Assembly (NCBI GenBank): GCA_027214385.1
Contig: JAPVXR010000013.1
Span: 1-64,000 of the forward strand
Direction of reading: 5' to 3'
Source: Cryomorphaceae bacterium 1068
GTDB lineage: Bacteria; Bacteroidota; Bacteroidia; Flavobacteriales_D; Cryomorphaceae
Length of the DNA: 64,000 nt
A program made the position numbers and the translations under genes. Below, piece after piece: positions 1 to 64,000 of the stretch. Numbering within the stretch: position 1 is the stretch's first letter; each line of letters opens with the position of its first letter. The notes under the pieces were generated by a model that did not search any database, had not been told where the DNA came from, and worked only from the letters and a program-made list of their open reading frames with translations.

Positions 1-85
1 GTTTTTTTTAAGTTCCGCAGGGTTGCAAACCCAGCGGAGCAGGTTTATTAGATCTGCAACATCAATTTCTTAATCACAACCCGTC

Positions 86-1570
86 TCAATGCTGAATAAG
101 TAATTTTTCGCTGTAATAGCTGTTGTTTTTGGTTTTTACTTTTAACAAATATAAACCATTTTCGAGTTCTTGGATGTCTATTGTATTCCCATATCCTGCA
201 AGGGCTTTTTTTCCTTCCATCGTATATATTTCCCAGTTCATTTGATTTTCAAAGTCTATCTGAATGTTTCTTGAAGCAGGATTGGGGTAGACTAAGATTG
301 ATCTTTTATGTTTACTATTTTCAAGCCCGAGTAAAGAGCAATTAAGATTAGTTCTTGTAATAGCAAGTTGGGGACCTGAGGGAATGTAAACAAGACTATC
401 CTGTTGATTCAGGTCTACTGTTCCATCATCATACGTAAGGGGTATATCAATACCTGTATTACAATCGCCGCTAATTTTATGACTATGTATTTGTCCAATA
501 TATTTCATTTCAGCAGCAGACAGTATGTCATTAAGCATGACAAATACCCTTAATGTGTCTTCGTTTCCAAGAAGTAAAGATCTAAAAGCTAATGAAGTAA
601 TTCCATCAGCGGTACTTTGCAAGTCTGGCTCTATAACACCAATAACAAATATCTCGCTATTCAGCATGGATATTGAATCCAGGCAATTGCCATTATAATC
701 GAAATGCCTTAGCCATAAATTGTTATTTGTACTGACCAATGTGCCATTTTCCATTTCTAAATGGTAAATTCCATTTTGATTGATTGTTGCTCTAGAATCA
801 AAATCAAAGGTAGACCACGAGTATGCTTTGGTGAACGCTAAATTAAATGCTTCATCGTAAACTGCCAGATAGTTAACGTAACCCGTATTAGAATTAGGCT
901 GAGGATTTACTCCATCAAATGTTGCGTATGCATGTCCGTTTGCAGCTACAACAACGTGAGTTTGACTACCGTCATGATAACAATTGATGTCATTCACATT
1001 TGCATTATGGATTGTATCAATGCTTATGTTGCTGAATCCGTTTTCATCAGCCGTCGATATGATACTATAGTTGAGCCAACTTTCACTTCTGGCTCCGAAA
1101 AAAACTTTGTTTAAATATCCATGACTAACACGGGCATCATGTCCGTTCAAGTCTGAATTGTAATCGGTCAGAACTATATTGCCGTTGAGATCTGTAACGA
1201 TTAAGAAAAAACTGGATGCCGGTATGGTCTCATTTCCTACAGATATTTGATCAAGGCTTTGACCAACAAAATAACAATGCCCAGAGGTATCCAATCCACA
1301 ATCACTGATGTATGACCAACCTGTAAGTGGGATATCCCACAGAACTTCTCCAATACTATTCATTTTTTTTAAAACGGATTGGCCATAGGAGTAGCTCGCA
1401 GCTATTGTGTCTTCGTATATTACAGCTGAATACCGATCACCATTTTGGGTCTTCTGATATGCTGTGATTAAACCAATATTGTCATTATAGACAGTGTCAA
1501 CAGATGGAAAAAACTGAGCGTATATTATTGAGCTCCAAAAACACAGTACAGAGAATAAAAGTAACTTCAT
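86..1570 (-). CDS. T9SS type A sorting domain protein, secreted, function unknown
   Basis: 494 residues. The N-terminus is a Sec signal peptide (hydrophobic residues 3-16, cleavage after YAQ about residue 19). The last 75 residues form a Por-secretion (T9SS type A) sorting domain with the typical VYPNPASR start, an NGLYLLKV strand and a basic C-terminus, so the protein should cross the outer membrane through the type IX system and be anchored or released. The middle contains beta-rich stretches resembling delta-60-type or propeller-like repeats, but I recognise no catalytic motif. It stands alone, with a roughly 1 kb gene-free region upstream. Sorting-domain call is firm; function unknown. 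Confidence 0.85.
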   Translation of the reverse strand: MKLLLFSVLCFWSSIIYAQFFPSVDTVYNDNIGLITAYQKTQNGDRYSAVIYEDTIAASYSYGQSVLKKMNSIGEVLWDIPLTGWSYISDCGLDTSGHCYFVGQSLDQISVGNETIPASSFFLIVTDLNGNIVLTDYNSDLNGHDARVSHGYLNKVFFGARSESWLNYSIISTADENGFSNISIDTIHNANVNDINCYHDGSQTHVVVAANGHAYATFDGVNPQPNSNTGYVNYLAVYDEAFNLAFTKAYSWSTFDFDSRATINQNGIYHLEMENGTLVSTNNNLWLRHFDYNGNCLDSISMLNSEIFVIGVIEPDLQSTADGITSLAFRSLLLGNEDTLRVFVMLNDILSAAEMKYIGQIHSHKISGDCNTGIDIPLTYDDGTVDLNQQDSLVYIPSGPQLAITRTNLNCSLLGLENSKHKRSILVYPNPASRNIQIDFENQMNWEIYTMEGKKALAGYGNTIDIQELENGLYLLKVKTKNNSYYSEKLLIQH

Positions 1571-2587
1571 TTCTCAAAAATCGGGAATATTTGCTTTAAT
1601 TTACAATTTCTTTGAGTTTATTCGTAAATAATGAAATCCTTTCTAGAAGTTATTGTCCTCTTTTAACTTCAATAACATCTATTTTTTCGACAAATATTCA
1701 GAAAACACTCTGTTTTCTACATTGAGCAACTTTTTTATAGCGTCCTTTACTATCTTTAATACATGGACTAATCTGAGTTTAAAACTTTCGGAATACCTAC
1801 TTATATATTTTCATTTTTATACATATACCTTGGTTTAAGTGTATACATATTTCAGGACGGGTCAAATAAAGTACAACGCCCGAAATAAAATAAATGCCTT
1901 GCAGTTTCGCAAAGCTTCTGACCGGGGTGTTTCCCTCCAAAGGCGGGTAAATTTTGCGGGTTTTCTTCCTCCAAAGGCGGATAAATTTTAGACTAATTAA
2001 TAAATAACTCGCAGTTATCGGGCATTTAGCAATTTGTTTGCGAAACAGGCTATCAGACTCATTTATAGCAATAAAACGCCCTCAATTGGCAACCACAGAA
2101 ATCACTAGAGGCAGGTAAAGGCACTTGTCTCGCCGTAACGCAGTGAAGAAGGATGTGTTTTTATTTGATGTTAGCAGTTTTAATATAATAATCATGATAC
2201 TTTTCCCCTCCATGTCTGTAAGCGCCGGTATTTTATGTCAATCCCTTTCTCGATTCCTCTCGTCGTCATTTTTCTGTAACAGAGAAATAATTGTTTATCT
2301 GACAGCACTTCAAGTCTCCCTTTTTCAATTATACTCTTCTTCCGCTCTTGCGCGTCTTCTATATTGAATCCTAGTTCTTTGATATGAGTCATCAACTCAT
2401 CAATTTCACCACTTCACCGCAAACACGAAGGTTGGAAACTTTTACTCATCTTCCTTGATAAGAATATATAGAAATGAAAGGATTCATTAGATGACTCTCA
2501 GGAAGACCAAAAGAAAATAACAATTTGCGCAGGTCAATTCCTAAGCATTTTTTAAGTCTCGAACATCTGAGGGAACACCACAAAAAA
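1571..2587. other. Gene-poor intergenic region with short repeats
   Basis: About 1 kb without a convincing gene. It holds two direct copies of a 22-base unit containing CCTCCAAAGGCGG at about 1934-1955 and 1968-1989, and a long-range inverted repeat with arm GTTTCGCAAA near 1908-1917 and its complement near 2036-2047. A 67-codon minus-strand ORF (2192-2395) has lysine-rich helical composition, but I recognise no family and find no supporting context; it may be a remnant. Confidence 0.5.
1934..1989. repeat. Direct repeat, two 22-bp units
   Basis: Two near-identical units, 34 bp apart, share CCTCCAAAGGCGG followed by RTAAATTTT; the second differs at one base. The core CCTCCAAAGGCGG is itself a short imperfect inverted repeat, as in REP-like elements. 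Nothing shows a function. Confidence 0.6.
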
Positions 2588-4864
2588 TCATTGTTTCACG
2601 ATAACCTTGGCGTAGCGAAGAGATTGTCCGCTCAGGTTTACGACATATACGCCTGATGGCTCTGTGCTCAAATCAAAATCAACCAGTTGTCCTTGAGCTA
2701 CTACGTGCTGCTTGAGAATTGACCGTCCCTGTGTGTCCATTACCTCGAGTGTGTAATTACTACCCGTTGGGAAGATACCTCTCGAGTCCAAAAAATACTG
2801 TCCCGAAGAAGGGTTAGGATAAACCGCTATCACCTCGGTTATGTCTTCTGCGATTTCTGTTCCAGCACTCAAGATCGCATCTGTAGTGTTCATCACATCA
2901 TCAAAGTACCAGAATTCTGTACTTGTGGATCCGTGATTATATCTCATCCCAATTTCGTCATAAACATCTGTAGGTGCTTCGCTGAAATCATACACCAATT
3001 GAACCCATTGGTTCACGTCATTTGGCCCGTACTCGACGTTAATCCTGAGCTTCTCCTGACCTGTTGTTAGGTCGTCAATCAAGAATCGGACTATTCCAGA
3101 ACTGCTTGAATAGACTTTCTGAGCCATCAAAGGCCTTAGATCTGTCGGTATTTCATAAACGTTCGCTTCGATTCCTGCATAGTAAGGACTTCCTGGAGTT
3201 TTGTTTACCCGGCCCACTAGTGCGCTCGTATTGATTCCAGAAGGAGAAGGATTGGCAACCTCACTCCATACTGCTCCATATCTGGGGATGAAATCCATAT
3301 CCACTTCATCAAAATCAGCATATACCAATGACTCCTCAACGGCGACCAGCAGTTCGAAAGTGTTAGACCAGCAACTGTTCTCAACTAATACCGTAATCAT
3401 TGCATCAGCAACCCCGAAGTCTACTTGAATCGAAGGTGTACCTTGTCCTGAAACAATTTCGACATCAGAAGGAACCGTCCAGGAATAGCTTGAACCAGGT
3501 ATGTCAGCTATGGAGTAAGTTCGATTAGCAGTATTCGGCGGTACGGACGGCTGACCTATAATTCCAATTGTTTGAAGCGAAACTGAGAGAGAGTTTTCAA
3601 AACTGGAGCCGCAGGAGCCCATTAAAGAGTAAGTGACATCTCCTGGTTCGCATCCCCATTCTACTGCAATTTGATTGGTTCCTTGTCCGGAAACTATGTT
3701 CGCACCTGAGGGTACTTCCCAAGAAAAAGAACCTCCACTAGTCTGCGATACATTAAAAGTAATGTCAGCCTGATTCTCGGTAACCGTAATTGGTCCTGAA
3801 ATGTCGGGAGTGATGAAACTCTCAACTTCGTATGAAAGAAATACTGTTTCGCAACTTGTTTGCAATTCAAGATCTACGTTACCAGCTGTGCAACCCCAAT
3901 CCACTGTGATTTGGTGGGTTCCTTGTCCCGATATTATGGATGCATCCTGTGGAACCGTCCAAATGTAATTGGCTCCTTCAATTTCAAATGTGCTGTATTC
4001 CAGACCAACGGCTTCAACTATAGGCTGCTCACCTCTGATGGGAAGCCTTTCGGGATGGTTATAAACACGCACGTAATCAACCTCCAAAGTTTGAGGTAGT
4101 TCGGTGGTCTCATCTACTGGTCCCGGCCAGTTCCCTCCTAAGGCCAAATTCAAAATAAGATAAAAATCTTCTTGAAAAGGTGCCCATGGACTAAGGATGT
4201 CGGGAGTCAACTGGTGGTATTGGATTCCATCAAAGAAAAAGGTGACGGAGTCTGGCTCCCATTCTATACTGTAAATGTGAAAATCATCAGCCAATATTTC
4301 ATCAGGAGGCAAATTGTAATAGCCTGAAATGAATGTGTGCGGTTCTCCTGTGTGCATTGTTCCAACAACCTGTCCAGGATTACTGCCAATCATCTCCACG
4401 ATATCTATTTCCCCGCTCTCAGGCCAACCTCCGTAGGTGTCTTCTGTCGATAACATCCAAAAGGCGGGCCAAACTCCTTGGCCCGTAGGGAACTTCATGC
4501 GCGCTTCAATGCGGCCATAGCGAAAGTCGCCTTTATTCTTGCTATAGATTTTGGCAGATGAATAGGCAAGCCCTCCGAGCGTATCTTCTTTGCCCGTAAT
4601 GATAAGCCGGCCATTCTCTAACATAATATTTTCGGGAGAATCCGTATAGTATTGCTCTTCGTTATTCCCAAAGCCACATAGGTCCGGACATCCATCCCCG
4701 ATTTCGTAACTCCACTGATCACTATTCAATTCGGTGCCGTTAAATTCGTCGGACCAAATAAGTTCCATGCATGCTTGCGCGTGAAGGGTTGCGGGGCTGA
4801 GCGCCAATAAATAGCAAAACAGGGAATAGTTACAAAGTTGTCTCATTAGGTTCTTACGTTTCAT
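2588..4864 (-). CDS. GH16 beta-glucanase (laminarinase-like), T9SS-secreted
   Basis: Family 16 glycoside hydrolases cleave beta-1,3/1,4-glucans or galactans by a retaining mechanism. The domain spans about residues 35-275 and carries the catalytic signature GEIDIVEMIG, with both catalytic glutamates present. Three PKD-like or Ig-like repeats follow, each with the phrase IVSGQGT. Next is a beta-sandwich domain of about 150 residues resembling the repeats of the 778-residue protein at 50019-52355, and then a T9SS sorting domain (VYPNPSSGQYF). A signal peptide ends in LHAQ. I chose the second in-frame ATG; an upstream ATG at 4888 adds eight residues. Laminarin is the likeliest substrate by family, but the sequence does not prove it. 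Confidence 0.9.
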   Translation of the reverse strand: MKRKNLMRQLCNYSLFCYLLALSPATLHAQACMELIWSDEFNGTELNSDQWSYEIGDGCPDLCGFGNNEEQYYTDSPENIMLENGRLIITGKEDTLGGLAYSSAKIYSKNKGDFRYGRIEARMKFPTGQGVWPAFWMLSTEDTYGGWPESGEIDIVEMIGSNPGQVVGTMHTGEPHTFISGYYNLPPDEILADDFHIYSIEWEPDSVTFFFDGIQYHQLTPDILSPWAPFQEDFYLILNLALGGNWPGPVDETTELPQTLEVDYVRVYNHPERLPIRGEQPIVEAVGLEYSTFEIEGANYIWTVPQDASIISGQGTHQITVDWGCTAGNVDLELQTSCETVFLSYEVESFITPDISGPITVTENQADITFNVSQTSGGSFSWEVPSGANIVSGQGTNQIAVEWGCEPGDVTYSLMGSCGSSFENSLSVSLQTIGIIGQPSVPPNTANRTYSIADIPGSSYSWTVPSDVEIVSGQGTPSIQVDFGVADAMITVLVENSCWSNTFELLVAVEESLVYADFDEVDMDFIPRYGAVWSEVANPSPSGINTSALVGRVNKTPGSPYYAGIEANVYEIPTDLRPLMAQKVYSSSSGIVRFLIDDLTTGQEKLRINVEYGPNDVNQWVQLVYDFSEAPTDVYDEIGMRYNHGSTSTEFWYFDDVMNTTDAILSAGTEIAEDITEVIAVYPNPSSGQYFLDSRGIFPTGSNYTLEVMDTQGRSILKQHVVAQGQLVDFDLSTEPSGVYVVNLSGQSLRYAKVIVKQ

Positions 4865-5129
4865 AAAATGGTTGTTTTTTCTCCTCAAACTAGCAGGATA
4901 TTTTAGATTCCTATTGCCCTGGTTTTGAATATGGTAAGATCGCTATTGTTCGGTCCCGGTTGGAAGCCCTGTCGAAAACAAACAAATGACCGAGTTAATC
5001 AGATACTTTTATCTATTTGCAAAACCTTATTCCTACTTACGAGTTTTGGTTTGACACCAAAGCTATAAAAAAACCACTCGGGATACAGGAAAAAAGGAAA
5101 TGAGTCGAAAGTGCCTTCATTTTAGCTTG
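4865..5129. other. 5' region of the GH16 gene
   Basis: About 265 bp, AT-rich, between the GH16 start and the palindromic site at 5130-5263. No ORF, hairpin or clear promoter was recognised. It would form the 5' part of a cassette starting GTTGTGAGC (minus strand from 5138), but no matching 3' box was found to the left. Confidence 0.4.
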
Positions 5130-5263
5130 CTCACAACGGTTAGTATAAGAGCAGTAGCGGATTAACTGCTATTAGCTTTCAGATAGTAAGATACTTAATT
5201 AAAAACTAAAACGGTTTGAGTGAATACCCAAACCGCTATTGCTTTTATACCTTGTTGTGAGTA
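5130..5263 (-). repeat. attC-like recombination site 1 (with embedded terminator)
   Basis: Ends are GCTCACAAC (5130-5138) and GTTGTGAGT (5255-5263), which are mutual inverted repeats. Inside are the arms TATAAGAGCAGTAGCGG and CCGCTATTGCTTTTATA, an imperfect stem with unpaired bases like the L boxes of attC. The core also holds a G/C-rich hairpin (AAACGGTTTG / CAAACCG) with a T-run on the minus strand, a probable terminator for the cassette to the right. The box at 5255-5263 matches the 5' end of that same cassette at 7362-7370. Confidence 0.75.
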
Positions 5264-5272
5264 GTTTTTTTC

Positions 5273-5818
5273 TTAATCCTTTTTAAATATCCATGCAGCG
5301 AAAACGGTAGTAATTTTCGGCATAATTACATAGGTCATAAGCGATACTAGAGTTATTGATACCAGCAACATCCTAATGTAAAGGGGAAGGACTCTCAAGT
5401 AGATTCCAGCCAGAGTGCTTAATGTTAAGACCGATGGATAAATAACCATCCATGTAAGAAGAGCCATTTTCCATTTCTTTGGAGGTTTTGAATTAGAAAG
5501 CTGAGGCAAGGAAAACCAAAATTCTATGCCTTCCTGATATCGTATTTCACTTTCCTTAGTGATGAATTGTCTGATTTCTTTTGCCCATTCTTTTCTTGTA
5601 TCTGAATTCGCCCAGATCTTATAATTGACTTCGTTGTCAAAACGAATCATTAATATATATTCATTTTCTAGTTTACTGTCGATCTGTAGGGTTTGTATGC
5701 CTTCATATCCTTTGTGTTCTTTTGCCTTTTTGATAACCTGTCTCAGTGCTTGTTCAAAAGGTGTTTTCTTTTCTGGTTTCACAAAGTGTGAAACGATAAC
5801 CGAAAAAGGGCTTTCCAT
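5273..5818 (-). CDS. ABM-domain protein with C-terminal membrane segments
   Basis: 181 residues. Residues 5-100 fit the antibiotic-biosynthesis-monooxygenase (ABM, ferredoxin-like alpha/beta barrel) fold: a strand SVIVSHFVKP, a helix with FEQALRQVI, then GYEGIQTLQI and EYILMIRFDN. Residues 115-180 form about two to three membrane helices. Proteins with this layout are common in bacteria and of uncertain function, possibly quinone- or redox-linked. It is the last gene of the three-gene unit bounded by the attC-like sites at 5255-5263 and 7362-7370. A terminator-like hairpin separates it from the gene upstream, so it may have its own promoter. Confidence 0.75.
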   Translation of the reverse strand: MESPFSVIVSHFVKPEKKTPFEQALRQVIKKAKEHKGYEGIQTLQIDSKLENEYILMIRFDNEVNYKIWANSDTRKEWAKEIRQFITKESEIRYQEGIEFWFSLPQLSNSKPPKKWKMALLTWMVIYPSVLTLSTLAGIYLRVLPLYIRMLLVSITLVSLMTYVIMPKITTVFAAWIFKKD

Positions 5819-5843
5819 AACTTCTTGGGATTTAAAAGAGAAA

Positions 5844-5877
5844 AGACGACAAAATCAAAAGCATGATGTTGTCGTCT
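5844..5877 (-). terminator. Rho-independent terminator
   Basis: Arms AGACGACA and TGTTGTCGTCT pair across an AT-rich loop, and on the minus strand the stem is followed by TTTTCTC. It sits just downstream of the DJ-1/PfpI gene stop (5899) and would separate it from the ABM-domain gene. Confidence 0.65.
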
Positions 5878-5898
5878 TATAGTGAGCCTGTTAAGCTG

Positions 5899-6699
5899 TT
5901 AGTTCAATTTTTTCAGTAGTAACTCAGCTACCAATTCTGAAGACATTGGGTTTTGTCCGGTTACTAATAAACCGTCTTCTACTGCATAAGGATTCCAATC
6001 CTCACCTTTTGAATAAACTCCTCCATTTTCTTTGAGGGCATCTTCCACAGAAAAGGGGACGATATTTGTGAAATCAATTGCCGCCTCTTCTGAGTTTGAA
6101 TAGGCTGTTACTTTTTTGCCTGCAACAAGGGGTTTGCCCTCAGCATCTTTAGTATTCTTAAAAATGGCTGGTCCATGACAAACAGTCGCCACTGGCTTAT
6201 TGTTGTTATAAAATGCTTCCACTAAAGCGATTGACTTTTTATTATCGGCTAAATCCCATAATGGGCCATATCCGCCTGTGTAGAAAACTGCATCATAATC
6301 TACGTGTTTTACAGTTTCCAGCTTAGCTGTATTAGAAAAGACAGTTTGTGCTTCTTTATCTTCATTGAACCTTTTAGTTGAAGAGGTCTGAAAGTCTGGC
6401 AATTCGCTTTTAGGGTCAATAGGGGGCTGACCACCTTTGGGTGAGGCTAGTGTAATATCTACGCCTTTGTCCTTTAAAAAGTAATATGGGCCTGCAAACT
6501 CTTCAAGCCAAACCCCAGTTTTGTCACCTGTATTTCCTAACTCATCATGACTAGTAATTACGAATAGAATCTTTTTCATTGTTTCTTTTTTTTCTTGATT
6601 AGTATTTAATTCTTGATTTGAAACTGCGCTTTCTTTTGCCTTATTCCCACAAGAAAAAAGAAAAGCAGAGCTTAATAATGCTATTAGTGCTTTTTTCAT
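5899..6699 (-). CDS. DJ-1/PfpI family lipoprotein (Hsp31/glyoxalase III-like)
   Basis: 266 residues. The N-terminus ends in the lipobox LFSCG, so this is a predicted lipoprotein, which is unusual for a family normally found in the cytoplasm. From residue 40 on it matches the class I glutamine amidotransferase-like DJ-1/PfpI fold. The nucleophile elbow ATVCHGP supplies the reactive cysteine, and VFYTGGYGPLWDL and the terminal VTGQNPMSS match the type 1 GATase-domain group that includes Hsp31-type deglycase/glyoxalases. The gene directly upstream is a Crp-type regulator 75 bp away. Detoxification of reactive carbonyls in the periplasm is an inference from family and location. Confidence 0.85.
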   Translation of the reverse strand: MKKALIALLSSAFLFSCGNKAKESAVSNQELNTNQEKKETMKKILFVITSHDELGNTGDKTGVWLEEFAGPYYFLKDKGVDITLASPKGGQPPIDPKSELPDFQTSSTKRFNEDKEAQTVFSNTAKLETVKHVDYDAVFYTGGYGPLWDLADNKKSIALVEAFYNNNKPVATVCHGPAIFKNTKDAEGKPLVAGKKVTAYSNSEEAAIDFTNIVPFSVEDALKENGGVYSKGEDWNPYAVEDGLLVTGQNPMSSELVAELLLKKLN

Positions 6700-6773
6700 T
6701 TTATAATGATTTAATTACACAGCAAAATTGAGCTATATACTTCTCAAAAAAATTGATGTATGGTAAGAAACGG

Positions 6774-7349
6774 TTATTGAGCGATTTCTTTTCTGATTCT
6801 ACTAAGACTCTCAGTTGTAATTCCTAAGTATGAGGCAATGTGGTAGTTTTTGATTTGTTGTTCTATTCTAGGATAAGTTTTGATAAAAGATAAGTATCTG
6901 TCTTTTGCAGGAAAGGCTAAGTTGTTAAGTGTTCTTCTATGAAACGCTTCCATTCTCTTTTCCAGTTTTTTCCTAAAGAACGTCTCAAAAGTTGGAATGT
7001 CAAGATACATTTGCTCCATGTTATTTCTAGATAACTTATATAGCGTGGTATCTTGAATACATTCAATATTCATCATGGCCTTAGCACCTGAGAAAAAAGC
7101 AGTATAATCACTAATCCACCAATCTTTTATGGCAAACTGTAAAGTATGGTCTTTACCAGAATCATCAATAAAAAAGGTTCTTAAACATCCACTATAAACA
7201 TAATGTGTATGTGAAACTGTTTGATCCTTACGTAATAAAACATCCCCTTTTTTTAAATCAATTCTTTTTAAGTTCTCTCCAAGAGTTAACAGTTCTTCTT
7301 TTGAAAAATCGATGTGTTTAAAAACTTCTAAAAGTATTGATTCCTCCAT
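6774..7349 (-). CDS. Crp/Fnr family transcriptional regulator
   Basis: 191 residues. Residues 20-120 form a cyclic-nucleotide-binding-like beta-roll (KKGDVLLRKDQTV, HYVYSGCLRTF), and the C-terminus a short winged helix region (IASYLGITTESLSRIRKE). This is the Bacteroidota Crp subfamily that usually lies next to the genes it controls. It is the first gene of the cassette-like unit, with DJ-1/PfpI and ABM genes behind it; the ATG is 13 bp from the cassette boundary at 7362-7370. The ligand is unknown. A paralogue lies at 27795-28313, also heading an operon. Confidence 0.9.
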   Translation of the reverse strand: MEESILLEVFKHIDFSKEELLTLGENLKRIDLKKGDVLLRKDQTVSHTHYVYSGCLRTFFIDDSGKDHTLQFAIKDWWISDYTAFFSGAKAMMNIECIQDTTLYKLSRNNMEQMYLDIPTFETFFRKKLEKRMEAFHRRTLNNLAFPAKDRYLSFIKTYPRIEQQIKNYHIASYLGITTESLSRIRKEIAQ

Positions 7350-7361
7350 GTTTTCTCAATT

Positions 7362-7432
7362 ACTCACAACGCTAAGAGTAAGATGTCGTAAGCGACGTAA
7401 GGAGCTTATGCATTTTACTCAATGTTACCAGC
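7362..7432 (-). repeat. attC-like recombination site 2
   Basis: A 71-bp imperfect palindrome. The left box is ACTCACAAC (7362-7370), the exact complement of GTTGTGAGT at 5255-5263. The right box is GTTACCAGC (7424-7432), the exact complement of GCTGGTAAC at 8320-8328. Inner arms AGTAAGATG and CATTTTACT pair with one mismatch, and a further stem GTAAGC/GCTTAT caps the structure. The inner sequence is clearly homologous to the site at 13284-13357. Confidence 0.8.
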
Positions 7433-7437
7433 TTTTT

Positions 7438-8313
7438 TTATTTTATTAGTCTTTTTAGTTTTTCCCATATACCTTCTTTCTCCAAGACATTTTCTGACTG
7501 TTTTTCTTGACCGCTAAGTAGTTCTATATATTCAAAATCAGCTTCACATGACTCAACGTTGTAATTCTTATTGAATTTAACTTTAGTCTTAGGTATAGTG
7601 CTCTTATAAATTATTCTATCGGTTGTTTTTACGAACTCCCATTTGTTTAAATAAGACGGGAACCGCATTCCACCGCCTTGCATCAGCCAAATGCAATGTT
7701 TATTGCTTCGAATCAGATTGTCATACTCGGCTCCATCAATTTTGAAAAAGTCAAACGGAGTTTCTATTACAGAATAAGTTGTTTGAAGCGATTGTGGGTC
7801 GAGGTGCTCTACTCTCATTTTTTGTCCCCAATTCTCAATAGTCCAAACGTTGTTGTCAGAACCGAATATTGTCTGCGAAATGTAGTTTTCTGGGTTCTTA
7901 TATCTAAAAATTACCTTAAAGGATTCTAAGTCAATTAACTGGGAGTCATGTTGTCCATTGATTAAACAGAATTCACTTTTTAAATCAAATTGATTACCGT
8001 GCATGAAAAATGAATCAACTTCTATTGATTTATCATTTTTTAAGTCAAGAATTTCTATCCCATTTCGAGTAGGTAGTGCTAGAAACTGTTTGTTTGGGGA
8101 ATGAAGTTCTAAGTAACTACAATCAGAAACAGTCCCAGACTTAAACAACTTTTTATTTTTAAACACTTTAAGTTCTCGGATGTAAACAGACATTCTGATT
8201 TCATCTGGTTCAGAAAACTCAACTTGATAAACATCATCGTTGAATTCGAACTGAAGGTTTTCAGGAAACGATTCAAATTTTATGTCTGATTTATCTGTTT
8301 TTTGAATTTTCAT
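7438..8313 (-). CDS. Cassette-borne protein of unknown function
   Basis: 291 residues, no signal peptide. It is rich in beta strands in a repeating pattern (LELHSPNKQFLALPTRNGIEILDL, split over residues 68-92; SQLIDLESFKVIFRY) that resembles beta-propeller blades, with a charged C-terminal tail. I recognise no family. It is the only gene in a unit bounded by GTTACCAGC boxes at 7424-7432 and (complement) 8320-8328. The start codon lies 7 bp inside the right box, so the unit has almost no room for its own promoter. Confidence 0.7.
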   Translation of the reverse strand: MKIQKTDKSDIKFESFPENLQFEFNDDVYQVEFSEPDEIRMSVYIRELKVFKNKKLFKSGTVSDCSYLELHSPNKQFLALPTRNGIEILDLKNDKSIEVDSFFMHGNQFDLKSEFCLINGQHDSQLIDLESFKVIFRYKNPENYISQTIFGSDNNVWTIENWGQKMRVEHLDPQSLQTTYSVIETPFDFFKIDGAEYDNLIRSNKHCIWLMQGGGMRFPSYLNKWEFVKTTDRIIYKSTIPKTKVKFNKNYNVESCEADFEYIELLSGQEKQSENVLEKEGIWEKLKRLIK

Positions 8314-8319
8314 CTTATT

Positions 8320-8372
8320 GCTGGTAACAATTGTATAACACCCACTAGTGTGTGTTATTCAGCTTATGGCCC
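8320..8372 (-). repeat. attC-like half site and truncated dispersed repeat
   Basis: The box GCTGGTAAC (8320-8328) is followed by a palindrome centred on CACTAGTG and by TTATTCAGCTTATGG. The same palindrome-plus-TTATTCAGCTTATGG arrangement follows the box at 30426-30435, and the tail is shared with the copies at 14247 and 16987. After 8372 the sequence diverges from those copies, so this is a shortened copy. Confidence 0.6.
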
Positions 8373-8747
8373 TACCTAAAGTTAAGTTACAGAGGAAGGT
8401 CTCAGCTCCATGGTATATTCTACCTACAAGTATAACGAATCTCAGGCTCAATGAGGTATAGCCCCAAAATGCTATTCACTTATTGACCGCGTAGCCGTAG
8501 AATGGAATTACACGTATTATTATACGTATAATTATACGTATAATCGGATTCTACGCCTCTGGATCGTTTGAAGCAGCATGTAGCAAAGGTCTGAAGAGGA
8601 GGCAATAAAGAGAAGTGCCTCTTGGCCGTTTTCCCATTTTTTTCTAATTTCATTCCGATGATCAACCCTGAGTGAAGAGAAGGTTGTGTTTCTGAATCCT
8701 TCCTGATTGCCGCTCGGTGTTGGCCGCTAACCAAACATTGAGACGCA
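8373..8747. other. Non-coding stretch with one large hairpin
   Basis: About 375 bp without a credible gene. Apart from the palindrome at 8496-8555 I see no signal. A minus-strand ORF here (8480-8809) overlaps that palindrome and the start of the plus-strand gene, and has no recognisable protein features. Confidence 0.5.
8496..8555. repeat. 60-bp near-perfect palindrome
   Basis: Arms CGTAGAAT (8496-8503) and ATTCTACG (8548-8555) enclose repeated TATACGTATAAT tracts that continue the pairing almost to the centre. It would extrude as a long AT-rich cruciform or RNA hairpin. It lacks the AAC/GTT ends of the attC-like sites. Confidence 0.7.
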
Positions 8748-9077
8748 ATGCAAGCACATTTTAGAATTAGAAAAGCAACCAATGGAGTTGAATTGAACTT
8801 TGTCATCAAAGACGGCGGTGAATTACTTCACTGGCTGTGGTTTGAAGATATTGCTGCCGCCAAGGCTTTTGTGAAAGTACTGAAACGTAAATGCACCAAA
8901 AAGTATTTGTTCATCTCGGTTCAAGAAGGTTTATATTATTTCATGCTTATAGAAAAATTCAGGATCTTATTTTGCTGCAGTCATGATTATTCTTCGGCTC
9001 AGAGAGCTAGGGATGGGTTTGCCTTACTTTGCCGCCAAATACGCAAAGCCAAGGTGATGGGATTGACGGAGCTTTAA
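8748..9077 (+). CDS. Possible YegP/DUF1508-like two-repeat protein
   Basis: 109 residues. Two halves (about residues 4-48 and 54-100) each show the pattern of the YegP fold: an aromatic strand, a beta-hairpin, then a helix that follows a short D-IAAAKAF or YSSAQRARDGF segment. The layout resembles DUF1508 proteins, which carry two copies of a 45-residue unit, although the typical NG and GIASV phrases are not conserved. It faces right between minus-strand genes. The start ATG at 8748 is the first in frame. The coding call is moderately supported; the family assignment is an inference. Confidence 0.45.
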   Translation: MQAHFRIRKATNGVELNFVIKDGGELLHWLWFEDIAAAKAFVKVLKRKCTKKYLFISVQEGLYYFMLIEKFRILFCCSHDYSSAQRARDGFALLCRQIRKAKVMGLTEL

Positions 9078-9113
9078 ATCATTTAACGGCAACATTCTTT
9101 TATTCAGAAGAAA

Positions 9114-9146
9114 AACCCCCGCTTCGGGTATACTGAAACGAGGGTT
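9114..9146 (-). terminator. Rho-independent terminator
   Basis: The stem AACCCCCGCTTC / GAAACGAGGGTT is followed on the minus strand by TTTTTCTTC, 42 bp past the stop of the fibronectin III protein gene. It also lies downstream of the plus-strand gene ending at 9077, so the stem could serve both directions. Confidence 0.75.
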
Positions 9147-9187
9147 CATTGACAACAGCGTCCAAAAGTCTAAAAAGGGGAGACTTG

Positions 9188-9814
9188 TTAGGCTGCCATA
9201 ATCATAGCAGGATCGCTAAAGCCACTGCTCGAGCTGCGGCCTACCGCTTTTACTCTAAACCAGTAGTACTGCCCCGGCATTAGGTTATTGATCTCTGCTT
9301 TGCTTTTTGATGTTACCGCAACCGATGTCCACACAGCATCTACCTGCGAGGGATCGTTTGTGGTCATCATAACCTGATACGAAACGGCATTGGGCACAAC
9401 TTCCCAGTCCAGATCTATCACACCACCGTGGCTGCTGCGTTCTGCTACTACGGCACTTGGCACAGATACGGGTGGTACAGGTTCAGCTTCACTTCTGATG
9501 TCGAATCCCGATGAAAGAATCACGTCACCATCTCCTGCCGCCGTCATAGCCACATAGTTGGCCAGGATGCGCAGCATGTCCTTGAGTTCTTTGGCAGCCT
9601 CGTCTCGAACGTAGCGATCACGCTTGGTACCGTCGAGGGCGGCTACTGCCAGCGTCTCGAATTCATCCAGTTTGGTCTGGATGTCAGCAAGGGCCGGTTG
9701 TGGGTCTGCAAAGTTTGGATTTCCCGTCATGCGGTTAATCAAACTGCGTGTAAATAAAACGAGCGACCTTGGATTGAGGCGCGCTACACCTGCTTTAATT
9801 GTTGCCATTTTCAT
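9188..9814 (-). CDS. Fibronectin type III domain protein of a Bacteroidota family
   Basis: From the chosen start about 208 residues. Residues 1-100 are helical (MATIKAGVARLNP, then NPNFADPQPALADIQTKLDE), and the C-terminal 90 residues form a fibronectin type III domain (VIDLDWEVVPNAVSYQVMMT ... PGQYYWFRVKAVG). This family is common in flavobacteria and has no known function; there is no signal peptide. The longer ORF to 9889 adds a segment without family resemblance, so I prefer the ATG at 9814, two codons before MATIKAG. It ends in a clear terminator. Confidence 0.75.
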   Translation of the reverse strand: MKMATIKAGVARLNPRSLVLFTRSLINRMTGNPNFADPQPALADIQTKLDEFETLAVAALDGTKRDRYVRDEAAKELKDMLRILANYVAMTAAGDGDVILSSGFDIRSEAEPVPPVSVPSAVVAERSSHGGVIDLDWEVVPNAVSYQVMMTTNDPSQVDAVWTSVAVTSKSKAEINNLMPGQYYWFRVKAVGRSSSSGFSDPAMIMAA

Positions 9815-9918
9815 GGAGTTTATGCAAGGGCCGAGGCCACTTGCGGTTTCGCTTAATGAAACGGGGAGGGTCGAAAAAGGGTTACGCAAAGGGTTGCTGT
9901 ACAGTGTGTTGTGAATTA

Positions 9919-9995
9919 GGTGCTGTCACAAAAAAAACCATAGGTTAAAAATCGAAGTCACTTTTTAACCTTAGGAATATTTTGTGACGGGCACC
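9919..9995. repeat. 77-bp imperfect palindrome, MITE-like
   Basis: The outer arms GGTGCTGTCACAAAA and TTTTGTGACGGGCACC pair with one bulge. The inner arms ATAGGTTAAAAA and TTTTTAACCTTAGG also pair, leaving a loop of about 12 bases. The size and terminal pairing suit a small non-autonomous element or a structured RNA; no second copy was seen in the window. Confidence 0.65.
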
Positions 9996-10367
9996 TTCGC
10001 TGTGAAACGAAAATCGGGAAGTTCAGAAAAGTCCAAGGTTAAATATATGTTTTTAACGATGCTGATTATGGGGTGTTTTTTCCGCCTTTCAAAAAGGGCG
10101 ATTTAACCTGAGCGGCATCAAAAAAAAAGTTCACTTTTTTTTCAAATGATGTTTTATGGAGTATCAGGTGTTGTTCAATTTGTTGTTTTTTATCCTTCAT
10201 GAAGGATCACTATGGTTCGAATTCAATTCTATCAATTGAAATATGATTGCACTTTAGAACAAAGGGGCCTTATTAGTTTTCACGGAGAAATTAATACAGC
10301 CTTGACTTTTATTCGTGGCGTGTTTGTTTTAAGAGGAACTCATGAGACCGCTTGCGCTAAGTTTTGT

Positions 10368-10458
10368 CCCTTTTTGTGTCAACCGAAGGCCCGTAGGGAG
10401 GGACTGAGCTCACGAATTCAGCTGAAAGCAAAAAATCAATGAGTAACACAAAAAGGGA
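10368..10458. repeat. Inverted repeat with 12-bp arms
   Basis: CCCTTTTTGTGT (10368-10379) and its complement ACACAAAAAGGG (10447-10458) flank a 67-bp spacer rich in short palindromes. Function unknown. Confidence 0.5.
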
Positions 10459-10517
10459 ATGAAAACGCTATTTTGACTGATCAATTATTCCCCATTTACA
10501 ACCGAATCCATCCATCT

Positions 10518-10769
10518 ACACCCCTTCAAAAACTCCTTGACGACTGTAAAAATCTTTTTGACGACTGTTTTTAACTCTTTGAAGCCCTTCAAGAAGTCTT
10601 TGAAACCCTTCAAAAACCTTCCGACAACTGTTTTTAAGTCTTTGACGACTGAAAAAAAGCCCTTGAAACCCTTCCAAAACTTTTTGACAACTGTTTTTAA
10701 CCTCTTGAAGCCCTTCAAAATGTCTTGGAAACCCTTCAAAAGGTTTCTGACGATTGTAAAATGGGGTGC
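10518..10769. repeat. Tandem array, 12 units of exactly 21 bp
   Basis: Units start at 10518, 10539, 10560, 10581, 10602, 10623, 10644, 10665, 10686, 10707, 10728 and 10749, all 21 bp apart. Two unit types alternate irregularly: type A contains GACGACTGT or GACAACTGT, and type B contains GAAACCCTTCAA or GAAGCCCTTCAA. The order is B A A B B A A B A B B A. Each unit also carries an A- or T-tract. The period is two DNA helical turns and seven codons, so the frames stay open and encode heptad-like peptides on both strands. I treat it as non-coding or undetermined. Confidence 0.85.
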
Positions 10770-10792
10770 AAGCCAAGGGCTAGAAAAAAAGA

Positions 10793-10816
10793 AACCCCGC
10801 AAAGGATTGCAGGGTT
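10793..10816 (-). terminator. Terminator-like hairpin
   Basis: AACCCCGCAA and TTGCAGGGTT pair around AGGA. On the minus strand the stem is followed by TTTCTTTTTTTC. There is no recognised minus-strand gene just upstream, so it could terminate an unrecognised transcript from 10.8-11.2 kb. Confidence 0.5.
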
Positions 10817-11293
10817 GGGCCGGTACACATTGTGCTATTGCACGGCTAACCAAAACCTCGCACCAGCAAGATGAAGGTAAGGAAAATTTTTGGGATGGGG
10901 TAGGAGAGTTGTGAGAAAATGCAGGATAATTATAGGCCTATTGTTTGAAACTAGTCGGGCAAGCCCGAAAACGGAATGCTATTGGTGTTAATTTTTTCAG
11001 CTCGATACACTTTTATGATCTATGTTCCTTTTCTGTATTTTCTGGTAATCTTCGGGTTGATCTATCTCTTGGCACCCGACCAAGGGCCGAATTGCTTGGA
11101 AAGGGCGGAGCGGTATGCGGAGGGGAAGGGTAGAGAGAAAAAGGTAGAATAGGAGGGCTTATAGCAACTTTACGACGTTGGAGTGTTTTTATGTAGCGAA
11201 GTAAGTCAAGATAGTGGTGCAGAGTAAATGTGACCTAAAGTTTATATTTGGTTGGTTCAGCAGAATTGACGCCCTACGTGTTATAAAGACGAG

Positions 11294-11629
11294 TCATTGC
11301 TCTCCAAAAGCACTTTCAAATGACATTGAATCTTCGTCAAAATCATCATCGTAGCGGTTTGGAAACATATTATCTAATTCGGCTTCTGCATCATAAAACT
11401 CATGTTCATCTTTCAAATGGATGAGTCGTTTGGCTAATTGATCGAGTTGATCAAATTGGGTGGCATTAGCTTGATCTTTTAAGTCAGCTATTTCTTCTTC
11501 AACGCTATAGACAAGTTCCACTTCTTTTTCATATTGGGCGCTACCTATTTGTTCAACATCGTGATTTTCGAAGATTGTTTCCAATTGCTCAACTTGTTGT
11601 GCTAGTTCTTTTATTTCTTTAGATATCAT
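11294..11629 (-). CDS. Small acidic coiled-coil protein, unknown
   Basis: 111 residues, strongly charged and helical. Heptad-like leucines and glutamates run through residues 3-85 (IKELAQQVEQLETIF, EEIADLKDQA, LDQLAKRLIHLKDEHEF), and the C-terminal tail is very acidic (YDDDFDEDS). No signal peptide and no known family. It lies in a cassette-like unit whose 5' box is GATTGGTAAC (complement) at 11647-11656; I could not find a matching 3' box to the left. Confidence 0.6.
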   Translation of the reverse strand: MISKEIKELAQQVEQLETIFENHDVEQIGSAQYEKEVELVYSVEEEIADLKDQANATQFDQLDQLAKRLIHLKDEHEFYDAEAELDNMFPNRYDDDFDEDSMSFESAFGEQ

Positions 11630-11646
11630 TTTTTCAAGTATTTTGG

Positions 11647-11719
11647 GATTGGTAACGTTTAGTATATGAAGCGTAGCCTGCCGATAGGCGGCTATGATTT
11701 ATATACCGTGTTGTCCATA
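11647..11719 (-). repeat. attC-like recombination site 3
   Basis: A 73-bp site from GATTGGTAAC (11647-11656) to GTTGTCCATA (11710-11719). Inner arms GTATATGAAGCGTAGCC and GGCTATGATTTATATAC pair imperfectly around CCGATAGG. The right box is the exact complement of TATGGACAAC at 13284-13293, so both ends of the unit carrying the propeller gene match over 10 bp. Confidence 0.8.
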
Positions 11720-13276
11720 GTTTTTATTTATATCGTGTTGAGAGTTCTTCATGAACATTGGATAATCTTCAAGTCCACTAATATTGGTGTTAACACTTAT
11801 TAATTCTCCTGTTGTCGTAGGAATAAATACTATCCCATCCTTTATAACAGGGGAAGAACGGACAGTCTTATTTGTCTCTTTTTTAAACAATACCTCTCCA
11901 TTGTCACAATTCAATATTAGTAATTCACCTTTTAAAGTTACCGTGATTAGTTTATTTCCTGTAATTATTGGCGTGCTGGCAACTGAACCTCCTTCAGTTA
12001 TTTGGTCAATATCAAATTTATAGCTCCAAAGCACTTTCTCATTAAGTGGGTCAACGCATTTAATTACATCTCCCATTAAACAAATCACATTGCTTTTATA
12101 GACCGAAACTAACGATGGTTGAAAAAGTTGAAGAGATGCTACATTGGATTGTCCAATATTTGAACTTGCCAATTTCCATCCAGAAGTAACAGGTGCTCCA
12201 CCAATGAAACCATTTCCTAAATCCAAGCTATCTGATTTAGTCTTCAATTTTGACTTTTTTTGTACAGAATAGTCAAGATATGGGGCTTTTGTCTTTTCAA
12301 ATTCCTTAATAAACTCAAGAGATTTTGCATCTAGGATAGCAATTGATTCTTTAACTCCAGTTGAATCATCTGAACGTCTAGTTATCAATATTCGATTTTC
12401 TGAAAAACTTGGCGGTGAAGTTGCTTTAAGCGAAGAACAAGAGATAATGTCTCCTGTTGTCTTATCTAGTTTATATAGTGTACCTGGAAATGTTGTCAAG
12501 TAAATATTTGATTCAACAATAACAGGTGTTTTTAGAACATCTCCGTCAAGCCATTTTTGCCAAATTATTCTACCGTTGGACGCATCCAAGCAAATAAACG
12601 GATGTGATGGTTTAATCTTCTTGTAATCATTTGTTAGGGTTGTATCAGTATATACCTTAAGACTTGGATATGTTGTATAAATTCGATTTTCGGAAGCAAC
12701 TGGATTAGAAAGAAGTGGGTCGCCTAACCAATGAGACCAAGCCATTTCACCTGTAAATCTATCAACAGCGAAAATCGTACATGATTCAGTGTTAAATACG
12801 AGCAGAGACCCTATGACTATTGCAGATGAAGGTCCATCATCATCAAGGTCAATTGCCCAAATTAAACTTCCATCTTGAATTTTGAAGCAGAAGTATGATT
12901 TGCTTCCAAATCCACCTGACACATAAAGGTTGTCTTCAACAATTGTAGGGGTTGTAATTGGTGTATTGCTTTTTAGCTTTATAGTATATCCATCAGAGCG
13001 TTTTGTGAGATAACCATCAAGACTTCCTTGTTTTACATGTCCCTGTTTGAAATTAGTCTCAAACTTTAACATGGTATCATTATTAAATTTAATTACTTCA
13101 GATTTGAAATCGATTGTTTTAGAGAAAACTGAATCAATGGGTAGTTCAGTGATTTTCGTTATTTCAACTTCCGTGACTATTACTTCTTTATTATTAAACT
13201 CTAGAACATAGTAAGTTCCAACACCAAATGAAATTAGCAATAGTAGAAGTAATAATAAGTTTCTCTTTTTCTTCAT
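11699..13276 (-). CDS. PQQ-like beta-propeller protein, membrane-anchored
   Basis: About 525 residues. An N-terminal hydrophobic helix (residues 6-23) anchors the protein, which should face the periplasm. The rest is a set of PQQ-dehydrogenase-like propeller blades, visible as repeats of GxxxWxxxLxG type (GSLIWAIDLDD, GEMAWSHWLGD, GRIIWQKWLDGD, EKVLWSYKFD, GEVLFKKETN). Such proteins include BamB-like scaffolds as well as dehydrogenase relatives. I see no catalytic residues, so a binding role is more likely. I chose the ATG at 13276 over the TTG two codons upstream. Its stop at 11699 lies inside the attC-like site, which therefore encodes the last residues. Confidence 0.8.
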   Translation of the reverse strand: MKKKRNLLLLLLLLISFGVGTYYVLEFNNKEVIVTEVEITKITELPIDSVFSKTIDFKSEVIKFNNDTMLKFETNFKQGHVKQGSLDGYLTKRSDGYTIKLKSNTPITTPTIVEDNLYVSGGFGSKSYFCFKIQDGSLIWAIDLDDDGPSSAIVIGSLLVFNTESCTIFAVDRFTGEMAWSHWLGDPLLSNPVASENRIYTTYPSLKVYTDTTLTNDYKKIKPSHPFICLDASNGRIIWQKWLDGDVLKTPVIVESNIYLTTFPGTLYKLDKTTGDIISCSSLKATSPPSFSENRILITRRSDDSTGVKESIAILDAKSLEFIKEFEKTKAPYLDYSVQKKSKLKTKSDSLDLGNGFIGGAPVTSGWKLASSNIGQSNVASLQLFQPSLVSVYKSNVICLMGDVIKCVDPLNEKVLWSYKFDIDQITEGGSVASTPIITGNKLITVTLKGELLILNCDNGEVLFKKETNKTVRSSPVIKDGIVFIPTTTGELISVNTNISGLEDYPMFMKNSQHDINKNYGQHGI

Positions 13277-13283
13277 GCTCAAT

Positions 13284-13357
13284 TATGGACAACGTTCTGT
13301 GTAAGATGTCCTAGCTGACGTTAGGAAGCTATGCATTTTACACGTTGTTGTGCGGTC
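13284..13357 (-). repeat. attC-like recombination site 4
   Basis: Runs from TATGGACAAC (13284-13293) to GTTGTGCGGTC (13347-13357). Inner arms GTGTAAGATG and CATTTTACAC pair with one mismatch. The core (GATGTCCTAGC ... GCTATGCATT) is homologous to the site at 7362-7432. The right box matches the complement of GACGCACAAC at 14237-14246 over 8 bp. Confidence 0.8.
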
Positions 13358-13712
13358 GTTTTTCTTTTTTTATTTCTTTCAGGAATGAATTTAAGTCCAT
13401 TTTGAATTTTGGCGTAATCTCTCCTTCCATGTAATGAAAAACATCTGGGTCATCATTTCCTTCTACAGCAAAATACCAAAACTGATAACCTTGATGCATC
13501 ATAAAGACACAATCCGTTTCACTTAGGAAATTTTCTATGCCATTTTCTTCAAGTAATTCAACTGCCCATGTTTTAAGCTCTGACTCTGAATTTAACAAAT
13601 CGGTCCCAACTAGATTTGGCGGCTTTTCCCAATAACATAATCGAAAGAACTGTCGAAAAGTCTCTGGCAGTCTTTCTTTGAATTCCTTCTGTACTTGTTT
13701 GAGAGTAGTCAC
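13338..13712 (-). CDS. SMI1/KNR4 (SUKH)-like immunity-type protein
   Basis: 124 residues. The pattern resembles SUKH-superfamily proteins: a helix, then the strands CVFMMHQGYQFWYFAVEG, an acidic DDPDVFHYMEG turn, and a C-terminal helix (SFLKEIKKEK). SUKH proteins neutralise toxins of contact-dependent and polymorphic toxin systems. No toxin gene is visible, so this is an orphan immunity-type gene. It lies 8 bp after the next gene upstream in a two-gene cassette-like unit. Its stop lies inside the attC-like site. Family assignment is by sequence feel and moderately sure. Confidence 0.65.
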   Translation of the reverse strand: MTTLKQVQKEFKERLPETFRQFFRLCYWEKPPNLVGTDLLNSESELKTWAVELLEENGIENFLSETDCVFMMHQGYQFWYFAVEGNDDPDVFHYMEGEITPKFKMDLNSFLKEIKKEKRPHNNV

Positions 13713-13720
13713 TGCGTCCT

Positions 13721-14212
13721 TTATTTTTTCAATTCGTTCTTACTCCATTCAAGTCCTTCAAATATTGCCTGTTCACTTATCAACCATTCTGCTTTTTCAT
13801 CTTCTATAAAAGTCAATTTACTATCTTCAATTTGCTTATCAAGGTTAGACTTACCAGCCCCATATCCGTGAATTTTGTCAGTCGAGATAATGTTGACTTT
13901 ATATCCAAGTTTTGTTTTTTCAATTCTTAATCCACCAATGTAATCGTCCCACAGGTCAAACGGAATAAATTTCGCTTGTCCTTTTTCTATTGTTTTTATT
14001 CTATCTGTCCAATAGTCGAGAAGTTTGATTGCACCAAAGGATAAAATTGAATCATCACTAACTTTCAACTTTTCAAGCTCGGATTCATCAATTTCTAAAA
14101 AGTCAAGCAAATAATAACTGTCGGCTGTTCTCGAAAAACTTGGCATCAAGTCAATTTTTAAAAAGAGGTCATCGTGTCCACTTCCAAGTTTATCAATAAT
14201 CAGTCTTATCAT
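13721..14212 (-). CDS. Cassette-borne protein of unknown function
   Basis: 163 residues, no signal peptide. The first third is beta-rich (MIRLIIDKLG, DLFLKIDLMPSF); the rest has an alternating acidic and aromatic pattern (IPFDLWDDYIGGLRIEK, KVNIISTDKIHGYG) and ends in EGLEWSKNELKK. I do not recognise the family. It precedes the SUKH-like gene by 8 bp in the same unit, so the two may act together, for example as an immunity pair; this is inference from position only. Confidence 0.6.
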   Translation of the reverse strand: MIRLIIDKLGSGHDDLFLKIDLMPSFSRTADSYYLLDFLEIDESELEKLKVSDDSILSFGAIKLLDYWTDRIKTIEKGQAKFIPFDLWDDYIGGLRIEKTKLGYKVNIISTDKIHGYGAGKSNLDKQIEDSKLTFIEDEKAEWLISEQAIFEGLEWSKNELKK

Positions 14213-14236
14213 ACTCTATTCTTCGTTTCTATTAAT

Positions 14237-14505
14237 GACGCACAACAAGTAGATAACCGCAACTCAGTTGCACTTTACCCTAGTATTTGGGGAATAACCG
14301 CAACTCAGTTGCACTTATTCAGCTTATGGGCTTATTGACTTTCAACAACACCCTTAGTATTCTACCCCCAAAACATCCTTAGAAAAACCTCACTCCTTCT
14401 ATTCGGTTTTGGCTATTCCAAAAATAAGAAAAACCGCTTCAGTTCGAAGCGGTTGTGGATAAGACTTGAAAAGTCGGGGAGGGGTAGCCTTAGAAGAGAG
14501 GGTAT
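14237..14505 (-). repeat. Dispersed repeat, copy a, with cassette boundary
   Basis: From the box GACGCACAAC (14237-14246) rightwards it has two tandem hairpins (GCAACTCAGTTGC, spacing about 40 bp), TTATTCAGCTTATGGGC, GACTTTCAACA, then CAAAACATCC and AAAACCTCACTCCTTCTA, a terminator stem, and GACTTGAAAAGTCGG. The order and spacing match copies at 16987-17225 and 30436-30640. It links the 3' end of the SRPBCC gene to the 5' end of the two-gene unit. Confidence 0.75.
14432..14453 (-). terminator. Rho-independent terminator
   Basis: A perfect stem AACCGCTTC / GAAGCGGTT with a 4-base loop is followed on the minus strand by TTTCTTATTTTT. It lies 60 bp past the stop of the SRPBCC gene and belongs to the dispersed repeat. 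Confidence 0.8.
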
Positions 14506-14512
14506 CGAAGGG

Positions 14513-14986
14513 CTATGCCAACAGTTCCTTCCGTTTTCCTGATTCAGCCACTTCTTTCACCACGCTGTTTCGTTGGGTGAGCAAGTTGGTCATGTACTTT
14601 TCGAGTATGAGTTGATCGACCAGCTTTCCTAAGATACCGAATGGGGACTCATAGTCGAAGATGTCCGTCATAAGCGTTCCTCCATCCGTTGCGCTGAACC
14701 GGTGCTCGTGTTTGAACCGTTTAAAGGCTCCGCTGATCATCTCGTCTACGAAATATGTCGGGCGATCATAAGCCGTGATCTTTGACGTGAGGTGTTGGTA
14801 AATACCGAAGTGCTTCGCTCTCCAGGTAACGGTCTCGTTAAGGCCAATCAGCCCGCTGGTTTTTCCCGCCACTGCCGTCTCATTGGTTTGTTGGGTCGAG
14901 AGCTTGTGCAGGTCTATGCTTCTGGAAAGGTCAAACACTGTTTCTATGTCAGCCTTTATTTCTGTTTGAAGTTCAATCCTTGGCAT
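14513..14986 (-). CDS. SRPBCC family (START-like) protein
   Basis: 157 residues. The first strand IELQTEIKADIETVFDLSRS is the usual opening of SRPBCC ligand-pocket proteins, followed by LGLNETVTWRAKHFG-like strands and a C-terminal helix (LGKLVDQLILEKYMTNLL). These proteins bind hydrophobic ligands or act as cell-division-inhibitor-like oligoketide cyclases; no substrate can be named. A degenerate attC-like site lies just upstream (15012-15075), and its 3' end runs into dispersed repeat copy a. Confidence 0.8.
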   Translation of the reverse strand: MPRIELQTEIKADIETVFDLSRSIDLHKLSTQQTNETAVAGKTSGLIGLNETVTWRAKHFGIYQHLTSKITAYDRPTYFVDEMISGAFKRFKHEHRFSATDGGTLMTDIFDYESPFGILGKLVDQLILEKYMTNLLTQRNSVVKEVAESGKRKELLA

Positions 14987-15011
14987 CGTCGACCTACAGT
15001 GTGGTGGAGTT

Positions 15012-15075
15012 GAATGTTAACGGTGAAAGATAAGAGTAGTAGCGGCGAAGGAGCTATTACTTTTATCTAATGTGA
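15012..15075 (-). repeat. Degenerate attC-like site 5
   Basis: The arms GATAAGAGTAGTAGCG and GCTATTACTTTTATC pair and match the inner stem of site 1. The left box GAATGTTAAC (15012-15021) keeps AAC, but the right box reads AATGTGATG where a GTT is expected. It may be inactive or mutated. Confidence 0.5.
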
Positions 15076-15086
15076 TGTGCTGGCTC

Positions 15087-15593
15087 TTATTCTTCAGGGT
15101 TGGTATCTATTATTACGGCATTCATTAATTCGCTTTCTGTTGCTTTATGAAATTCCCCTTCCATAAAATCAAACATTCCTGGTGTTACTTCGAATGAGAA
15201 AGTTTCACCTCTATTCACGTTTCTATCTAAAACTCGTTTTCGTCTAATTGGATGTTTTGCAGACACATAGTGTAATTGAATCTCTTTACCGTTTTCTTCG
15301 GCTAATTGCTGGAATAATTTTCTTTTCTCTCGCTTAGTAAATCCAAGATCAAGTATCACATCACATCCTCGATTAGATATATCTTCTGATAATTCCCATA
15401 TTAGTTTTTCGCATCTTTCAACTCTTTCCATAATCCATTTTAGATTCATTGATTTAGGAAGATCATCTCCATACAATTTCCACATCCAATTATCTATTCC
15501 CAAATGAATTCCTTTAACTTCATCTGCTAATTTCTTTGAATATGTCGATTTTCCTGCCCCTTGAGGTCCAAAAACAATATGTATTCTACTCAT
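15087..15593 (-). CDS. P-loop NTPase/kinase (AAA_33-like)
   Basis: 168 residues. A Walker A motif GPQGAGKST lies at residues 9-17 and a Walker B-like DVILDLG about residue 79, followed by an arginine-rich lid region (RKRVLDRNVNRGE). The size and order resemble zeta-toxin-like or polynucleotide/nucleoside-kinase-like single-domain kinases found in accessory DNA. The substrate is unknown. The gene sits in a cassette-like unit that starts GTTAGGTAC (minus strand at 15634). Confidence 0.8.
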   Translation of the reverse strand: MSRIHIVFGPQGAGKSTYSKKLADEVKGIHLGIDNWMWKLYGDDLPKSMNLKWIMERVERCEKLIWELSEDISNRGCDVILDLGFTKREKRKLFQQLAEENGKEIQLHYVSAKHPIRRKRVLDRNVNRGETFSFEVTPGMFDFMEGEFHKATESELMNAVIIDTNPEE

Positions 15594-15626
15594 TCAGTTT
15601 TTTATATTATGTTTTTTTCTTGCTTG

Positions 15627-15696
15627 TACCTAACGGTTTGGCTATGAGCAGTAGCGTCCCGCAGGGCGCTATTGCTTATAGGTTGTGTTGGGCACA
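15627..15696 (-). repeat. attC-like recombination site 6, matches integron consensus
   Basis: The outer 7-mers are ACCTAAC (15628-15634) and GTTGGGC (15687-15693), which fit RYYYAAC and GTTRRRY exactly. Inner arms GCTATGAGCAGTAGCG and CGCTATTGCTTATAG pair imperfectly around CCCGCAGGG. The right box GTTGGGCACA is the exact complement of TGTGCCCAAC at 16977-16986. This is the clearest attC-like site of the window. Confidence 0.85.
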
Positions 15697-16967
15697 GTTT
15701 TTATTTTTTCTAGATATTTTTTGGCAACAGTCAGTCTACTTCGGTCAATTGTCGTTTTAAAAACTCTTTCAATATCCTTAATTTGCTTATCTATTGTCGG
15801 AGAGCTTTCGAGTAATGACCATAGATCTACTACTCCTTTGAACTTATTTAAAATCCGCTTCTCTTTAATTTTATCCCAAGCTAGAAACCCTGCTTTGCCT
15901 GCTACTTTTCCAAGATTTAAGTCTTTAAGAACTTCTTCAACAGATTGGTTGTCAATCAAATTGTCGATTGAATTTTCATAATTTGAATCCTTCGCCACAT
16001 CTAAGAATCTAAACATCAGACGTGTTGACTCATCATTGTATTTCTTTACTAAAGCAGCCCAAAATTTCTTGTACTGCTTTACAGCTTCTACCTGTTCTTT
16101 TATTGTACTAGCTTCATTGAGTGACTTTTCAAACTTTTCACAGCAAAGTCTGAATTCAGTAAAGTCTTCTCTCAATTCGCAGAGTACATCAGGAATTTGC
16201 TCAATCGTCTTTGTTTTGGAAAGTACAATGCTAACCAATGGTGGAATCGCTTGAAGTTCAGTACCAAAATGATTTTCTGCATCTTGAATCTTTTGGCCTT
16301 GAAGTTCACTTAGCTTAGTGTATATCTCTTTTGAAATTGCCTTTTTGCCAAGTTCTTTTAACTGTTCTTGGTATGTAAATACAGGTAAAGCAGCTTGGAC
16401 ATTATGATTTGTTATAGTATTGAAAAACGATTTTACAATCTCGAAAGGTTGATTTGTTGTTTCACCAATGAGTACTTGGCTCTTACTTCCAAATTCGGGT
16501 TGATCCTTTCCTGCAAAACCCAAAGAATATGTTTTCACGCTACTTATTGGCTTGGTAAAATCCGAAAGAATAAAGTTGTTTCTAATTCTTTTTGAATCTC
16601 TTTGGCGAAAGGCTTCTACAGCTTTTCGAGCAGTTTCTTCATCGTTTTTTTCAACCTTGTCAACATATACACACTGGGTAATATTATTACCAAACCCGCT
16701 GACAACTGATATATTTTTCGATTTAGAAAGCATGTCAAAGATTGGTCTACCGTGAGGAAAAAGTACCTCTCGAGTAATATTAATATGCTCTAGTTCTCTT
16801 CGAGTTACAATGAAATGACTAGATAATAGGTATGATTCAACGAAAGCGTTGAAATTGAAGATAAATTCAACGGTTGGCTTACCATATCCACCAATAAAGT
16901 AATCAAGTTCATCCAATAGATTTGAAGAAATTATGCAGCTGTTATGTTCAATTGTAAGCTCTTTCAT
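15669..16967 (-). CDS. Cassette-borne protein of unknown function, 432 residues
   Basis: No signal peptide or membrane helix. Residues 1-130 are mixed alpha/beta (FIVTRRELEHINITREVLFP), the rest mostly helical (residues 200-430), with several lysine-rich helices (KEQVEAVKQYKKFWAALVKK). I recognise no family. Its length is large for one cassette. It fills the unit between GTTGGGCACA boxes at 15687-15696 and 16977-16986 (complement), and its stop at 15669 lies inside the attC-like stem, so the C-terminal residues are site-encoded. Confidence 0.65.
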   Translation of the reverse strand: MKELTIEHNSCIISSNLLDELDYFIGGYGKPTVEFIFNFNAFVESYLLSSHFIVTRRELEHINITREVLFPHGRPIFDMLSKSKNISVVSGFGNNITQCVYVDKVEKNDEETARKAVEAFRQRDSKRIRNNFILSDFTKPISSVKTYSLGFAGKDQPEFGSKSQVLIGETTNQPFEIVKSFFNTITNHNVQAALPVFTYQEQLKELGKKAISKEIYTKLSELQGQKIQDAENHFGTELQAIPPLVSIVLSKTKTIEQIPDVLCELREDFTEFRLCCEKFEKSLNEASTIKEQVEAVKQYKKFWAALVKKYNDESTRLMFRFLDVAKDSNYENSIDNLIDNQSVEEVLKDLNLGKVAGKAGFLAWDKIKEKRILNKFKGVVDLWSLLESSPTIDKQIKDIERVFKTTIDRSRLTVAKKYLEKIKTVPNTTYKQ

Positions 16968-16976
16968 TTTTCAAAT

Positions 16977-17225
16977 TGTGCCCAACAATAGGATAAGTGC
17001 AACCAGTTGCACTTTACCTCTATATTTCGCAGATAAGCGCAACTCTGTTGCACTTATTCAGCTTATGGTCTTATTGACTTTCAACAAGCACCATCGTTTT
17101 ATCACTCCCAAAACATCCCCAGAAAAATCTCACTCTTCCTCAATCAGCTTTGGTCGGCACCACAAGATAAGAAATACCCACTACAGGAAAATCAGGTGTT
17201 GATAAGATTGGAAAAGTCGGTGGGA
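16977..17225 (-). repeat. Dispersed repeat, copy b, with cassette boundary
   Basis: Begins with the box TGTGCCCAAC (16977-16986), then two tandem GCAAC/GTTGC hairpins, TTATTCAGCTTATGG, GACTTTCAACA, CAAAACATCC, AAAAATCTCACTC and GATTGGAAAAGTCGG. The terminator stem of the other copies is degraded here (TACCCACTACAGG). It joins the pseudogene at 17245 to the 5' end of the 432-residue cassette gene. Confidence 0.75.
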
Positions 17226-17244
17226 TGGGGTGCCGCTAAGGTCA

Positions 17245-17545
17245 CTACTGCCCGTCGTTTTGGGGCATGTACTTCACTTCTTTCAAATAGGCCTCCCATT
17301 CCTCTTTGGTAAAGCCGTGCTTGCCCGGGCTTATGCCTCGGCCAAAATCAGATGCGCCGCGATCGGTCAAGGTGATGGAGAAGTCATCGGTGATTTCCAA
17401 AAGGAGTTCCAGCCCAAAAGAGGTGAGCAAGTGCACGGTCTGGCCATTGTCGGCCATCGATGCCGTTGATAAAGTGATTGTCTTTGAATCGATCCTTGGC
17501 GTCTTTTAGGGTCGCCTTTTTTACGCCACGAATGGTGAGCTGAGC
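17245..17545 (-). pseudogene. Frameshifted, truncated paralogue of the 43947-44417 gene
   Basis: The C-terminal part (17245-17457) encodes LLTSFGLELLLEITDDF and GKHGFTKEEW, closely matching LTTCFGLELIIEVEEDF and GNHGFTKEEW in the intact 156-residue protein at 43947-44417. Upstream, in another frame, the DNA encodes DRFKDNHFINGID, matching NRFKDNHFINEIL of the same protein. A frameshift near 17460-17470 separates the two. The first half of the gene is missing; similarity stops near the palindrome GCCTGCCTAGCGGCAGGC at about 17549. Confidence 0.75.
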
Positions 17546-17917
17546 GCGCCTGCCTAGCGGCAGGCTCCGTTGTGACTTGGTGTCAACCCTGCGGCACTTG
17601 CTATGAAAATGCGCTTTTAAGTATATGTTGGTTTCAGGTTATTGATACTTAGGGATCGCCGCAGGGTTGCTACTGAGCGCAGCGTTCTCACGCAGCGAAG
17701 CAAGTAAACCCAGTGGAACGGTATTTTAAAAAACTGAAAAGTGAAGTTGTTCCTTATCGCGAAAGAATAAACCCCAGAAGCTCCTCTTCAGAACGTTAAA
17801 GCTAGAAATCTTCGGGAGCAGGACCGTATAAAAATTTGTGGTAATTGATTTAATGCAACAGTTCTGTCGAATCTTTGCTCCTCCTCTGGCTTCAGTCTGT
17901 GTTGAAAACAGCGTTCC
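17546..17917. other. Non-coding region with inverted repeats
   Basis: About 370 bp. It holds the palindrome GCCTGCCTAGCGGCAGGC, an 11-bp inverted repeat AACCCTGCGGC (17585-17595) / GCCGCAGGGTT (17658-17668), and the phrases CGCAGGGTTGC and AAACCCAGTGGA that recur as CGCAGGGTTGC and AAACCCAGCGGA at 16-40. No gene is seen. Confidence 0.5.
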
Positions 17918-18940
17918 CTATTGCTGAAAATCTTCTGTTAACAAATCTGATTTCATGTTACTCATCAGCGGAGTATCAAGAATGTGGATTTGATTTTGAA
18001 TAGGTGCCTTAGAACCCTCCATGCGCATAATGAGACGTTCTACCGATAGCTCTCCTGCACGGCAACCATCATGGTGCAAAAAGAAAATTGGTTCCGTAAA
18101 GAAAAAGGGCAACTTCCCGTCTGATATTCCCATAATGCGACAATCATCGGGAATGGCCATTCCATATGATTTCAATGCAGGGACAATTCCCGAAATCACT
18201 TCATCGCTCATGGCAAAAATTCCATCTATACCCTGCGCAGCATAATCGAGGGCACTTTTGTAAGCATCATTCACCTGATGAACGTGGGAAGTACCGACAT
18301 CAACGAGTCCAAAATCCTCTACCGCATTCAAATACCCGCGTTCTCTTTCAATCGTTATGCTCATGGCAGGGTGACCAAAAATGCCCGCTATTTTGCCACA
18401 CCCTGCTTCCTTTAAGGATGACACGGCGCTGTAAGCAGCCTTCTCGTCGTCAATTTTTATGATATCAAATGTGGCATTGCTAGGAGCTTTATCAAAAAAT
18501 ACGACCGGAATCCCATGGTCAATGGCTCGCTCAATATGGGTGAGTTCTTCCGTCTCACAGCTCAACGAAATAACTATTCCACTTACCCTGTTATCAATAC
18601 AGATTTGAAGATTCTCCAACTCTCGCTCCAGTTGTTCATTGGATTGCAAAACCATTACATGGTAACCTGCTTTGGCAGCAGCATCTGTCACTCCATTTAT
18701 TACCGAGGGGAAAAAGAACATGTTTACCTCAGGAATGATGAGTGCAATTGTAGGGTTGGAAGAGCTTCTCAGATTGGAGGCCATCTTATTTGGTCTGTAA
18801 TCGAGGGCCTTTGCAATATCCTTGATAGTCTTTTTCACCTCGTCACTGATGTCGGGATGATCTCGAAGCGCTCGCGAAACAGTAGATGGATTGACTCCTG
18901 CCATCTTTGAGATATCCTTAATGGTTACTTTTTGACTCAT
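17918..18940 (-). CDS. LacI family transcriptional regulator
   Basis: About 340 residues from the ATG at 18940. An N-terminal LacI helix-turn-helix (VTIKDISKMAGVNPSTVSRALRD, split over residues 5-27) with hinge (RPNKMASNLRS) is followed by a periplasmic-binding-protein-like sugar domain. It is divergent from the TonB receptor at 19197, with a LacI-type operator between them. By context it should repress the downstream sugar locus and respond to the sugar or a derivative. The longer frame to 19018 adds 26 residues without family resemblance. Confidence 0.92.
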   Translation of the reverse strand: MSQKVTIKDISKMAGVNPSTVSRALRDHPDISDEVKKTIKDIAKALDYRPNKMASNLRSSSNPTIALIIPEVNMFFFPSVINGVTDAAAKAGYHVMVLQSNEQLERELENLQICIDNRVSGIVISLSCETEELTHIERAIDHGIPVVFFDKAPSNATFDIIKIDDEKAAYSAVSSLKEAGCGKIAGIFGHPAMSITIERERGYLNAVEDFGLVDVGTSHVHQVNDAYKSALDYAAQGIDGIFAMSDEVISGIVPALKSYGMAIPDDCRIMGISDGKLPFFFTEPIFFLHHDGCRAGELSVERLIMRMEGSKAPIQNQIHILDTPLMSNMKSDLLTEDFQQ

Positions 18941-19094
18941 GCTTTTCGTTTGCTTACCCTGACAATAGTGTAGAATTTCATCATTCCCAACTTGACTGAA
19001 GTGTATGCGGTACAGCAAATGTTCCTAATAATCACTCGCGACTGCTTCTAAAGATATGAACAATAGAACGAAATATTGGCATACTTATCAACCG

Positions 19095-19119
19095 CAATCG
19101 TTTGCACAACCGATTGCAG
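19095..19119 (+). promoter_or_regulatory. Candidate LacI-family operator
   Basis: GCAATCGTTTGC (19095-19106) is a near-perfect 12-bp palindrome around CG, the usual form of LacI/GalR operators. A second half-site CGATTGC follows at about 19113-19119. The pair lies between the divergent regulator and TonB receptor genes, 80-100 bp upstream of the receptor start. Confidence 0.65.
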
Positions 19120-19196
19120 AAATTTCAAGCGCTTGGCTTCTAGCGTATTCATATGGGTAATCACATAGATTTGTGTCAAACAAACACCAAACAAGA

Positions 19197-21824
19197 ATGA
19201 AGAAAAATGTACAATTAACCCAAGTACTTCTTGCCTTTCTATTTATTGTTTTGAGCGATGTTGCGTTGGCACAAGGCAATATTACCGGAACAGTCAGCAG
19301 TGAGGATGGACCACTGCCGTTTTCGACAATACAAATTAAGGAGACCGGTGGCGGTGCAGTTAGCGATCTGGACGGTAACTTTGAGATTAAGGACTTGCCT
19401 GCCGGCGATTACACTCTCGTTACGAATCAAATTGGTTACAAAAGTGATGAACAAACGGTTAGTGTAGTATCGGGTCAGACCGTAACGCTAGCAATAGTTT
19501 TGGGAAAAGACGCCCTAAGCCTTAACGAATTGGTTATAACGGGAGTTTCAAATCCAGTTTCCAAATTGGAAAGCTCAGTATCGATGACTACTCTTCGACC
19601 TGCAGCAATGATTGACCAGAATGCAGCCAATACTGCAGAGTTACTTCGCACCATTCCCGGTATTCGATCTGAAGCTTCAGCAGGAGAAGGTAATACCAAC
19701 ATTACGGTAAGAGGAGTTCCTATTTCATCGGGAGGTTCTAAATACCTTCAACTACAGGAAGATGGTATGCCGATTCTTCAATTCGGTGATATCTCTTTCG
19801 GAACGGCTGATATCTTTTTGCGTGCTGACCAAACAATACAGCGAGTCGAAGCTATTCGAGGTGGATCAGCATCGACCATGGCGAGCAACTCCCCTGCGGG
19901 TATCGTAAACTTCATTAGCAAAACGGGTGCAATAGCAGGTGGATCCTTGATAACCAGCGTAGGATTGGATTACGATAATTTCCGTACTGATTTTGAATAC
20001 GGTGCTCCTATAGACGATAAGACGAGCTTTCACATCGGTGGTTTCATGCGTCAAGGCGAAGGAGTGCGCGAAGCAGGCTACAAAGCAAATCAAGGTGGGC
20101 AAATTAAAGCGAACCTTACCCGTCGCTTCAAGAGCGGTTATGCACGTGTATACTACAAGCACTTGAACGATCGCACTCCGGCTTATCTCCCAATGCCTAT
20201 TCAAGTGAGCGGTACCAATGCCGATCCGACTTGGGAAAATATACCGGGCTTTGATGCCAGAAGCGGTACCATTCACACGCCATTCTTAACGTCAAACTTG
20301 ACTACTGGACCTGCGGGTGACTTGAGACGAAGCAACGTTATGGATGGAATGAACCCCGTGTCAAATGTGGCCGGAGCTGAATTCGTTTCAGACTTAGGTG
20401 AGGGATGGAGTATTGAGAACCGCACGCGAATGGCTTTTAACTCTGGCCGTTTTGTTTCCCCTTTTCCTTCAGAAGTAGGCGATGCAACGGCGATAGCTGA
20501 ATCCATTGGAGGTGCAGGAGCACAACTTCAATATGCCGATGGAAGTGAGTTTGGAAATGGAAATGCGGACAACAACCTTTTGATGAGACTTCATGTTTTT
20601 GACACCGAGCTAAATGACTTCAACCTTTTTGCCAATGACCTTAAAATCAAAAAGAGCATAGATAATTTAGATCTTACTTTCGGGTATTACAGATCGGTGC
20701 AAAATATATCCATGTCCTGGTTATGGAACTCCTATCTATTCGACGTCAACGGAGAAGATGCACGTCCGGTCAACGTAACAGGACAAGACGGGACAGAATT
20801 TAGCACAAATGGACTATATGCTTACGGAACACCTTTTTGGGGAAATCTACACCGCAATTATGATACCCAGCACAATACCAGTGCACCGTATGCAGCAGTT
20901 TCTTACAAATTGAATGAGAATCTTTACATCGATGGATCAGTGCGCTATGACATGGGTTCTGTAAGCGGTTCATTTGCAGGTGGAACTTCTCGTCCCTTTG
21001 ATATGAATAATGACAGCACCATATCGGCTTATGAAGAGGATGTTTATTTTATTGACAATGAAGCACGGACTCCGGTTGACTATGATTACGAATACCTCTC
21101 ATTCTCCTTGGGAGCGAACTATAAAATCGATGAGACGCAAGCCGTATTCGGACGTTTCAGTCGAGGTGGTTCTGCAAAAGCAGATAGAATACTTTTCCAA
21201 AATCTACCCTACAGCGGTGGTGTAGAAATCAATGCACTCGATATGATCGATCAAGGTGAAATTGGTTGGAAGAAAAACTTTAAAAATGCAGCATTATTTG
21301 TGACTGCCTTTTACGCACAGACTACTGAAGAAGGAGGATTTGAGTTAACTACTCAAAATATTATCGATAACAATTACCAAGCATACGGACTCGAAGTGGA
21401 AGGTGCAATCAACTATAACAAATTTGAGATACGGGGTGGACTTACTTACACCGAAGCAACTATTGAGTCAGGCGACAATGATGGAAACACTCCAAGACGT
21501 CAGCCTACATTGATGTACTTTGCAACTCCTACTTATCGGTTTACAGAAAAGCTCAATATCGGTGCTACCATTATTGGCCAAACAGGAGCCTACACTCAGG
21601 ACAACAATGAGCTCTGGATGCCTGGCTATGCCTTTGTGAATGGATTCATTCGTTACCAATTGAACAAGAACTTATCGGTATCTGTACAGGGCAATAATAT
21701 CTTTGACACACTTGGTCTTACGGAAGCTGAAGAAGGTGCTATAGGAGAGAACCAAGTAAACTTTGTTCGCGCCAGAAGCATAGTCGGACGCAACCTTAGT
21801 GCATCTGTAATGCTCAGATTTTAA
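19197..21824 (+). CDS. TonB-dependent receptor, probable sugar uptake
   Basis: 875 residues from the ATG at 19197. A signal peptide ends in VALAQ. A carboxypeptidase-regulatory-like domain (GNITGTVSSEDGPLPF ... GYKSDEQTVSV, about residues 27-100) precedes the plug (IPGIRSEASAGEGNTNITVRG) and a 22-strand barrel ending in the aromatic LRF. No SusD partner is present, so it is not a SusCD pair but the simpler single-receptor type. With a LacI regulator, glycosidase and MFS symporter it should import an oligosaccharide or disaccharide across the outer membrane. I used the ATG that directly precedes the signal peptide. Confidence 0.9.
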   Translation: MKKNVQLTQVLLAFLFIVLSDVALAQGNITGTVSSEDGPLPFSTIQIKETGGGAVSDLDGNFEIKDLPAGDYTLVTNQIGYKSDEQTVSVVSGQTVTLAIVLGKDALSLNELVITGVSNPVSKLESSVSMTTLRPAAMIDQNAANTAELLRTIPGIRSEASAGEGNTNITVRGVPISSGGSKYLQLQEDGMPILQFGDISFGTADIFLRADQTIQRVEAIRGGSASTMASNSPAGIVNFISKTGAIAGGSLITSVGLDYDNFRTDFEYGAPIDDKTSFHIGGFMRQGEGVREAGYKANQGGQIKANLTRRFKSGYARVYYKHLNDRTPAYLPMPIQVSGTNADPTWENIPGFDARSGTIHTPFLTSNLTTGPAGDLRRSNVMDGMNPVSNVAGAEFVSDLGEGWSIENRTRMAFNSGRFVSPFPSEVGDATAIAESIGGAGAQLQYADGSEFGNGNADNNLLMRLHVFDTELNDFNLFANDLKIKKSIDNLDLTFGYYRSVQNISMSWLWNSYLFDVNGEDARPVNVTGQDGTEFSTNGLYAYGTPFWGNLHRNYDTQHNTSAPYAAVSYKLNENLYIDGSVRYDMGSVSGSFAGGTSRPFDMNNDSTISAYEEDVYFIDNEARTPVDYDYEYLSFSLGANYKIDETQAVFGRFSRGGSAKADRILFQNLPYSGGVEINALDMIDQGEIGWKKNFKNAALFVTAFYAQTTEEGGFELTTQNIIDNNYQAYGLEVEGAINYNKFEIRGGLTYTEATIESGDNDGNTPRRQPTLMYFATPTYRFTEKLNIGATIIGQTGAYTQDNNELWMPGYAFVNGFIRYQLNKNLSVSVQGNNIFDTLGLTEAEEGAIGENQVNFVRARSIVGRNLSASVMLRF

Positions 21825-21850
21825 ATTGGATTTTTGATTTTAGTTAGGTA

Positions 21851-21892
21851 GACAAAAGTCGCATGGGTATCCATTCCCATGTGGCTTTTGTC
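21851..21892 (+). terminator. Terminator or attenuator stem after the TonB receptor
   Basis: GACAAAAGTCGCATGGG pairs with CCCATGTGGCTTTTGTC around TATCCATT, followed by GACTTTATTT. It lies between the receptor and the glycosidase gene, so it could limit transcription of the metabolic genes relative to the receptor. Confidence 0.65.
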
Positions 21893-21917
21893 GACTTTAT
21901 TTAAAAACGCTGCCTGA

Positions 21918-23126
21918 ATGAAACCGATTCCTATTCAAACTATCAGAGAGAAGGCCATAGAAGTACTTCATGGTTCTTGTTTGCCTCAAGGCATTGCAGC
22001 TAGTGCTCAGCAGGCTGATAATTATCGCCGCATTTGGGCGCGTGATGGAATCATGACGGGAATTACAGGTATAACAATCGGAGATGAATATATCATAGAA
22101 CATCTGGCCAAAACCATCCACTACTTGGGTCAGTATCAGGATCAGTCGGGAATCATTCCTTCCAACGTTGGTGTTGAGTCAAAACCCACTGTGAGTTTTG
22201 GGAGTACGGCGGGAAGAGTTGATGCTACGGCATGGTGGATCATTGGAGCACTCTTATTGCTAAAAGATTATCCGCAGCTTTTGAAGAACGTGGAGAACCT
22301 CGAAGAGAAGGTATTGAAAGCCATTGGTGTAATGGAAATTTGGGAGATGAATCTCGGTAATTTAATTTACACGCCCATTGGTGGAAACTGGGCAGATGAA
22401 TATGTTATCCAAGGACATACGCTCTATGACAATACTTTGAGGTTATGGGGCCTTAAACTGGCTGCAAGTGTTCTCGCCGACAAACAACTCACAGATAAAG
22501 CAGGCAGAGTAGAAGAGAAAATAAAACAAAACTTTTGGTATAGCACAGATCACGATACCCCACGCTACCACAAAGAGGCCTATGCACGAGTAGGGCGTGA
22601 CCCAGGATATCTTTTTGCATCGATTGGCCCCATGGGGTATGATACCAGATGGGATTGTGCGGGAAATGCATTGGGCTTGCTCTTGGGATTCACGGAGAAA
22701 AAAGATCAAACAGAAGCCTTCTTACACGGTCTTTCGGAAGATTTACCCGAAAGACTTATACCGGCATTCTGGCCCGTGATTGAACCAAAAGACGCTGAGT
22801 GGTCATTTTTGAAAGACAATTACAATTACCGATTTAAAAACAAACCGTATCACTTTCATAACGGCGGATCATGGCCTATTTTTAGTGGACTCATGTGTTT
22901 GGCAATGGCCTATCAGGAAAAACCTGAAATAGCCACGCTTATTCATGAATCCATGACCAAGGCGTTAGAACGCGAAGAACCTGCCTACCGCTTTTTCGAA
23001 TACTTTGACACCGAGAAAGGACAAGCTCAAGGAGTTCAGCAATTGTGCTACTCCGCCTCGGGCTGGCTTCTTTCAGATCTTGCTGTAAGTGGTGATTTTG
23101 ATCGATTAAAACACATCCTTTCATGA
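21918..23126 (+). CDS. Six-hairpin glycosidase (GH100-invertase or debranching-like)
   Basis: 402 residues, no signal peptide, so cytoplasmic. The sequence has the (alpha/alpha)6-barrel features of GH100 neutral invertases and amylo-1,6-glucosidase-type enzymes: YRRIWARDG near residue 38, GIIPSNVG, DATAWWIIGA, GNWADEYVIQGHTLYDN and a late NGGSWPIFSG. Substrate is not fixed by motif. The SUT/GPH-like transporter at 23755 makes sucrose or a glucoside the most likely substrate. Its stop overlaps the next start (ATGA at 23123-23126), so the two are translationally coupled. Confidence 0.7.
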   Translation: MKPIPIQTIREKAIEVLHGSCLPQGIAASAQQADNYRRIWARDGIMTGITGITIGDEYIIEHLAKTIHYLGQYQDQSGIIPSNVGVESKPTVSFGSTAGRVDATAWWIIGALLLLKDYPQLLKNVENLEEKVLKAIGVMEIWEMNLGNLIYTPIGGNWADEYVIQGHTLYDNTLRLWGLKLAASVLADKQLTDKAGRVEEKIKQNFWYSTDHDTPRYHKEAYARVGRDPGYLFASIGPMGYDTRWDCAGNALGLLLGFTEKKDQTEAFLHGLSEDLPERLIPAFWPVIEPKDAEWSFLKDNYNYRFKNKPYHFHNGGSWPIFSGLMCLAMAYQEKPEIATLIHESMTKALEREEPAYRFFEYFDTEKGQAQGVQQLCYSASGWLLSDLAVSGDFDRLKHILS

Positions 23127-23758
23127 TAGGCGATGTTATTAATATCAAACCTGAGTACGTAAACACTGCGCGAGAAATCGTTTCACTCTGCGGGAATCTT
23201 TTCTTTGACAAAAAACGCGTGATCTTGATTGCGGGTGAGTCTGGAAGTGGGAAATCCGTGACAGCTGTTTCGCTTCAAAAAGTGTTGCTCGAACACCACG
23301 TAGACGCGATGGTCATTCATCAAGACGATTATTTTCATTTGCCCCCTGCTACCAATCACGACGAAAGGCTAAAAGATATAAGCCGCGTAGGTATGGATGA
23401 AGTCAACCTCAATTTGATGCAAAAGCACATTGATGGCTTCAAAGCCAATGCCGAGCGAATCACTAAACCTTTGGTGCATTACAAGGAGAACGAAATACTC
23501 CAAGAAAGTATCAATATTGCCGCTTATAAAACACTGATTGTCGAAGGAACTTACAGTTTTGCGCTTAGCGGAGCGGATACCCGCATTTTCATGGTGCGTA
23601 ATTATAAAGACACGCTTACAAGTAGGTTGGAAAGAAACCGCGATGTAGCAGGAGACTTCATCGAGAGAGTGCTCGAGATTGAACACGGTCTCATCTCACC
23701 GATGGCAGCTCATGCCGACATTGTGATTCGCAAAAACTATAAAGCCGAACGATTATGA
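23123..23758 (+). CDS. Uridine-kinase-like P-loop kinase
   Basis: 211 residues. A Walker A motif AGESGSGKS lies near residue 38, followed by QDDYFHLPP (the acidic acceptor-site motif of the uridine kinase/phosphoribulokinase family) and VEGTYSF. The fold belongs to the uridine kinase and pantothenate kinase group. The gene overlaps both neighbours by 4 bp (ATGA), so it is co-translated with the glycosidase and the MFS symporter. A nucleoside kinase in a sugar operon is odd; phosphorylation of the hexose released by the glycosidase is a possible alternative role, by inference. Confidence 0.8.
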   Translation: MIGDVINIKPEYVNTAREIVSLCGNLFFDKKRVILIAGESGSGKSVTAVSLQKVLLEHHVDAMVIHQDDYFHLPPATNHDERLKDISRVGMDEVNLNLMQKHIDGFKANAERITKPLVHYKENEILQESINIAAYKTLIVEGTYSFALSGADTRIFMVRNYKDTLTSRLERNRDVAGDFIERVLEIEHGLISPMAAHADIVIRKNYKAERL

Positions 23759-25068
23759 CTACACAAGCTGAAAAACCGCGCCTTTCGATTTGGCAAATCT
23801 GGAACATGAGCCTTGGCTTTCTGGGCGTGCAGTATGCCTTCGGCCTGCAGCAGGCCAACATGAGCCCCATTTATCGCTATTTGGGCGCCGACGAGAGTGA
23901 AATTCCGTTTCTTTGGTTGGCCGGACCCATCACAGGGTTGCTTGTCCAGCCTTTTATTGGTGCCATGAGCGATAAAACCTGGCATAAATTCTTGGGCCGT
24001 CGGAGACCCTACATTTTATTTGGTGCCATAGCTACCAGCCTTGCCCTCATCTTAATGCCAAACTCCACCCAGCTTTGGCAAGCGGCCGCTTTGCTCTGGT
24101 TGCTCGATGGTGCGGCTAATGTAACCATGGAGCCCTTTAGAGCTTTGATAGCGGATAAACTCAATAGCAAGCAGCGCTCTTTGGGCTTTGCCGTCCAGAG
24201 TTTGTTTGTTGGCTTTGGGCAAATTCTGGCTAACCTCATGCCTTTTATTTTGGGTGCGTTGGGGCTGCTTTATACGGTGGGAGAAGAAGTAGAACAGATT
24301 CCACTTTTCGTGAAACTATCGTTTTACGTAGGCGCTGCAACTATTCTGGTCACCGTTCTAGTCACTGTATTTACCACAAAAGAAATTCCTCCATCCACCC
24401 AAGAGGAAGAAGAACTTAAAGCTTCTGATGGAAAAGGCACACTGGCAGAAATCTTTGCCGCATTCAAAGAAATGCCCAAAACCATGAAACAATTGTGGTG
24501 GGTAAAATTCTTCACATGGTACTCATTGCCATTGATGTGGCAATACTATTCACTCTCTATGGCTAGACATGGTTTTGGAGCTTCGGATCCAGGAGTAGAA
24601 GCATTTGAAGAAGGAATTAAATTTGGAAACCTTGGATTTAGTGTATTTAGCGGCGCTTGCTTGGTTTTTTCTATGTTCATCCCCGCCTTGTCAAGAAAGA
24701 TAGGTAACAGGGCCACACATGCCATTTGCCTCAGCATCGGTGCATTGGGCTTTATGGCTATGCAATTCACAAATTCACCAAAGGCCCTTGTCGGACTGAT
24801 GGGTCTGGTAGGTATTGCCTGGGCTTCAATCATGGCTATGCCTTACGTGATGCTTGCAGGAGCCGTTCCTGCCAAAAGAATGGGAGTTTACATGGGTATT
24901 TTTAATATGTTCATTGTGGTACCGCAAATCTTGAGCATGCTGACTGTACCTCTGTTTTATGATAACTTCTTGACGGGCGATCCGAGAAACGCGCTTTTCC
25001 TTGCAGGTGTGCTGCTACTTTTTGCAGCGGCATCAAATAAGTTCGTTTCAAAGAAAGCAGAAAATTAG
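23755..25068 (+). CDS. MFS sugar transporter, GPH/SUT-like
   Basis: 437 residues, 12 predicted membrane helices. It contains GRRRPYILFGA between helices 2 and 3, a hallmark shared by plant sucrose transporters and bacterial SUT-like glycoside-pentoside-hexuronide symporters. QQANMSPIYRYLGA and WLAGPITGLLVQPFIGAMSD are also typical of the group. It should carry a disaccharide with protons across the inner membrane and hand it to the cytoplasmic glycosidase. Start overlaps the kinase stop (ATGA at 23755-23758). Confidence 0.85.
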   Translation: MTTQAEKPRLSIWQIWNMSLGFLGVQYAFGLQQANMSPIYRYLGADESEIPFLWLAGPITGLLVQPFIGAMSDKTWHKFLGRRRPYILFGAIATSLALILMPNSTQLWQAAALLWLLDGAANVTMEPFRALIADKLNSKQRSLGFAVQSLFVGFGQILANLMPFILGALGLLYTVGEEVEQIPLFVKLSFYVGAATILVTVLVTVFTTKEIPPSTQEEEELKASDGKGTLAEIFAAFKEMPKTMKQLWWVKFFTWYSLPLMWQYYSLSMARHGFGASDPGVEAFEEGIKFGNLGFSVFSGACLVFSMFIPALSRKIGNRATHAICLSIGALGFMAMQFTNSPKALVGLMGLVGIAWASIMAMPYVMLAGAVPAKRMGVYMGIFNMFIVVPQILSMLTVPLFYDNFLTGDPRNALFLAGVLLLFAAASNKFVSKKAEN

Positions 25069-25355
25069 TGCGTTGATGAACTGCATAATTGTTTAAGTAG
25101 GTCTGAAAGGGGCCTAGTACTTTCACTGCAAAGACCATTACCAAAATAGGGCTTATTCAAAATAGCGCGCGGTAAGAGCAGAAAGGAATGAAAATTCACA
25201 AGAGATCAGGAAAGGCACACCACATCTCCAGTTTTCGATGAAAATTATTTCGATACAAAATACCAAGGCATGGGCAGTGTCCCGCAAGGCATTGGTTATA
25301 AGTTTCCGAAGTTCGTTTTTTCTCTATGCGATGACCTGTAGAATTTGAGTAAAGC
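25069..25355. other. Intergenic region with a weak attC-like remnant
   Basis: About 290 bp between convergent genes. Around 25265-25305 the sequence GGCATGGGCAGTGTCCCGC ... GGCATTGGTTATA resembles the inner stem of the site at 15627-15696, but neither the AAC nor the GTT box is recognisable. Otherwise nothing is seen. Confidence 0.35.
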
Positions 25356-26327
25356 CTAAAGATGTGTCAAACAGAATTTATTTCCAGTTGGATCAATCAG
25401 CCAATATTCTCCATCTTTTTCAGTAATATCAGGAGCATTCATAATGGCCATGTCCAGACGTTCCTTGCTATCGAAAATGATGTGAAAATGCCTCATGCCA
25501 GCATTTTCAATCGGTGCTAAGGGTCTATTCTGGCCATGCCAAGAGTTCATGGCTATTCGATGTTTGTAAGAACCGCCAGCTCCTACATCGGCATACATGA
25601 ACTGGGGTAGGAAGTTGAAAGATTCAAATCCAATTTTTTGATAGAAGGAATTAGACTCTTCGACATTGTTTGCATAGAGATGAATATGACCTAGATAGGT
25701 GTCTTTATCAATGATGTTATTAGGTATCGAATTATCAGCGTGCGAGAGAACTTCATTCAAGTCCAATTGAGCCGAAGCACTGCGAATATTCCCGTCCATA
25801 TCTTCTATGCTAAGTCCGTGCTCCGTTACTACGCGTTTAAAACGCTCGGGAGTTTCCAGTGTGAACTCGACATTGATGCCATCTGGGTCATCTAAATAGA
25901 GCGATTTCGACATGGTGTGATCAACGGGAGAACTTGGATATTTTTTGTCAAATACGCGTTTCACCATATTGGCAAACTCACGTGTGTTAGGTGCGTGAAT
26001 TGCGAAATGGTAAAGTCCACTGTAGCCTTTTTTAAACTGGGCTGTAGCCGTTTCGTGAACTACGATGAGGGTCTTTGATTCTGTGCCAAGCTCTGCAGAT
26101 TTTTCAGAACGAGCTCTTATCTTCATTCCGACCAGTTCGGTGTAAAAACCTATGCTTTTGTCTAACTTAGTTATGTTGAGATGTATGGCCCCGAATGTGG
26201 CATACCTGCCTGTTTTGTCTAACTGTGTATTCATGCTTGAAAGAGAATAAGCAATGGATGAAAAACCATCCATTGCTATCAATGATGCGCTACCCAATAT
26301 TGCCTTCATAAAGTCATTGCGCTGCAT
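25356..26327 (-). CDS. Two-domain VOC protein, catechol-2,3-dioxygenase-like
   Basis: 323 residues. Two vicinal-oxygen-chelate modules lie at about residues 43-175 (GAIHLNITKLDKSIGFY, GLYHFAIHAP, DPDGINVEF) and 205-322 (GHIHLYANNVEESNSFY, RHFHIIF, DPTGNKFCL). Each preserves the histidine, histidine, and glutamate or similar metal positions, as in CatE-type dioxygenases. The N-terminus has a hydrophobic segment. It is the last gene of the Crp-led operon. Substrate unknown. Confidence 0.85.
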   Translation of the reverse strand: MQRNDFMKAILGSASLIAMDGFSSIAYSLSSMNTQLDKTGRYATFGAIHLNITKLDKSIGFYTELVGMKIRARSEKSAELGTESKTLIVVHETATAQFKKGYSGLYHFAIHAPNTREFANMVKRVFDKKYPSSPVDHTMSKSLYLDDPDGINVEFTLETPERFKRVVTEHGLSIEDMDGNIRSASAQLDLNEVLSHADNSIPNNIIDKDTYLGHIHLYANNVEESNSFYQKIGFESFNFLPQFMYADVGAGGSYKHRIAMNSWHGQNRPLAPIENAGMRHFHIIFDSKERLDMAIMNAPDITEKDGEYWLIDPTGNKFCLTHL

Positions 26328-26356
26328 ATTATATAACGTTTGTAATTGCTTTAATT

Positions 26357-26764
26357 TTATTTAGCAGTAATTGGTGCTTTCTTAGATCTTCCCCAGGCGA
26401 TAAAGCCTAAGAATAAGATGAACAGGGCATTGGCCCCTATGGCTGGAAACTCACCTCTTGAAGCATGGAATATGGCTGCAAAAACCATAACTGCAGTCAG
26501 CCCCACAGATGCCCAAACGCTCAACGCTGGTTTGATGCGCAGTAATGAAGGAAGTACCAATCCGATTCCTCCTAAAAACTCACTGATACCAATGAAGCGC
26601 ACTAATCCTTCTGGAACGTCTAATACCCATGGCATCGATTCGGCCATTGCTTCTATCGGTTGAAATAGTTTAGTCAGACCTGCCATGATAAATAAAGCTG
26701 CAAAAAGTCCTTGAAACACCCAAAGAATGATGTGCATTGTCTTGTTCTTTTGAGTAGTTGTCAT
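26357..26764 (-). CDS. DoxX family membrane protein
   Basis: 135 residues with four membrane helices. The opening WVFQGLFAALFIMAGLTKL and the FIGISEFLGGIGLVLP segment are typical of DoxX/DUF4345-like quinone-interacting or oxidative-stress-linked proteins. It sits 3 bp from the next gene upstream and 30 bp from the VOC gene, in a five-gene operon led by a Crp-type regulator. Confidence 0.85.
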   Translation of the reverse strand: MTTTQKNKTMHIILWVFQGLFAALFIMAGLTKLFQPIEAMAESMPWVLDVPEGLVRFIGISEFLGGIGLVLPSLLRIKPALSVWASVGLTAVMVFAAIFHASRGEFPAIGANALFILFLGFIAWGRSKKAPITAK

Positions 26765-26767
26765 TTC

Positions 26768-27169
26768 TTAAATTGATTTAGTGATTTGAAAAAAAGGTTG
26801 AAAAGTGAAAAAGGCTAGAGCCGGAAAGAAGTGCATGGGTACTACAAGTCCTGGAAAGAGTTCAGGGAAATCTAGATCTAAAGGAAGTGAAGCATCCATT
26901 GCGCCTATGATGCTTGCGAATGAAAGAGTAGCGTAAATAATATTTAACCAACCCATAAATCGGTTAAGTTTAAATTTTAGAAACCCCCAATAGCCCAAGG
27001 TCATCAGCAAACAACCCATTGTGCTCGCACCTATTATTGAACCCCAGTTTACTACTGAGTTGAATTCAGTTAACATGAGATATTGATAAATCTCAAAGTA
27101 TACAACGCCAGCTATACTCGCAAATGCACTGGAAATGATTCCGTGCCACAAAAGGTGTTTTCTATTCAT
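26768..27169 (-). CDS. Hypothetical four-helix membrane protein
   Basis: 133 residues with four hydrophobic segments (about residues 10-30, 42-64, 70-90 and 108-128). I recognise no family by motif. It is packed between the DoxX and YceI genes (3 and 6 bp gaps), so it is co-transcribed and probably acts in the same redox-related membrane process. Confidence 0.7.
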   Translation of the reverse strand: MNRKHLLWHGIISSAFASIAGVVYFEIYQYLMLTEFNSVVNWGSIIGASTMGCLLMTLGYWGFLKFKLNRFMGWLNIIYATLSFASIIGAMDASLPLDLDFPELFPGLVVPMHFFPALAFFTFQPFFQITKSI

Positions 27170-27175
27170 GGCAAC

Positions 27176-27706
27176 TTATTTGGTGACAGGGATAGTCACA
27201 TCGAGCTTAATTTCATTGGATACCTTCTTAGACATTCCCTTCATGGTTCCAACACCAAAGTCCAGTCGGTTGACAGAAAATTTGGATGAAAACGAATTCT
27301 CATTGAATGCAAAAGGTATTGTCATTTCTTTTGACACCCCATGTATACTCATAATGCCAGTCACTTTGTATGCATCTCCTTCTTTTGAAACTGAGCTAGA
27401 CTTGAAGGTTATGTTTGGGTACTTATCTGCATCAAACCACTTGTCACTAATGGCATGTTTGTTCTTCATGCCCTTTCCCGTATTAATTGAATTAACGGCT
27501 ACAGTAAACGAAAAGGATGAGTTTTCAGGGTTTGCATTATCAAATTTCACATCACCTTCAAGGTCTTTGAAAATCCCTTCTGCGTCAGTTCCTGAGAATT
27601 TGACCGAATAACCTTCACTAATTTTCCAATCAACAGATGTTTTGATGGTAAATGCTGATAAGACTATGATTGCCATTGAAGCCAGTAAAAATTTTGTTGT
27701 TTTCAT
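27176..27706 (-). CDS. YceI family lipocalin-like periplasmic protein
   Basis: 176 residues with a signal peptide (LASMAIIVLSAFTIKTS). The mature part is the YceI beta-barrel: VKFSGTDAEGIFKDLEGDVKF, the helix region MKNKHAISDKWFDADKYPNITF, and the VTGIMSIHGVSKEM strand. YceI proteins bind isoprenoid-type ligands. It follows the Crp regulator and precedes DoxX, a common Bacteroidota arrangement. Confidence 0.9.
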   Translation of the reverse strand: MKTTKFLLASMAIIVLSAFTIKTSVDWKISEGYSVKFSGTDAEGIFKDLEGDVKFDNANPENSSFSFTVAVNSINTGKGMKNKHAISDKWFDADKYPNITFKSSSVSKEGDAYKVTGIMSIHGVSKEMTIPFAFNENSFSSKFSVNRLDFGVGTMKGMSKKVSNEIKLDVTIPVTK

Positions 27707-27794
27707 TTCTTATTGTTTTAGAATTATTTAGGTCACAAATTTCAGGCGATCCCAATAATTAAAACTTAAGCTACCTTAAGAAATGAAAGCAGAG

Positions 27795-28313
27795 CTATTT
27801 TCCTGCGAGTTTACGCCTGATCTCACTCAAATATTCGGGGGTAATGCCAATGTAAGAGGCAATCAGTTTCAATGGCAAACGCTGTACAAGCATTGGGTAC
27901 GTTTGGGTGAACTCAATATACCGTTGCTCAGCTGTGGCACTTAGCAGGGCGATGAGCCGCTTATTACTGGCTATTAAACTGTTACGCAGTTTATGATTCA
28001 TTTCAAGAATAAAGCGATCATTCAATTTTTCTAAATCAGAATAAGCATCATGAGAAAAAACTTGAAGGTTAGAGTCCTCGATGGCTTCAATAAATATTTT
28101 GGAGGGTTCTTGATTAAAAAAACTGGCCATGTCTGAAATGAGCCAATTTTCGGGGGCAAATTGAATGATGTGTTCTTTTCCTGAGTTATCGAGCACATAG
28201 CTTTTTAGACAACCGCTTTCCACTTTAAAAGCCATTTTGCTTATGTTTCCTGCGCCATGCAAAACTTCACCGCGCTTTACTTTAATTGAGTTGACTTCTT
28301 CTTCAAAATCCAT
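27795..28313 (-). CDS. Crp/Fnr family transcriptional regulator
   Basis: 172 residues, cyclic-nucleotide-binding-like domain (KRGEVLHGAGNISKMAFKV, SGCLKSYVLDNSGKEHIIQF) and a short C-terminal HTH (IASYIGITPEYLSEIRRK). It shares layout and phrases with the regulator at 6774-7349. It heads the YceI-membrane-DoxX-VOC operon and likely controls it. Its upstream region has been invaded by the IS at 28386-29691. Confidence 0.9.
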   Translation of the reverse strand: MDFEEEVNSIKVKRGEVLHGAGNISKMAFKVESGCLKSYVLDNSGKEHIIQFAPENWLISDMASFFNQEPSKIFIEAIEDSNLQVFSHDAYSDLEKLNDRFILEMNHKLRNSLIASNKRLIALLSATAEQRYIEFTQTYPMLVQRLPLKLIASYIGITPEYLSEIRRKLAGK

Positions 28314-28385
28314 AGAAGTAAAATAAAGATTTTTTTATTGCTTATATCTTATTGAGCTTCCTCGTATTTGGTTTCTTTTAATGTT

Positions 28386-29691
28386 CGTAAAGGCACATGC
28401 TTTACACAAGTTAAAGATTAGGGTTTACACTAAATTAGTCTCTAACCTTGTTGATGATTCTTTACTTCTAAGATGTCTTTCATCAAAGAAACCTAAAAAT
28501 ACGTCTCGGTAATACGCTTTCCAAATTCCGTTACCGCTGTCTTCCAAACCGACATATTTTCCCTTCAAAGCTGCTGTTAAATAGACCCAGTAATAGGTCT
28601 TCCATCTGATGGCTCCGTTGCGGGTAACTTTCAATATTTTGTATGTGGAGTCGTAGTCAAAATCGGGTATCCTTTCGGGGAATGGCCTGGTGGAAAAATC
28701 ATGCATGTGAGCGGGTGTTTTCATGTCCAGTGCTTCATGGGGTCGAATGTGATTATACTCTTTCACAAAGTGATTTAATCTCCTCTGTTGAGCTTTCAAA
28801 TCGTAGGCAGAAGGTTTGGCGCAAGCAGCCTTTAAATCGCGGTGCATCCGTTCATGTCTACCGTTTTGTTCGGGGTGCGCAGGATCGGAAAATACAGGCT
28901 TAATTCCGAGCTCGATGAACCAATATGAGAGCTGCGTAAAGCGTTGAATGGCACGCACGGATCCAAAGGGGCTTCCGTTGTCGGTGTGCATCTGTTGCGG
29001 GATGCCGTATTTCCTAAAAACCCTTTTAAACTCTGCCTTTGCTGACTTTATATTTTCGTGATAATGACCTTTTGCGGTAAACAAAAAAACGGCTTTTAGA
29101 GTCTGCAATGGTGAGTGGATGGCAGTAGATTTTGTTACCCATTAAGAACTTTCCTTTGTAGTCAGCACTCCAAACTTCATTGCACTTTTTTGGATCGAAT
29201 ATGGGAAAGATCGGCTTGACTCTTCGCATTCTTTTTTGCGGGCACACCAGGCTATTTTTCTTGAGGATATTATGTACCGTGACCACCGATGGGATTTGTT
29301 CCTCAGTAAACTCGTTAAACAACAAAATGCGGATTTTCTTCGCTCCCCAGAGCTTGTGTTTTCCTTTGAGCTTAAGGATACTTTCTACAATATTTTCAGG
29401 TGTAGAATTAGGATGATTTTGAGGAGATCGCGACTGCTCTTTGAGACCTTCAAATCCCAATTTTTCGAACCGATCAATGAGTCGATAAGCGGTTGGCCTG
29501 GAGATCTCAAAGCTCCGACATAGTTCTGTGATCGTATACTTTCCCGTACGCCATTCACAGATAAATTCAATCTTTTGTTCCATTGTTGTACTTACTTTCC
29601 AAGGCATGGTAATCTGATTTTGACCTCAAATTACCCCCTAAAAAAGTGTAAACCATGTGCCTTTAACTCTGTAAACTATGTCCCTTTAACG
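28386..29691 (-). mobile_element. IS481-family insertion sequence
   Basis: About 1.3 kb. The ends are inverted repeats of about 45 bp, each made of two copies of a roughly 23-bp motif (left CGTAAAGGCACATGCTTTAC, then GTTAAAGATTAGGGTTTAC; right outer GTTAAAGGGACATAGTTTAC on the minus strand). One transposase is encoded in two overlapping frames. It lies 9 bp from the cassette box at 29700-29709, inside the unit that starts GTTGGGGTGC. A target duplication could not be defined. Confidence 0.85.
28425..29607 (-). pseudogene. IS481 transposase split by a frameshift
   Basis: The N-terminal frame (29607 to about 29085) encodes the helix-turn-helix (ITELCRSFEISRPTAYRLID) and the first catalytic aspartate (EVWSADYKGKF). 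The C-terminal frame (to 28425) encodes HTDNGSPF with the second aspartate and PEQNGRHERMHRDL with the catalytic glutamate, then the C-terminal wing. All DDE residues are present. The frames join at T7 (plus-strand A7 near 29082-29089) by a -1 shift, giving R-F-F-L-F-T-A-K, which continues the family sequence. Either a one-base indel or programmed -1 frameshifting on a slippery U-run explains this. Confidence 0.75.
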
Positions 29692-29699
29692 TACCCAAT

Positions 29700-29835
29700 G
29701 CACCCCAACGCTCTGGCTAAGAAACGTGCGGTTTTAAAAACCGAAAATCTTTCACCTAAGACGTGATTAAAATTAAAGGTAATCATCTTCATTTTAACGA
29801 GATTCCGCATGTGTTCTTAGGTGATGTTGTGCAGC
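29700..29835 (-). repeat. attC-like recombination site 7
   Basis: Runs from GCACCCCAAC (29700-29709) to GTTGTGCAGC (29826-29835), 136 bp. Inner arms GGCTAAGAAACGTGCGG and CCGCATGTGTTCTTAGG pair imperfectly; the long apical part carries its own AT-rich stem. The right box exactly matches the complement of GCTGCACAAC at 30426-30435 over 10 bp, delimiting a unit with the toxin-antitoxin pair. Confidence 0.8.
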
Positions 29836-29839
29836 GTTT

Positions 29840-30151
29840 TTATTTATTTTTCAGGATGTTAAGTAGTTTTTTAGGGTCTTGACGGTTGTCCCAAAATGCT
29901 GTCACGATTATTCTGTCATCGAATACTTTGTAGTAGATACTGAAATGTCCGAGTGATGCGACACGCGTATCCTTGAAGTCCGCTGATTTATACAGAAATG
30001 GGTTCTTGGCTATTTGCTTCGTTCGGTCGGATACCAAACTCATCAGCCTTTTGGAGTATGAATTAGATTTATTCTTTTCGACCCAGAATTGAAGAATTCC
30101 GACAAATTGAATGTCCGCAGTTCTCGTCCAAACTACTGCCCGTTTAGCCAT
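29840..30151 (-). CDS. RelE/ParE family toxin
   Basis: 103 residues with the RelE/ParE core: AVVWTRTADIQFVGILQFW, helix with SYSKRLMSLV, IAKNPFLYKSADFKDTRVASLGHFSIYYKVFDDRIIV and the C-terminal FWDNRQDP. Whether it is an mRNA interferase (RelE-like) or a gyrase inhibitor (ParE-like) cannot be told. It overlaps the antitoxin gene by 19 bp and lies in one cassette-like unit with it. Confidence 0.88.
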   Translation of the reverse strand: MAKRAVVWTRTADIQFVGILQFWVEKNKSNSYSKRLMSLVSDRTKQIAKNPFLYKSADFKDTRVASLGHFSIYYKVFDDRIIVTAFWDNRQDPKKLLNILKNK

Positions 30152-30375
30152 TCAAGATTCCGTTTATTCATCGCTTCCTGTGAAATGAGGCGACCACTTT
30201 CTATGTCGTCGTCGCTCATTTCGAGCATTTCTTTCTGTTCGGCAGTGAGTTCCACAAGGTCAGACGTTGAACTACTTGATGCGACGAGCTTATCCAGCGC
30301 TTCTAAAAAATCTTTGTTCTTAATTGCCAATATCTTATCGATTAACTGACTTCTTATTTTGTCAACTGCTGCCAT
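30133..30375 (-). CDS. Antitoxin of the RelE/ParE pair
   Basis: 80 residues, upstream of and overlapping the toxin gene. It is acidic and helical (LTAEQKEMLEMSDDDIESGRL) and has the short C-terminal segment typical of antitoxins that wrap the toxin. The N-terminus (VDKIRSQLIDKILAIKNKDFLEAL) could form a dimerisation or DNA-binding part. The start ATG lies 51 bp from the cassette box at 30426-30435. Confidence 0.85.
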   Translation of the reverse strand: MAAVDKIRSQLIDKILAIKNKDFLEALDKLVASSSSTSDLVELTAEQKEMLEMSDDDIESGRLISQEAMNKRNLEWLNGQ

Positions 30376-30425
30376 GACTTTCTTATTTCCCCTAAATATC
30401 CACTTTTATCACGAGTTCTTCAAAT

Positions 30426-30640
30426 GCTGCACAACAATCGTATAATACGCACTAGTGTGTGTTATTCAGCTTATGGGCTAATCGACTTTCAACATCGCCC
30501 TTACTAATCCCTCTCCCAAAACATCCCTAGAAAAATCTCACTCCTTCTAATCGGCTCTGGTCATTCCTCAATCTAAAGAAAAAACCGCTTCAAACAGAAG
30601 CAGTTTTGCATAAAACGTGAAAAGTCAGATAGCGAATTGC
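30426..30640 (-). repeat. Dispersed repeat, copy c, with cassette boundary
   Basis: Starts with box GCTGCACAAC (30426-30435), a palindrome centred on CACTAGTG, TTATTCAGCTTATGGGC, GACTTTCAACA, CAAAACATCC, AGAAAAATCTCACTCCTTCT, a terminator stem and CGTGAAAAGTCAG. It matches copies at 14247 and 16987 in order and spacing, but has one hairpin instead of two at the left. It follows the AI-2E permease gene. Confidence 0.75.
30581..30608 (-). terminator. Rho-independent terminator
   Basis: AAAACCGCTTC pairs with GAAGCAGTTTT; on the minus strand the stem is followed by TTTTTTC. It lies about 55 bp past the AI-2E permease stop and ends the operon 30661-35629. Confidence 0.75.
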
Positions 30641-30660
30641 TCTCTGCAAGCTCCGCAATC

Positions 30661-31707
30661 CTAACCCTCTTCGGGGCTATTGACCCAGTAGAGGTAGAAT
30701 CGATGGGTGAGCGCCAAAACAACCGTACCCACAAATAAGCCGACAATGCCGTGAAGAAGAACGCCCCCGATGGCACCAAGAAAGATGATGATGGTGGGGG
30801 TTTGCAATCCCTTGGCCAGTAGTATGGGCTTTAGGAAATTGTCCAATAGCGATACGATGACGATATAAACGGTAAAGATGATGGTGTAGGTCGTATTGTC
30901 CGAAAGGGAAAACGCCAAGATGATGGCAGGGATCACCACGATGGTGACCGGTACTTGCACAATAGCGGCAAACAAGACAACGATGGCAAACACACCCGGG
31001 GCGGGTAAGCCAATGAGTTGAAAACCGACGAAACTCAATACCGATTGAATAATGGCCACCAAGAGAATGCCCTTGACCACACTTCTGATGGTATTGCGCG
31101 ACATGATCAAGACTTCCATGCCATCTTTGCCTACCAACTTATTGGCCAGTTTTAGCGAGGTAGTATAAGCCCCATCGGCATTGTACATAAAGGCCACCGC
31201 GATAAGCAAGGAGACGATAAACAGCACCAGCGTTCCCATAATTCCTAAGAAGCTGTTGATGATCCCACCTGCTTTTTCGGTAATGAAATCTTGATGCGCA
31301 AAGGCAAAAGCCTTGAGGTCTGTAGAAGCCTTATCCCAGGCTCCGTATATTTTATCGCCCAGAGGCCACTCCTTCACCTGTTCTGTGGGAGGTGGCACTA
31401 CCAAGGTGCCTTCCCTGAACTGTTCGACCACGGCAGTGGTAGATTCGAGCACCGAGCTGAAGATGTAGTAGGAGGGAACCGCCAGAATGGCCACCGTAAC
31501 AAGGGTAAAAATCGTGGTCACCATCTTTTTGCGTTTCTCTCCGGCTTTGTTCACCAATTTTTGGAAAAACGGATAGATGGCTACTGCCAATATCAAGGCC
31601 CAAGTCAAGGCCCCGATAAAAGGGGTGACGATAAAAAACGCCCAGAGGACGAGTAGTGCTAAGACTGCCAGCCTGATGACGGAAGTGATGTTCAAGGAAC
31701 TTTTCAT
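30661..31707 (-). CDS. AI-2E family permease (YdiK/PerM-like)
   Basis: 348 residues with about eight membrane helices. The TPFIGALTWALILAVAIYPFFQKL start and the later GLPAPGVFAIVVLFAAIVQVP and LQTPTIIIFLGAIGG segments are typical of the family, whose members export small molecules or act as ion antiporters. It is the last gene of an efflux operon and starts 6 bp after the TolC-like gene ends, so it is co-transcribed. Confidence 0.88.
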   Translation of the reverse strand: MKSSLNITSVIRLAVLALLVLWAFFIVTPFIGALTWALILAVAIYPFFQKLVNKAGEKRKKMVTTIFTLVTVAILAVPSYYIFSSVLESTTAVVEQFREGTLVVPPPTEQVKEWPLGDKIYGAWDKASTDLKAFAFAHQDFITEKAGGIINSFLGIMGTLVLFIVSLLIAVAFMYNADGAYTTSLKLANKLVGKDGMEVLIMSRNTIRSVVKGILLVAIIQSVLSFVGFQLIGLPAPGVFAIVVLFAAIVQVPVTIVVIPAIILAFSLSDNTTYTIIFTVYIVIVSLLDNFLKPILLAKGLQTPTIIIFLGAIGGVLLHGIVGLFVGTVVLALTHRFYLYWVNSPEEG

Positions 31708-31713
31708 GGGTAT

Positions 31714-33093
31714 TTAATTCTGTGGTTGGTTTTCATTTGGCCATCCGCCTCCCAAGGCCAAGTATAATCTTACGACGGACTCAAGGTGCAATTTATAACT
31801 TTCGGATGCAATGAGTTGGGAGCTAAATAGGGAGTTCTGCAAATTGATAAATTCCAGGAAAGAGGTTACTCCTTCGTTGTAGCGCACCCAAGATAAGTCG
31901 AGGGCTTCCTGTGCCAGATCCAATTGTTCTTGCCTTATTTCGTATTCCCTGCGGTAGGTGTCAATGGCTATCAGGGCATCTTCCACCTCTTGAAATGCCT
32001 GCAAGTAGCCTTGTTCGTACTGATTGACCAGTTGGATGTATCTTTCTTCTTCAAATTCAATGGAGCTTTTGATGCGCCCTTTGTTGAAAATCGGGCCGGC
32101 TAAATTTCCCGCCAGCGAACTGAAGAGCAGGGTAGGGTTGGTCAATTGCGCTCCCAGATCTAAGGAGATGGTAAAGTTTGGGTACAGCAGTGCTTCGGTA
32201 GCCCCGATAATGGCCAATTGTGCTCTTAGCTGTCTTTCGGCTATCAATATCGAGGGACGGCGTTGCAGCAATCCCGCGGGAACCCCCGTGGGAAATTCTG
32301 AAGGGAAAACCTGTTCCTGAAGCAAAAGTCCTCTGGGAATGGATTTTGGGGCTGACGCCAATAGGATGCTTAGCGCATTTTCCACTTGTCTTCTACCACG
32401 GAATAAGGCTTGTAGGGTGACTTCCGCTTCTTTTTGCTGGATGATGACCTGATTCAAATCCACTTTGGAAATAAAGCCCGCATCGTACCGAGCTTGTATA
32501 ATGTCTCTGAATTCGGTCAAGGAACCCAGCATGTTTTCTGAAATGATGATCTTATTGTCGATATCCCTCAGCGTAAAATAGATGGTGGCAATTTGAGAAA
32601 CCAAGGTGGCCTTCACTTGGTTGTAGGCCATCTCTGTGGCCAGATACACCTGCAGAGCTGCTTCGTTCTGATTTCTGATTCTGCCCCAAATATCCAATGT
32701 GTAGGACACATTTGCCGCCGCAAGGGCATTTTGGGTGGTTCCCGATTCGGCGGTGTTGGCACCAATATCGCCACTCACGCCGTAGTTGACACTCGGGTAG
32801 AGCTGTGTTTTGGCAATGTCCAGTTGAAGCTGCGATTGCTTGATTAAGCTAACCGTATTCAGTAGCGCTAAGTTTCTGTCCAGTCCTTCGTCAATCAAAT
32901 TGACCAGGGTGGAGTCATTAAAAATCTCCCACCACGATACATCGGCAAAGCTGCTGCTGTCTGCCGCGGTATTATCGCGGAAATCGGCCGCTTCTTCTAC
33001 GGGCGGCGCTACGTAGTCTTTCTGTATTCGGCAAGACGAAAACCAGAGAGCAGCGCCAAGGATCAGGCCATATTTTAGATAGACTCTAGGCAT
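31714..33093 (-). CDS. TolC/NodT-type outer-membrane efflux lipoprotein
   Basis: 459 residues. The lipobox WFSSCR sits at about residue 21. The duplicated outer-membrane-factor pattern follows, with typical phrases SLIKQSQLQLDIAKTQLYPSV, YTLDIWGRIRNQNEAA, VPAGLLQRRPSILIAERQLRA and PNFTISLDLGAQLTNP. It would form the outer-membrane channel for the HlyD adaptor and DUF2955 protein. The start overlaps the stop of the DUF2955 gene by 8 bp. Confidence 0.92.
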   Translation of the reverse strand: MPRVYLKYGLILGAALWFSSCRIQKDYVAPPVEEAADFRDNTAADSSSFADVSWWEIFNDSTLVNLIDEGLDRNLALLNTVSLIKQSQLQLDIAKTQLYPSVNYGVSGDIGANTAESGTTQNALAAANVSYTLDIWGRIRNQNEAALQVYLATEMAYNQVKATLVSQIATIYFTLRDIDNKIIISENMLGSLTEFRDIIQARYDAGFISKVDLNQVIIQQKEAEVTLQALFRGRRQVENALSILLASAPKSIPRGLLLQEQVFPSEFPTGVPAGLLQRRPSILIAERQLRAQLAIIGATEALLYPNFTISLDLGAQLTNPTLLFSSLAGNLAGPIFNKGRIKSSIEFEEERYIQLVNQYEQGYLQAFQEVEDALIAIDTYRREYEIRQEQLDLAQEALDLSWVRYNEGVTSFLEFINLQNSLFSSQLIASESYKLHLESVVRLYLALGGGWPNENQPQN

Positions 33094-34114
33094 TCAGAAT
33101 TTTTGGATTGTTGAAGGTGTTGATGACTCTGAATGCAACGATCACGTAGATAACCGCCAGCCCGATCTGCAGGAGACGTTCCCAAAGCATCGCGCCTGCA
33201 TTGTCTGATGAAGTGGATATGACACCCATCACCACAAAAAAGGTATTGAAGCTGGTCTTAAAGATGGGAGCGATTGGCTTGCCCGAATAAATCTTGGGGG
33301 CAAAGTAAAAAGCCACATTGATGATCAAGAAGATGTACAGCAAATAACTCGGACTAATGACCAAGAGATTGTACACCAGCACCCCGATCAATCCGCCAAC
33401 GACATTGGCCGCTAAGATGGCTACTCCTTTTTTCGATTGATAAATGAAGGGGTCGAAGCTGAGTATGACAATAAATACCAGCGTGATCAAGGCCACCGAG
33501 ATATCGAAGAAGTAAACCAAGGTGACCACGGGAAAAACGACGATCAGGCCGTTCAATGCCATTCGCTCCAAGTTCATGTTTTCAAAAGCCTTGGTCTCTT
33601 TCTTGTCGGCTGTGGAGTCCTCAGCTTGCGTGAAGGGGAAGAGCAGGTAGGCAATGCGCACGACCACGATGGCCATGATCAAATTGAACAGCATGGATGA
33701 CAATACAAGGCTTCCCAGCGCATTCGCCTTAAGGCTGATAAAAGGCAGTAAAACGGCCAACATCAAAAACAGCAAGCGGATGGCTTCGGGTATTTTGACC
33801 AAGCGAAAAGACCAAAAAATGGATAAGCCCAAGATAGGCAGCACCACCAAGGGATAGTCAATGAGGTGCTTGCCAATGATGCTGCCAAAAAACCCAAGTA
33901 CGCCGAGACCGAAAACAACGATCACCTCGGTTTTTAACCCCAAGGGTTTTTTCTCGGGAGCTAAGAGGATAAGCGCAAAGATGGCGGTCATGTGAGGAAT
34001 CATGTATCCCAAGGTCGTAGATCCGACCAGCGCCAGAGTAACGCCAAACACACAGCGCAGTAGCGGCGTGTGCTCCATAAGATCCCTGTAAAATGATTTC
34101 ACCCTACCTGACAT
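33086..34114 (-). CDS. DUF2955 inner-membrane protein (efflux partner)
   Basis: About 342 residues from the ATG at 34114, roughly ten hydrophobic helices with a short central charged loop (residues 165-190). DUF2955/FUSC-related proteins act with a HlyD adaptor and outer-membrane factor in AaeAB-like export of aromatic acids or other organic anions. The neighbours here are exactly these two partners. The start overlaps the HlyD stop by 11 bp. Confidence 0.8.
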   Translation of the reverse strand: MSGRVKSFYRDLMEHTPLLRCVFGVTLALVGSTTLGYMIPHMTAIFALILLAPEKKPLGLKTEVIVVFGLGVLGFFGSIIGKHLIDYPLVVLPILGLSIFWSFRLVKIPEAIRLLFLMLAVLLPFISLKANALGSLVLSSMLFNLIMAIVVVRIAYLLFPFTQAEDSTADKKETKAFENMNLERMALNGLIVVFPVVTLVYFFDISVALITLVFIVILSFDPFIYQSKKGVAILAANVVGGLIGVLVYNLLVISPSYLLYIFLIINVAFYFAPKIYSGKPIAPIFKTSFNTFFVVMGVISTSSDNAGAMLWERLLQIGLAVIYVIVAFRVINTFNNPKILNA

Positions 34115-35189
34115 AAGATAAGTATGATAGCACATTGATGCGGACGCTTGCCAGAAAGTTGAGCAACCAGTTGTCGCCCGTGTACACCACTATTTCGGCC
34201 TGACTCCCTTGCCTTAGTTTCTTTAGAATGGCCTCGTTTTCTATTTCGATAATCACGGGAAAGCGCTGCGGGTCTCTCAGCCATCCCTGCGTGGAGTTGA
34301 TCTGTGGTAGACTTCCGGGGTTTGTTTGATCCGTGCTCACACCATAGGCGATGCTCGCTACTTTTCCCTGAAAGACCTCTCCGGGCTCAATGTCAAATAT
34401 CACGTCCACTTCATCGCCGATGGAAATGTTGGAGATGTTGTTTTCCTTCAAGTCGGCTTGAATCCAGAGGTTGCTGTTCGAAATCAAGGTCACCATCGAT
34501 TTTCCCGCACCGGCATAATACCCGACTTCCACATTGAAGCTTTCAATCACACCATCAGATGGGGCGATGATAGCGGTATGCTCGAGGTCCCATTGGGCTT
34601 TTTCCAATCTATTCAGCACCGATTTTACATCGGGATTGTTCTCATCGGTAGGGCCGAGGGCGGCCAGCTCCTTGTCCAGTCTGGCTTGCGTCGACTTTAC
34701 CTGTTCGATCGCGTTTAGATACGATGCTTCCGACCGGTCTTTATCTGCTTCGGAAAGGGCGCCTTCGTTTTGGGCGATCACTTTCTGCGTACGTGTCCAG
34801 TTTTTTGTGGCTCTTTCCAGCGAGACCTTTGCTTTGCTGACCGATGCCGTAGCCGATTGTATGGCAGATACCCCGGCAGTAATGTTTTGGGTGACTTTTT
34901 CAAGATCGCTTTCTGCCATTGCTACCGCAATTTCATAGGGCTTTGGGTCGACTTGAAACAGCGTGTCTCCCTTTTTTACGGAAGTGTGTAAGCCTACATT
35001 GACCTGAGTCACGTATCCATTCACCATGGGATCAACGGAGATCAATAGTCCTTTGACTCTCGCCTGATCTGTATTGGGAGTAATCCTGTCGGCGGAGACG
35101 TACCACACAAAGAGCAGAAAAGTCAAGACCGCCGTCAGCAGGCTCAACTTCTTTACGGCTTGTCCCTTTTTCTTTTCCGATTTAGCCAT
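34104..35189 (-). CDS. HlyD/EmrA family membrane fusion protein
   Basis: About 361 residues from the ATG at 35189, which overlaps the stop of the channel gene (TAATG). One N-terminal membrane helix, then split biotinyl-lipoyl domain (VDPMVNGYVTQVNVGLHTSVKKGDTLFQVD and HTAIIAPSDGVIESFNVEVG, given in parts) around a long coiled coil, then a beta-barrel (GDEVDVIFDIEPGEVFQGKV). It links the DUF2955 pump with the TolC-like channel. The longer frame to 35303 lies within the channel gene and is unlikely. Confidence 0.92.
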   Translation of the reverse strand: MAKSEKKKGQAVKKLSLLTAVLTFLLFVWYVSADRITPNTDQARVKGLLISVDPMVNGYVTQVNVGLHTSVKKGDTLFQVDPKPYEIAVAMAESDLEKVTQNITAGVSAIQSATASVSKAKVSLERATKNWTRTQKVIAQNEGALSEADKDRSEASYLNAIEQVKSTQARLDKELAALGPTDENNPDVKSVLNRLEKAQWDLEHTAIIAPSDGVIESFNVEVGYYAGAGKSMVTLISNSNLWIQADLKENNISNISIGDEVDVIFDIEPGEVFQGKVASIAYGVSTDQTNPGSLPQINSTQGWLRDPQRFPVIIEIENEAILKKLRQGSQAEIVVYTGDNWLLNFLASVRINVLSYLSYVR

Positions 35190-35629
35190 TATACCACTTT
35201 TATTTTCTTGTAGATATTCTGAATGAGCGAATACATCATGGCCGTAGACCAGCCTATCAGCATGATTCCATTGATGGCTTCTAATCCCGAGAGCAAGCGC
35301 CAATCTGATACCAATGTAATTTCACCATAACCCAGGGTGGTAAAAGTCACCATTGAAAAATAGACGGCTTCCGTGAAGCTTTCAAACTGACCTGAGGTTT
35401 CGGGTATAAGGTAATAACAAGTCGCCCATACCAAGGCGTGGATGGCATGAATGAGTGTAAAAAACATCATGGACAAGATTAGCACTCTGACAATTGCCCC
35501 ATTCGTCACCGCTTGATTTTCGCTTTTGGATACTGCGATTTTTCTAATCCAGATTACATTCCCAAAACCCTGAATCAACAGGTTGATGGTAATGATGATG
35601 AAGCTGATGCATAGAATGTAGAAAAGCAT
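35189..35629 (-). CDS. Two-helix potassium-channel-like protein
   Basis: 146 residues with three to four membrane helices and a pore loop VTFTTLGYGE, whose selectivity-filter core TLGYG matches potassium channels of the Ion_trans_2 group. It is the first gene of the efflux operon, coupled to HlyD by the TAATG overlap. A link between ion flow and export is an inference from position. Confidence 0.85.
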   Translation of the reverse strand: MLFYILCISFIIITINLLIQGFGNVIWIRKIAVSKSENQAVTNGAIVRVLILSMMFFTLIHAIHALVWATCYYLIPETSGQFESFTEAVYFSMVTFTTLGYGEITLVSDWRLLSGLEAINGIMLIGWSTAMMYSLIQNIYKKIKVV

Positions 35630-35802
35630 AACCGCAAAACTCTAAATTTCAAGGGACTTTGCTAGGGTTTTGATGGATAATGTAAGGGCAAAGACTCGGC
35701 AAAGAACGGACACTGCGCATTCATTTCAAACGAAAGAATCAAAACCAGTACTCCCTTTTTGCTCGTTTAAGTCAGTTCCCGCTTGTTTGTCAGACCTCAA
35801 TT

Positions 35803-36261
35803 CTAGGCCAGAGCTTTATAGATCTTTCTGACAATGCCTTCCGCAACCAGAATACCAATGACCACCACGATAAAGGCGACAACTCCGTGCCATGGTCCTA
35901 AAAACTGAACGTGTTCTCCGAATGCATAGTTGATCACCTCTAAGATGAGGAGCTTGGAAACAAACAAGATGGCCCAGGCAGAAACAAAGCGCATGACTTT
36001 CGGCATTACCCCCGATTTTTTATTGAAGTAGGCTGCCACCTTATGCTCAATAACCAAGGTTAGTTTTAGCAGCACCTGAAGCAATAATGCTGCAACTAGG
36101 GCAATACTAAATAAGTCAATAACCACAAGCTCCCAGAATTCGTTGAATAGCCCAAGCACGACCAGGTCCACCAAAACTGCGACGATGAGTCGATTGAAAA
36201 ATTGCTGGTGATTGGAAATGGTGTTCTCAATCTGTTTCTTTTTCAATTTGCCTTTTCCCAT
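35803..36261 (-). CDS. Hypothetical four-helix membrane protein
   Basis: 152 residues. A basic N-terminus (GKGKLKKKQIENTISNHQQFFNR) is followed by four hydrophobic segments, then a short basic end. No family recognised. It stands alone, about 170 bp upstream of the efflux operon's first gene, and may or may not be co-transcribed with it. Confidence 0.7.
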   Translation of the reverse strand: MGKGKLKKKQIENTISNHQQFFNRLIVAVLVDLVVLGLFNEFWELVVIDLFSIALVAALLLQVLLKLTLVIEHKVAAYFNKKSGVMPKVMRFVSAWAILFVSKLLILEVINYAFGEHVQFLGPWHGVVAFIVVVIGILVAEGIVRKIYKALA

Positions 36262-36319
36262 TTATTCGTTTTTGCCAAATTTAGAGGAATTACGGGCATG
36301 TCAAAATTGGGGGATATTA

Positions 36320-36342
36320 CCTCGGGATGACATACCCCGAGG
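36320..36342 (-). terminator. Hairpin downstream of the 36388-36843 gene
   Basis: CCTCGGG and CCCGAGG pair across a 9-base loop. No strong T-run follows on the minus strand, so termination is possible but not certain. Confidence 0.4.
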
Positions 36343-36387
36343 AGCGAGCGGGCAAGCTAAAGAATAGGAGTAGAGTTGATAAGCGCT

Positions 36388-36843
36388 TCATTTTATCCAG
36401 AACTCTATTGTTTTGAGTGTTTGACTATTGGATGGTTCGGCTATGGTGAGTCTGGCTGCGGGATAGCCCGTCTCGGATTCATCAAGTTCAACTATGTATT
36501 CCAAATTGTCTTTGTAGTAAGTGCAGGTCTTGGGATTGTAGGTGTGTCCATCCTCGGCCGTCAGGAGAATATCGGGTACCCTAAAGCATGCCAAGTCGCC
36601 ACCAATCGTTTTAGTTTTTCCTGTTTTTGAACTTAGCGACGTGAAGACGAATGTTGCTTTAATTCCATCACTACCGATAAAACTTGTTTGTATGAATTCC
36701 AACTCATACTTGATTGAGTCGGCTACCGCTTCAAAAACATACGCTTTCCCGAGTTCATGATCTTCTCTGATTTCATTCGCCACTTGCGCCTCGAGTCTAA
36801 GGCAAAATGCAATGCAGAGGATGAAAAACAGTGGTTCTTTCAT
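36388..36843 (-). CDS. Small secreted protein, unknown
   Basis: 151 residues with a signal peptide (FFILCIAFCLRLEAQ). The mature part is beta-rich (YELEFIQTSFIGSDGIKATFVFTSLSS split over residues 44-70). No family recognised. A cassette-like box GAGGCTGAAC (36852-36861) lies 9 bp before its start; no matching 3' box was found. Confidence 0.65.
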   Translation of the reverse strand: MKEPLFFILCIAFCLRLEAQVANEIREDHELGKAYVFEAVADSIKYELEFIQTSFIGSDGIKATFVFTSLSSKTGKTKTIGGDLACFRVPDILLTAEDGHTYNPKTCTYYKDNLEYIVELDESETGYPAARLTIAEPSNSQTLKTIEFWIK

Positions 36844-36851
36844 TTGTTGAT

Positions 36852-36918
36852 GAGGCTGAACGGTTTTGCCAAGAAACGTGGCCCCAAGGGCATGATTTCC
36901 TAATAGTTGTTGTAGCGT
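36852..36918 (-). repeat. attC-like recombination site 8
   Basis: From GAGGCTGAAC (36852-36861) to GTTGTAGCGT (36909-36918). Inner arms AAGAAACGTGGCCC and GGGCATGATTTCCT pair imperfectly. The right box matches the complement of GCTACAAC at 37404-37411 over 8 bp. Confidence 0.7.
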
Positions 36919-36924
36919 GTATTT

Positions 36925-37392
36925 TTATTTTGAGTAATTTATCTTGTATTCATTCCTGACCTTTTCCCGAGGTATAAGTTCATTACAAATCGTCAATAAA
37001 CTATCGAATATGGGGTGATATGTATTGTCTAGTCTAAAATGATACATTTCATTCCTAATTTCAATTTCAATGTCGAATTGATCTCCATCAAGGGTAGGCG
37101 TTATTAAGTTCGTTGGAATCGTATCCCAAATAACTCCTTCGATAAATTCAATGAGAGTTGAATTATCGATATTTCTGTACGTATGCTTATTTCGAGCCTT
37201 TACTATGTCAGAATTTGAAACATAGACAGTCTCGAATAATCTCAATTCTTTATTAGTTATAAAATAGTTGATTGTTACTGGATTGGGCAGTCCAATATAT
37301 GAGATGTTAACCGCACAATTACTTTGTTGACGATATCCTCCAAAAGAGGTTAGCAGAATAAATACCAGAATTACGGTCAACGGTTTTGTCAT
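36925..37392 (-). CDS. Secreted or lipid-anchored protein, unknown
   Basis: 155 residues. A hydrophobic signal segment lies at residues 5-18, with no clear lipobox cysteine. The mature part has alternating strands (TINYFITNKELRLFETVYVS, FDIEIEIRNEMYHFRLDN). I recognise no family. It is the single gene of a cassette-like unit bounded by GTTGTAGC boxes at 36909-36916 and (complement) 37404-37411. Confidence 0.65.
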   Translation of the reverse strand: MTKPLTVILVFILLTSFGGYRQQSNCAVNISYIGLPNPVTINYFITNKELRLFETVYVSNSDIVKARNKHTYRNIDNSTLIEFIEGVIWDTIPTNLITPTLDGDQFDIEIEIRNEMYHFRLDNTYHPIFDSLLTICNELIPREKVRNEYKINYSK

Positions 37393-37403
37393 ACTTCCAA
37401 TGA

Positions 37404-37466
37404 GCTACAACGCTAAGCTAAGAAACGCGTCCCGAAGAGGATGTTTTCTTGGTATTGTTGTAAAGC
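37404..37466 (-). repeat. attC-like recombination site 9
   Basis: A 63-bp site from GCTACAAC (37404-37411) to GTTGTAAAGC (37457-37466). Inner arms AAGAAACGCGTCC and GGATGTTTTCTT pair around CGAAGA. The right box matches the complement of GCTTTACAGC at 37982-37991 in 9 of 10 positions (GTT reads GCT there). Confidence 0.75.
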
Positions 37467-37975
37467 GTTATTTTTATTTTCTTCTCTGTTATTTCCTTTT
37501 CTGTCAATGCTATTGGTGATATGAAGATTTTCTGTAAGGCAGTTTTATTTTCATCAAATCCATCATAATCAGTGTCGCCAAATGCAAGTCGCACATTTCT
37601 ATTTGGCATAATGTAGTGACTTTGCCAATCTTCAATCCAGGCCTCTTCAAAGTTGAAGTTCAGCTTCTTCAATATTTGACGAACTGAAGGAATATTCAAA
37701 TTATGCCTTATCCAATCATGACTAAAAAAGTCAGACTTATAATCACGATAAAAGTGCCAAACTCCAATCACTATTAAGTTTAACTCTCTAAACTCATTCT
37801 CTTCAAAATAAAACTCAATATCGTCAACAAGTAAATATGGACATTTTAATTTATTACTTTCTTCAAAAAATGTCTTCCATTCCGGGAAAACGTTAAGAAT
37901 GTCGTTTTTACTGTCACCCCATTTAAGCGGGCCTATTTCACCAGTCTTAAGCCAACTATTTAGGTGGATTTTCAT
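37418..37975 (-). CDS. Cassette-borne protein of unknown function
   Basis: 185 residues, no signal peptide. Mixed alpha/beta with several tryptophans and acidic residues (GPLKWGDSKNDILNVFPEW, FYFEENEFRELNLIVIG), a pattern seen in many small immunity-like proteins, but no family can be named. The stop lies inside the attC-like site, so about 16 C-terminal residues (through TKKTSSSGRVS) are encoded by the recombination site. Confidence 0.65.
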   Translation of the reverse strand: MKIHLNSWLKTGEIGPLKWGDSKNDILNVFPEWKTFFEESNKLKCPYLLVDDIEFYFEENEFRELNLIVIGVWHFYRDYKSDFFSHDWIRHNLNIPSVRQILKKLNFNFEEAWIEDWQSHYIMPNRNVRLAFGDTDYDGFDENKTALQKIFISPIALTEKEITEKKIKITLYNNTKKTSSSGRVS

Positions 37976-37981
37976 TTTTAT

Positions 37982-38025
37982 GCTTTACAGCAAAAGGATA
38001 ACACGCTCCGGCATGTCTTGAACTT
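37982..38025 (-). repeat. attC-like 5' box with a mutated core
   Basis: GCTTTACAGC (37982-37991) is the 5' boundary of the 185-residue cassette gene but has AGC where AAC is expected, so recombination here should be impaired. No paired GTT box was found to the right within 40 bp. Confidence 0.45.
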
Positions 38026-38877
38026 TCACTTCTTCTTTTCGCGCTTCTTTTGATCCTTGTTGATTTTTTCAATTTCGTTCATCGGAACGACAATCAATTC
38101 ATTCGTTTCACAATTCCACGTGTTCATGTACTTTTCGGAGATAACATTGTGCGATTTCCAACCGGCAAACTCGGAGTAAAGCATGAGGGTGCAGATATCA
38201 GTGGCGGTAATGAACTCTCCCGTTTCTTTGGTGTGGCTGTGCATCGCGATTTCTGATTTCGCTCCATTGGGTAAGTTGCCATACTCGATGGGTATGAGGT
38301 TGCGGTGCAACATGTTCTTCGATTTCAATTTATTGGTAGAGTCAAACTCCAGCAAATAATCATTTCCGAATATGACCACACCGTTTTGAGTGGGGCCTGT
38401 CAGGATGTATACTTTTTTCTCATCTCCATTGATCAGCGGAATAAAATTCGGGTTGGTGTTCTGATAAAATTGATAGAACTCATCCTCGTTTTTCTGAAGA
38501 TCAATTAAGGCTAGCTTTCTAATTTCATAGAGGTCCTTTTCAGTTGGTGTAAAGTCTCGTTCATCCAGATCTACCGGAGCCGTATTCACATTGTAAGTGC
38601 TATCGAAAGAAACGGTTCCGATTACCGTCGGATCTTCAGCTGAAGCGAAGAAGATGCACTTAATGGTATCGCCTTCAGAGTAAGAAAAGTAGCCTCCGAT
38701 ATTGGATCGGTTGGAGTATTTTGCAATGAATAGATCGGTGCCGTACCAAGAGGCCATTTCAGACTTATAGAGGAGTTTTCCTTCTTCGACAATTGGCCGG
38801 GCCTTTTCGGTCGGACTTTTCTGTCCAAACGCGCTTAACGAAAAAACGGTAAAGACAATAGATAGTATTCTGATCAT
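38026..38877 (-). CDS. Secreted protein with a JAB-like HSH segment, unknown
   Basis: From the ATG at 38877 about 283 residues with a signal peptide ending in SLSAFGQ. The mature part has a segment VIFGNDYLLEFDSTNKLKS and, near residue 215, EIAMHSHTKETGEFITATDICTL (given in parts), where HSH resembles a metal-binding loop. The C-terminus is very basic. No family is certain. The longer frame to 39030 adds 51 residues without a signal sequence and is rejected. Confidence 0.65.
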   Translation of the reverse strand: MIRILSIVFTVFSLSAFGQKSPTEKARPIVEEGKLLYKSEMASWYGTDLFIAKYSNRSNIGGYFSYSEGDTIKCIFFASAEDPTVIGTVSFDSTYNVNTAPVDLDERDFTPTEKDLYEIRKLALIDLQKNEDEFYQFYQNTNPNFIPLINGDEKKVYILTGPTQNGVVIFGNDYLLEFDSTNKLKSKNMLHRNLIPIEYGNLPNGAKSEIAMHSHTKETGEFITATDICTLMLYSEFAGWKSHNVISEKYMNTWNCETNELIVVPMNEIEKINKDQKKREKKK

Positions 38878-38980
38878 AACATGCTGCTGTTGGGTTGCAA
38901 AGGTATGTGTTTGATTATTTCTTCGTTTTACTACCGTGAATAGTCTATTGATGATTTGATGACAACACCGCTTCTTTGAT

Positions 38981-39457
38981 CTACAGCAAAACAAACACCA
39001 AATCTGCCACCAAGAGCGCTTGAAGGACAAAAACCAAGGTGCCGATGTCTTTTTTAGATCGATACGCGATGAACATAGAAACCAGAGTCAGCAATGGAAT
39101 GACGATTCCCGATACAAATCTCAAGGACGAAAAAGAACTGTTTTGAGAAGAGACCAATCGATAGCGGTTTATTTCTTTGAATATCCATGAGACTGAGTAT
39201 TCGATTTTTTCGTCATTCTGAGCCAATGATTTGGCAAAGTCTTCTTCAACGTTAAATTGATGTTCACTCGTAACGACTTTGTATGAAAAGTGGTGGTTTC
39301 CGCCTGCATTGTAATAGTGCTGCCGCTCTCTTTCTACCTTGACGATTTCACTGGTTATTACCCTCCCGGGCAAGACGAAGTCGAGGATAAGGGCAACTGC
39401 CATCAGCACAAGCAGGGCACTCAAGGATCTGCGGAAATTTTTTGGCGGTTTACTCAT
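38981..39457 (-). CDS. Hypothetical membrane protein
   Basis: 158 residues with one N-terminal membrane helix, an extracytoplasmic beta-rich middle (HYYNAGGNHHFSYKVVTSEH), and two C-terminal helices (FVSGIVIPLLTLVSMFIAYR, TLVFVLQALLVADLVFVLL). No family recognised. It starts 13 bp after the alpha/beta hydrolase stop and probably shares its transcript. Confidence 0.7.
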   Translation of the reverse strand: MSKPPKNFRRSLSALLVLMAVALILDFVLPGRVITSEIVKVERERQHYYNAGGNHHFSYKVVTSEHQFNVEEDFAKSLAQNDEKIEYSVSWIFKEINRYRLVSSQNSSFSSLRFVSGIVIPLLTLVSMFIAYRSKKDIGTLVFVLQALLVADLVFVLL

Positions 39458-39469
39458 TGTTCAATCTTA

Positions 39470-40561
39470 TTACCGTAGTATTTCATCAATATAGATCGAA
39501 CGGTATTTCTCGGGATACTCAAACTGCACGGGATGAGTGGCATCTTCAAAGAGGAACCATTCTTTTGATGGAGCCTCCAGCGAATCAAAATAGGCTTTGG
39601 CCAATGAAGTTTCCGTAAAGTGGTCATTGTCGCCATGCATGATGTAAACAGGTATTTCCCATTTGGGAATATCTCTCATGAGATTTATTTGAAAGCATGT
39701 AGGCCACAATAACCGAAACGCGGGAACATCTTGATTGGGGCTTAGCTTCTCGTCGAAGGTCATGCTGTTGTCCAATAAGAGCGCTTTAATACCGCTAAAG
39801 TCCGCATTGATTCTAGGCCTTTCGTATTTCGTTACAACGGTTCGCTGCACATTGCAAGCCTCTGCCATTTCTTCATTTGATTTGTTCGGATAAGGTGGTC
39901 GTCCTATTTTATTCAATTGTCTGATAGAAACAGTATCATTTTGGCTTTGAGCTTGCGTCATGGCAAAATCATAGGATAGTTTTTCTGATAAAGGCTGATT
40001 GGCCATTTGGCCTATCCCGATATACGCATGGAAAAACTCAGGATTTTCCTGAACCATAAAGGCGCTTACAGCCGTGCCCCATGAGGAGCCTTCAATGAAG
40101 ATCTTCTCCTTGTCAAATTTCTTTCTGAGATAATCAGTAACCAAAAGTCCGTCACTTACAATTTGGTTGAGCGTAATCGTTGAATCAGGAATGTCAGTCG
40201 TGTAAGCTATTCCAGCGCCACGCTGCTCCCAATAGCAAACGGTAAATAGATCTTCTAAATCAAATCCATTGATTCTGGAAATAACGGGTGGTACGGCACT
40301 TCCCGGTCCTCCATGTACTCGCAGTAATATGGGGTTGCTGACATCTCTTCCTCTTATGGTGATCCGCTGAGGAACTCCATTGACATCAATATTTTCGTGA
40401 ATTGCGATACTATTTGCGACTATTTCTCCATCCTCATCCAGAAAGGGTTCCTCTTCCCCAGAACTGTTGATTCTTATGGTGATAAGCACGACCACTGCAA
40501 AAGCTACAACTCCACCAATCATGTAGAGCAACCACTTCCCGACTTTTTTTAATGCTTTCAT
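39470..40561 (-). CDS. Alpha/beta hydrolase, proline-iminopeptidase-like
   Basis: About 363 residues from the ATG at 40561. One N-terminal membrane helix, then the S33-type pattern: oxyanion motif HGGPGSAVPP, DLFTVCYWEQRGAGIAY, and nucleophile elbow EGSSWGTAV. The acid lies in HGDNDHFTE and the histidine in EDATHPVQF. Substrate unknown. A cassette-like box AGTCTACAAC lies at 40596-40605, 35 bp upstream, but no matching 3' box was found. Confidence 0.85.
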   Translation of the reverse strand: MKALKKVGKWLLYMIGGVVAFAVVVLITIRINSSGEEEPFLDEDGEIVANSIAIHENIDVNGVPQRITIRGRDVSNPILLRVHGGPGSAVPPVISRINGFDLEDLFTVCYWEQRGAGIAYTTDIPDSTITLNQIVSDGLLVTDYLRKKFDKEKIFIEGSSWGTAVSAFMVQENPEFFHAYIGIGQMANQPLSEKLSYDFAMTQAQSQNDTVSIRQLNKIGRPPYPNKSNEEMAEACNVQRTVVTKYERPRINADFSGIKALLLDNSMTFDEKLSPNQDVPAFRLLWPTCFQINLMRDIPKWEIPVYIMHGDNDHFTETSLAKAYFDSLEAPSKEWFLFEDATHPVQFEYPEKYRSIYIDEILR

Positions 40562-40595
40562 AATTTGTGTCTTGAGGTTTGTATGGAAGCCAATT

Positions 40596-40745
40596 AGTCT
40601 ACAACGCGATCCACTTCTATTGCACATTTCAAAGATGGATATCCTTCCAATCGGTGGCTCATTTCCAAAAATAGAAAAAACCGCTTTGTCCTGAAGCGAT
40701 GGAGGATAAGCGTTAAAAGGTCAGGAAGGAACTACCTTTTGGTAA
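40596..40745 (-). repeat. Partial dispersed repeat, copy d
   Basis: After the box AGTCTACAAC (40596-40605) come TTCCAATCGGTGGCTCATTTC, split by position here as TTCCAATCGG and CATTTCCAAAAATAG, then a terminator stem and GCGTTAAAAGGTCAGG. The order matches the right half of copy a at 14247-14505. The left half with tandem hairpins is missing. Confidence 0.55.
40681..40698 (-). terminator. Terminator stem in the dispersed repeat
   Basis: CGCTT and AAGCG pair, with a T-run TTTTTTC following on the minus strand. It is the second of two terminators in tandem behind the Kelch gene. Confidence 0.6.
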
Positions 40746-40764
40746 GTCGAAAAGGGAAATAAAA

Positions 40765-40790
40765 AAGCCACGCGATTTACCGCGTGGCTT
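40765..40790 (-). terminator. Rho-independent terminator of the Kelch gene
   Basis: A perfect stem AAGCCACGCG / CGCGTGGCTT with loop ATTTAC is followed on the minus strand by TTTTTATTTCCC. It lies 35 bp past the stop at 40825. Confidence 0.85.
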
Positions 40791-40824
40791 CAAATAGAGT
40801 TCACCGCTGTTGGGCGATGGGGGA

Positions 40825-42027
40825 TTAACGGATCACCATAATCTTGGATGTAGCGATCAAATCTTCTTTGAAAAACTGCAGGAAATACATTCCTCCCGGT
40901 AGATCTTCCAAATTAATCTGTTTGCGGTTGACTGTTCGCACACTCTGTCCATAGCTATTTACCAAGCGTATTTCAGAAAATTCGGTGATGTCAGCATCAA
41001 TATTGATGAAGCTTTCTGCCGGATTGGGAAAAACACCTACAGACTCAGCCGCCTCGTCACGCACTGAGGTAACGATAGGTTCCAGCTCGAATCGCATCAT
41101 ATCACTTTCCAATTGCACGTTACTGAGACCACACATAAAGTAGACATAGTTGTCAATGATGAAGTTACCCGGCGCCCAGCGACTACTCCCGGGGTGCGAG
41201 GTCAATTCAGTCCACTCATCGGTTTCAGGCTCATATTCCCAAAACTCGCCTTGCGGCATAAATGAGTGATTATCCCCGTCACCACTTAGTACATATCCTT
41301 TTCCGTTGTAATCAAATTGAGTACCTGCTACACGAGCCTCACCGGGGAAGTCGTTCAGTTGTGTCCACTCATCCGTTGCAGGATCAAACTTGTAGAAGTC
41401 GTTCAAAATATTGACGTTGTTGTTCACATTATTTCCATGGCCAAAGCCAACGTAAGCGATACCATCAATACCGAAATAAAAAGGGTGGTGTCTCTCTGGT
41501 CCTGGCAAATCGTCTTTTTGCGTCCAAGTATCTGTAGGGATGTCATACTCCCACCAATCGTCTAAGTTGGTTGGGTTGTTTCCTAAACCGATGTAGATCT
41601 TATCATCCAATTGGATAAAGGCAGGGTGGTAGCGTGGTTGGCACGGACAGTCGGCCAATTGTGTCCATTCTTCTGTTTCAGTATCATACTCCCAAAGGTC
41701 ATCGAAAGCCACTCCAACAGCTCCGCCAAAGCCCACATATGCTTTGGTTCCTCGCGAGGTGGCGTATGAGAAGCTACGAGGAGCACCGGGAAAGTCAGGA
41801 AGAGTTTCCCAAGAATCAGTCGATGCTTCATACCGCATAAAGTCATCGGATGGCATACCATTCACAGCACCCGCGAGAAGATACCCGTATCCATCAACAG
41901 AAAAGGTAATGGGATGATGGCGAGCGTCCAAAGGACCTCCCGGCAATGAAGCCATTGGCTCCCATGTCTGTGCAAACATCAAGTTTGCAGATAAAAGAAG
42001 CGCGTAGAATAGTATAAGTTTTTTCAT
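40825..42027 (-). CDS. Kelch-repeat T9SS-secreted protein
   Basis: About 400 residues from the ATG at 42027. A signal peptide (LILFYALLLSANLMFAQ) precedes six Kelch-type blades with the repeated phrases WEYDTETEEWTQLADCPC, FDPATDEWTQLNDFPGEAR and EYEPETDEWTELTSHPGSSR, then a T9SS sorting domain (VGVFPNPAESFIN). A six-bladed propeller exposed on the surface is the expected fold, probably for binding. Related to galactose-oxidase-like Kelch proteins, without visible catalytic residues. Confidence 0.9.
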   Translation of the reverse strand: MKKLILFYALLLSANLMFAQTWEPMASLPGGPLDARHHPITFSVDGYGYLLAGAVNGMPSDDFMRYEASTDSWETLPDFPGAPRSFSYATSRGTKAYVGFGGAVGVAFDDLWEYDTETEEWTQLADCPCQPRYHPAFIQLDDKIYIGLGNNPTNLDDWWEYDIPTDTWTQKDDLPGPERHHPFYFGIDGIAYVGFGHGNNVNNNVNILNDFYKFDPATDEWTQLNDFPGEARVAGTQFDYNGKGYVLSGDGDNHSFMPQGEFWEYEPETDEWTELTSHPGSSRWAPGNFIIDNYVYFMCGLSNVQLESDMMRFELEPIVTSVRDEAAESVGVFPNPAESFINIDADITEFSEIRLVNSYGQSVRTVNRKQINLEDLPGGMYFLQFFKEDLIATSKIMVIR

Positions 42028-42238
42028 AAAATCATGTGTTTTGCTCAAAGCTATTATTCTTTTTCATACGGCATAAAACCAAAGAAAACCTAGATTGAAA
42101 CTCTAAGAGCCCCTTGATGTTCAATATTCCATTATAATTGGGACATAAAAATCCGGACTTCAAGTACAATTTGGAGCGTTTTAATCAGCTCGTTATTGGC
42201 TTACACCTCTCACATTGAAAAGGGGACAAGTGTTGTTC

Positions 42239-42682
42239 CTATTTATTGGCGGCGTATAAGTCAGGAGTTACTAAAATTTTAAACAGGAATTCACCATGTT
42301 TATCCTTGTAGTAATAACTCATTGTCGTTTCGTTATCCCTATTTATTTTCATATCGGGATTTGTCCTTACGTTGTTTATCAAAGTTGGTCTTAAGTATGT
42401 TTCCAATTGGCCGATGTCTGTAGTCGCCTTTTCCATGTTCACCAAAGTGTAGTTGTACTGAAATATATTTTCAGGCAGAGCTACGGCATTGTCAAGCCTG
42501 GTTTCTTGATCCACCATTATGGGGCAAGATTTATTGATCTCGCTTGCTGCTTGCATCATGACTTGATCATAAGAAGGTGGTTTGAAGAAAAACTGTTGAA
42601 CCAAAATAAATATTATTCCACCGGCTATGAGGCCTACGATAGTTTGAATATTGAGCTTTTTCTTTTCTGTTTGTCCCATCAT
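42239..42682 (-). CDS. Hypothetical membrane-anchored protein
   Basis: 147 residues with one N-terminal membrane helix (IQTIVGLIAGGIIFILVQQ) and an exposed mixed alpha/beta part beginning DQVMMQAASEINKSCPIMVD. This opening is shared by small Bacteroidota proteins of unknown role. It follows the serine hydrolase gene by 12 bp on the minus strand and is probably co-transcribed with it. Confidence 0.7.
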   Translation of the reverse strand: MMGQTEKKKLNIQTIVGLIAGGIIFILVQQFFFKPPSYDQVMMQAASEINKSCPIMVDQETRLDNAVALPENIFQYNYTLVNMEKATTDIGQLETYLRPTLINNVRTNPDMKINRDNETTMSYYYKDKHGEFLFKILVTPDLYAANK

Positions 42683-42693
42683 TTCTATTGTTT

Positions 42694-43950
42694 TTATTGA
42701 TCTAGCTCACTTGCGTATGCTACTATTTTATCCCAAATGGCGTAGTACTCCAACTCTGTTTTACGATCGCCAATATCCGTATTCATTACCATATATGTGC
42801 CTAGAGATTTTTCCTTGTTGAAGTAAAACCAGGTAGAAACGCCCGCATCGCCTCCCGAATGGCCTACGTAGCCCAATGCGCTATGGCCAATGAAAATGGC
42901 AGGATCATAATCACCGTCATACGGATGATTGGGGTCACGGCTGCCTTCTTCAAAGTGTTTTTCTTCGAGTTGAGCTTTGAAGTACGCCGCATAACTTTCC
43001 TTGCTTAGGATTGTGCCTTCTCCGCGGTAGCCTTTTATCAACTCAGTGGCGTATCTGGCCATATCGCTACTCGAAGTGATCAACATACCATCGGGATAGG
43101 TAATGGCGGTGTAAAAGGGCAGCAGGGTAGAATCGCTTCGGTAAAGTCGAGAGTGTTTGGATACGTCTACATCTTCCAACGACCAACCCGTTGAGTTCAT
43201 CTGCAATGGCTTGTAGATGTGTTCGGTCGTGAATTCGTCAAAGGCTTTGCCCGTGGCTTGTTCTATGATGAAAGCCGCCAAGGTGGCGCCAATGTTGGAG
43301 TAGTTGTACCGTTCTCCCGCTTTGAAGTCAATGTAATTGTCGGGCTGGTAATACGCTCCACCTTCTTCCAAATAGCTTTTGAGGTAGGTTTCCATCGGCA
43401 CGTTTTCCATTGAGGGATTGAGCACTTGTGCGTAATAATCGCTACTCGCCTTTTCAGAACCCCGGTATTCGGTCAGCACCCAAGCATGATCCATATACTG
43501 CTCCGTATCGTTAATGCCCGAGGTATGCGTAGCCAAATGCCGTATGGTGATTTTTCCCTCAGGGTGGAAAGGGTTGACCACCTGAAAAGGAAGGTAGTTT
43601 TCGATGGGATCATCCAATTTCAATTTGCCCATTTCCTTCGCCTTCATCAAAGCTAGTCCGATAGATGTCTTGGATACGGAAGCGATGTGCTGGATCGTGT
43701 TTTCCGTGTATTTCTCTTTGGTATCCATATTGGCATAGCCAAAACCGTGGGTATAAAGTGTTCCTTCTTCATTGGCGATGGCTACCGCGAAACCAATGAA
43801 GCCGTTAGCAGTACTCATCGAATCGAGCTCTGCGGTAAGTTGCCTGATGAGTACTTCTTTCTCATCAGACGTTTCGCTCTTGGGAGCTTCGTTCTCGCTG
43901 CAAGCGAATAAGGCCATGGCAAGGACGACAAGTAGTGCTTTTCTGTTCAT
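42694..43950 (-). CDS. Serine hydrolase lipoprotein (beta-lactamase fold)
   Basis: About 418 residues from the ATG at 43950. The lipobox is LFACS. Class C beta-lactamase/D-aminopeptidase features: SVSKT (SxxK nucleophile), YSNIG (YxN), and a late GHSGGDAG (HxG). Such proteins are esterases or peptidases on the cell surface or periplasm; true beta-lactamase activity is unproven. Its start overlaps the stop of the preceding gene (ATGA). Confidence 0.88.
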   Translation of the reverse strand: MNRKALLVVLAMALFACSENEAPKSETSDEKEVLIRQLTAELDSMSTANGFIGFAVAIANEEGTLYTHGFGYANMDTKEKYTENTIQHIASVSKTSIGLALMKAKEMGKLKLDDPIENYLPFQVVNPFHPEGKITIRHLATHTSGINDTEQYMDHAWVLTEYRGSEKASSDYYAQVLNPSMENVPMETYLKSYLEEGGAYYQPDNYIDFKAGERYNYSNIGATLAAFIIEQATGKAFDEFTTEHIYKPLQMNSTGWSLEDVDVSKHSRLYRSDSTLLPFYTAITYPDGMLITSSSDMARYATELIKGYRGEGTILSKESYAAYFKAQLEEKHFEEGSRDPNHPYDGDYDPAIFIGHSALGYVGHSGGDAGVSTWFYFNKEKSLGTYMVMNTDIGDRKTELEYYAIWDKIVAYASELDQ

Positions 43951-44417
43951 GCTTGATTTAAATATTGATTCCACTCTTCTTTGGTAAATCCATGATTTCC
44001 AAAGCTAATTCCTTTTCCAAAATCAGATTCACCCAAGTCGACCAAGGCAATGGAGAAATCCTCCTCAACTTCTATGATGAGCTCAAGTCCGAAGCAAGTC
44101 GTCAATTTTACCGTTCCGTCCTTACGGTCAAATAGTATCTCATTGATAAAATGATTGTCTTTGAATCGATTATTGCTGCTGGTCAGGGTCATTTTTTTAA
44201 ACCCACGTATTTCGATCTCAGAATTTCCTCCTTGATAGCGCGTAATCGTCCCAAAAAACCACTTCCTTCCGGTGACATTTTCGATCGTTCGTCTTTCCAA
44301 TTTAAGGGTAAGGGGATTCTTTGGAAGATTCTCGACGATGTTCTCGTATTCAACGCTTGCATCATAAATCAGACGATTCAAAATCTCAAGGTTATTTATG
44401 TTGAATGTATAGTGCAT
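43947..44417 (-). CDS. Hypothetical protein, intact paralogue of the 17245 pseudogene
   Basis: 156 residues, no signal peptide, beta-rich (HYTFNINNLEILNRLIYDASVEYE in parts, IEIRGFKKMTL, LELIIEVEEDF, FGNHGFTKEEW). I recognise no named family. The C-terminal half matches the frameshifted remnant at 17245-17545. It is translationally coupled to the serine hydrolase (ATGA). Confidence 0.75.
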   Translation of the reverse strand: MHYTFNINNLEILNRLIYDASVEYENIVENLPKNPLTLKLERRTIENVTGRKWFFGTITRYQGGNSEIEIRGFKKMTLTSSNNRFKDNHFINEILFDRKDGTVKLTTCFGLELIIEVEEDFSIALVDLGESDFGKGISFGNHGFTKEEWNQYLNQA

Positions 44418-44494
44418 TTAAATATCTCTCCGTTTCTTTGAGACTCTGAACCCTTAGTTCAGCTCATTGCGCTTATGATTTTATCGAATACAGG

Positions 44495-44521
44495 AAAACT
44501 GCTTCAGTGAAAAGCTGTTTT
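44495..44521 (-). terminator. Rho-independent terminator
   Basis: AAAACTGCTT and AAGCTGTTTT pair around CAGTGAA, about 50 bp past the thioredoxin-like gene. The stem resembles those in the dispersed repeat. Confidence 0.65.
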
Positions 44522-44569
44522 GAACAGAGTGATGTGGTCAGTTGAAGTTAAGAAGCCAGAGAAGAACGG

Positions 44570-45349
44570 CTAATCCAAATAAAATTTCTTTACCACTGAA
44601 CCATAATCCGTTCGGACTTCAAAGAAATAAATCCCGGCAGGCATTTGGTCTATGGCGATGGCCGGAGAGCTGACAGCATTGATGGATTGAACCACCTGTC
44701 CGGTAATGGACATTACCCGCACTGCTTGCACATCTTGATATTTGTCGATTTTAAGACTTCTCGATAAGGGATCAAAATAGATGGCCCCGAGATCCAAAGC
44801 TTCATTTACCGAAAGGGCCGCCTGACATTCCTGCACCTTTTCGTAGATCAACTCCTCGGATTCTGAAGTGAAGATTCTCTCCGTAATGCCATCGGGACAA
44901 ATTTTGAATACGATGGGGTAGCCCGTTATGTTGTAGTCTTCAAATACACCACGATCGGGGTCTTCCACGTCAAAAATCGGGAATGGAGTTCCATCCAACC
45001 AATTACCTTGCGTAACCCAAGGTGGCCCGTCGCCGATGAAAGCCGCGTGCGAGTTCCATTGATCGTGCTCCAAGGCCAACACCACTAATTCATCGGTTCC
45101 TTCAGGGCCGTAAGCGTTGTAAAGGTTTTTTAATCGGTGCGTTTGGTGGAAGTTCCAACAGGCGGGACAGTGCGCGGCAAAAATCTCAAGGATGACCGTC
45201 TTTCCGTCCTCCAAGTAAGAATAGAGGTTGTGCTCCGTTCCGTAATAGTCGGTCAAGGTAAAGTCGGGCGCAGTGCTTCCGTCGGGAAGCTGTCCGAACA
45301 GGCTCACCTGAATCAACATTGCAAACGCGATTAAAGATTTCTTTAACAT
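44570..45349 (-). CDS. Thioredoxin-like (TlpA/AhpC type) T9SS protein
   Basis: 259 residues with a signal peptide. Residues 25-165 form a thioredoxin-fold domain with the active site AAHCPACW (CPAC) and the opening APDFTLTDYYG typical of AhpC/TlpA proteins. The C-terminus is a T9SS sorting domain (FEVRTDYGSVVKKFYLD). It would be a surface or extracellular thiol oxidoreductase. Confidence 0.88.
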   Translation of the reverse strand: MLKKSLIAFAMLIQVSLFGQLPDGSTAPDFTLTDYYGTEHNLYSYLEDGKTVILEIFAAHCPACWNFHQTHRLKNLYNAYGPEGTDELVVLALEHDQWNSHAAFIGDGPPWVTQGNWLDGTPFPIFDVEDPDRGVFEDYNITGYPIVFKICPDGITERIFTSESEELIYEKVQECQAALSVNEALDLGAIYFDPLSRSLKIDKYQDVQAVRVMSITGQVVQSINAVSSPAIAIDQMPAGIYFFEVRTDYGSVVKKFYLD

Positions 45350-45450
45350 CTGCCAAAGGTACTGTGAATGATTGCTTCGTTACAATACTGGGAGTTTATA
45401 AATCAAGAGATATTGGTTTCCTTTCTTCTTGATGGAGAGCCTTTCAGCGT

Positions 45451-46572
45451 TTACCTCACACTCCTTACTTGCTCGAATTTGATACCCAACGTACGCTCGT
45501 AATTCTTCAGAGCCTTCACTTCATGGTGGTTCACAAAGCACATGGAAACCCCTTCTTTTCCTGCACGTGCAGTACGTCCGCTTCGGTGAGTGTAGTACTC
45601 ATCGCTTTCGGGTAGTTCGTAATGCGCTACGAAGGACAGATCGGAGATGTCGATGCCTCGAGCCGCGAGGTCTGTCGCTACGAGCACACGGAGCGATTCA
45701 TTCTTAAAAGCCCGCATCACCTTATCGCGTTCTTTCTGGAAAAGGTCGCCGTGGATGGCTTCCGTAGCAATGTTCTTTGCGATCAACTGTTGTGAAAGCT
45801 TCTTGGCCGTGGCTTTGGTTCGGCAAAAAATCACTCCTCGGTTTTCTTCCTCTGATTTCAAGAAGAGCTGAAGCGCGTAGAGTTTGTCTTCGTCATCACA
45901 GACTTGGTATTGGTGGGTGATGTTCTTGTTGACCACATCTTCTTGGCTCACCTCAATACGCTCAGCATCGGCTGAAAGGTGTTTTGAAATGATGAACTGA
46001 ATGCCATCGGGAATAGTGGCCGAAAACAGCCATTTGTTCTCAACCACAGGAAGAAAACTTAGAATTTCGTTTAGCTCGTCTTTGAAGCCCATACTGAGCA
46101 TTTCATCTGCTTCGTCGAGTACTACGGTTTTTACATAACTCAAGTCTACTGCGTGCTTTTTCACCAAATCAATCAATCGCCCCGGTGTGGCGACTACAAT
46201 TTGTGTAGGCCGCTTTAATGCGGTAATCTGTCTGTCGATATGCTCACCACCATAAACGGCTTCAGCAAAGATCTTGTCGGTATACTTCGTGAATTTGAAC
46301 AACTGCTTGGCCACTTGCTTAGCCAGCTCGCGTGTAGGGCAGAGGATGAGACCTTGTACCGCTTCCATTTTGGGGTTCATCTGCGCCAATAGCGGAAGTC
46401 CGTAGGCTGCAGTTTTTCCTGTGCCCGTTTGTGCTTGCGCTACCATATCGGTAGATCCCGCCATCAAAATAGGTATCACCTTCTCTTGAATAAATGTAGG
46501 CTCGATGATATTTAATTCGGCGAGGCCTTTAACGTAGTTGGAGCCAATGCCCAGTTCTTGGAATTTTTTCAA
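45451..46572 (-). CDS. DEAD-box RNA helicase
   Basis: 373 residues with all core motifs: Q motif (FIQEKVIPILMAG), motif I AQTGTGKT, Ia PTRELAKQ, Ib TPGRL, II DEAD, III SAT, then IV-VI with ATDLAARGID and HRSGRTAR. The C-terminal tail after motif VI is short, so no extra RNA-binding domain. A second, divergent DEAD-box gene lies at 48706-49842. Confidence 0.93.
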   Translation of the reverse strand: MKKFQELGIGSNYVKGLAELNIIEPTFIQEKVIPILMAGSTDMVAQAQTGTGKTAAYGLPLLAQMNPKMEAVQGLILCPTRELAKQVAKQLFKFTKYTDKIFAEAVYGGEHIDRQITALKRPTQIVVATPGRLIDLVKKHAVDLSYVKTVVLDEADEMLSMGFKDELNEILSFLPVVENKWLFSATIPDGIQFIISKHLSADAERIEVSQEDVVNKNITHQYQVCDDEDKLYALQLFLKSEEENRGVIFCRTKATAKKLSQQLIAKNIATEAIHGDLFQKERDKVMRAFKNESLRVLVATDLAARGIDISDLSFVAHYELPESDEYYTHRSGRTARAGKEGVSMCFVNHHEVKALKNYERTLGIKFEQVRSVR

Positions 46573-46690
46573 AACAGATGCGATTAATAATCGCGCGAAG
46601 GTACGGGAAAGTTAGTCGGAAAGGGTTGAATCGGATTTACCAAGCCGAAGATGGATGCAATCGAATTATGGGCTTAAGATTCTCCTCCCT

Positions 46691-46909
46691 TTATTTCTTC
46701 CTCAGCTTCAATTCATGCGAATATCCCCAAATCAAGTACGTACTAACAAGAATCCATATTACTAAATCAGACAAAGAAAATCTGCCATTTTTAATTGTAT
46801 TGGCAATGACGCCTATCACCACAACTAGACAAATTGCTTTGGTAATCGGCCGCTTTTCGAAGTAATCCGATGCTTTGCTTAAAAGTCCTTGTTTCATTTT
46901 CTCCGGCAT
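46691..46909 (-). CDS. Small membrane protein, unknown
   Basis: About 72 residues from the ATG at 46909. A basic N-terminus precedes two hydrophobic helices (AICLVVVIGVIANTI, DLVIWILVSTYLIWGY). It lies 8 bp after the DUF2200 stop on the same strand. I prefer this ATG over the in-frame one at 46966, which would overlap the DUF2200 gene by 50 bp. Confidence 0.55.
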   Translation of the reverse strand: MPEKMKQGLLSKASDYFEKRPITKAICLVVVIGVIANTIKNGRFSLSDLVIWILVSTYLIWGYSHELKLRKK

Positions 46910-46916
46910 GCTCAAT

Positions 46917-47282
46917 TCAACCTTTGCGCAAAATCTTCTCCATCTTCCTTCCCTTTGCCAATTCATCGACCAGCTTGTCGAGATACCTTGCTTTTCGGGT
47001 AATCGGATTTTCTAATTCTTCAATTCGGTAGCCACAAATCATTCCTTTGATTAATTCAGCGTTAGGGTTCATATTGGCGTTTCCATAGAAGGTCTCCATA
47101 TTCACTTTGGCATCCATTAATTCACGGAGTTTTTTTTCGTCATATCCCGTTAGCCATTCTATTGCTTCGAGAAGCTCTGCTTCGGTGCGTCCGTGTTTTT
47201 CTATTCTGCTTACGTAGTGGGGATACACTGATGCAAAGCTCATTTTTGCGATGCGTTCGTTGTGTTCGGCAGTTGCTTTCAT
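46917..47282 (-). CDS. DUF2200 family protein
   Basis: 121 residues. It matches DUF2200: IAKMSFASVYPHYVSRIEKHGR, ELLEAIEWLTGYDEKKL, ANMNPNAELIKGMICGYRIE (in parts) and PITRKARYLDKLVDELAKG. The family is widespread, cytoplasmic and of unknown function. The start overlaps the serine hydrolase stop by 4 bp (ATGA). Confidence 0.85.
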   Translation of the reverse strand: MKATAEHNERIAKMSFASVYPHYVSRIEKHGRTEAELLEAIEWLTGYDEKKLRELMDAKVNMETFYGNANMNPNAELIKGMICGYRIEELENPITRKARYLDKLVDELAKGRKMEKILRKG

Positions 47283-48310
47283 TGACTGATTATTTTGACG
47301 ATTCGGTTGTAAAAGATCTCCGATAGATTCCAGTTGTAGCCTTCAAAATACGTAGGTCCTGTGAATTGCACAACTACTGCATCAATGTCGTTGTGGTACT
47401 CTGCGATGCTCTGATAGCCAGGTATAAGCCCGGTGTGATTGTACACATAGATAGAGGAGTAGATCTCTTGCTCCCCTTCGTCAAACAATGATCCATCATT
47501 CAGTGCTCGCAAGAATATCCCTACATCTTCGGCGGTAGCCAACATACCTTGATTGTCGGTTTTTAGGTCAGGTGGATACCCCACATGGTAGCCGCTCATC
47601 ACATCGTCAATATTGACCTGACCAAGTGAAGCAAACGTGTTTTTGAGCTTTAGTCGGTCTAGGATTTCCATTTGAATATAGTCGAAGTGGGGATAGCCTA
47701 ATACTTCGTTGATGATTTCTGCAAGTAGCAAATAGTTGGTATTACTGTACTCATAGCCCGAGTCGGGTTCGAAATTTGCGGGTAAGTCAAGAACCAGTTC
47801 CAAGTTCTCCTGATTGCTCTCTTTCGGAGCCGACCAATAATTGTAGGTATCGGTAAAGTTGGGAATGCCACTTCGGTGTTGCACCATCATTTTTAAGGTA
47901 ATGGTTTCTGCATTTTCAATTCTGCCGATCAGTTTGGGCAAGTAATAAGCCAAACTACTGTCCAACGACAAGCGGCCATCGTATGCTAATTTGGCAACAG
48001 CCACGGAAATATAAAGCTTGCTGATGCTGGCTATCTTGAATAGAGCATGAGAATCGGCAGGGACTTTGTTTTTTTTATCCTTCCAACCGGCTGCGTAGAA
48101 TTCGGGTTCCTGACCTGCCTTGTCGATGTAAAGCACCATCCCGTCAAAACCATATTCGATTGCTGTATCCATTTGCTCCTGCACTGAGTCGGGAAGAGGA
48201 ATAATCCATGCTTTCACCAAAACCCACGGAACGAAGTAGAGTGAAATTGCCGTTCCGACGAGTAAGACAATTCTGAAAATAGTTTTGGATTTTTTCTTAG
48301 CCGTGGTCAT
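47279..48310 (-). CDS. Serine hydrolase, beta-lactamase fold
   Basis: 343 residues with one N-terminal membrane helix. SISKL (SxxK) near residue 93 and YSNTN (YxN) near residue 197 mark the catalytic centre; the third motif is less clear (NHTGLIPGY). It sits in a coupled set with DUF2200 and a small membrane protein. Its start overlaps the stop of the 74-residue gene upstream (48307). Confidence 0.85.
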   Translation of the reverse strand: MTTAKKKSKTIFRIVLLVGTAISLYFVPWVLVKAWIIPLPDSVQEQMDTAIEYGFDGMVLYIDKAGQEPEFYAAGWKDKKNKVPADSHALFKIASISKLYISVAVAKLAYDGRLSLDSSLAYYLPKLIGRIENAETITLKMMVQHRSGIPNFTDTYNYWSAPKESNQENLELVLDLPANFEPDSGYEYSNTNYLLLAEIINEVLGYPHFDYIQMEILDRLKLKNTFASLGQVNIDDVMSGYHVGYPPDLKTDNQGMLATAEDVGIFLRALNDGSLFDEGEQEIYSSIYVYNHTGLIPGYQSIAEYHNDIDAVVVQFTGPTYFEGYNWNLSEIFYNRIVKIISQ

Positions 48311-48531
48311 TCTTCTGGCAGATTACTTTTTTTTGGCTTATTCACCAATTTGTAGATGATAAACAGAGGGATCAATGTTACGAGTCCCACTGTATGTGCC
48401 AGTAGACTATAAATCACGACTCCCACCATAAACCCAATGATGAAGGCATTCGTGATCAGATTGGACTTTTCTCTTTTCGTCTTCTCCGACGAGTCATGGT
48501 TTGAGGGTCCTGAGGCGTCCTTTACTTGCAT
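48307..48531 (-). CDS. Small two-helix membrane protein, unknown
   Basis: 74 residues with two hydrophobic stretches (NAFIIGFMVGVVIYSLLA, VGLVTLIPLFIIYKLV) and charged ends. It overlaps the next gene start by 4 bp, so it is the head of the minus-strand set 46691-48531. No family recognised. Confidence 0.65.
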   Translation of the reverse strand: MQVKDASGPSNHDSSEKTKREKSNLITNAFIIGFMVGVVIYSLLAHTVGLVTLIPLFIIYKLVNKPKKSNLPEE

Positions 48532-48705
48532 TTTATGCTTTGCTTCTAATTTTTAAGTTAAGAGGAGTATCAATACTCTCCAATACCATTTAGAGCGTAC
48601 TATCAAATTGGTATTGTTCCTCAAAATTAATCGAAATGGGGAATCTCTCCATCGCATAGCTGCCTTTTTAAGACTTACCTTCGCCACGGAAATAAAAAAC
48701 CGTTT

Positions 48706-49842
48706 ATGTCTTTCAGAGAGTTGGGGCTTGCCCCGTTTTTGATCAAATCCATCGTTCAACAATCTTACACCAAACCCACTCAAATTCAAGAGAAGGCGAT
48801 ACCCGTTATTTTACAGGGCAAGGATGTACTTGGTATTGCACCTACGGGTTCTGGAAAGACAGCAGCCTATGCATTGCCTATTTTGCAAAAGCTGAAAGGC
48901 AAAACCACGACTAAAAACAGACACATCAATGTGTTGGTGTTGGTTCCTACACGCGAATTAGCGGGTCAGGTTGAAAATGTATTTCGATCTTTTTCGGATG
49001 ATTTACCTTTTCCATTTAAATCCTTGGCAGTCTTTGGTGGAGCTTCCATCAATCCGCAAATGATGGGGATGCAAAATGTCAATGTATTGGTGGCCACACC
49101 GGGTCGATTGTTGGAGCTGTCAGAATCAAATGCCATGCACTTTGACGACTTGAGCACACTCGTGTTGGATGAGGCAGACAAGATGCTCAATCTCGGATTT
49201 AAAAAGGAGATGGATCGCATTTTTGAGTTATTGCCCGCGAGGCGTCAAAACCTTTTGTTCTCTGCTACTTTAAGTCCCGAGGTGCAATCGGTGGAACGGG
49301 TATTATTGAAAAACCCCACCGTCATCAAGATCGAAGCTGAGAAAGAGACGGTAGACTTAATCAATCAAGTAGGCTATTTCGTGACACCCGAAAAGAAGGG
49401 GCCGCTACTGCGTCACTTGATTCTAAGCAATGATTGGAAACAAGTTCTGGTCTTTACTTCTTCTGTTTATCAAGCCGATTTGGTAGCTGATAAATTGCAG
49501 CGCAACGGAATAGATGCCCGGGCTACACATAGCAAGAAAAGCCAAGGAAGTAGGAGAGAAGCTCTGGCCAAATTCATCTCGGGAGATTTACGCGTATTGG
49601 TGGCTACGGATTTACTTTCCAGAGGAATTGACATCAACTTTTTGCCACATGTGGTGAATTACGAATTGCCGCGATCACCGAAAGACTTCGTTCACCGAAT
49701 TGGTAGAACGGGCCGCGCCGAGAATCCCGGTGATGCTATTACTTTCGTCACCGAAGAGGACAAACACCACTTCCGAGTCATCCAAAAGAGAATGAAACGC
49801 TGGGTCAATATGATCGATGCGGAGAGTTTGGATTTGAAGTGA
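48706..49842 (+). CDS. DEAD-box RNA helicase (RhlE-like)
   Basis: 378 residues with the full motif set: Q motif (TQIQEKAIPVILQG), I APTGSGKT, Ia PTRELAGQ, Ib TPGRLLEL, II DEAD, III SAT, ATDLLSRGID and HRIGRTGRA. It ends directly after the helicase core without a basic tail. It is transcribed divergently from the set ending at 48531; a stem with a T-run follows the stop. Confidence 0.93.
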   Translation: MSFRELGLAPFLIKSIVQQSYTKPTQIQEKAIPVILQGKDVLGIAPTGSGKTAAYALPILQKLKGKTTTKNRHINVLVLVPTRELAGQVENVFRSFSDDLPFPFKSLAVFGGASINPQMMGMQNVNVLVATPGRLLELSESNAMHFDDLSTLVLDEADKMLNLGFKKEMDRIFELLPARRQNLLFSATLSPEVQSVERVLLKNPTVIKIEAEKETVDLINQVGYFVTPEKKGPLLRHLILSNDWKQVLVFTSSVYQADLVADKLQRNGIDARATHSKKSQGSRREALAKFISGDLRVLVATDLLSRGIDINFLPHVVNYELPRSPKDFVHRIGRTGRAENPGDAITFVTEEDKHHFRVIQKRMKRWVNMIDAESLDLK

Positions 49843-49846
49843 TTCG

Positions 49847-49865
49847 TTCACTTCGAGTGAATTTT
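49847..49865 (+). terminator. Short terminator after the helicase
   Basis: TTCACT and AGTGAA pair around TCG, followed by TTTT. It starts 5 bp past the stop. Confidence 0.6.
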
Positions 49866-50018
49866 CACATTGCCTTAGCGATGGGGTAATTTGTATCGAG
49901 AATTCTTTTAACGCGATAAATTACTTCGAAATGGTTCTCGATGCATTTTCTGATTCCTACGTCATCACAAAATACTCGAACTGACAAACCTGAACGCTTT
50001 TTAAAAATCCTTTTAACC

Positions 50019-52355
50019 TTACAACTTCATCACATTGAATGTCTCCCGTCTTTCCTTGTCTACCAAAACCTCCACAAAGTAGGTCCCGGGATTACCGGTA
50101 AGCTTAAAACTCAGGATATCAGCTAAACCAAAGTTGTGTTGATTGATCAGGCGACCGGTCAAGTCGTAAATACGCACTTCTATGTTGTCGTAGCCTTCGC
50201 CGAGCGTCAGGGTCAAGTCCTGAGAAGTAGGGTTGGGGAAGAGCTGAAATCCCCCCGTGCTTTCATTGGTAAATGCCACCAACTCACTCGACGATTCCGT
50301 ACCATCAAAGTCTACTTGCGTCAGTTTGTAATAGCTCAAACCCTTCAAAGGATCGCGATCCAAGAAAGTGTAATTAAGCACCGTAGAAGAATTTCCCGCG
50401 CCACTCACCGTGCCAACTGTTTCGAATTCAAGTCCGTCTTTGGTTCGCATGAGAAGGAATCTATCATTGTTAATTTCTGAGGCTGTAGACCAAGCGAGCA
50501 AGGCATCTCCGTTGTGCTCACGAACCCAGAAATCCAGCAGTTCGATGGGAAGAGGGTTTGCACAATCGGCGATGGCGTTGACTTGGTAAACGGTGGGGTC
50601 GGTAAAAACATCGCCCGAAACACTGTAGTCAAATCCCATCCAACGTAGATTCTGAACTGCAGGGGTACCGACAAGATCATATCCTGTATATGTTATTTCT
50701 CCTCCTGCTGTAGTTGATGGATAACTTGGAATAGTTGGTACACCACCTCCTAATTGAAAACTTCTCAGTCGACAGCCCGTCCCTCCGGTGAGGGTAACTT
50801 CCAGTTGCATACTGTTTCCAATGTTCATGGGAACGGGAGGCGTAAAGAGATATTCCTGTTTTGCGTTATCGTTGGCGGGGATTGTCAAGTCAATGGTTCG
50901 CACTGTGGTCGCAGATGACGCTAAGGTTAGATTACGTCCGGTAACGGTATAGGTGCACGGACCTGGTGAATTGATGAATTTTGAAACGATATCGACACTA
51001 TGCCATAAGCCATTGTCTATATTGGAATTGAAGTCCATTGTAGCCGTTCGAGGACCGGATAAGTCATCTGCAGGTCCGAGTAGAGTCGGTCCAACGTCCG
51101 TTTGTGGAAGCGCGACGGTAGAAACATCTTGAACGTAATAGGATGTATTACTAAAGAGTGGAGGAGAGGTAAAGGTACTACCCATTCCTACTAGATTTGT
51201 GGTAGCGAGGTCATCATACCACAGGTATGTGCCAGGTCCGGGAAAGGTAAATGTCACGGGCAGTCCCGGACAAAAATACGCACTACCTAGGGTGAAGAAG
51301 AAGCCGGGCGGAGTGATGAGCTGCTCTACATCGTCAAAAAGGAAAGTGGAAGTAGCAGATCCATCTCCACTATTTCCAAGGTCAAAGAGGAATGTGAGTC
51401 GATTATAGGCATCGGGTGCGAGCTGATATACAAAACAAAGCGGTTCCCATTCTCCCGATACGGTCGTAACGGCTACAGCGTCAATATCCGGCTGTCCCGT
51501 GTCGGTATCTTCTATTCTCAGAGTTACATTGGTACCTACGGGAGCATCTGTAAAGACATTCATACAAATAATCGGGTAGGCGTCAAAGTTTAAATTGACG
51601 GGAAGGCGCACAAAAGCTCCTGCTTGGTCAGAACCAGGGTGACGCACAATTTGACCCACGGTGGCACTCGTATTGAGCCCACCGATTTGTGGGTTTGGAA
51701 TAACGGTAGCAGCGCCGAAATCTAAACCATTAGCTCCACCAAAACCTCCGCCTAAAGAGCCGAAGTTACTGTCATCAATTTGGTTTCCTGCATTGTCGAC
51801 ACCTTCAAAATCCAATGGTAGTAAGACTTCATTTCCTGTTAGGACAACCGGTTGTTCTATATCGTCAAAATAGTAGGTTCCGTTTCCTGAGATACCCAAG
51901 TTGAATAGAAAAGTCAAACGCGTGAAATTAGTAGGGGCGCCCGGGGGATCAAAACAAAGGGTTTGCCAACCTCCTGAAACTGTGGTAAGCTGAGATATTT
52001 CAACAAAGGCGCCACCATCTTCCAATTTTAGTACTACCGGAGTGCCGACGGGAGCGGTAGTGTAAACTTTCATGCAAATGGTAGACGTGGCGGAGAAAAT
52101 AAGCGGTGCGGAGAGATCCAGAAAGGCTCCCGCAAAGTTTGTGGCAGGTGTGCGAACCATTCGTGCAACCTTGACGCTATTATTGTCAACATCTACAAAA
52201 GGATTGTCTATTACTGTTGCAGTTCCACCACCAAAACCTGTAAAATTGGCTGTCGTTACGACCCCTCCTTCGAAATTTATTGGCAAAGTCACAACTTGAC
52301 TATATGCAGATGCATGAAATAAAACCAATACGACTAGTGGGTAAATGTATTTCAT
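50019..52355 (-). CDS. T9SS-secreted protein with tandem carbohydrate-binding-like domains
   Basis: 778 residues with a signal peptide (LVVLVLFHASAYSQ). Two similar domains of about 150 residues lie at 22-165 and 175-335 (LPINFEGGVV... and LPLDFEGVDN..., each ending in YYFDDIEQP or FLFDDVEQL). Similar segments end the GH16 enzyme at 2588-4864 (FWYFDDVM). Then a PKD/CHU-like Ig region, a type B-like beta-sandwich and a T9SS sorting domain (FQLFPNPTSQDL). No enzyme motif seen; binding of beta-glucan is an inference from the shared domain. Confidence 0.8.
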   Translation of the reverse strand: MKYIYPLVVLVLFHASAYSQVVTLPINFEGGVVTTANFTGFGGGTATVIDNPFVDVDNNSVKVARMVRTPATNFAGAFLDLSAPLIFSATSTICMKVYTTAPVGTPVVLKLEDGGAFVEISQLTTVSGGWQTLCFDPPGAPTNFTRLTFLFNLGISGNGTYYFDDIEQPVVLTGNEVLLPLDFEGVDNAGNQIDDSNFGSLGGGFGGANGLDFGAATVIPNPQIGGLNTSATVGQIVRHPGSDQAGAFVRLPVNLNFDAYPIICMNVFTDAPVGTNVTLRIEDTDTGQPDIDAVAVTTVSGEWEPLCFVYQLAPDAYNRLTFLFDLGNSGDGSATSTFLFDDVEQLITPPGFFFTLGSAYFCPGLPVTFTFPGPGTYLWYDDLATTNLVGMGSTFTSPPLFSNTSYYVQDVSTVALPQTDVGPTLLGPADDLSGPRTATMDFNSNIDNGLWHSVDIVSKFINSPGPCTYTVTGRNLTLASSATTVRTIDLTIPANDNAKQEYLFTPPVPMNIGNSMQLEVTLTGGTGCRLRSFQLGGGVPTIPSYPSTTAGGEITYTGYDLVGTPAVQNLRWMGFDYSVSGDVFTDPTVYQVNAIADCANPLPIELLDFWVREHNGDALLAWSTASEINNDRFLLMRTKDGLEFETVGTVSGAGNSSTVLNYTFLDRDPLKGLSYYKLTQVDFDGTESSSELVAFTNESTGGFQLFPNPTSQDLTLTLGEGYDNIEVRIYDLTGRLINQHNFGLADILSFKLTGNPGTYFVEVLVDKERRETFNVMKL

Positions 52356-52543
52356 TGTGGGAAGTGTCTAGTTGACACTAATGTAGGTATAATAGTAATG
52401 GAATGGTTATGTTTTTATTCTGCAATGGTGGTATCCTACCTAAAGAATAAAACCTAAAAGCATTTGTTTGCAGTCGTATTTCAGTTCGTAAAACCAATAA
52501 AACTGATATTCATACTGATGCCAATGAAGCACTCCTAAAAAGC

Positions 52544-53266
52544 CTACTGCTCAATCCCAAATTTCACATAGATCGAAGCTTGGAGTTTGATCTTTTTGAA
52601 TTGAAGTAGTACTTTATTCTTGCTCTCTTGGCGTCCTTCCAAATTAAACTGAATAACTTCTAAATCCTGTATTTGAACGTTTGAATACCTGTCGTCTCTG
52701 ACACCTTCATAGGTCTCTTTTACAACCAGTGCCTTACCTGTTTTCTCTCCTATAGCTGCCAGTAGGTAATCAGCTTTGTCTTTGGCCGCTTTAATCGCCA
52801 TGATGTGCACTTCTTTTTTGAATTCCCTGATTTTAGAATGACTCACCTTGGAGATGTTGGCATCATCTATTTTCAATTCGTCCAGTTTCTCGAACACACG
52901 ACCGACGGTGGAAGCGCTATCTACCATCAAAAGGTAATTGGCTACAGAGACTACTTCCTTCTTCGACCATTTCACGTTAATGTAATCGGCGTTGGCATCA
53001 GACAGGAAAAGATTGTCAGTAGAAACGCCTATTTCCTTCAAGGCATCCTTGAGTTGTCCTTCCTGTTCCTCTACCGTTATTTGATCTCTTCCTGATGGCC
53101 GCTCGCGAAGTGTTATGGAAATATAGATTTCATCCGGAATCACTTCCTTTTCGGCTGTTCCCGTAACTTCAATATAAGGATTTTCTATCTGGGCATTCGT
53201 TGTGTTTTGACCAAATGCGCATGCGCTAAAAAGAAGGAGCAGAGTGGCCGTTTGAAGTATTTTCAT
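52544..53266 (-). CDS. SIMPL domain periplasmic protein
   Basis: 240 residues with a signal peptide (LLLLFSACAFGQ; a cysteine precedes the cleavage site, but the lipobox is not convincing). The SIMPL/DUF541 fold follows: VTGTAEKEVIPDEIYISITL, then ADYINVKWSKKEVVSVANYLLMV in parts and a helix with AIKAAKDKADYLLAAIGEKTG. Family members form oligomeric periplasmic assemblies of unclear role. Confidence 0.85.
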   Translation of the reverse strand: MKILQTATLLLLFSACAFGQNTTNAQIENPYIEVTGTAEKEVIPDEIYISITLRERPSGRDQITVEEQEGQLKDALKEIGVSTDNLFLSDANADYINVKWSKKEVVSVANYLLMVDSASTVGRVFEKLDELKIDDANISKVSHSKIREFKKEVHIMAIKAAKDKADYLLAAIGEKTGKALVVKETYEGVRDDRYSNVQIQDLEVIQFNLEGRQESKNKVLLQFKKIKLQASIYVKFGIEQ

Positions 53267-53408
53267 CTTTTTCAGAGTTTAAGGATAAATACAAAAAATC
53301 GAATTTAAGTTTTCCTTTCAAAACCGAATACACTTCTTGTTTTGGCAAATGATAGTTGTCCAAGCCCATACTGGTCAAGCATGGACTTGGATTTACCTAA
53401 TCTCATCT

Positions 53409-54569
53409 CTAATAAGACAGTTTTACAATTTCTTCGATATCCTCGGGTTGTAGTTTTTTGTGCTCGCCCAGTCCTTCCCAACCGCGATCCTTAAATCGTT
53501 TGGAGATTTCTTCAGCGGTGCCTTCGTATCTTTCCGTGTACTTAGAGAGCTTGGTATCAATCCCAAGGCCGTTGAAAAATGCCTCTGTTTTTTCAATGGC
53601 TGCTTTCGCTTTATCCTCGAGAGAGCCTTCAGTTATGTTCCAAACCCTCTCGGCATATTGCGCCAGCTTTTCCTTTTTTGACTCAAAGTTGAATTGATAA
53701 TGACCCGGTGCAATGATGGCCAGTGTTCTGGCATGATCGATACCGTAAAGTGCGGTAAGCTCATGCCCCATTGCATGTACCGCCCAGTCTGTGGGAACTC
53801 CTTTTTGGATCAATCCATTGAGCGCCATAGTACAGCTCCACATAAAGTTGGACGCTGCAGTGTAGTCGTTGCGATCTTTCAATATTTTGGGTGCTACCTC
53901 TATAAGCGTTTGCAAAATGCTTTCGGCAAATCTATCCTGCAGATGTGCGCCGGCAGGGTAGGTGAGGTACTGCTCCAAAACGTGTGTAAAGGCATCCGTA
54001 ATTCCATTGGCAATCTGTCGGTGAGGTATGGATTGTATCACCTGAGGATCTAGAACCGAAAAAACAGGAAATAAACCTGCGCCACCCATGGTTCGTTTCT
54101 CTTTGGTCTCTGCTCGGGTGATTACCGCCCCTGAATTCATTTCTGATCCTGTGGCGGGCAATGTGAGCACCGCACCGAATGGCATCCCTTTTAGCGTCGG
54201 AATGTTCTTAGCGAGAATTTCCCAAGGCTCATCGCCATTGTAGAGGGCCGCAGCCGAAAGAAACTTGGTACCGTCTATCACCGAACCGCCGCCCACGGCC
54301 AGCAAGTAAGTGATGTTCTCATCCTTGATCACCTGAAGTGCATTTAGAAGGATATTGTATTCGGGATTGGCAGGAATACCGCCAAACTCGAACACTTTAT
54401 GGTCACTCAAGGCACCCATCACCTGTTCGTAAATCCCATTGGTTTTAATGCTTCCGCCACCGTATAGAACGAGGACCTTAGCCTCTTGAGGGATTTCATT
54501 TTTTATGTTTGCTATCTGACCTTTTCCAAAGAGAATTTTGGTCGGGTTCTTAAATTCAAAATTGTTCAT
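53409..54569 (-). CDS. Iron-containing alcohol dehydrogenase (YqhD/BdhA-like)
   Basis: 386 residues. Group III ADH features: NADPH-binding VLVLYGGGSIKTNGIYEQV, AVGGGSVIDGTKFLSA, LPATGSEMN, and metal ligands in DAFTHVLEQY and HAMGHELTALYGIDHA. It reduces aldehydes with NADPH in the YqhD branch, by family. Cytoplasmic. Single gene. Confidence 0.92.
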   Translation of the reverse strand: MNNFEFKNPTKILFGKGQIANIKNEIPQEAKVLVLYGGGSIKTNGIYEQVMGALSDHKVFEFGGIPANPEYNILLNALQVIKDENITYLLAVGGGSVIDGTKFLSAAALYNGDEPWEILAKNIPTLKGMPFGAVLTLPATGSEMNSGAVITRAETKEKRTMGGAGLFPVFSVLDPQVIQSIPHRQIANGITDAFTHVLEQYLTYPAGAHLQDRFAESILQTLIEVAPKILKDRNDYTAASNFMWSCTMALNGLIQKGVPTDWAVHAMGHELTALYGIDHARTLAIIAPGHYQFNFESKKEKLAQYAERVWNITEGSLEDKAKAAIEKTEAFFNGLGIDTKLSKYTERYEGTAEEISKRFKDRGWEGLGEHKKLQPEDIEEIVKLSY

Positions 54570-54765
54570 TTGTGTTTTTATTCTTTTGAGTGATTAGGCA
54601 TCTTCAAGATAACAATAACCGATGTCATTTGATTAAAGTTTAACCTGTAAAATTGGACCGTAAGCCTTCTTGGCACTTTCTGCCTGCCGGACACTGGTCA
54701 TTTCAGGGTATAGAATACTATTGGGTACCATAATCTGATGGATTCGCTCTAAGCAATGACTACTT

Positions 54766-55563
54766 CTACCACCAAACAATAAAAAATTCGGAGTAGGAAT
54801 CACCGTCCTTTTGCCAACACAATCGGGCTTGCTTTTCGCTTAAGCTTTTGACGAGGGCTTCTTCGACATCTTTAAATTCTGCCCAAATCTTGTTGTCGCT
54901 GGGATCCATTCCCCATTCTTTTTTTAAGGGAATATGATAGGTCCTTGACGGATAGTCCAAGCCAGCGAATGTCTTCCAATTCAGGTAATAGCCTTTTACC
55001 GCTTTCGCATAAGCGGGGCTCAAAACTTCCTCGTATTCGTATGGAATATACAGTGAAGCCAAGAGGCAGAGCGCTTGAGATACTTGGTCTAATTCTATCT
55101 CATGGAGCCTGGTTTTGACATGTGGGTGGTAAAGAAGAGGAAATTGTTTTCGCTTCAATTTTTCCAATTTTTCTTTTAAAGAATCGTTCCTATTCGGACC
55201 AATCCAGTTTTTGATTGGTTCATCAGAAATGTTTGGGTCGAAAAGGTAAAACTTGTAGGCCAACTCCAAATGGATAAATTGATTGGTATCAATCTCTCGG
55301 AGTATAAAGTCAAGTTCGCCTACGGTTCTTCTCTCTTCAATGATCTGAATATTTTCATCGATCAGTTCGAAATTGGATGATGCCTTGATTAATCTCGAAA
55401 CAATTTTTTCTGCCAAATGTCCAAGCCTTACGTTGGCCGGCAATGGAAATTTAACAGGCGATTCGAGATTTATTCCGGACAAATGAAAAGTCTTAAACCC
55501 CGTGATGGAAAAGTCCAGACTCTCCGCTCTTAAAATGGATGCAATTCTAGACTTGGCGTTCAT
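54766..55563 (-). CDS. DUF1853 family protein
   Basis: 265 residues. Characteristic phrases of DUF1853: LGHLAEKIVSRLIKASSNFELIDENIQII in parts, ELDFILREIDTNQFIHLELAYKFYLFD in parts, and WIGPNRNDSLKEKLEKLK. The ELDF ... ELAYKFY layout resembles PD-(D/E)XK-nuclease-like folds. Function unknown. Single gene. Confidence 0.8.
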   Translation of the reverse strand: MNAKSRIASILRAESLDFSITGFKTFHLSGINLESPVKFPLPANVRLGHLAEKIVSRLIKASSNFELIDENIQIIEERRTVGELDFILREIDTNQFIHLELAYKFYLFDPNISDEPIKNWIGPNRNDSLKEKLEKLKRKQFPLLYHPHVKTRLHEIELDQVSQALCLLASLYIPYEYEEVLSPAYAKAVKGYYLNWKTFAGLDYPSRTYHIPLKKEWGMDPSDNKIWAEFKDVEEALVKSLSEKQARLCWQKDGDSYSEFFIVWW

Positions 55564-56033
55564 TTTTAACAGTTCTCTCTGAGTCGATTTCGGGTGTTTT
55601 TTAGATATCTATTAGGAGGCTTTTTATTCCAAACTGAAAAGTAAACATAATTGAAAGAAGTATAGGTCGGGTAGGCTAGGGGCCAACTCGAAAAGTTTAG
55701 AGACGAGCCTTCAAACTTAATGACCCCATCAATCACTACGGGGTAATAATCGTCATTCTATAGTTAGTGGGCATGCAAAAAGGTCTCTGGTTGGTCAGAA
55801 ATAGCGAGATCCGATAAGAAGTCAGATATCAGAAAGTTTGTGAATTTCTTTGATGATAAACAACATCTGGGGCGTGAAGAAACCCTTGCGGAAAACCCTA
55901 TTATTACACTTTAACCATTGTTAGTCAATCATTGACAGAAACCATTGGATTTGAATTCGGATAAATCTACGGAATTCACTCTTCTTTGTGTGGCTATGTG
56001 CGACTGGTAAATGCAACCTTAAGAAGAATATAG
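55564..56033. other. Non-coding region before the signalling cluster
   Basis: About 470 bp between divergent genes, so it should hold both promoters. The only structure noticed is a short stem ACCCC/GGGGT near 55723-55744. No ORF or operator was recognised. Confidence 0.4.
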
Positions 56034-58643
56034 ATGTCAGAATCACGTCAACTCGCCGCCATAATGTTTGCAGACATTGCAGGCTTTTCAGCCATGATGC
56101 AAACTGATGAAAAGCGAGCTTTAGCTCTGCGGCAAAAGCTGAAAGATAAGCTCGAATCTGCCATAGAAAAGTACGATGGAAAAATCGTTAAATGGATGGG
56201 CGATGGAGTGATTTGCACCTTCAACAGTGCCGTTCAGTCAATTCATACCGCCATTGATGTGCAAAGAGCCATGCTCCAAGATCCGGTAGTTCCGATGCGG
56301 GTTGGCATCCACCAGGCCGATGTGATTTTTCACGATGGCGACGTGCACGGAGATGGGGTCAATATTGCTTCGCGCCTCGAATCCTTTGCCACAATAGGCA
56401 GCATATTCATTTCCTCCAAAGTTCAAGATGATCTTAAGAGCCAGAGTGATATCGAGACGGTTTCTCTGGGCAAGTATCTCTTGAAGAATATGGAAGAGCC
56501 GGTGGAGATATTCGCCGTAAGCAATGAAGGCTTAGTGGTTCCTGCGAACAAGAAACTCGAAGGAAAGGGAATCAAATATGTCAGTGACAAAATCTCCATC
56601 AAAAAGCGGACACTCCTATTGAGAATCGCGATTGTCTTGGCGATACTGGCGGTGTCGGGCTATTTCCTGATTCCGCCTTACCTCAATAAATTGAACGCCC
56701 GTAATACTTTGCTCCCCGCCATTCAAAAAATAGCTGAGGACAATTTCTACGTTCCGACTTCAGGCTTCGACATGGCGATAGAAGCGGAAAAATACATTGC
56801 TGAAGATTCGGCGTTAATAAAATTATGGCCGCGCCTGGCTACTACCATTTCTATAGAAACTGTTCCATCGGGGGCAGAAGTTTTTTGGAAAGACTATGAT
56901 AAACCCGATGACGAATGGAGATCAGCCGGCTCCACTCCTCTCGAGGATCTAAAATTACCACGTGGTTACCTCCGCATGGAATTCAGAAAAGACGGATACC
57001 AAACCGTTGAGTATGCAGGCCCATGGGCCAAGTCCATCGGGCCGCAGATAGATACGGTAAAACTGGATGCATTGGAAAGTTTGCCAAAAGATATGGCACG
57101 GATTCCCGACAATGAAGCTCGTATGTACATAGTAGGCCTTGAGCAAACAGGCGGTAATGAAATAGAAGAATTTTTGATGGACAAATTTGAAGTGACCAAC
57201 AAAGAATTCAAAGAATTCGTGGACGCCGGTGGCTATGCCGACACAAGTTTTTGGAAACACCCCTTCTATGCTAAAGGGGTTGAATACACCGCTGACGAGG
57301 CCATGGCAACATTCATCGATAAAACAAACCAACCCGGGCCTGCCAATTGGGAAGCGGGCACCTATCCCGATGGCATGGAGAGCCACCCGGTGACAGGCAT
57401 TTCTTGGTACGAAGCGGCTGCCTATGCCGTCTTTGCCAAAAAGAAACTCCCCACCATTTACCATTGGAGTGTGGTGGCGCATACCAACAGAACCCAGTAT
57501 ATCGTTCCGCTGAGCAATTTCAACGGAAAATCAACCGTTCCCGTTGGCAGCCTCAGTGGTTATAGCGCTTTTGGTGTGTACGACCTTGCGGGAAATGCAC
57601 GAGAATGGTGCATGAATGGAAGCGATATCAAAGGCCAGAATTATATTCTTGGTGGCGGGTGGAATGATCCCACCTATGCATTTAACGACAGCTATACCCA
57701 ATCGGCCATGGATAGAAGTGTGGCCAACGGTTTCCGCTGTATGAAGCTTCTTGAAGGCGAAACGGCTGTGTCACAACTCACGGCAGATGTCGCTCCATTG
57801 TTTCGGGATTACTCCTTAGAAAAACCGGTAGACGACAAGACTTTTGCACTTATACTTAACCAATTCATCTATGATAAAACCCCTTTAAATCCTACCATTG
57901 AGCAGACGATCAATGGAGAAGGCTGGAAGGCTGAGAAAATAGTCTACGATGCGGGATACAACAATGAGGAGATGGAAGCATGGCTTTATTTGCCAGAAAA
58001 GGCAGAAGGACCATATCAACCCATTGTTTTCTTCCCAGGTTCGAATGGTATCTACTCCACCCAATATGACCCCGAGTATGCACCACGCCTTATGAGTTTT
58101 GTGATGAAAAGCGGACGTGCACTGGTGGTACCGATTTTCAAAGGAACACATGATCGCCATGACGACTTGAAATCAGACCTTCCCGACGAAACTGTATTCT
58201 ATAAGGATCATTTAATCATGTGGGGCAAAGAAGTACAGCGAACGATTGATTATCTCGAAACGAGATCGGATATACAAGCAGATAAGATCGGATATTTAGG
58301 TTGGAGTTGGGGTGGCTATATGGGTGGAATCATGCCGGCTATTGATAAAAGAATCAAAGCCAGTGTACTGAATGTGGGTGGTATGGTGATGAATAAATCA
58401 CTCCCTGAAGCTGATCAGCTCAACTACCTGCCTCGTGTTACTCAGCCTACGCTGATGCTAAACGGCAAGCACGATATGTTTTTTCCTGCAGAAACTTCAC
58501 AGAAACCCATGTTTGAATTTCTGGGCACCCCAGATGCGCATAAAAAACGCATTGTTTATGAAGCAGGACACCTTGTGCCCCGTGTGGGTTTTATGAAGGA
58601 GTCACTAGCCTGGTATGATCGCTATTTGGGTGAAGTGAAGTGA
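56034..58643 (+). CDS. Class III cyclase-PEGA-SUMF1-alpha/beta-hydrolase fusion
   Basis: 869 residues. Residues 1-165 form a class III nucleotide cyclase domain (MFADIAGFSAMM and KWMGDGVICTF supply the two metal-binding aspartates). A membrane helix lies at about 195-212. Residues 268-335 form a PEGA-like domain (ISIETVPSGAEVFW). Residues 340-590 form a SUMF1/formylglycine-generating-enzyme-like domain (MDKFEVTNKEF, HPVTGISWYEAAAY, GVYDLAGNAREWC, GFRCMK). Residues 600-869 form a prolyl-oligopeptidase/dienelactone-hydrolase-like domain with nucleophile GWSWGG, acid in NGKHDMFFP and histidine in AGHLVP. The cyclase faces the cytoplasm, the rest the periplasm. Kinase-PEGA-SUMF1-hydrolase proteins are known; the cyclase version is rarer. 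Confidence 0.88.
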   Translation: MSESRQLAAIMFADIAGFSAMMQTDEKRALALRQKLKDKLESAIEKYDGKIVKWMGDGVICTFNSAVQSIHTAIDVQRAMLQDPVVPMRVGIHQADVIFHDGDVHGDGVNIASRLESFATIGSIFISSKVQDDLKSQSDIETVSLGKYLLKNMEEPVEIFAVSNEGLVVPANKKLEGKGIKYVSDKISIKKRTLLLRIAIVLAILAVSGYFLIPPYLNKLNARNTLLPAIQKIAEDNFYVPTSGFDMAIEAEKYIAEDSALIKLWPRLATTISIETVPSGAEVFWKDYDKPDDEWRSAGSTPLEDLKLPRGYLRMEFRKDGYQTVEYAGPWAKSIGPQIDTVKLDALESLPKDMARIPDNEARMYIVGLEQTGGNEIEEFLMDKFEVTNKEFKEFVDAGGYADTSFWKHPFYAKGVEYTADEAMATFIDKTNQPGPANWEAGTYPDGMESHPVTGISWYEAAAYAVFAKKKLPTIYHWSVVAHTNRTQYIVPLSNFNGKSTVPVGSLSGYSAFGVYDLAGNAREWCMNGSDIKGQNYILGGGWNDPTYAFNDSYTQSAMDRSVANGFRCMKLLEGETAVSQLTADVAPLFRDYSLEKPVDDKTFALILNQFIYDKTPLNPTIEQTINGEGWKAEKIVYDAGYNNEEMEAWLYLPEKAEGPYQPIVFFPGSNGIYSTQYDPEYAPRLMSFVMKSGRALVVPIFKGTHDRHDDLKSDLPDETVFYKDHLIMWGKEVQRTIDYLETRSDIQADKIGYLGWSWGGYMGGIMPAIDKRIKASVLNVGGMVMNKSLPEADQLNYLPRVTQPTLMLNGKHDMFFPAETSQKPMFEFLGTPDAHKKRIVYEAGHLVPRVGFMKESLAWYDRYLGEVK

Positions 58644-58672
58644 GATTGATAAATTCAAAAAGAGACTAATTC

Positions 58673-59407
58673 ATGATTAAGTTCTTCCGCACCATCCGCC
58701 AAAACCTTCTAACGCAAGGCCGCGTGACTCGTTATGCTACCTATGCCATTGGCGAAATTGTCCTGGTGGTGATTGGAATCCTGATCGCTTTACAGATTAA
58801 TACTTGGAACCAAGACAATCAGCGCGCTAAACTTGAGAAGGGTATTCTGATCGAAATCGACAACAACCTAAAGGGAGACCTCATTGATGTACAGGACGAA
58901 ATAGCAAGCTTTAAAACCATATTGCGGGTTGATTCTGTGCTTATCGAACATTTTCGGGCAAAACGTCCCTTTAATGATTCCATAGCGGCCTATTTGCATA
59001 TTGTTGCTATAAGTCCCCATCTCTCGCCAGGTCAAAATGGATATAAGCTTTTGGAGTCAAAAGGAATAGACATCATTTCCAACGACTCTCTTCGCATGAT
59101 GATCTCAAATCTCTACGAGCGGAATTATTCCTACTACATGACATATGCAGCTGAACGCTTTGATATGCTCCGATTCCAAATACACCCATATTGGACTGAT
59201 CAATTTTTCATTGAAAAGTATGAGAAATGGCCTTACAGTAAACGGGTTGCGATAAATTATGATGAGCTGCTGGATGACCCGCAGCTCATTGCAAGGTTAC
59301 AAAACAGTTCGTACCAGGCTTCAATCATGTTGAGCAAGTCGCTCCACCTGAATAGGCAAATTGAAACCGTTCGAGAAGGTATCCGGGATTTTTTAGAAGA
59401 TAACTAA
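58673..59407 (+). CDS. DUF6090 family membrane protein
   Basis: 244 residues. The N-terminus FFRTIRQNLLTQGRVTRYATYAIGEI is followed by a membrane helix (VLVVIGILIALQIN) and WNQ, the signature of DUF6090. The exposed part is helical. Such genes occur in tandem next to signalling genes in Bacteroidota. It lies 29 bp after the cyclase fusion and 17 bp before its paralogue. Function unknown. Confidence 0.85.
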   Translation: MIKFFRTIRQNLLTQGRVTRYATYAIGEIVLVVIGILIALQINTWNQDNQRAKLEKGILIEIDNNLKGDLIDVQDEIASFKTILRVDSVLIEHFRAKRPFNDSIAAYLHIVAISPHLSPGQNGYKLLESKGIDIISNDSLRMMISNLYERNYSYYMTYAAERFDMLRFQIHPYWTDQFFIEKYEKWPYSKRVAINYDELLDDPQLIARLQNSSYQASIMLSKSLHLNRQIETVREGIRDFLEDN

Positions 59408-59424
59408 TCAAGTAACAGCCAAAC

Positions 59425-60153
59425 ATGTTAAAATTCTTCCGTAAAACTCGCCAAAACCTGCTCGCCCAGAACCGTTTTACACGCTACCTGGTGTACGCTC
59501 TGGGTGAAATTTTTCTTGTGGTAATCGGAATCCTGATCGCACTGCAATTGAACAATTGGAACGCAGAGCAGAAAGCAGCGAAAGAGGAATTAAAACTTTT
59601 GCAGGAAATGCGCCACAATCTGCACAGCGATTTGGAAGATTGCTATTGGAACATCAACAAGCAAGTGGAGCTGAAATACTCCAATACCGCTGTTTTGAGG
59701 CATCTCGAAGACGGTACCTCCTTGACTGACTCATTGCGTTTTCACTACGGTAACTTGATCTATTCCACTACCCAAAGGCGAAACATGTCGGCTTACGATC
59801 ACCTAAAAGCCAAAGGAATAGACCTGATTCAAAACGACAGCTTGCGAAGAAACATCACCGTCGTCTATTCCGAACGGTACTATTACATCGAACGGCAAGA
59901 GTTGGAATACGACAATGTCTACCAAATGAATGAGGTCATTCCGCAGCTCAATGCCAAAGTGATTTTAGACGAAGGTTCAAATACCGGAATGCCCATCAAT
60001 CTTTCTGATTTAAAAGAGGATGAAGCATTCAAGGGAACCCTTCGAATGAATGCAAAAGTTCGGCAGTCTATGAGCAATCGGTATTCGCGTTTATCCGAAG
60101 ATTTGAAAAATCTAATTGCTCATATCGATCAAGAATTGAATGATAGAAAATGA
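59425..60153 (+). CDS. DUF6090 family membrane protein, second copy
   Basis: 242 residues, homologous to the previous gene (FFRKTRQNLLAQNRFTRY, YALGEIFLVVIGILIALQLN, NWNAEQ). The exposed region has diverged, which suggests different partners. The stop overlaps the start of the next small ORF (ATGA at 60150-60153). Confidence 0.85.
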   Translation: MLKFFRKTRQNLLAQNRFTRYLVYALGEIFLVVIGILIALQLNNWNAEQKAAKEELKLLQEMRHNLHSDLEDCYWNINKQVELKYSNTAVLRHLEDGTSLTDSLRFHYGNLIYSTTQRRNMSAYDHLKAKGIDLIQNDSLRRNITVVYSERYYYIERQELEYDNVYQMNEVIPQLNAKVILDEGSNTGMPINLSDLKEDEAFKGTLRMNAKVRQSMSNRYSRLSEDLKNLIAHIDQELNDRK

Positions 60154-60299
60154 GCGGGTTTTTTAGGGAGATCCGTCAATTTCCAGTCGATCGAAGCCTG
60201 GCTATCCGAGGTAATTGGCAAGCCATTGATGCCATTATCGTTGATCTCATCCACATTTTCACCATCTTAACGCCCATCAATCATTTTAAACCTAATTGA
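60150..60299 (+). CDS. Possible 49-residue ORF, DUF6090 remnant-like
   Basis: 49 codons starting at the ATGA overlap with the preceding gene and ending 2 bp before the next ATG. The start SGFFREIRQF resembles the FFRKTRQ opening of the DUF6090 proteins, but the membrane helix is missing. It may be a remnant of a third DUF6090 copy or a coupling ORF. Weak evidence. Confidence 0.35.
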   Translation: MSGFFREIRQFPVDRSLAIRGNWQAIDAIIVDLIHIFTILTPINHFKPN

Positions 60300-60301
60300 G
60301 T

Positions 60302-63300
60302 ATGACCTTGAGTCGTAAGGAAATCGCCGCTGCCCGCGAAGTGTACGAAACGTATTGGGATAGCTACTTCATTTGGAATATGGAAAAATTCGGGAGCTTA
60401 ATTGACACCGAATTTACCATGATTGGAACTTCCGAAAGTGAAGTGAGTTTTGGGAAAGCAGGCACGCTTGAAATACTGAAGGCTCAACAGAATGAAGTTG
60501 CTGGAAAAGCCGAAAAACGCAACAGGCAGATCAAAGAAATACCTGTAGGTGACATGCTACAGATTATTGAGTTCTGTGATATCTATGTTCTGATTGATGC
60601 CGAATGGACCTTTTACTCAAAGTTCCGCCTATCCACTCTTCTGCACCAAACCACAGATGGCTGGAAGGTTTTGCAACAGCACGGTTCGGTACCCGATATG
60701 CGTGTCGAGGAAGGCGAAACAATCGCCGTCGATAAAATTAGGAAAGAGAATGTCGAGCTCCGCGATGCCGTGAAAAGGCGCACAATTGAATTGGAGAACA
60801 AAAGCCGTGAATTAGAGATTGAAGCTGCTTTAGAAAGAGTGAGAAGCCGCAGCATGGCCATGCAAAACAGTGATGAGCTCAAGGCGGTGATTAAAGTTGT
60901 TTACGAGCAGCTTAGTAACTTGAATATCAACCTCGATCACGCGGGTTTTGTTGTTGACTATTCCCCACACGACGATTGGCATTTTTGGATTGCCGATGAC
61001 CGGGAAATTCCATCGAAAATCACACATCCCTATTTTGAGTCTGTTTGGGCAAATCAATTTAATGAAGCCAAAAAGAATGGGGCAACCCATTTTGTGACCC
61101 AGTTAAACTTTGAGGAAAAGAACAAATTTTACAATGAGCTTTTATCACATGTTTCCGGATTAACCGAAACATCCAAAGAGTTTTACCTAAGTTGCCCCGG
61201 ACTGGCTGCAACTACCGTGTTGTTCGACGATGTTTCCCTTTACATCGAAAACTTCTCCGGAATCCCATATAAGGAAGAAGAAAATGAAATAGTGTTGCGG
61301 TTTGGGAAGGTCTTTCAACAGACCTACACCCGTTTTCTGGATCTGCAAAAAGCAGAAGCTCAGGCGAGAGAGGCCCAAATAGAAACTGCCCTCGAGAAAG
61401 TTCGCTCCCGAACCATGGGGATGCAGAGATCTGAAGAATTGGCAGACGTAGCATTTGTGCTCTTTGAACAACTTAGAGGATTGGGGGGAAATCTTTGGGG
61501 GACAGGATTTGGATTGTGTGAGAAAGACAGAGATAAGGATTCCTTCTGGTTTGCAAATGAGAATGGTGTTTTCCCGCCGGTATGTATTCCGAATACCACT
61601 GATCCTGCTCATCGACAAATGTTTGAAGGGTGGAAAGCCGACAAGGATTTCTTGGCCATAGAGGCTTCCGGTATGGATGTTAAAAGCCATTATAACTACA
61701 TGCTTTCCCTGCCTGAGGTTAAGCCGTTTTTTCAAAAAATCATCGATGAAGGGCTTTCATTCCCTGATTGGCAGCAATGGAATGCCGCCTACTTCAAGCA
61801 TGGGTATCTGTTGATAATAACACTCGAATCCTACCCGGATTCGGGCATTCTAACAAGGTTTGCGAAGGTCTTTGATCAGACCTATACCCGATTTCTGGAT
61901 CTGCAAAAGGCCGAAGATCAGGCTCGTGAAGCCCAAATAGAAACCGCTCTAGAAAAAGTGCGATCTCGGACAATGGCGATGCAGCACAGCGACGAGCTGC
62001 AAGAAGCATCTTACTTATTAGACCAACAAGTTAGGTCGTTGGGGATACAAACTTGGGGGTGTGCATTCAATATTTATGGGGAAGAAGATTCTACCGAATG
62101 GTTCGGAAATGAGGCCGGTGTATTGCACACTTATACCGTGCCACGGAAAGGCATATTCAAAGAGTATTATGACAAAGGGCAGAAAGGTGAATCATTAGTG
62201 ATAAACGAATTTTCAGGAAAAGCATGTGTAGATCATTATGAATATATGAGCAAACTTCCTGTTTTAGGAGATGTATTAAAAATACTTAAAGAAACCAACG
62301 ACGGTTTTCCAACCTATCAAATAGACCATGTGGTTTATTTTAAATATGGTTATCTATTATTTATAACCAGAGAAGATGTCCCGGAAGCTCATGACATTTT
62401 TAAACGGTTCGCTAAAGTTTTTGAGCAGACCTATACCCGTTTCCTCGAGCTTCAAAAAGCAGAGGCCCAGGCACGTGAAGCACAAATCGAGGTGGCGTTG
62501 GAAAGAGTAAGAAGTAAGGCAATGGCCATGCATAGCTCGGATGATCTTGCCCAAACTGTAGATGTATTCTTTCATGAAATAAAAAGTCTAAATGTCTCTC
62601 CAAGAAGATGCGGGGTGACGCTAATCAATAAAGAATCCACCTTAGCAAATGTTGCGCTTACCTCGGCAACTGATAATGGTGACGATGTTAAACTCATTGG
62701 TCAGTTCGACTTATCAGGGCACCCGGTATTCGATGAAGTGTATCGGCATTGGCAAATTCAAGAGGAATATCATCCTATTCTGAAAGGAGAAGAATTACGT
62801 GATTATTACCAATTCATGAACCCTCAACTGGAATACCCAATTTTTCCAGATGATAAAGTTCAGTTTGGACATTATTTATATTTCGAAGAAGGGGTAGTTT
62901 TTGCCTGGACAGATCAAGAGTTTTCCAATGAAGATCTAGAGATCTTTAGAAAATTCAAATCAGTACTTAGTCTGACATATAGGCGCTTTCTCGATTTGCA
63001 AAAAGCGGAAGATCAAGCTAGCGAAGCCAAGGTTCAATTGGCTCTAGAGCGAGTGAGGGCGCGAATAATGGCTATGCACGAAAGTGATGAGCTATCAGAT
63101 GCCGCTGCTGAAATGTTTCAGCAAATGGCAGACCTAAGTGTAACGCCCGAGCGATTGAATATCTGCTTCTTTAAAGAAGAAGAAAGAACACTTGAAGTCT
63201 GGCCCACCGACGAAAGTGGACTGGCAACCAACAAGCAATTTACTGCCAGCCTTGACGAACCAACCACCATTTTCAAAGCCTTCACAGCATGGAAGGAAAA

Positions 63301-64000
63301 AAAGAAATCAATCATCATAGACTTACACGGCCAGGAACTCGAAGAATGGGTGGCTTATGTGCGTGAGGCATTGGGATTGACAATAAAAGAAGAAACGCTC
63401 AATAACCGCAGGATTCATTCCATGGCTTTCTTTTCACATGGCTTGTTGATGACTACTTCTTCTCAACCTATTCCTGACAAGTCCCTGCAATTGTTGGAGC
63501 GATTTACCCAAGTTTTTGATCAAGCTTACATTCGGTTCCTCGACCTTCAAAAAGCAGAAGCGCAAGCTCGCGAAGCACAAATCGAAAACGCATTAGAAAA
63601 AGTCCGCTCCCGATCATTGGCCATGCAAAGTCCCGATGAACTTATTGAAGTGGCTGAGCTGCTCCGTGAAGAAATGGGAGCTTTAGGCGTGGAAGAATTG
63701 GAAACCAGCTCTATCTACATTCACGATCATAGCACCAACCTAACGCAATGCTGGTTTACCATCAAGGATGCGGAAAATCCCGAAAAGTCGGTTTCTGACC
63801 GAATGACCATGGACCTGGCTGAGACAGCAGTCGGACAGCAGATGACTGCCTTTTACCTCTCGCCCCAGGAAAAAGCATCCATCCTGATGAAAGGCGAAGA
63901 TCGAGTGGAATGGATACGCTACTGCGAGGACAAGTCCGACCTGTTTGGTACCAGCGAGTTTTATGGGAAAACCATTCCCGAACGCACTTATCATCTCTAT
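60302..64000 (+). CDS. Giant modular sensor protein, 3' end outside the window
   Basis: Open from ATG 60302 to the window end, 1233 codons without a stop, so partial. Residues 1-150 resemble a SnoaL/NTF2-like domain (YWDSYFIWNMEKFGSLID, FYSKFRLSTLLHQTTDGWKV). Then a repeating plan begins: a helical linker with the phrase ALEKVRSRTMAMQHSDEL plus a GAF-like sensory module of about 150 residues. Linkers occur near residues 169-193, 343-380, 529-566, 712-749, 896-931 and 1076-1113, i.e. every 180-186 residues. Five complete modules and the start of a sixth are visible. Bacteroidota relatives of this type end in histidine kinase or other output domains, so an output domain is expected downstream, by family knowledge only. 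Confidence 0.85.
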   Translation, partial: MTLSRKEIAAAREVYETYWDSYFIWNMEKFGSLIDTEFTMIGTSESEVSFGKAGTLEILKAQQNEVAGKAEKRNRQIKEIPVGDMLQIIEFCDIYVLIDAEWTFYSKFRLSTLLHQTTDGWKVLQQHGSVPDMRVEEGETIAVDKIRKENVELRDAVKRRTIELENKSRELEIEAALERVRSRSMAMQNSDELKAVIKVVYEQLSNLNINLDHAGFVVDYSPHDDWHFWIADDREIPSKITHPYFESVWANQFNEAKKNGATHFVTQLNFEEKNKFYNELLSHVSGLTETSKEFYLSCPGLAATTVLFDDVSLYIENFSGIPYKEEENEIVLRFGKVFQQTYTRFLDLQKAEAQAREAQIETALEKVRSRTMGMQRSEELADVAFVLFEQLRGLGGNLWGTGFGLCEKDRDKDSFWFANENGVFPPVCIPNTTDPAHRQMFEGWKADKDFLAIEASGMDVKSHYNYMLSLPEVKPFFQKIIDEGLSFPDWQQWNAAYFKHGYLLIITLESYPDSGILTRFAKVFDQTYTRFLDLQKAEDQAREAQIETALEKVRSRTMAMQHSDELQEASYLLDQQVRSLGIQTWGCAFNIYGEEDSTEWFGNEAGVLHTYTVPRKGIFKEYYDKGQKGESLVINEFSGKACVDHYEYMSKLPVLGDVLKILKETNDGFPTYQIDHVVYFKYGYLLFITREDVPEAHDIFKRFAKVFEQTYTRFLELQKAEAQAREAQIEVALERVRSKAMAMHSSDDLAQTVDVFFHEIKSLNVSPRRCGVTLINKESTLANVALTSATDNGDDVKLIGQFDLSGHPVFDEVYRHWQIQEEYHPILKGEELRDYYQFMNPQLEYPIFPDDKVQFGHYLYFEEGVVFAWTDQEFSNEDLEIFRKFKSVLSLTYRRFLDLQKAEDQASEAKVQLALERVRARIMAMHESDELSDAAAEMFQQMADLSVTPERLNICFFKEEERTLEVWPTDESGLATNKQFTASLDEPTTIFKAFTAWKEKKKSIIIDLHGQELEEWVAYVREALGLTIKEETLNNRRIHSMAFFSHGLLMTTSSQPIPDKSLQLLERFTQVFDQAYIRFLDLQKAEAQAREAQIENALEKVRSRSLAMQSPDELIEVAELLREEMGALGVEELETSSIYIHDHSTNLTQCWFTIKDAENPEKSVSDRMTMDLAETAVGQQMTAFYLSPQEKASILMKGEDRVEWIRYCEDKSDLFGTSEFYGKTIPERTYHLY

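Follow-up and report, generated by a model that had tools for sequence, protein, structure and literature searches.

The 64,000-nt stretch of DNA analysed here (the window) carries four arrays of gene cassettes, each of which begins at a conserved, structured core, and these cores very probably represent cassette insertion sites of the attI type. About 15 such sites appear to be scattered over the genome containing the window, a draft of 59 contigs (the window genome), where they are apparently served in trans by one recombinase encoded beside one of them. This reading draws on the cores, their GTT junctions, the R' and R'' boxes, the folds of the attCs, the linkage of a site to a recombinase gene, the dispersal of the sites in several genomes and the presence of the same cassette behind different sites, all of them apparent from sequence comparison. 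We infer cassette recombination itself from these footprints.

A composite repeat with a conserved core

A sequence search of the window genome with region 14237-14505 as the query retrieved 16980-17220 at 77% (E 8e-40), 30462-30626 at 79% (E 8e-34) and C13:128662 (E 2e-18); the repeat is real, its similarity being far above chance. On the minus strand, which is the direction of the cassette genes, the copies with what we call the type-1 upstream block run in the order terminator, AGAAGGAGTGAG, GATGTTTTGGG, TGTTGAAAGTC, CCATAAGCTGAATAA, hairpin(s), (A)TTGTT and cassette, and the motif order that had been listed from the letters alone (the sequence-only reading) for 14237-14505, 16977-17225 and 30426-30640 is correct. 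The only stretch constant at the cassette edges is that from CCATAAGCTGAATAA to GTT. The repeat is composite, consisting of a conserved core of 43-92 bp (CCATAAGCTGAATAA, hairpin(s) and (A)TTGTT, with the cassette joined at GTT) and an upstream block, of which there are at least three unrelated kinds. Fourteen cores were found by pattern in the window genome, and a fifteenth adjoins the recombinase gene on another contig. Searching for the 15-mer CCATAAGCTGAATAA gave 12 of the sites with 0-1 mismatches; two further cores, with two mismatches to the 15-mer, have the hairpin and GTT.

The core is found next to at least three different upstream blocks, and for this reason we dropped the idea that the whole unit of about 250 bp is the landing site; only its last 43-92 bp would constitute the site. 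The type-1 block, with the terminator, corresponds to the repeat as first described; type 2 is found at 8370-8480 of the window and in C5, C19 and C7, and type 3 in C9, C21 and C12. The type-1 block also stands alone, without a core, at C13:128662, C9:6634, C6:80773 and position 40642 of the window. The last of these (40642..40729, minus strand; 75%, E 3e-7) comprises the terminator part of the block with neither an attI core nor a cassette, so that from the partial copy formerly placed at 40596-40745 the terminator remains and the hairpin core is missing. Copies beside genes with no cassette features would have spoken against a landing site; the only ones found were such block-only copies lacking the core, which is consistent with that interpretation. 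Terminal inverted repeats, which an ordinary MITE with transposon ends would have, were not found on the 250-bp unit in three copies, the terminator and the attI hairpin(s) being the only such structures. In two cores, a REP-like sequence is inserted in the loop. Rfam gave no family match in the window or on the 460-bp cassette of genome G009 described below.

Cassette arrays of the window

All features of the four arrays lie on the minus strand. In array 1, the attI-like core (CCATAAGCTGAATAA, hairpin and ATTGTT; 8326..8369, crossover GTT at 8328-8326) was recognized by pattern and by matches of the site models R1 and R3, and the start of its cassette is complementary to R'' over 9 nt. The segment 8320-8372 had been regarded as a truncated copy of the same repeat; it proved to be the core (box, hairpin, TTATTCAGCTTATGG) attached to a different upstream block, common to the copies in C5, C19 and C7. 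This type-2 block (8370..8480) shows homology to the DNA that flanks the recombinase gene of contig C16 on its 3' side (74% over 50 nt, E 2e-4; same register in C16, C5 and C19) and contains, 65 nt before the core, a TATACTTG box, a possible cassette promoter. The first cassette of the array, traced by a walk along complementary junction boxes, carries a gene of 291 aa (7368..8325); its attC (7364..7430), delimited by the junction walk and folding, has a 7-bp R box, an unpaired spacer and an L stem with bulged bases. The next attC, 130 nt long (5131..5260), shows a 10-nt junction match and 22 end-to-end pairs.

Array 2 is headed by a core of the double-hairpin form (14244..14329; pattern, 8-nt R'' match), preceded by a type-1 block with terminator, AGAAGGAGTGAG, GATGTTTTGGG and TGTTGAAAGTC (14330..14505; sequence similarity). 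Its first cassette (13291..14243; junction walk) has a gene of 163 aa at the 5' end, and two attCs follow, one at 13287..13353 (junction walk, folding, attC model) and another at 11650..11716 (10-nt junction match, attC model). The core of array 3 is likewise of the double-hairpin form (16984..17068; pattern, site model, 10-nt R'' match) and lies behind a type-1 block recognized by similarity (17069..17225); the first cassette, with a gene of 432 aa (15632..16983; junction walk), ends in an attC of the form GCCCAAC...GTTAGGT (15628..15693; junction walk, folding, attC model). To our eye, the double-hairpin cores resemble two sites in tandem, the second alone having kept GTT. Array 4 has a single-hairpin core (30433..30476; pattern, site model, 10-nt R'' match), a type-1 block assigned by similarity (30477..30640) and a first cassette (29707..30432; junction walk, ORFs) with a gene pair of 80 and 103 aa, which resembles a toxin-antitoxin system as judged by eye; its attC spans 130 nt (29703..29832; junction walk). 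Each of these four core-bearing copies has the 3' end of an unrelated gene on one side and a cassette's 5' end on the other, as the sequence-only reading had it for all copies; this does not extend to 40596-40745, where there is no cassette.

Cassette junctions and attC sites

In an integron cassette, the bases that follow GTT at the start are complementary to the R'' box of the cassette's own attC. All 14 cores run on into a cassette, and at 11 of them the inverted complement of GTT and the next 5-7 bases, a total of 8-10 nt, was found downstream; the complement measured only 7 nt at two cores and was absent at one. Control GTTs gave an 8-nt match in 6% and a 9-nt match in 2.4% of cases, or 8.9 and 3.1%, respectively, over a longer range. 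The units bounded by GTT and bearing complementary R' and R'' boxes are thus built as integron cassettes (11/14 cores against 2-6% in controls), and the junction matches open sequences of attC form. Three attCs of the window were folded with R' set to the cassette's own circular form and displayed the 7-bp R box, the unpaired spacer and bulged bases in the L stem (z from -2.6 to -4.0). The attC model R2 came out without base pairs and scores sequence only; 22 of its 29 matches in the window genome belong to arrays that start with a core (11 of 18 when the 11 sequences used in building the model are left aside); for the remaining seven, three of which lie at a contig start, no core is in sight. 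The first cassettes behind the cores all differ within their first 500 nt. The start of the array 4 cassette recurs as the second cassette of the array at C21:30127.

A recombinase gene adjoining the site

A covariance search with the core model detected an additional site at C16:83194-83233, about 70 nt past the stop codon of a gene for a tyrosine recombinase of 374 aa (C16:81999-83123) and on the same strand. It was found with model R1, whose stem was mis-set (66.7% of cells paired) and which was later replaced by R3. The cassette after this site ends in an attC with a 10-nt match. The suggestion that the repeat corresponds to an attI or a secondary target site is supported by this, as the same core adjoins a recombinase gene and the cassettes start exactly at GTT, with the complementary R'' at the attC. 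The window arrays themselves have no adjoining integrase, the recombinase being encoded on another contig. The window genome encodes only five tyrosine recombinases, two of which are XerC/XerD-like by length and score, and the C16 recombinase is therefore the likely integrase; we consider it probable that the linked recombinase is the enzyme acting at the sites.

Orthologs with roughly 50-60% identity over most of the length occur in about 35 of the 399 genomes of the order, the named ones mainly in Flavobacteriaceae. Thirty ortholog loci (L077-L106) were examined, and nearly all of those with downstream sequence show, within about 5-60 nt of the stop codon, a palindrome and GTT; L090 lacks such sequence, and L085 and L087 are ambiguous. 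An attI-like site beside the gene of a putative integrase, which is the arrangement of an integron, is thus found at C16 and at about 30 orthologs. In more distant relatives (Mediterranea, Parabacteroides, Pontibacter, Aquiflexum and others) a hairpin or GTT lies behind the gene, several of them having R'' matches (12 nt in Mediterranea), all preliminary as several GTTs were tried per locus. This preliminary picture suggests that the system is spread phylum-wide.

By score, the recombinase belongs with the XerA-like family NF040815 (226 bits, cut-off 220), as compared with 184.5 bits against the integron-integrase family TIGR02249 (cut-off 265), of which positions 180-239 remained unmatched. 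Its I2 region, counted on the alignment, comprises 29 residues vs 71 in IntI1, residues 180-242 of IntI4 have no counterpart in it, and the IntI-specific additional domain with the I2 helix is lacking. In the phylogenetic tree, which included only one certain IntI and has weak deep forks, the site-bearing recombinases formed one clade (99/92) apart from IntI1 and did not group with IntI. The predicted structure (mean pLDDT 78, pTM 0.46, with uncertain packing of domains) retrieved XerA as the nearest fold and IntI4 as the next. An N-terminal extension of about 100 residues found no match in Pfam or PDB. The system appears to work like an integron, with a recombinase outside the IntI family as this is defined.

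Dispersed sites in other genomes and apparent movement of cassettes

The site model matched in most genomes picked for an ortholog or cores, with several matches per genome in most that have the ortholog, and in few of those picked without a close ortholog, the counts reaching 13 in G277, 9 in G193, 8 in G148 and 7 in G009, some of which include a weaker reverse-strand reading of the same palindrome. Exceptions were G001, G013 and G203, with no match, and two genomes picked without a close ortholog, G170 with one strong match and G180 with a marginal one. Apparently, the model misses some sites, since G013 and G203 have an ortholog yet no match. Matches of 9-10 nt to R'' were found at 10 of 20 dispersed sites in eight other genomes, vs 31 of 994 controls; the other half of these sites have no clear R'' match within about 3.5 kb, which counts against our main reading.

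In our view, the strongest footprint suggesting that cassettes moved between platform and dispersed sites comes from the complete genome G009, where a cassette of 460 bp is present five times. Three copies stand behind dispersed hairpin sites, among which two stem sequences occur, and two are inside the recombinase-linked array, behind attCs downstream of the recombinase-linked site. All five have GTT at both ends and unrelated flanks, and 458-460 of the 460 positions are identical (99.6-100%), from which the movement would be recent; the genome otherwise contains only one weak 85-bp match to this cassette.

Palindrome of the site

The site is made up, in order, of a short box with CATA or a similar sequence, four bases, a palindrome of 24-32 bp that can form a hairpin, a few bases and (T)GTT. 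In an alignment of the 12-bp stem from 21 sites, both recombinase-adjacent and dispersed, 94.4% of cells were paired vs 67% in shuffled data, and 69 cells were changed on both sides vs 20 in shuffles (0/500). Such covariation indicates that the palindrome is kept, and it would be equally compatible with a hairpin and with a duplex palindrome. Whether the site acts as a folded strand is, in our estimate, evenly balanced. The palindrome may instead be a duplex binding site for a recombinase dimer, similar to the dif-like sites of Xer, a reading that is compatible with the main one and to which we give somewhat less than an even chance: the recombinase is Xer-like, canonical attI is recombined as duplex (PMC4792948), and, by our own count, roughly half of the aligned sites retain a palindromic centre, for which a hairpin loop has no need. 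Against a duplex site, the stem sequence differs widely between sites of one enzyme within one genome (G000, G009), and insertions at the tip are tolerated, as they are at the tips of attCs.

Proposed mechanism and alternative explanations

According to the proposed mechanism, a cassette circle with an ordinary folded attC would recombine at the GTT of the site, so that the cassette DNA would start directly after GTT and end in its own attC. The reaction would be catalysed by the linked recombinase, and the site would act as a folded structure. Processing of these attCs by the recombinase is putative, since it has no I2 insert, by which IntI enzymes read attC. The upstream blocks would represent flanking DNA copied together with the site, one type being the 3' flank of the recombinase gene, and the sites would most likely have multiplied when recombinase-attI loci were duplicated and the recombinase gene was afterwards lost. 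That at least some copies arose in this way is the best-supported origin, because the type-2 block aligns without offset to the DNA 3' of the recombinase gene and because, in G002, what remains of a recombinase gene in front of one site is its last 115 codons (73% identical to the recombinase of C16), the rest of the gene being gone. In type-2 copies TATACTTG keeps a constant 65 nt to the core (C16, C5, window 8355 and C19; 62 nt in C7), the position of a candidate cassette promoter Pc. That the dispersed sites of the window genome still keep recombinase remnants was rejected, as tblastn of the upstream DNA (1.6 kb, or 160-170 nt for three sites) found none.

The cassettes could also have been placed by a canonical, I2-bearing IntI, since lost or located on an unsampled element, with the Xer-like recombinase as a mere passenger. 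The canonical shape of the attCs, with bulged bases that are read by I2 (PMC4792948), and the missing IntI-specific insert in the linked recombinase would fit such a history. We regard it as improbable, considering that the linkage of recombinase, hairpin, GTT and cassette is kept in about 30 genomes and that the near-identical cassette copies of G009 point to recent movement; in addition, TIGR02249 had no match at E<=1e-50 in the 399 genomes of the order, which is weak as proof of absence, the controls having given none either.

A conserved hairpin core, the same in kind as the recombinase-adjacent site, is present at all sites, which makes it very unlikely that these are ordinary genomic secondary targets (attG) used repeatedly by cassettes; moreover, attG insertions in Escherichia coli are reported to be broadly distributed over many loci (PMC12444791). 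The attG explanation would account for the position of the sites away from the recombinase gene, and insertion of this kind is known for IntI according to Loot et al. 2024, as cited in PMC12444791. To an equally small degree we would credit the notion of the repeat as a MITE, REP or terminator element bordering cassettes by chance, as might be supposed from the solitary type-1 blocks and the REP-like insertion in the loop of two cores: the unit has no terminal inverted repeats, the core keeps its position relative to the cassettes and is joined to no fewer than three unrelated upstream blocks, and the block-only copies are without a core.

The interpretation as attI-type sites can be extended to a Bacteroidota-wide class of integrons, in which an I2-less recombinase would put canonical folded attCs into fold-recognised, multiplied and scattered attIs, one enzyme thus serving many arrays; we hold this broader form about as probable as its negation.

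Relation to known systems and implications

The system shares with canonical integrons (IntI, attI and attC) the attC fold, the GTT crossover, a site beside the recombinase gene and cassettes running one way from the recombinase; it differs in that the recombinase has no I2 insert and lies outside the IntI1 branch, its gene points the same way as the cassettes, and attI is a hairpin with a variable stem in many dispersed copies. The four window arrays, being without an adjoining integrase, are CALINs (attC clusters lacking an integron-integrase); CALINs, however, are not defined by an attI-like site, whereas here each array starts with a conserved one and a trans-acting recombinase is likely encoded elsewhere in the genome. 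Insertion away from the platform is likewise a feature of attG sites (Loot et al. 2024, as cited in PMC12444791), but the present sites have a conserved structured core like the recombinase-adjacent one and are not the targets without conserved structure implied by that term. The archaeal XerA (NF040815) and Xer recombinases are the closest family by score and by fold search, from which the recombinase is set apart by about 100 extra N-terminal residues and the linkage to cassettes. Archaeal integrons also have attI directly downstream of the integrase gene, their integrases, unlike the recombinase studied here, possessing the IntI-specific domain (PMC9668308).

No prior description of such a system was found in the literature searched, a scope that left aside preprints and most subscription papers. 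Apparently, the new aspects are a likely integrase without I2, a hairpin attI with varying stem sequence, and attIs that are dispersed and seemingly served in trans. In one large survey, the Bacteroidetes proper had only In0 elements and one complete integron, that of Salinibacter ruber (PMC9024848). Since surveys for integrons rely on the IntI-specific domain to identify integrases (PMC9024848, PMC9668308, PMC2426708), they would have scored an I2-less cassette platform as CALIN or overlooked it, and the phylum in question has gut as well as marine members. Outside class 1, attI is poorly known (PMC9024848), and it gains here a searchable form. According to the literature, Xer proteins do not have I2, the domain by which single-stranded substrates are recognised, and intermediate forms are described as missing (PMC7790495, PMC4792948); it is regarded as an open question how either of the two, the I2 domain or attC, could have evolved ahead of the other (PMC4792948, PMC7790495). 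The finding bears both on this evolutionary order and on the missing intermediates: if the Bacteroidota-wide reading is true, I2 would be dispensable for cassette capture, or another domain, perhaps the N-terminal extension, would replace it.

Dispersed Repeats and Other Features of the Window

The terminator block (the type-1 upstream block) is a dispersed element in its own right, since copies were also found without the attI core. Such copies lie at window positions 40642-40729 and, in contigs of the same genome (G000), at C13:128662, C9:6634, C6:80773 and C3:223071, the last of which adjoins a full attC. Two cores of G000, at C5:120506-120573 and C19:70249-70316, have a REP-like sequence, AAGCGGAGCGTTCTCACCGAAGGTA, inserted at the tip of the attI hairpin, and similar sequence is present elsewhere in the genome.

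The window also contains insertion-sequence-like transposase genes (28425-29607), located immediately downstream of the attC of array 4, five diverged direct repeats with a period of about 550 bp (61299-63628) and a diverged tandem repeat in a 21-bp register (10528-10757).

Sites and Recombinases in G000 and Other Genomes

A hairpin followed by GTT was detected behind distant relatives of the G000 tyrosine recombinase in Mediterranea sp. An20 (L159), Parabacteroides distasonis (L165) and a Spirochaetota MAG (L180). The R'' match spans 12 nt for L159 and 10 nt for L180; at L165, no such match was seen within 220 nt. One strong match to the covariance model of the attI core was located at G170:C9:114561, 725 nt upstream of the contig end, in a genome chosen without a close recombinase ortholog.

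Genome G009 harbors five near-identical copies of a 460-bp cassette (C1 1724823-1725282 and four further places, L246-L250), which head three arrays and also occur inside the main, recombinase-linked array. The cassette apparently lacks a long gene, and its Rfam search returned no match.

The G000 recombinase itself possesses a conserved N-terminal extension (residues 1-100; L001:1177-1476), for which no relatives were found in Pfam and PDB. A mixed alpha/beta fold was confidently predicted for these residues, and the extension possibly serves as a stand-in for I2.
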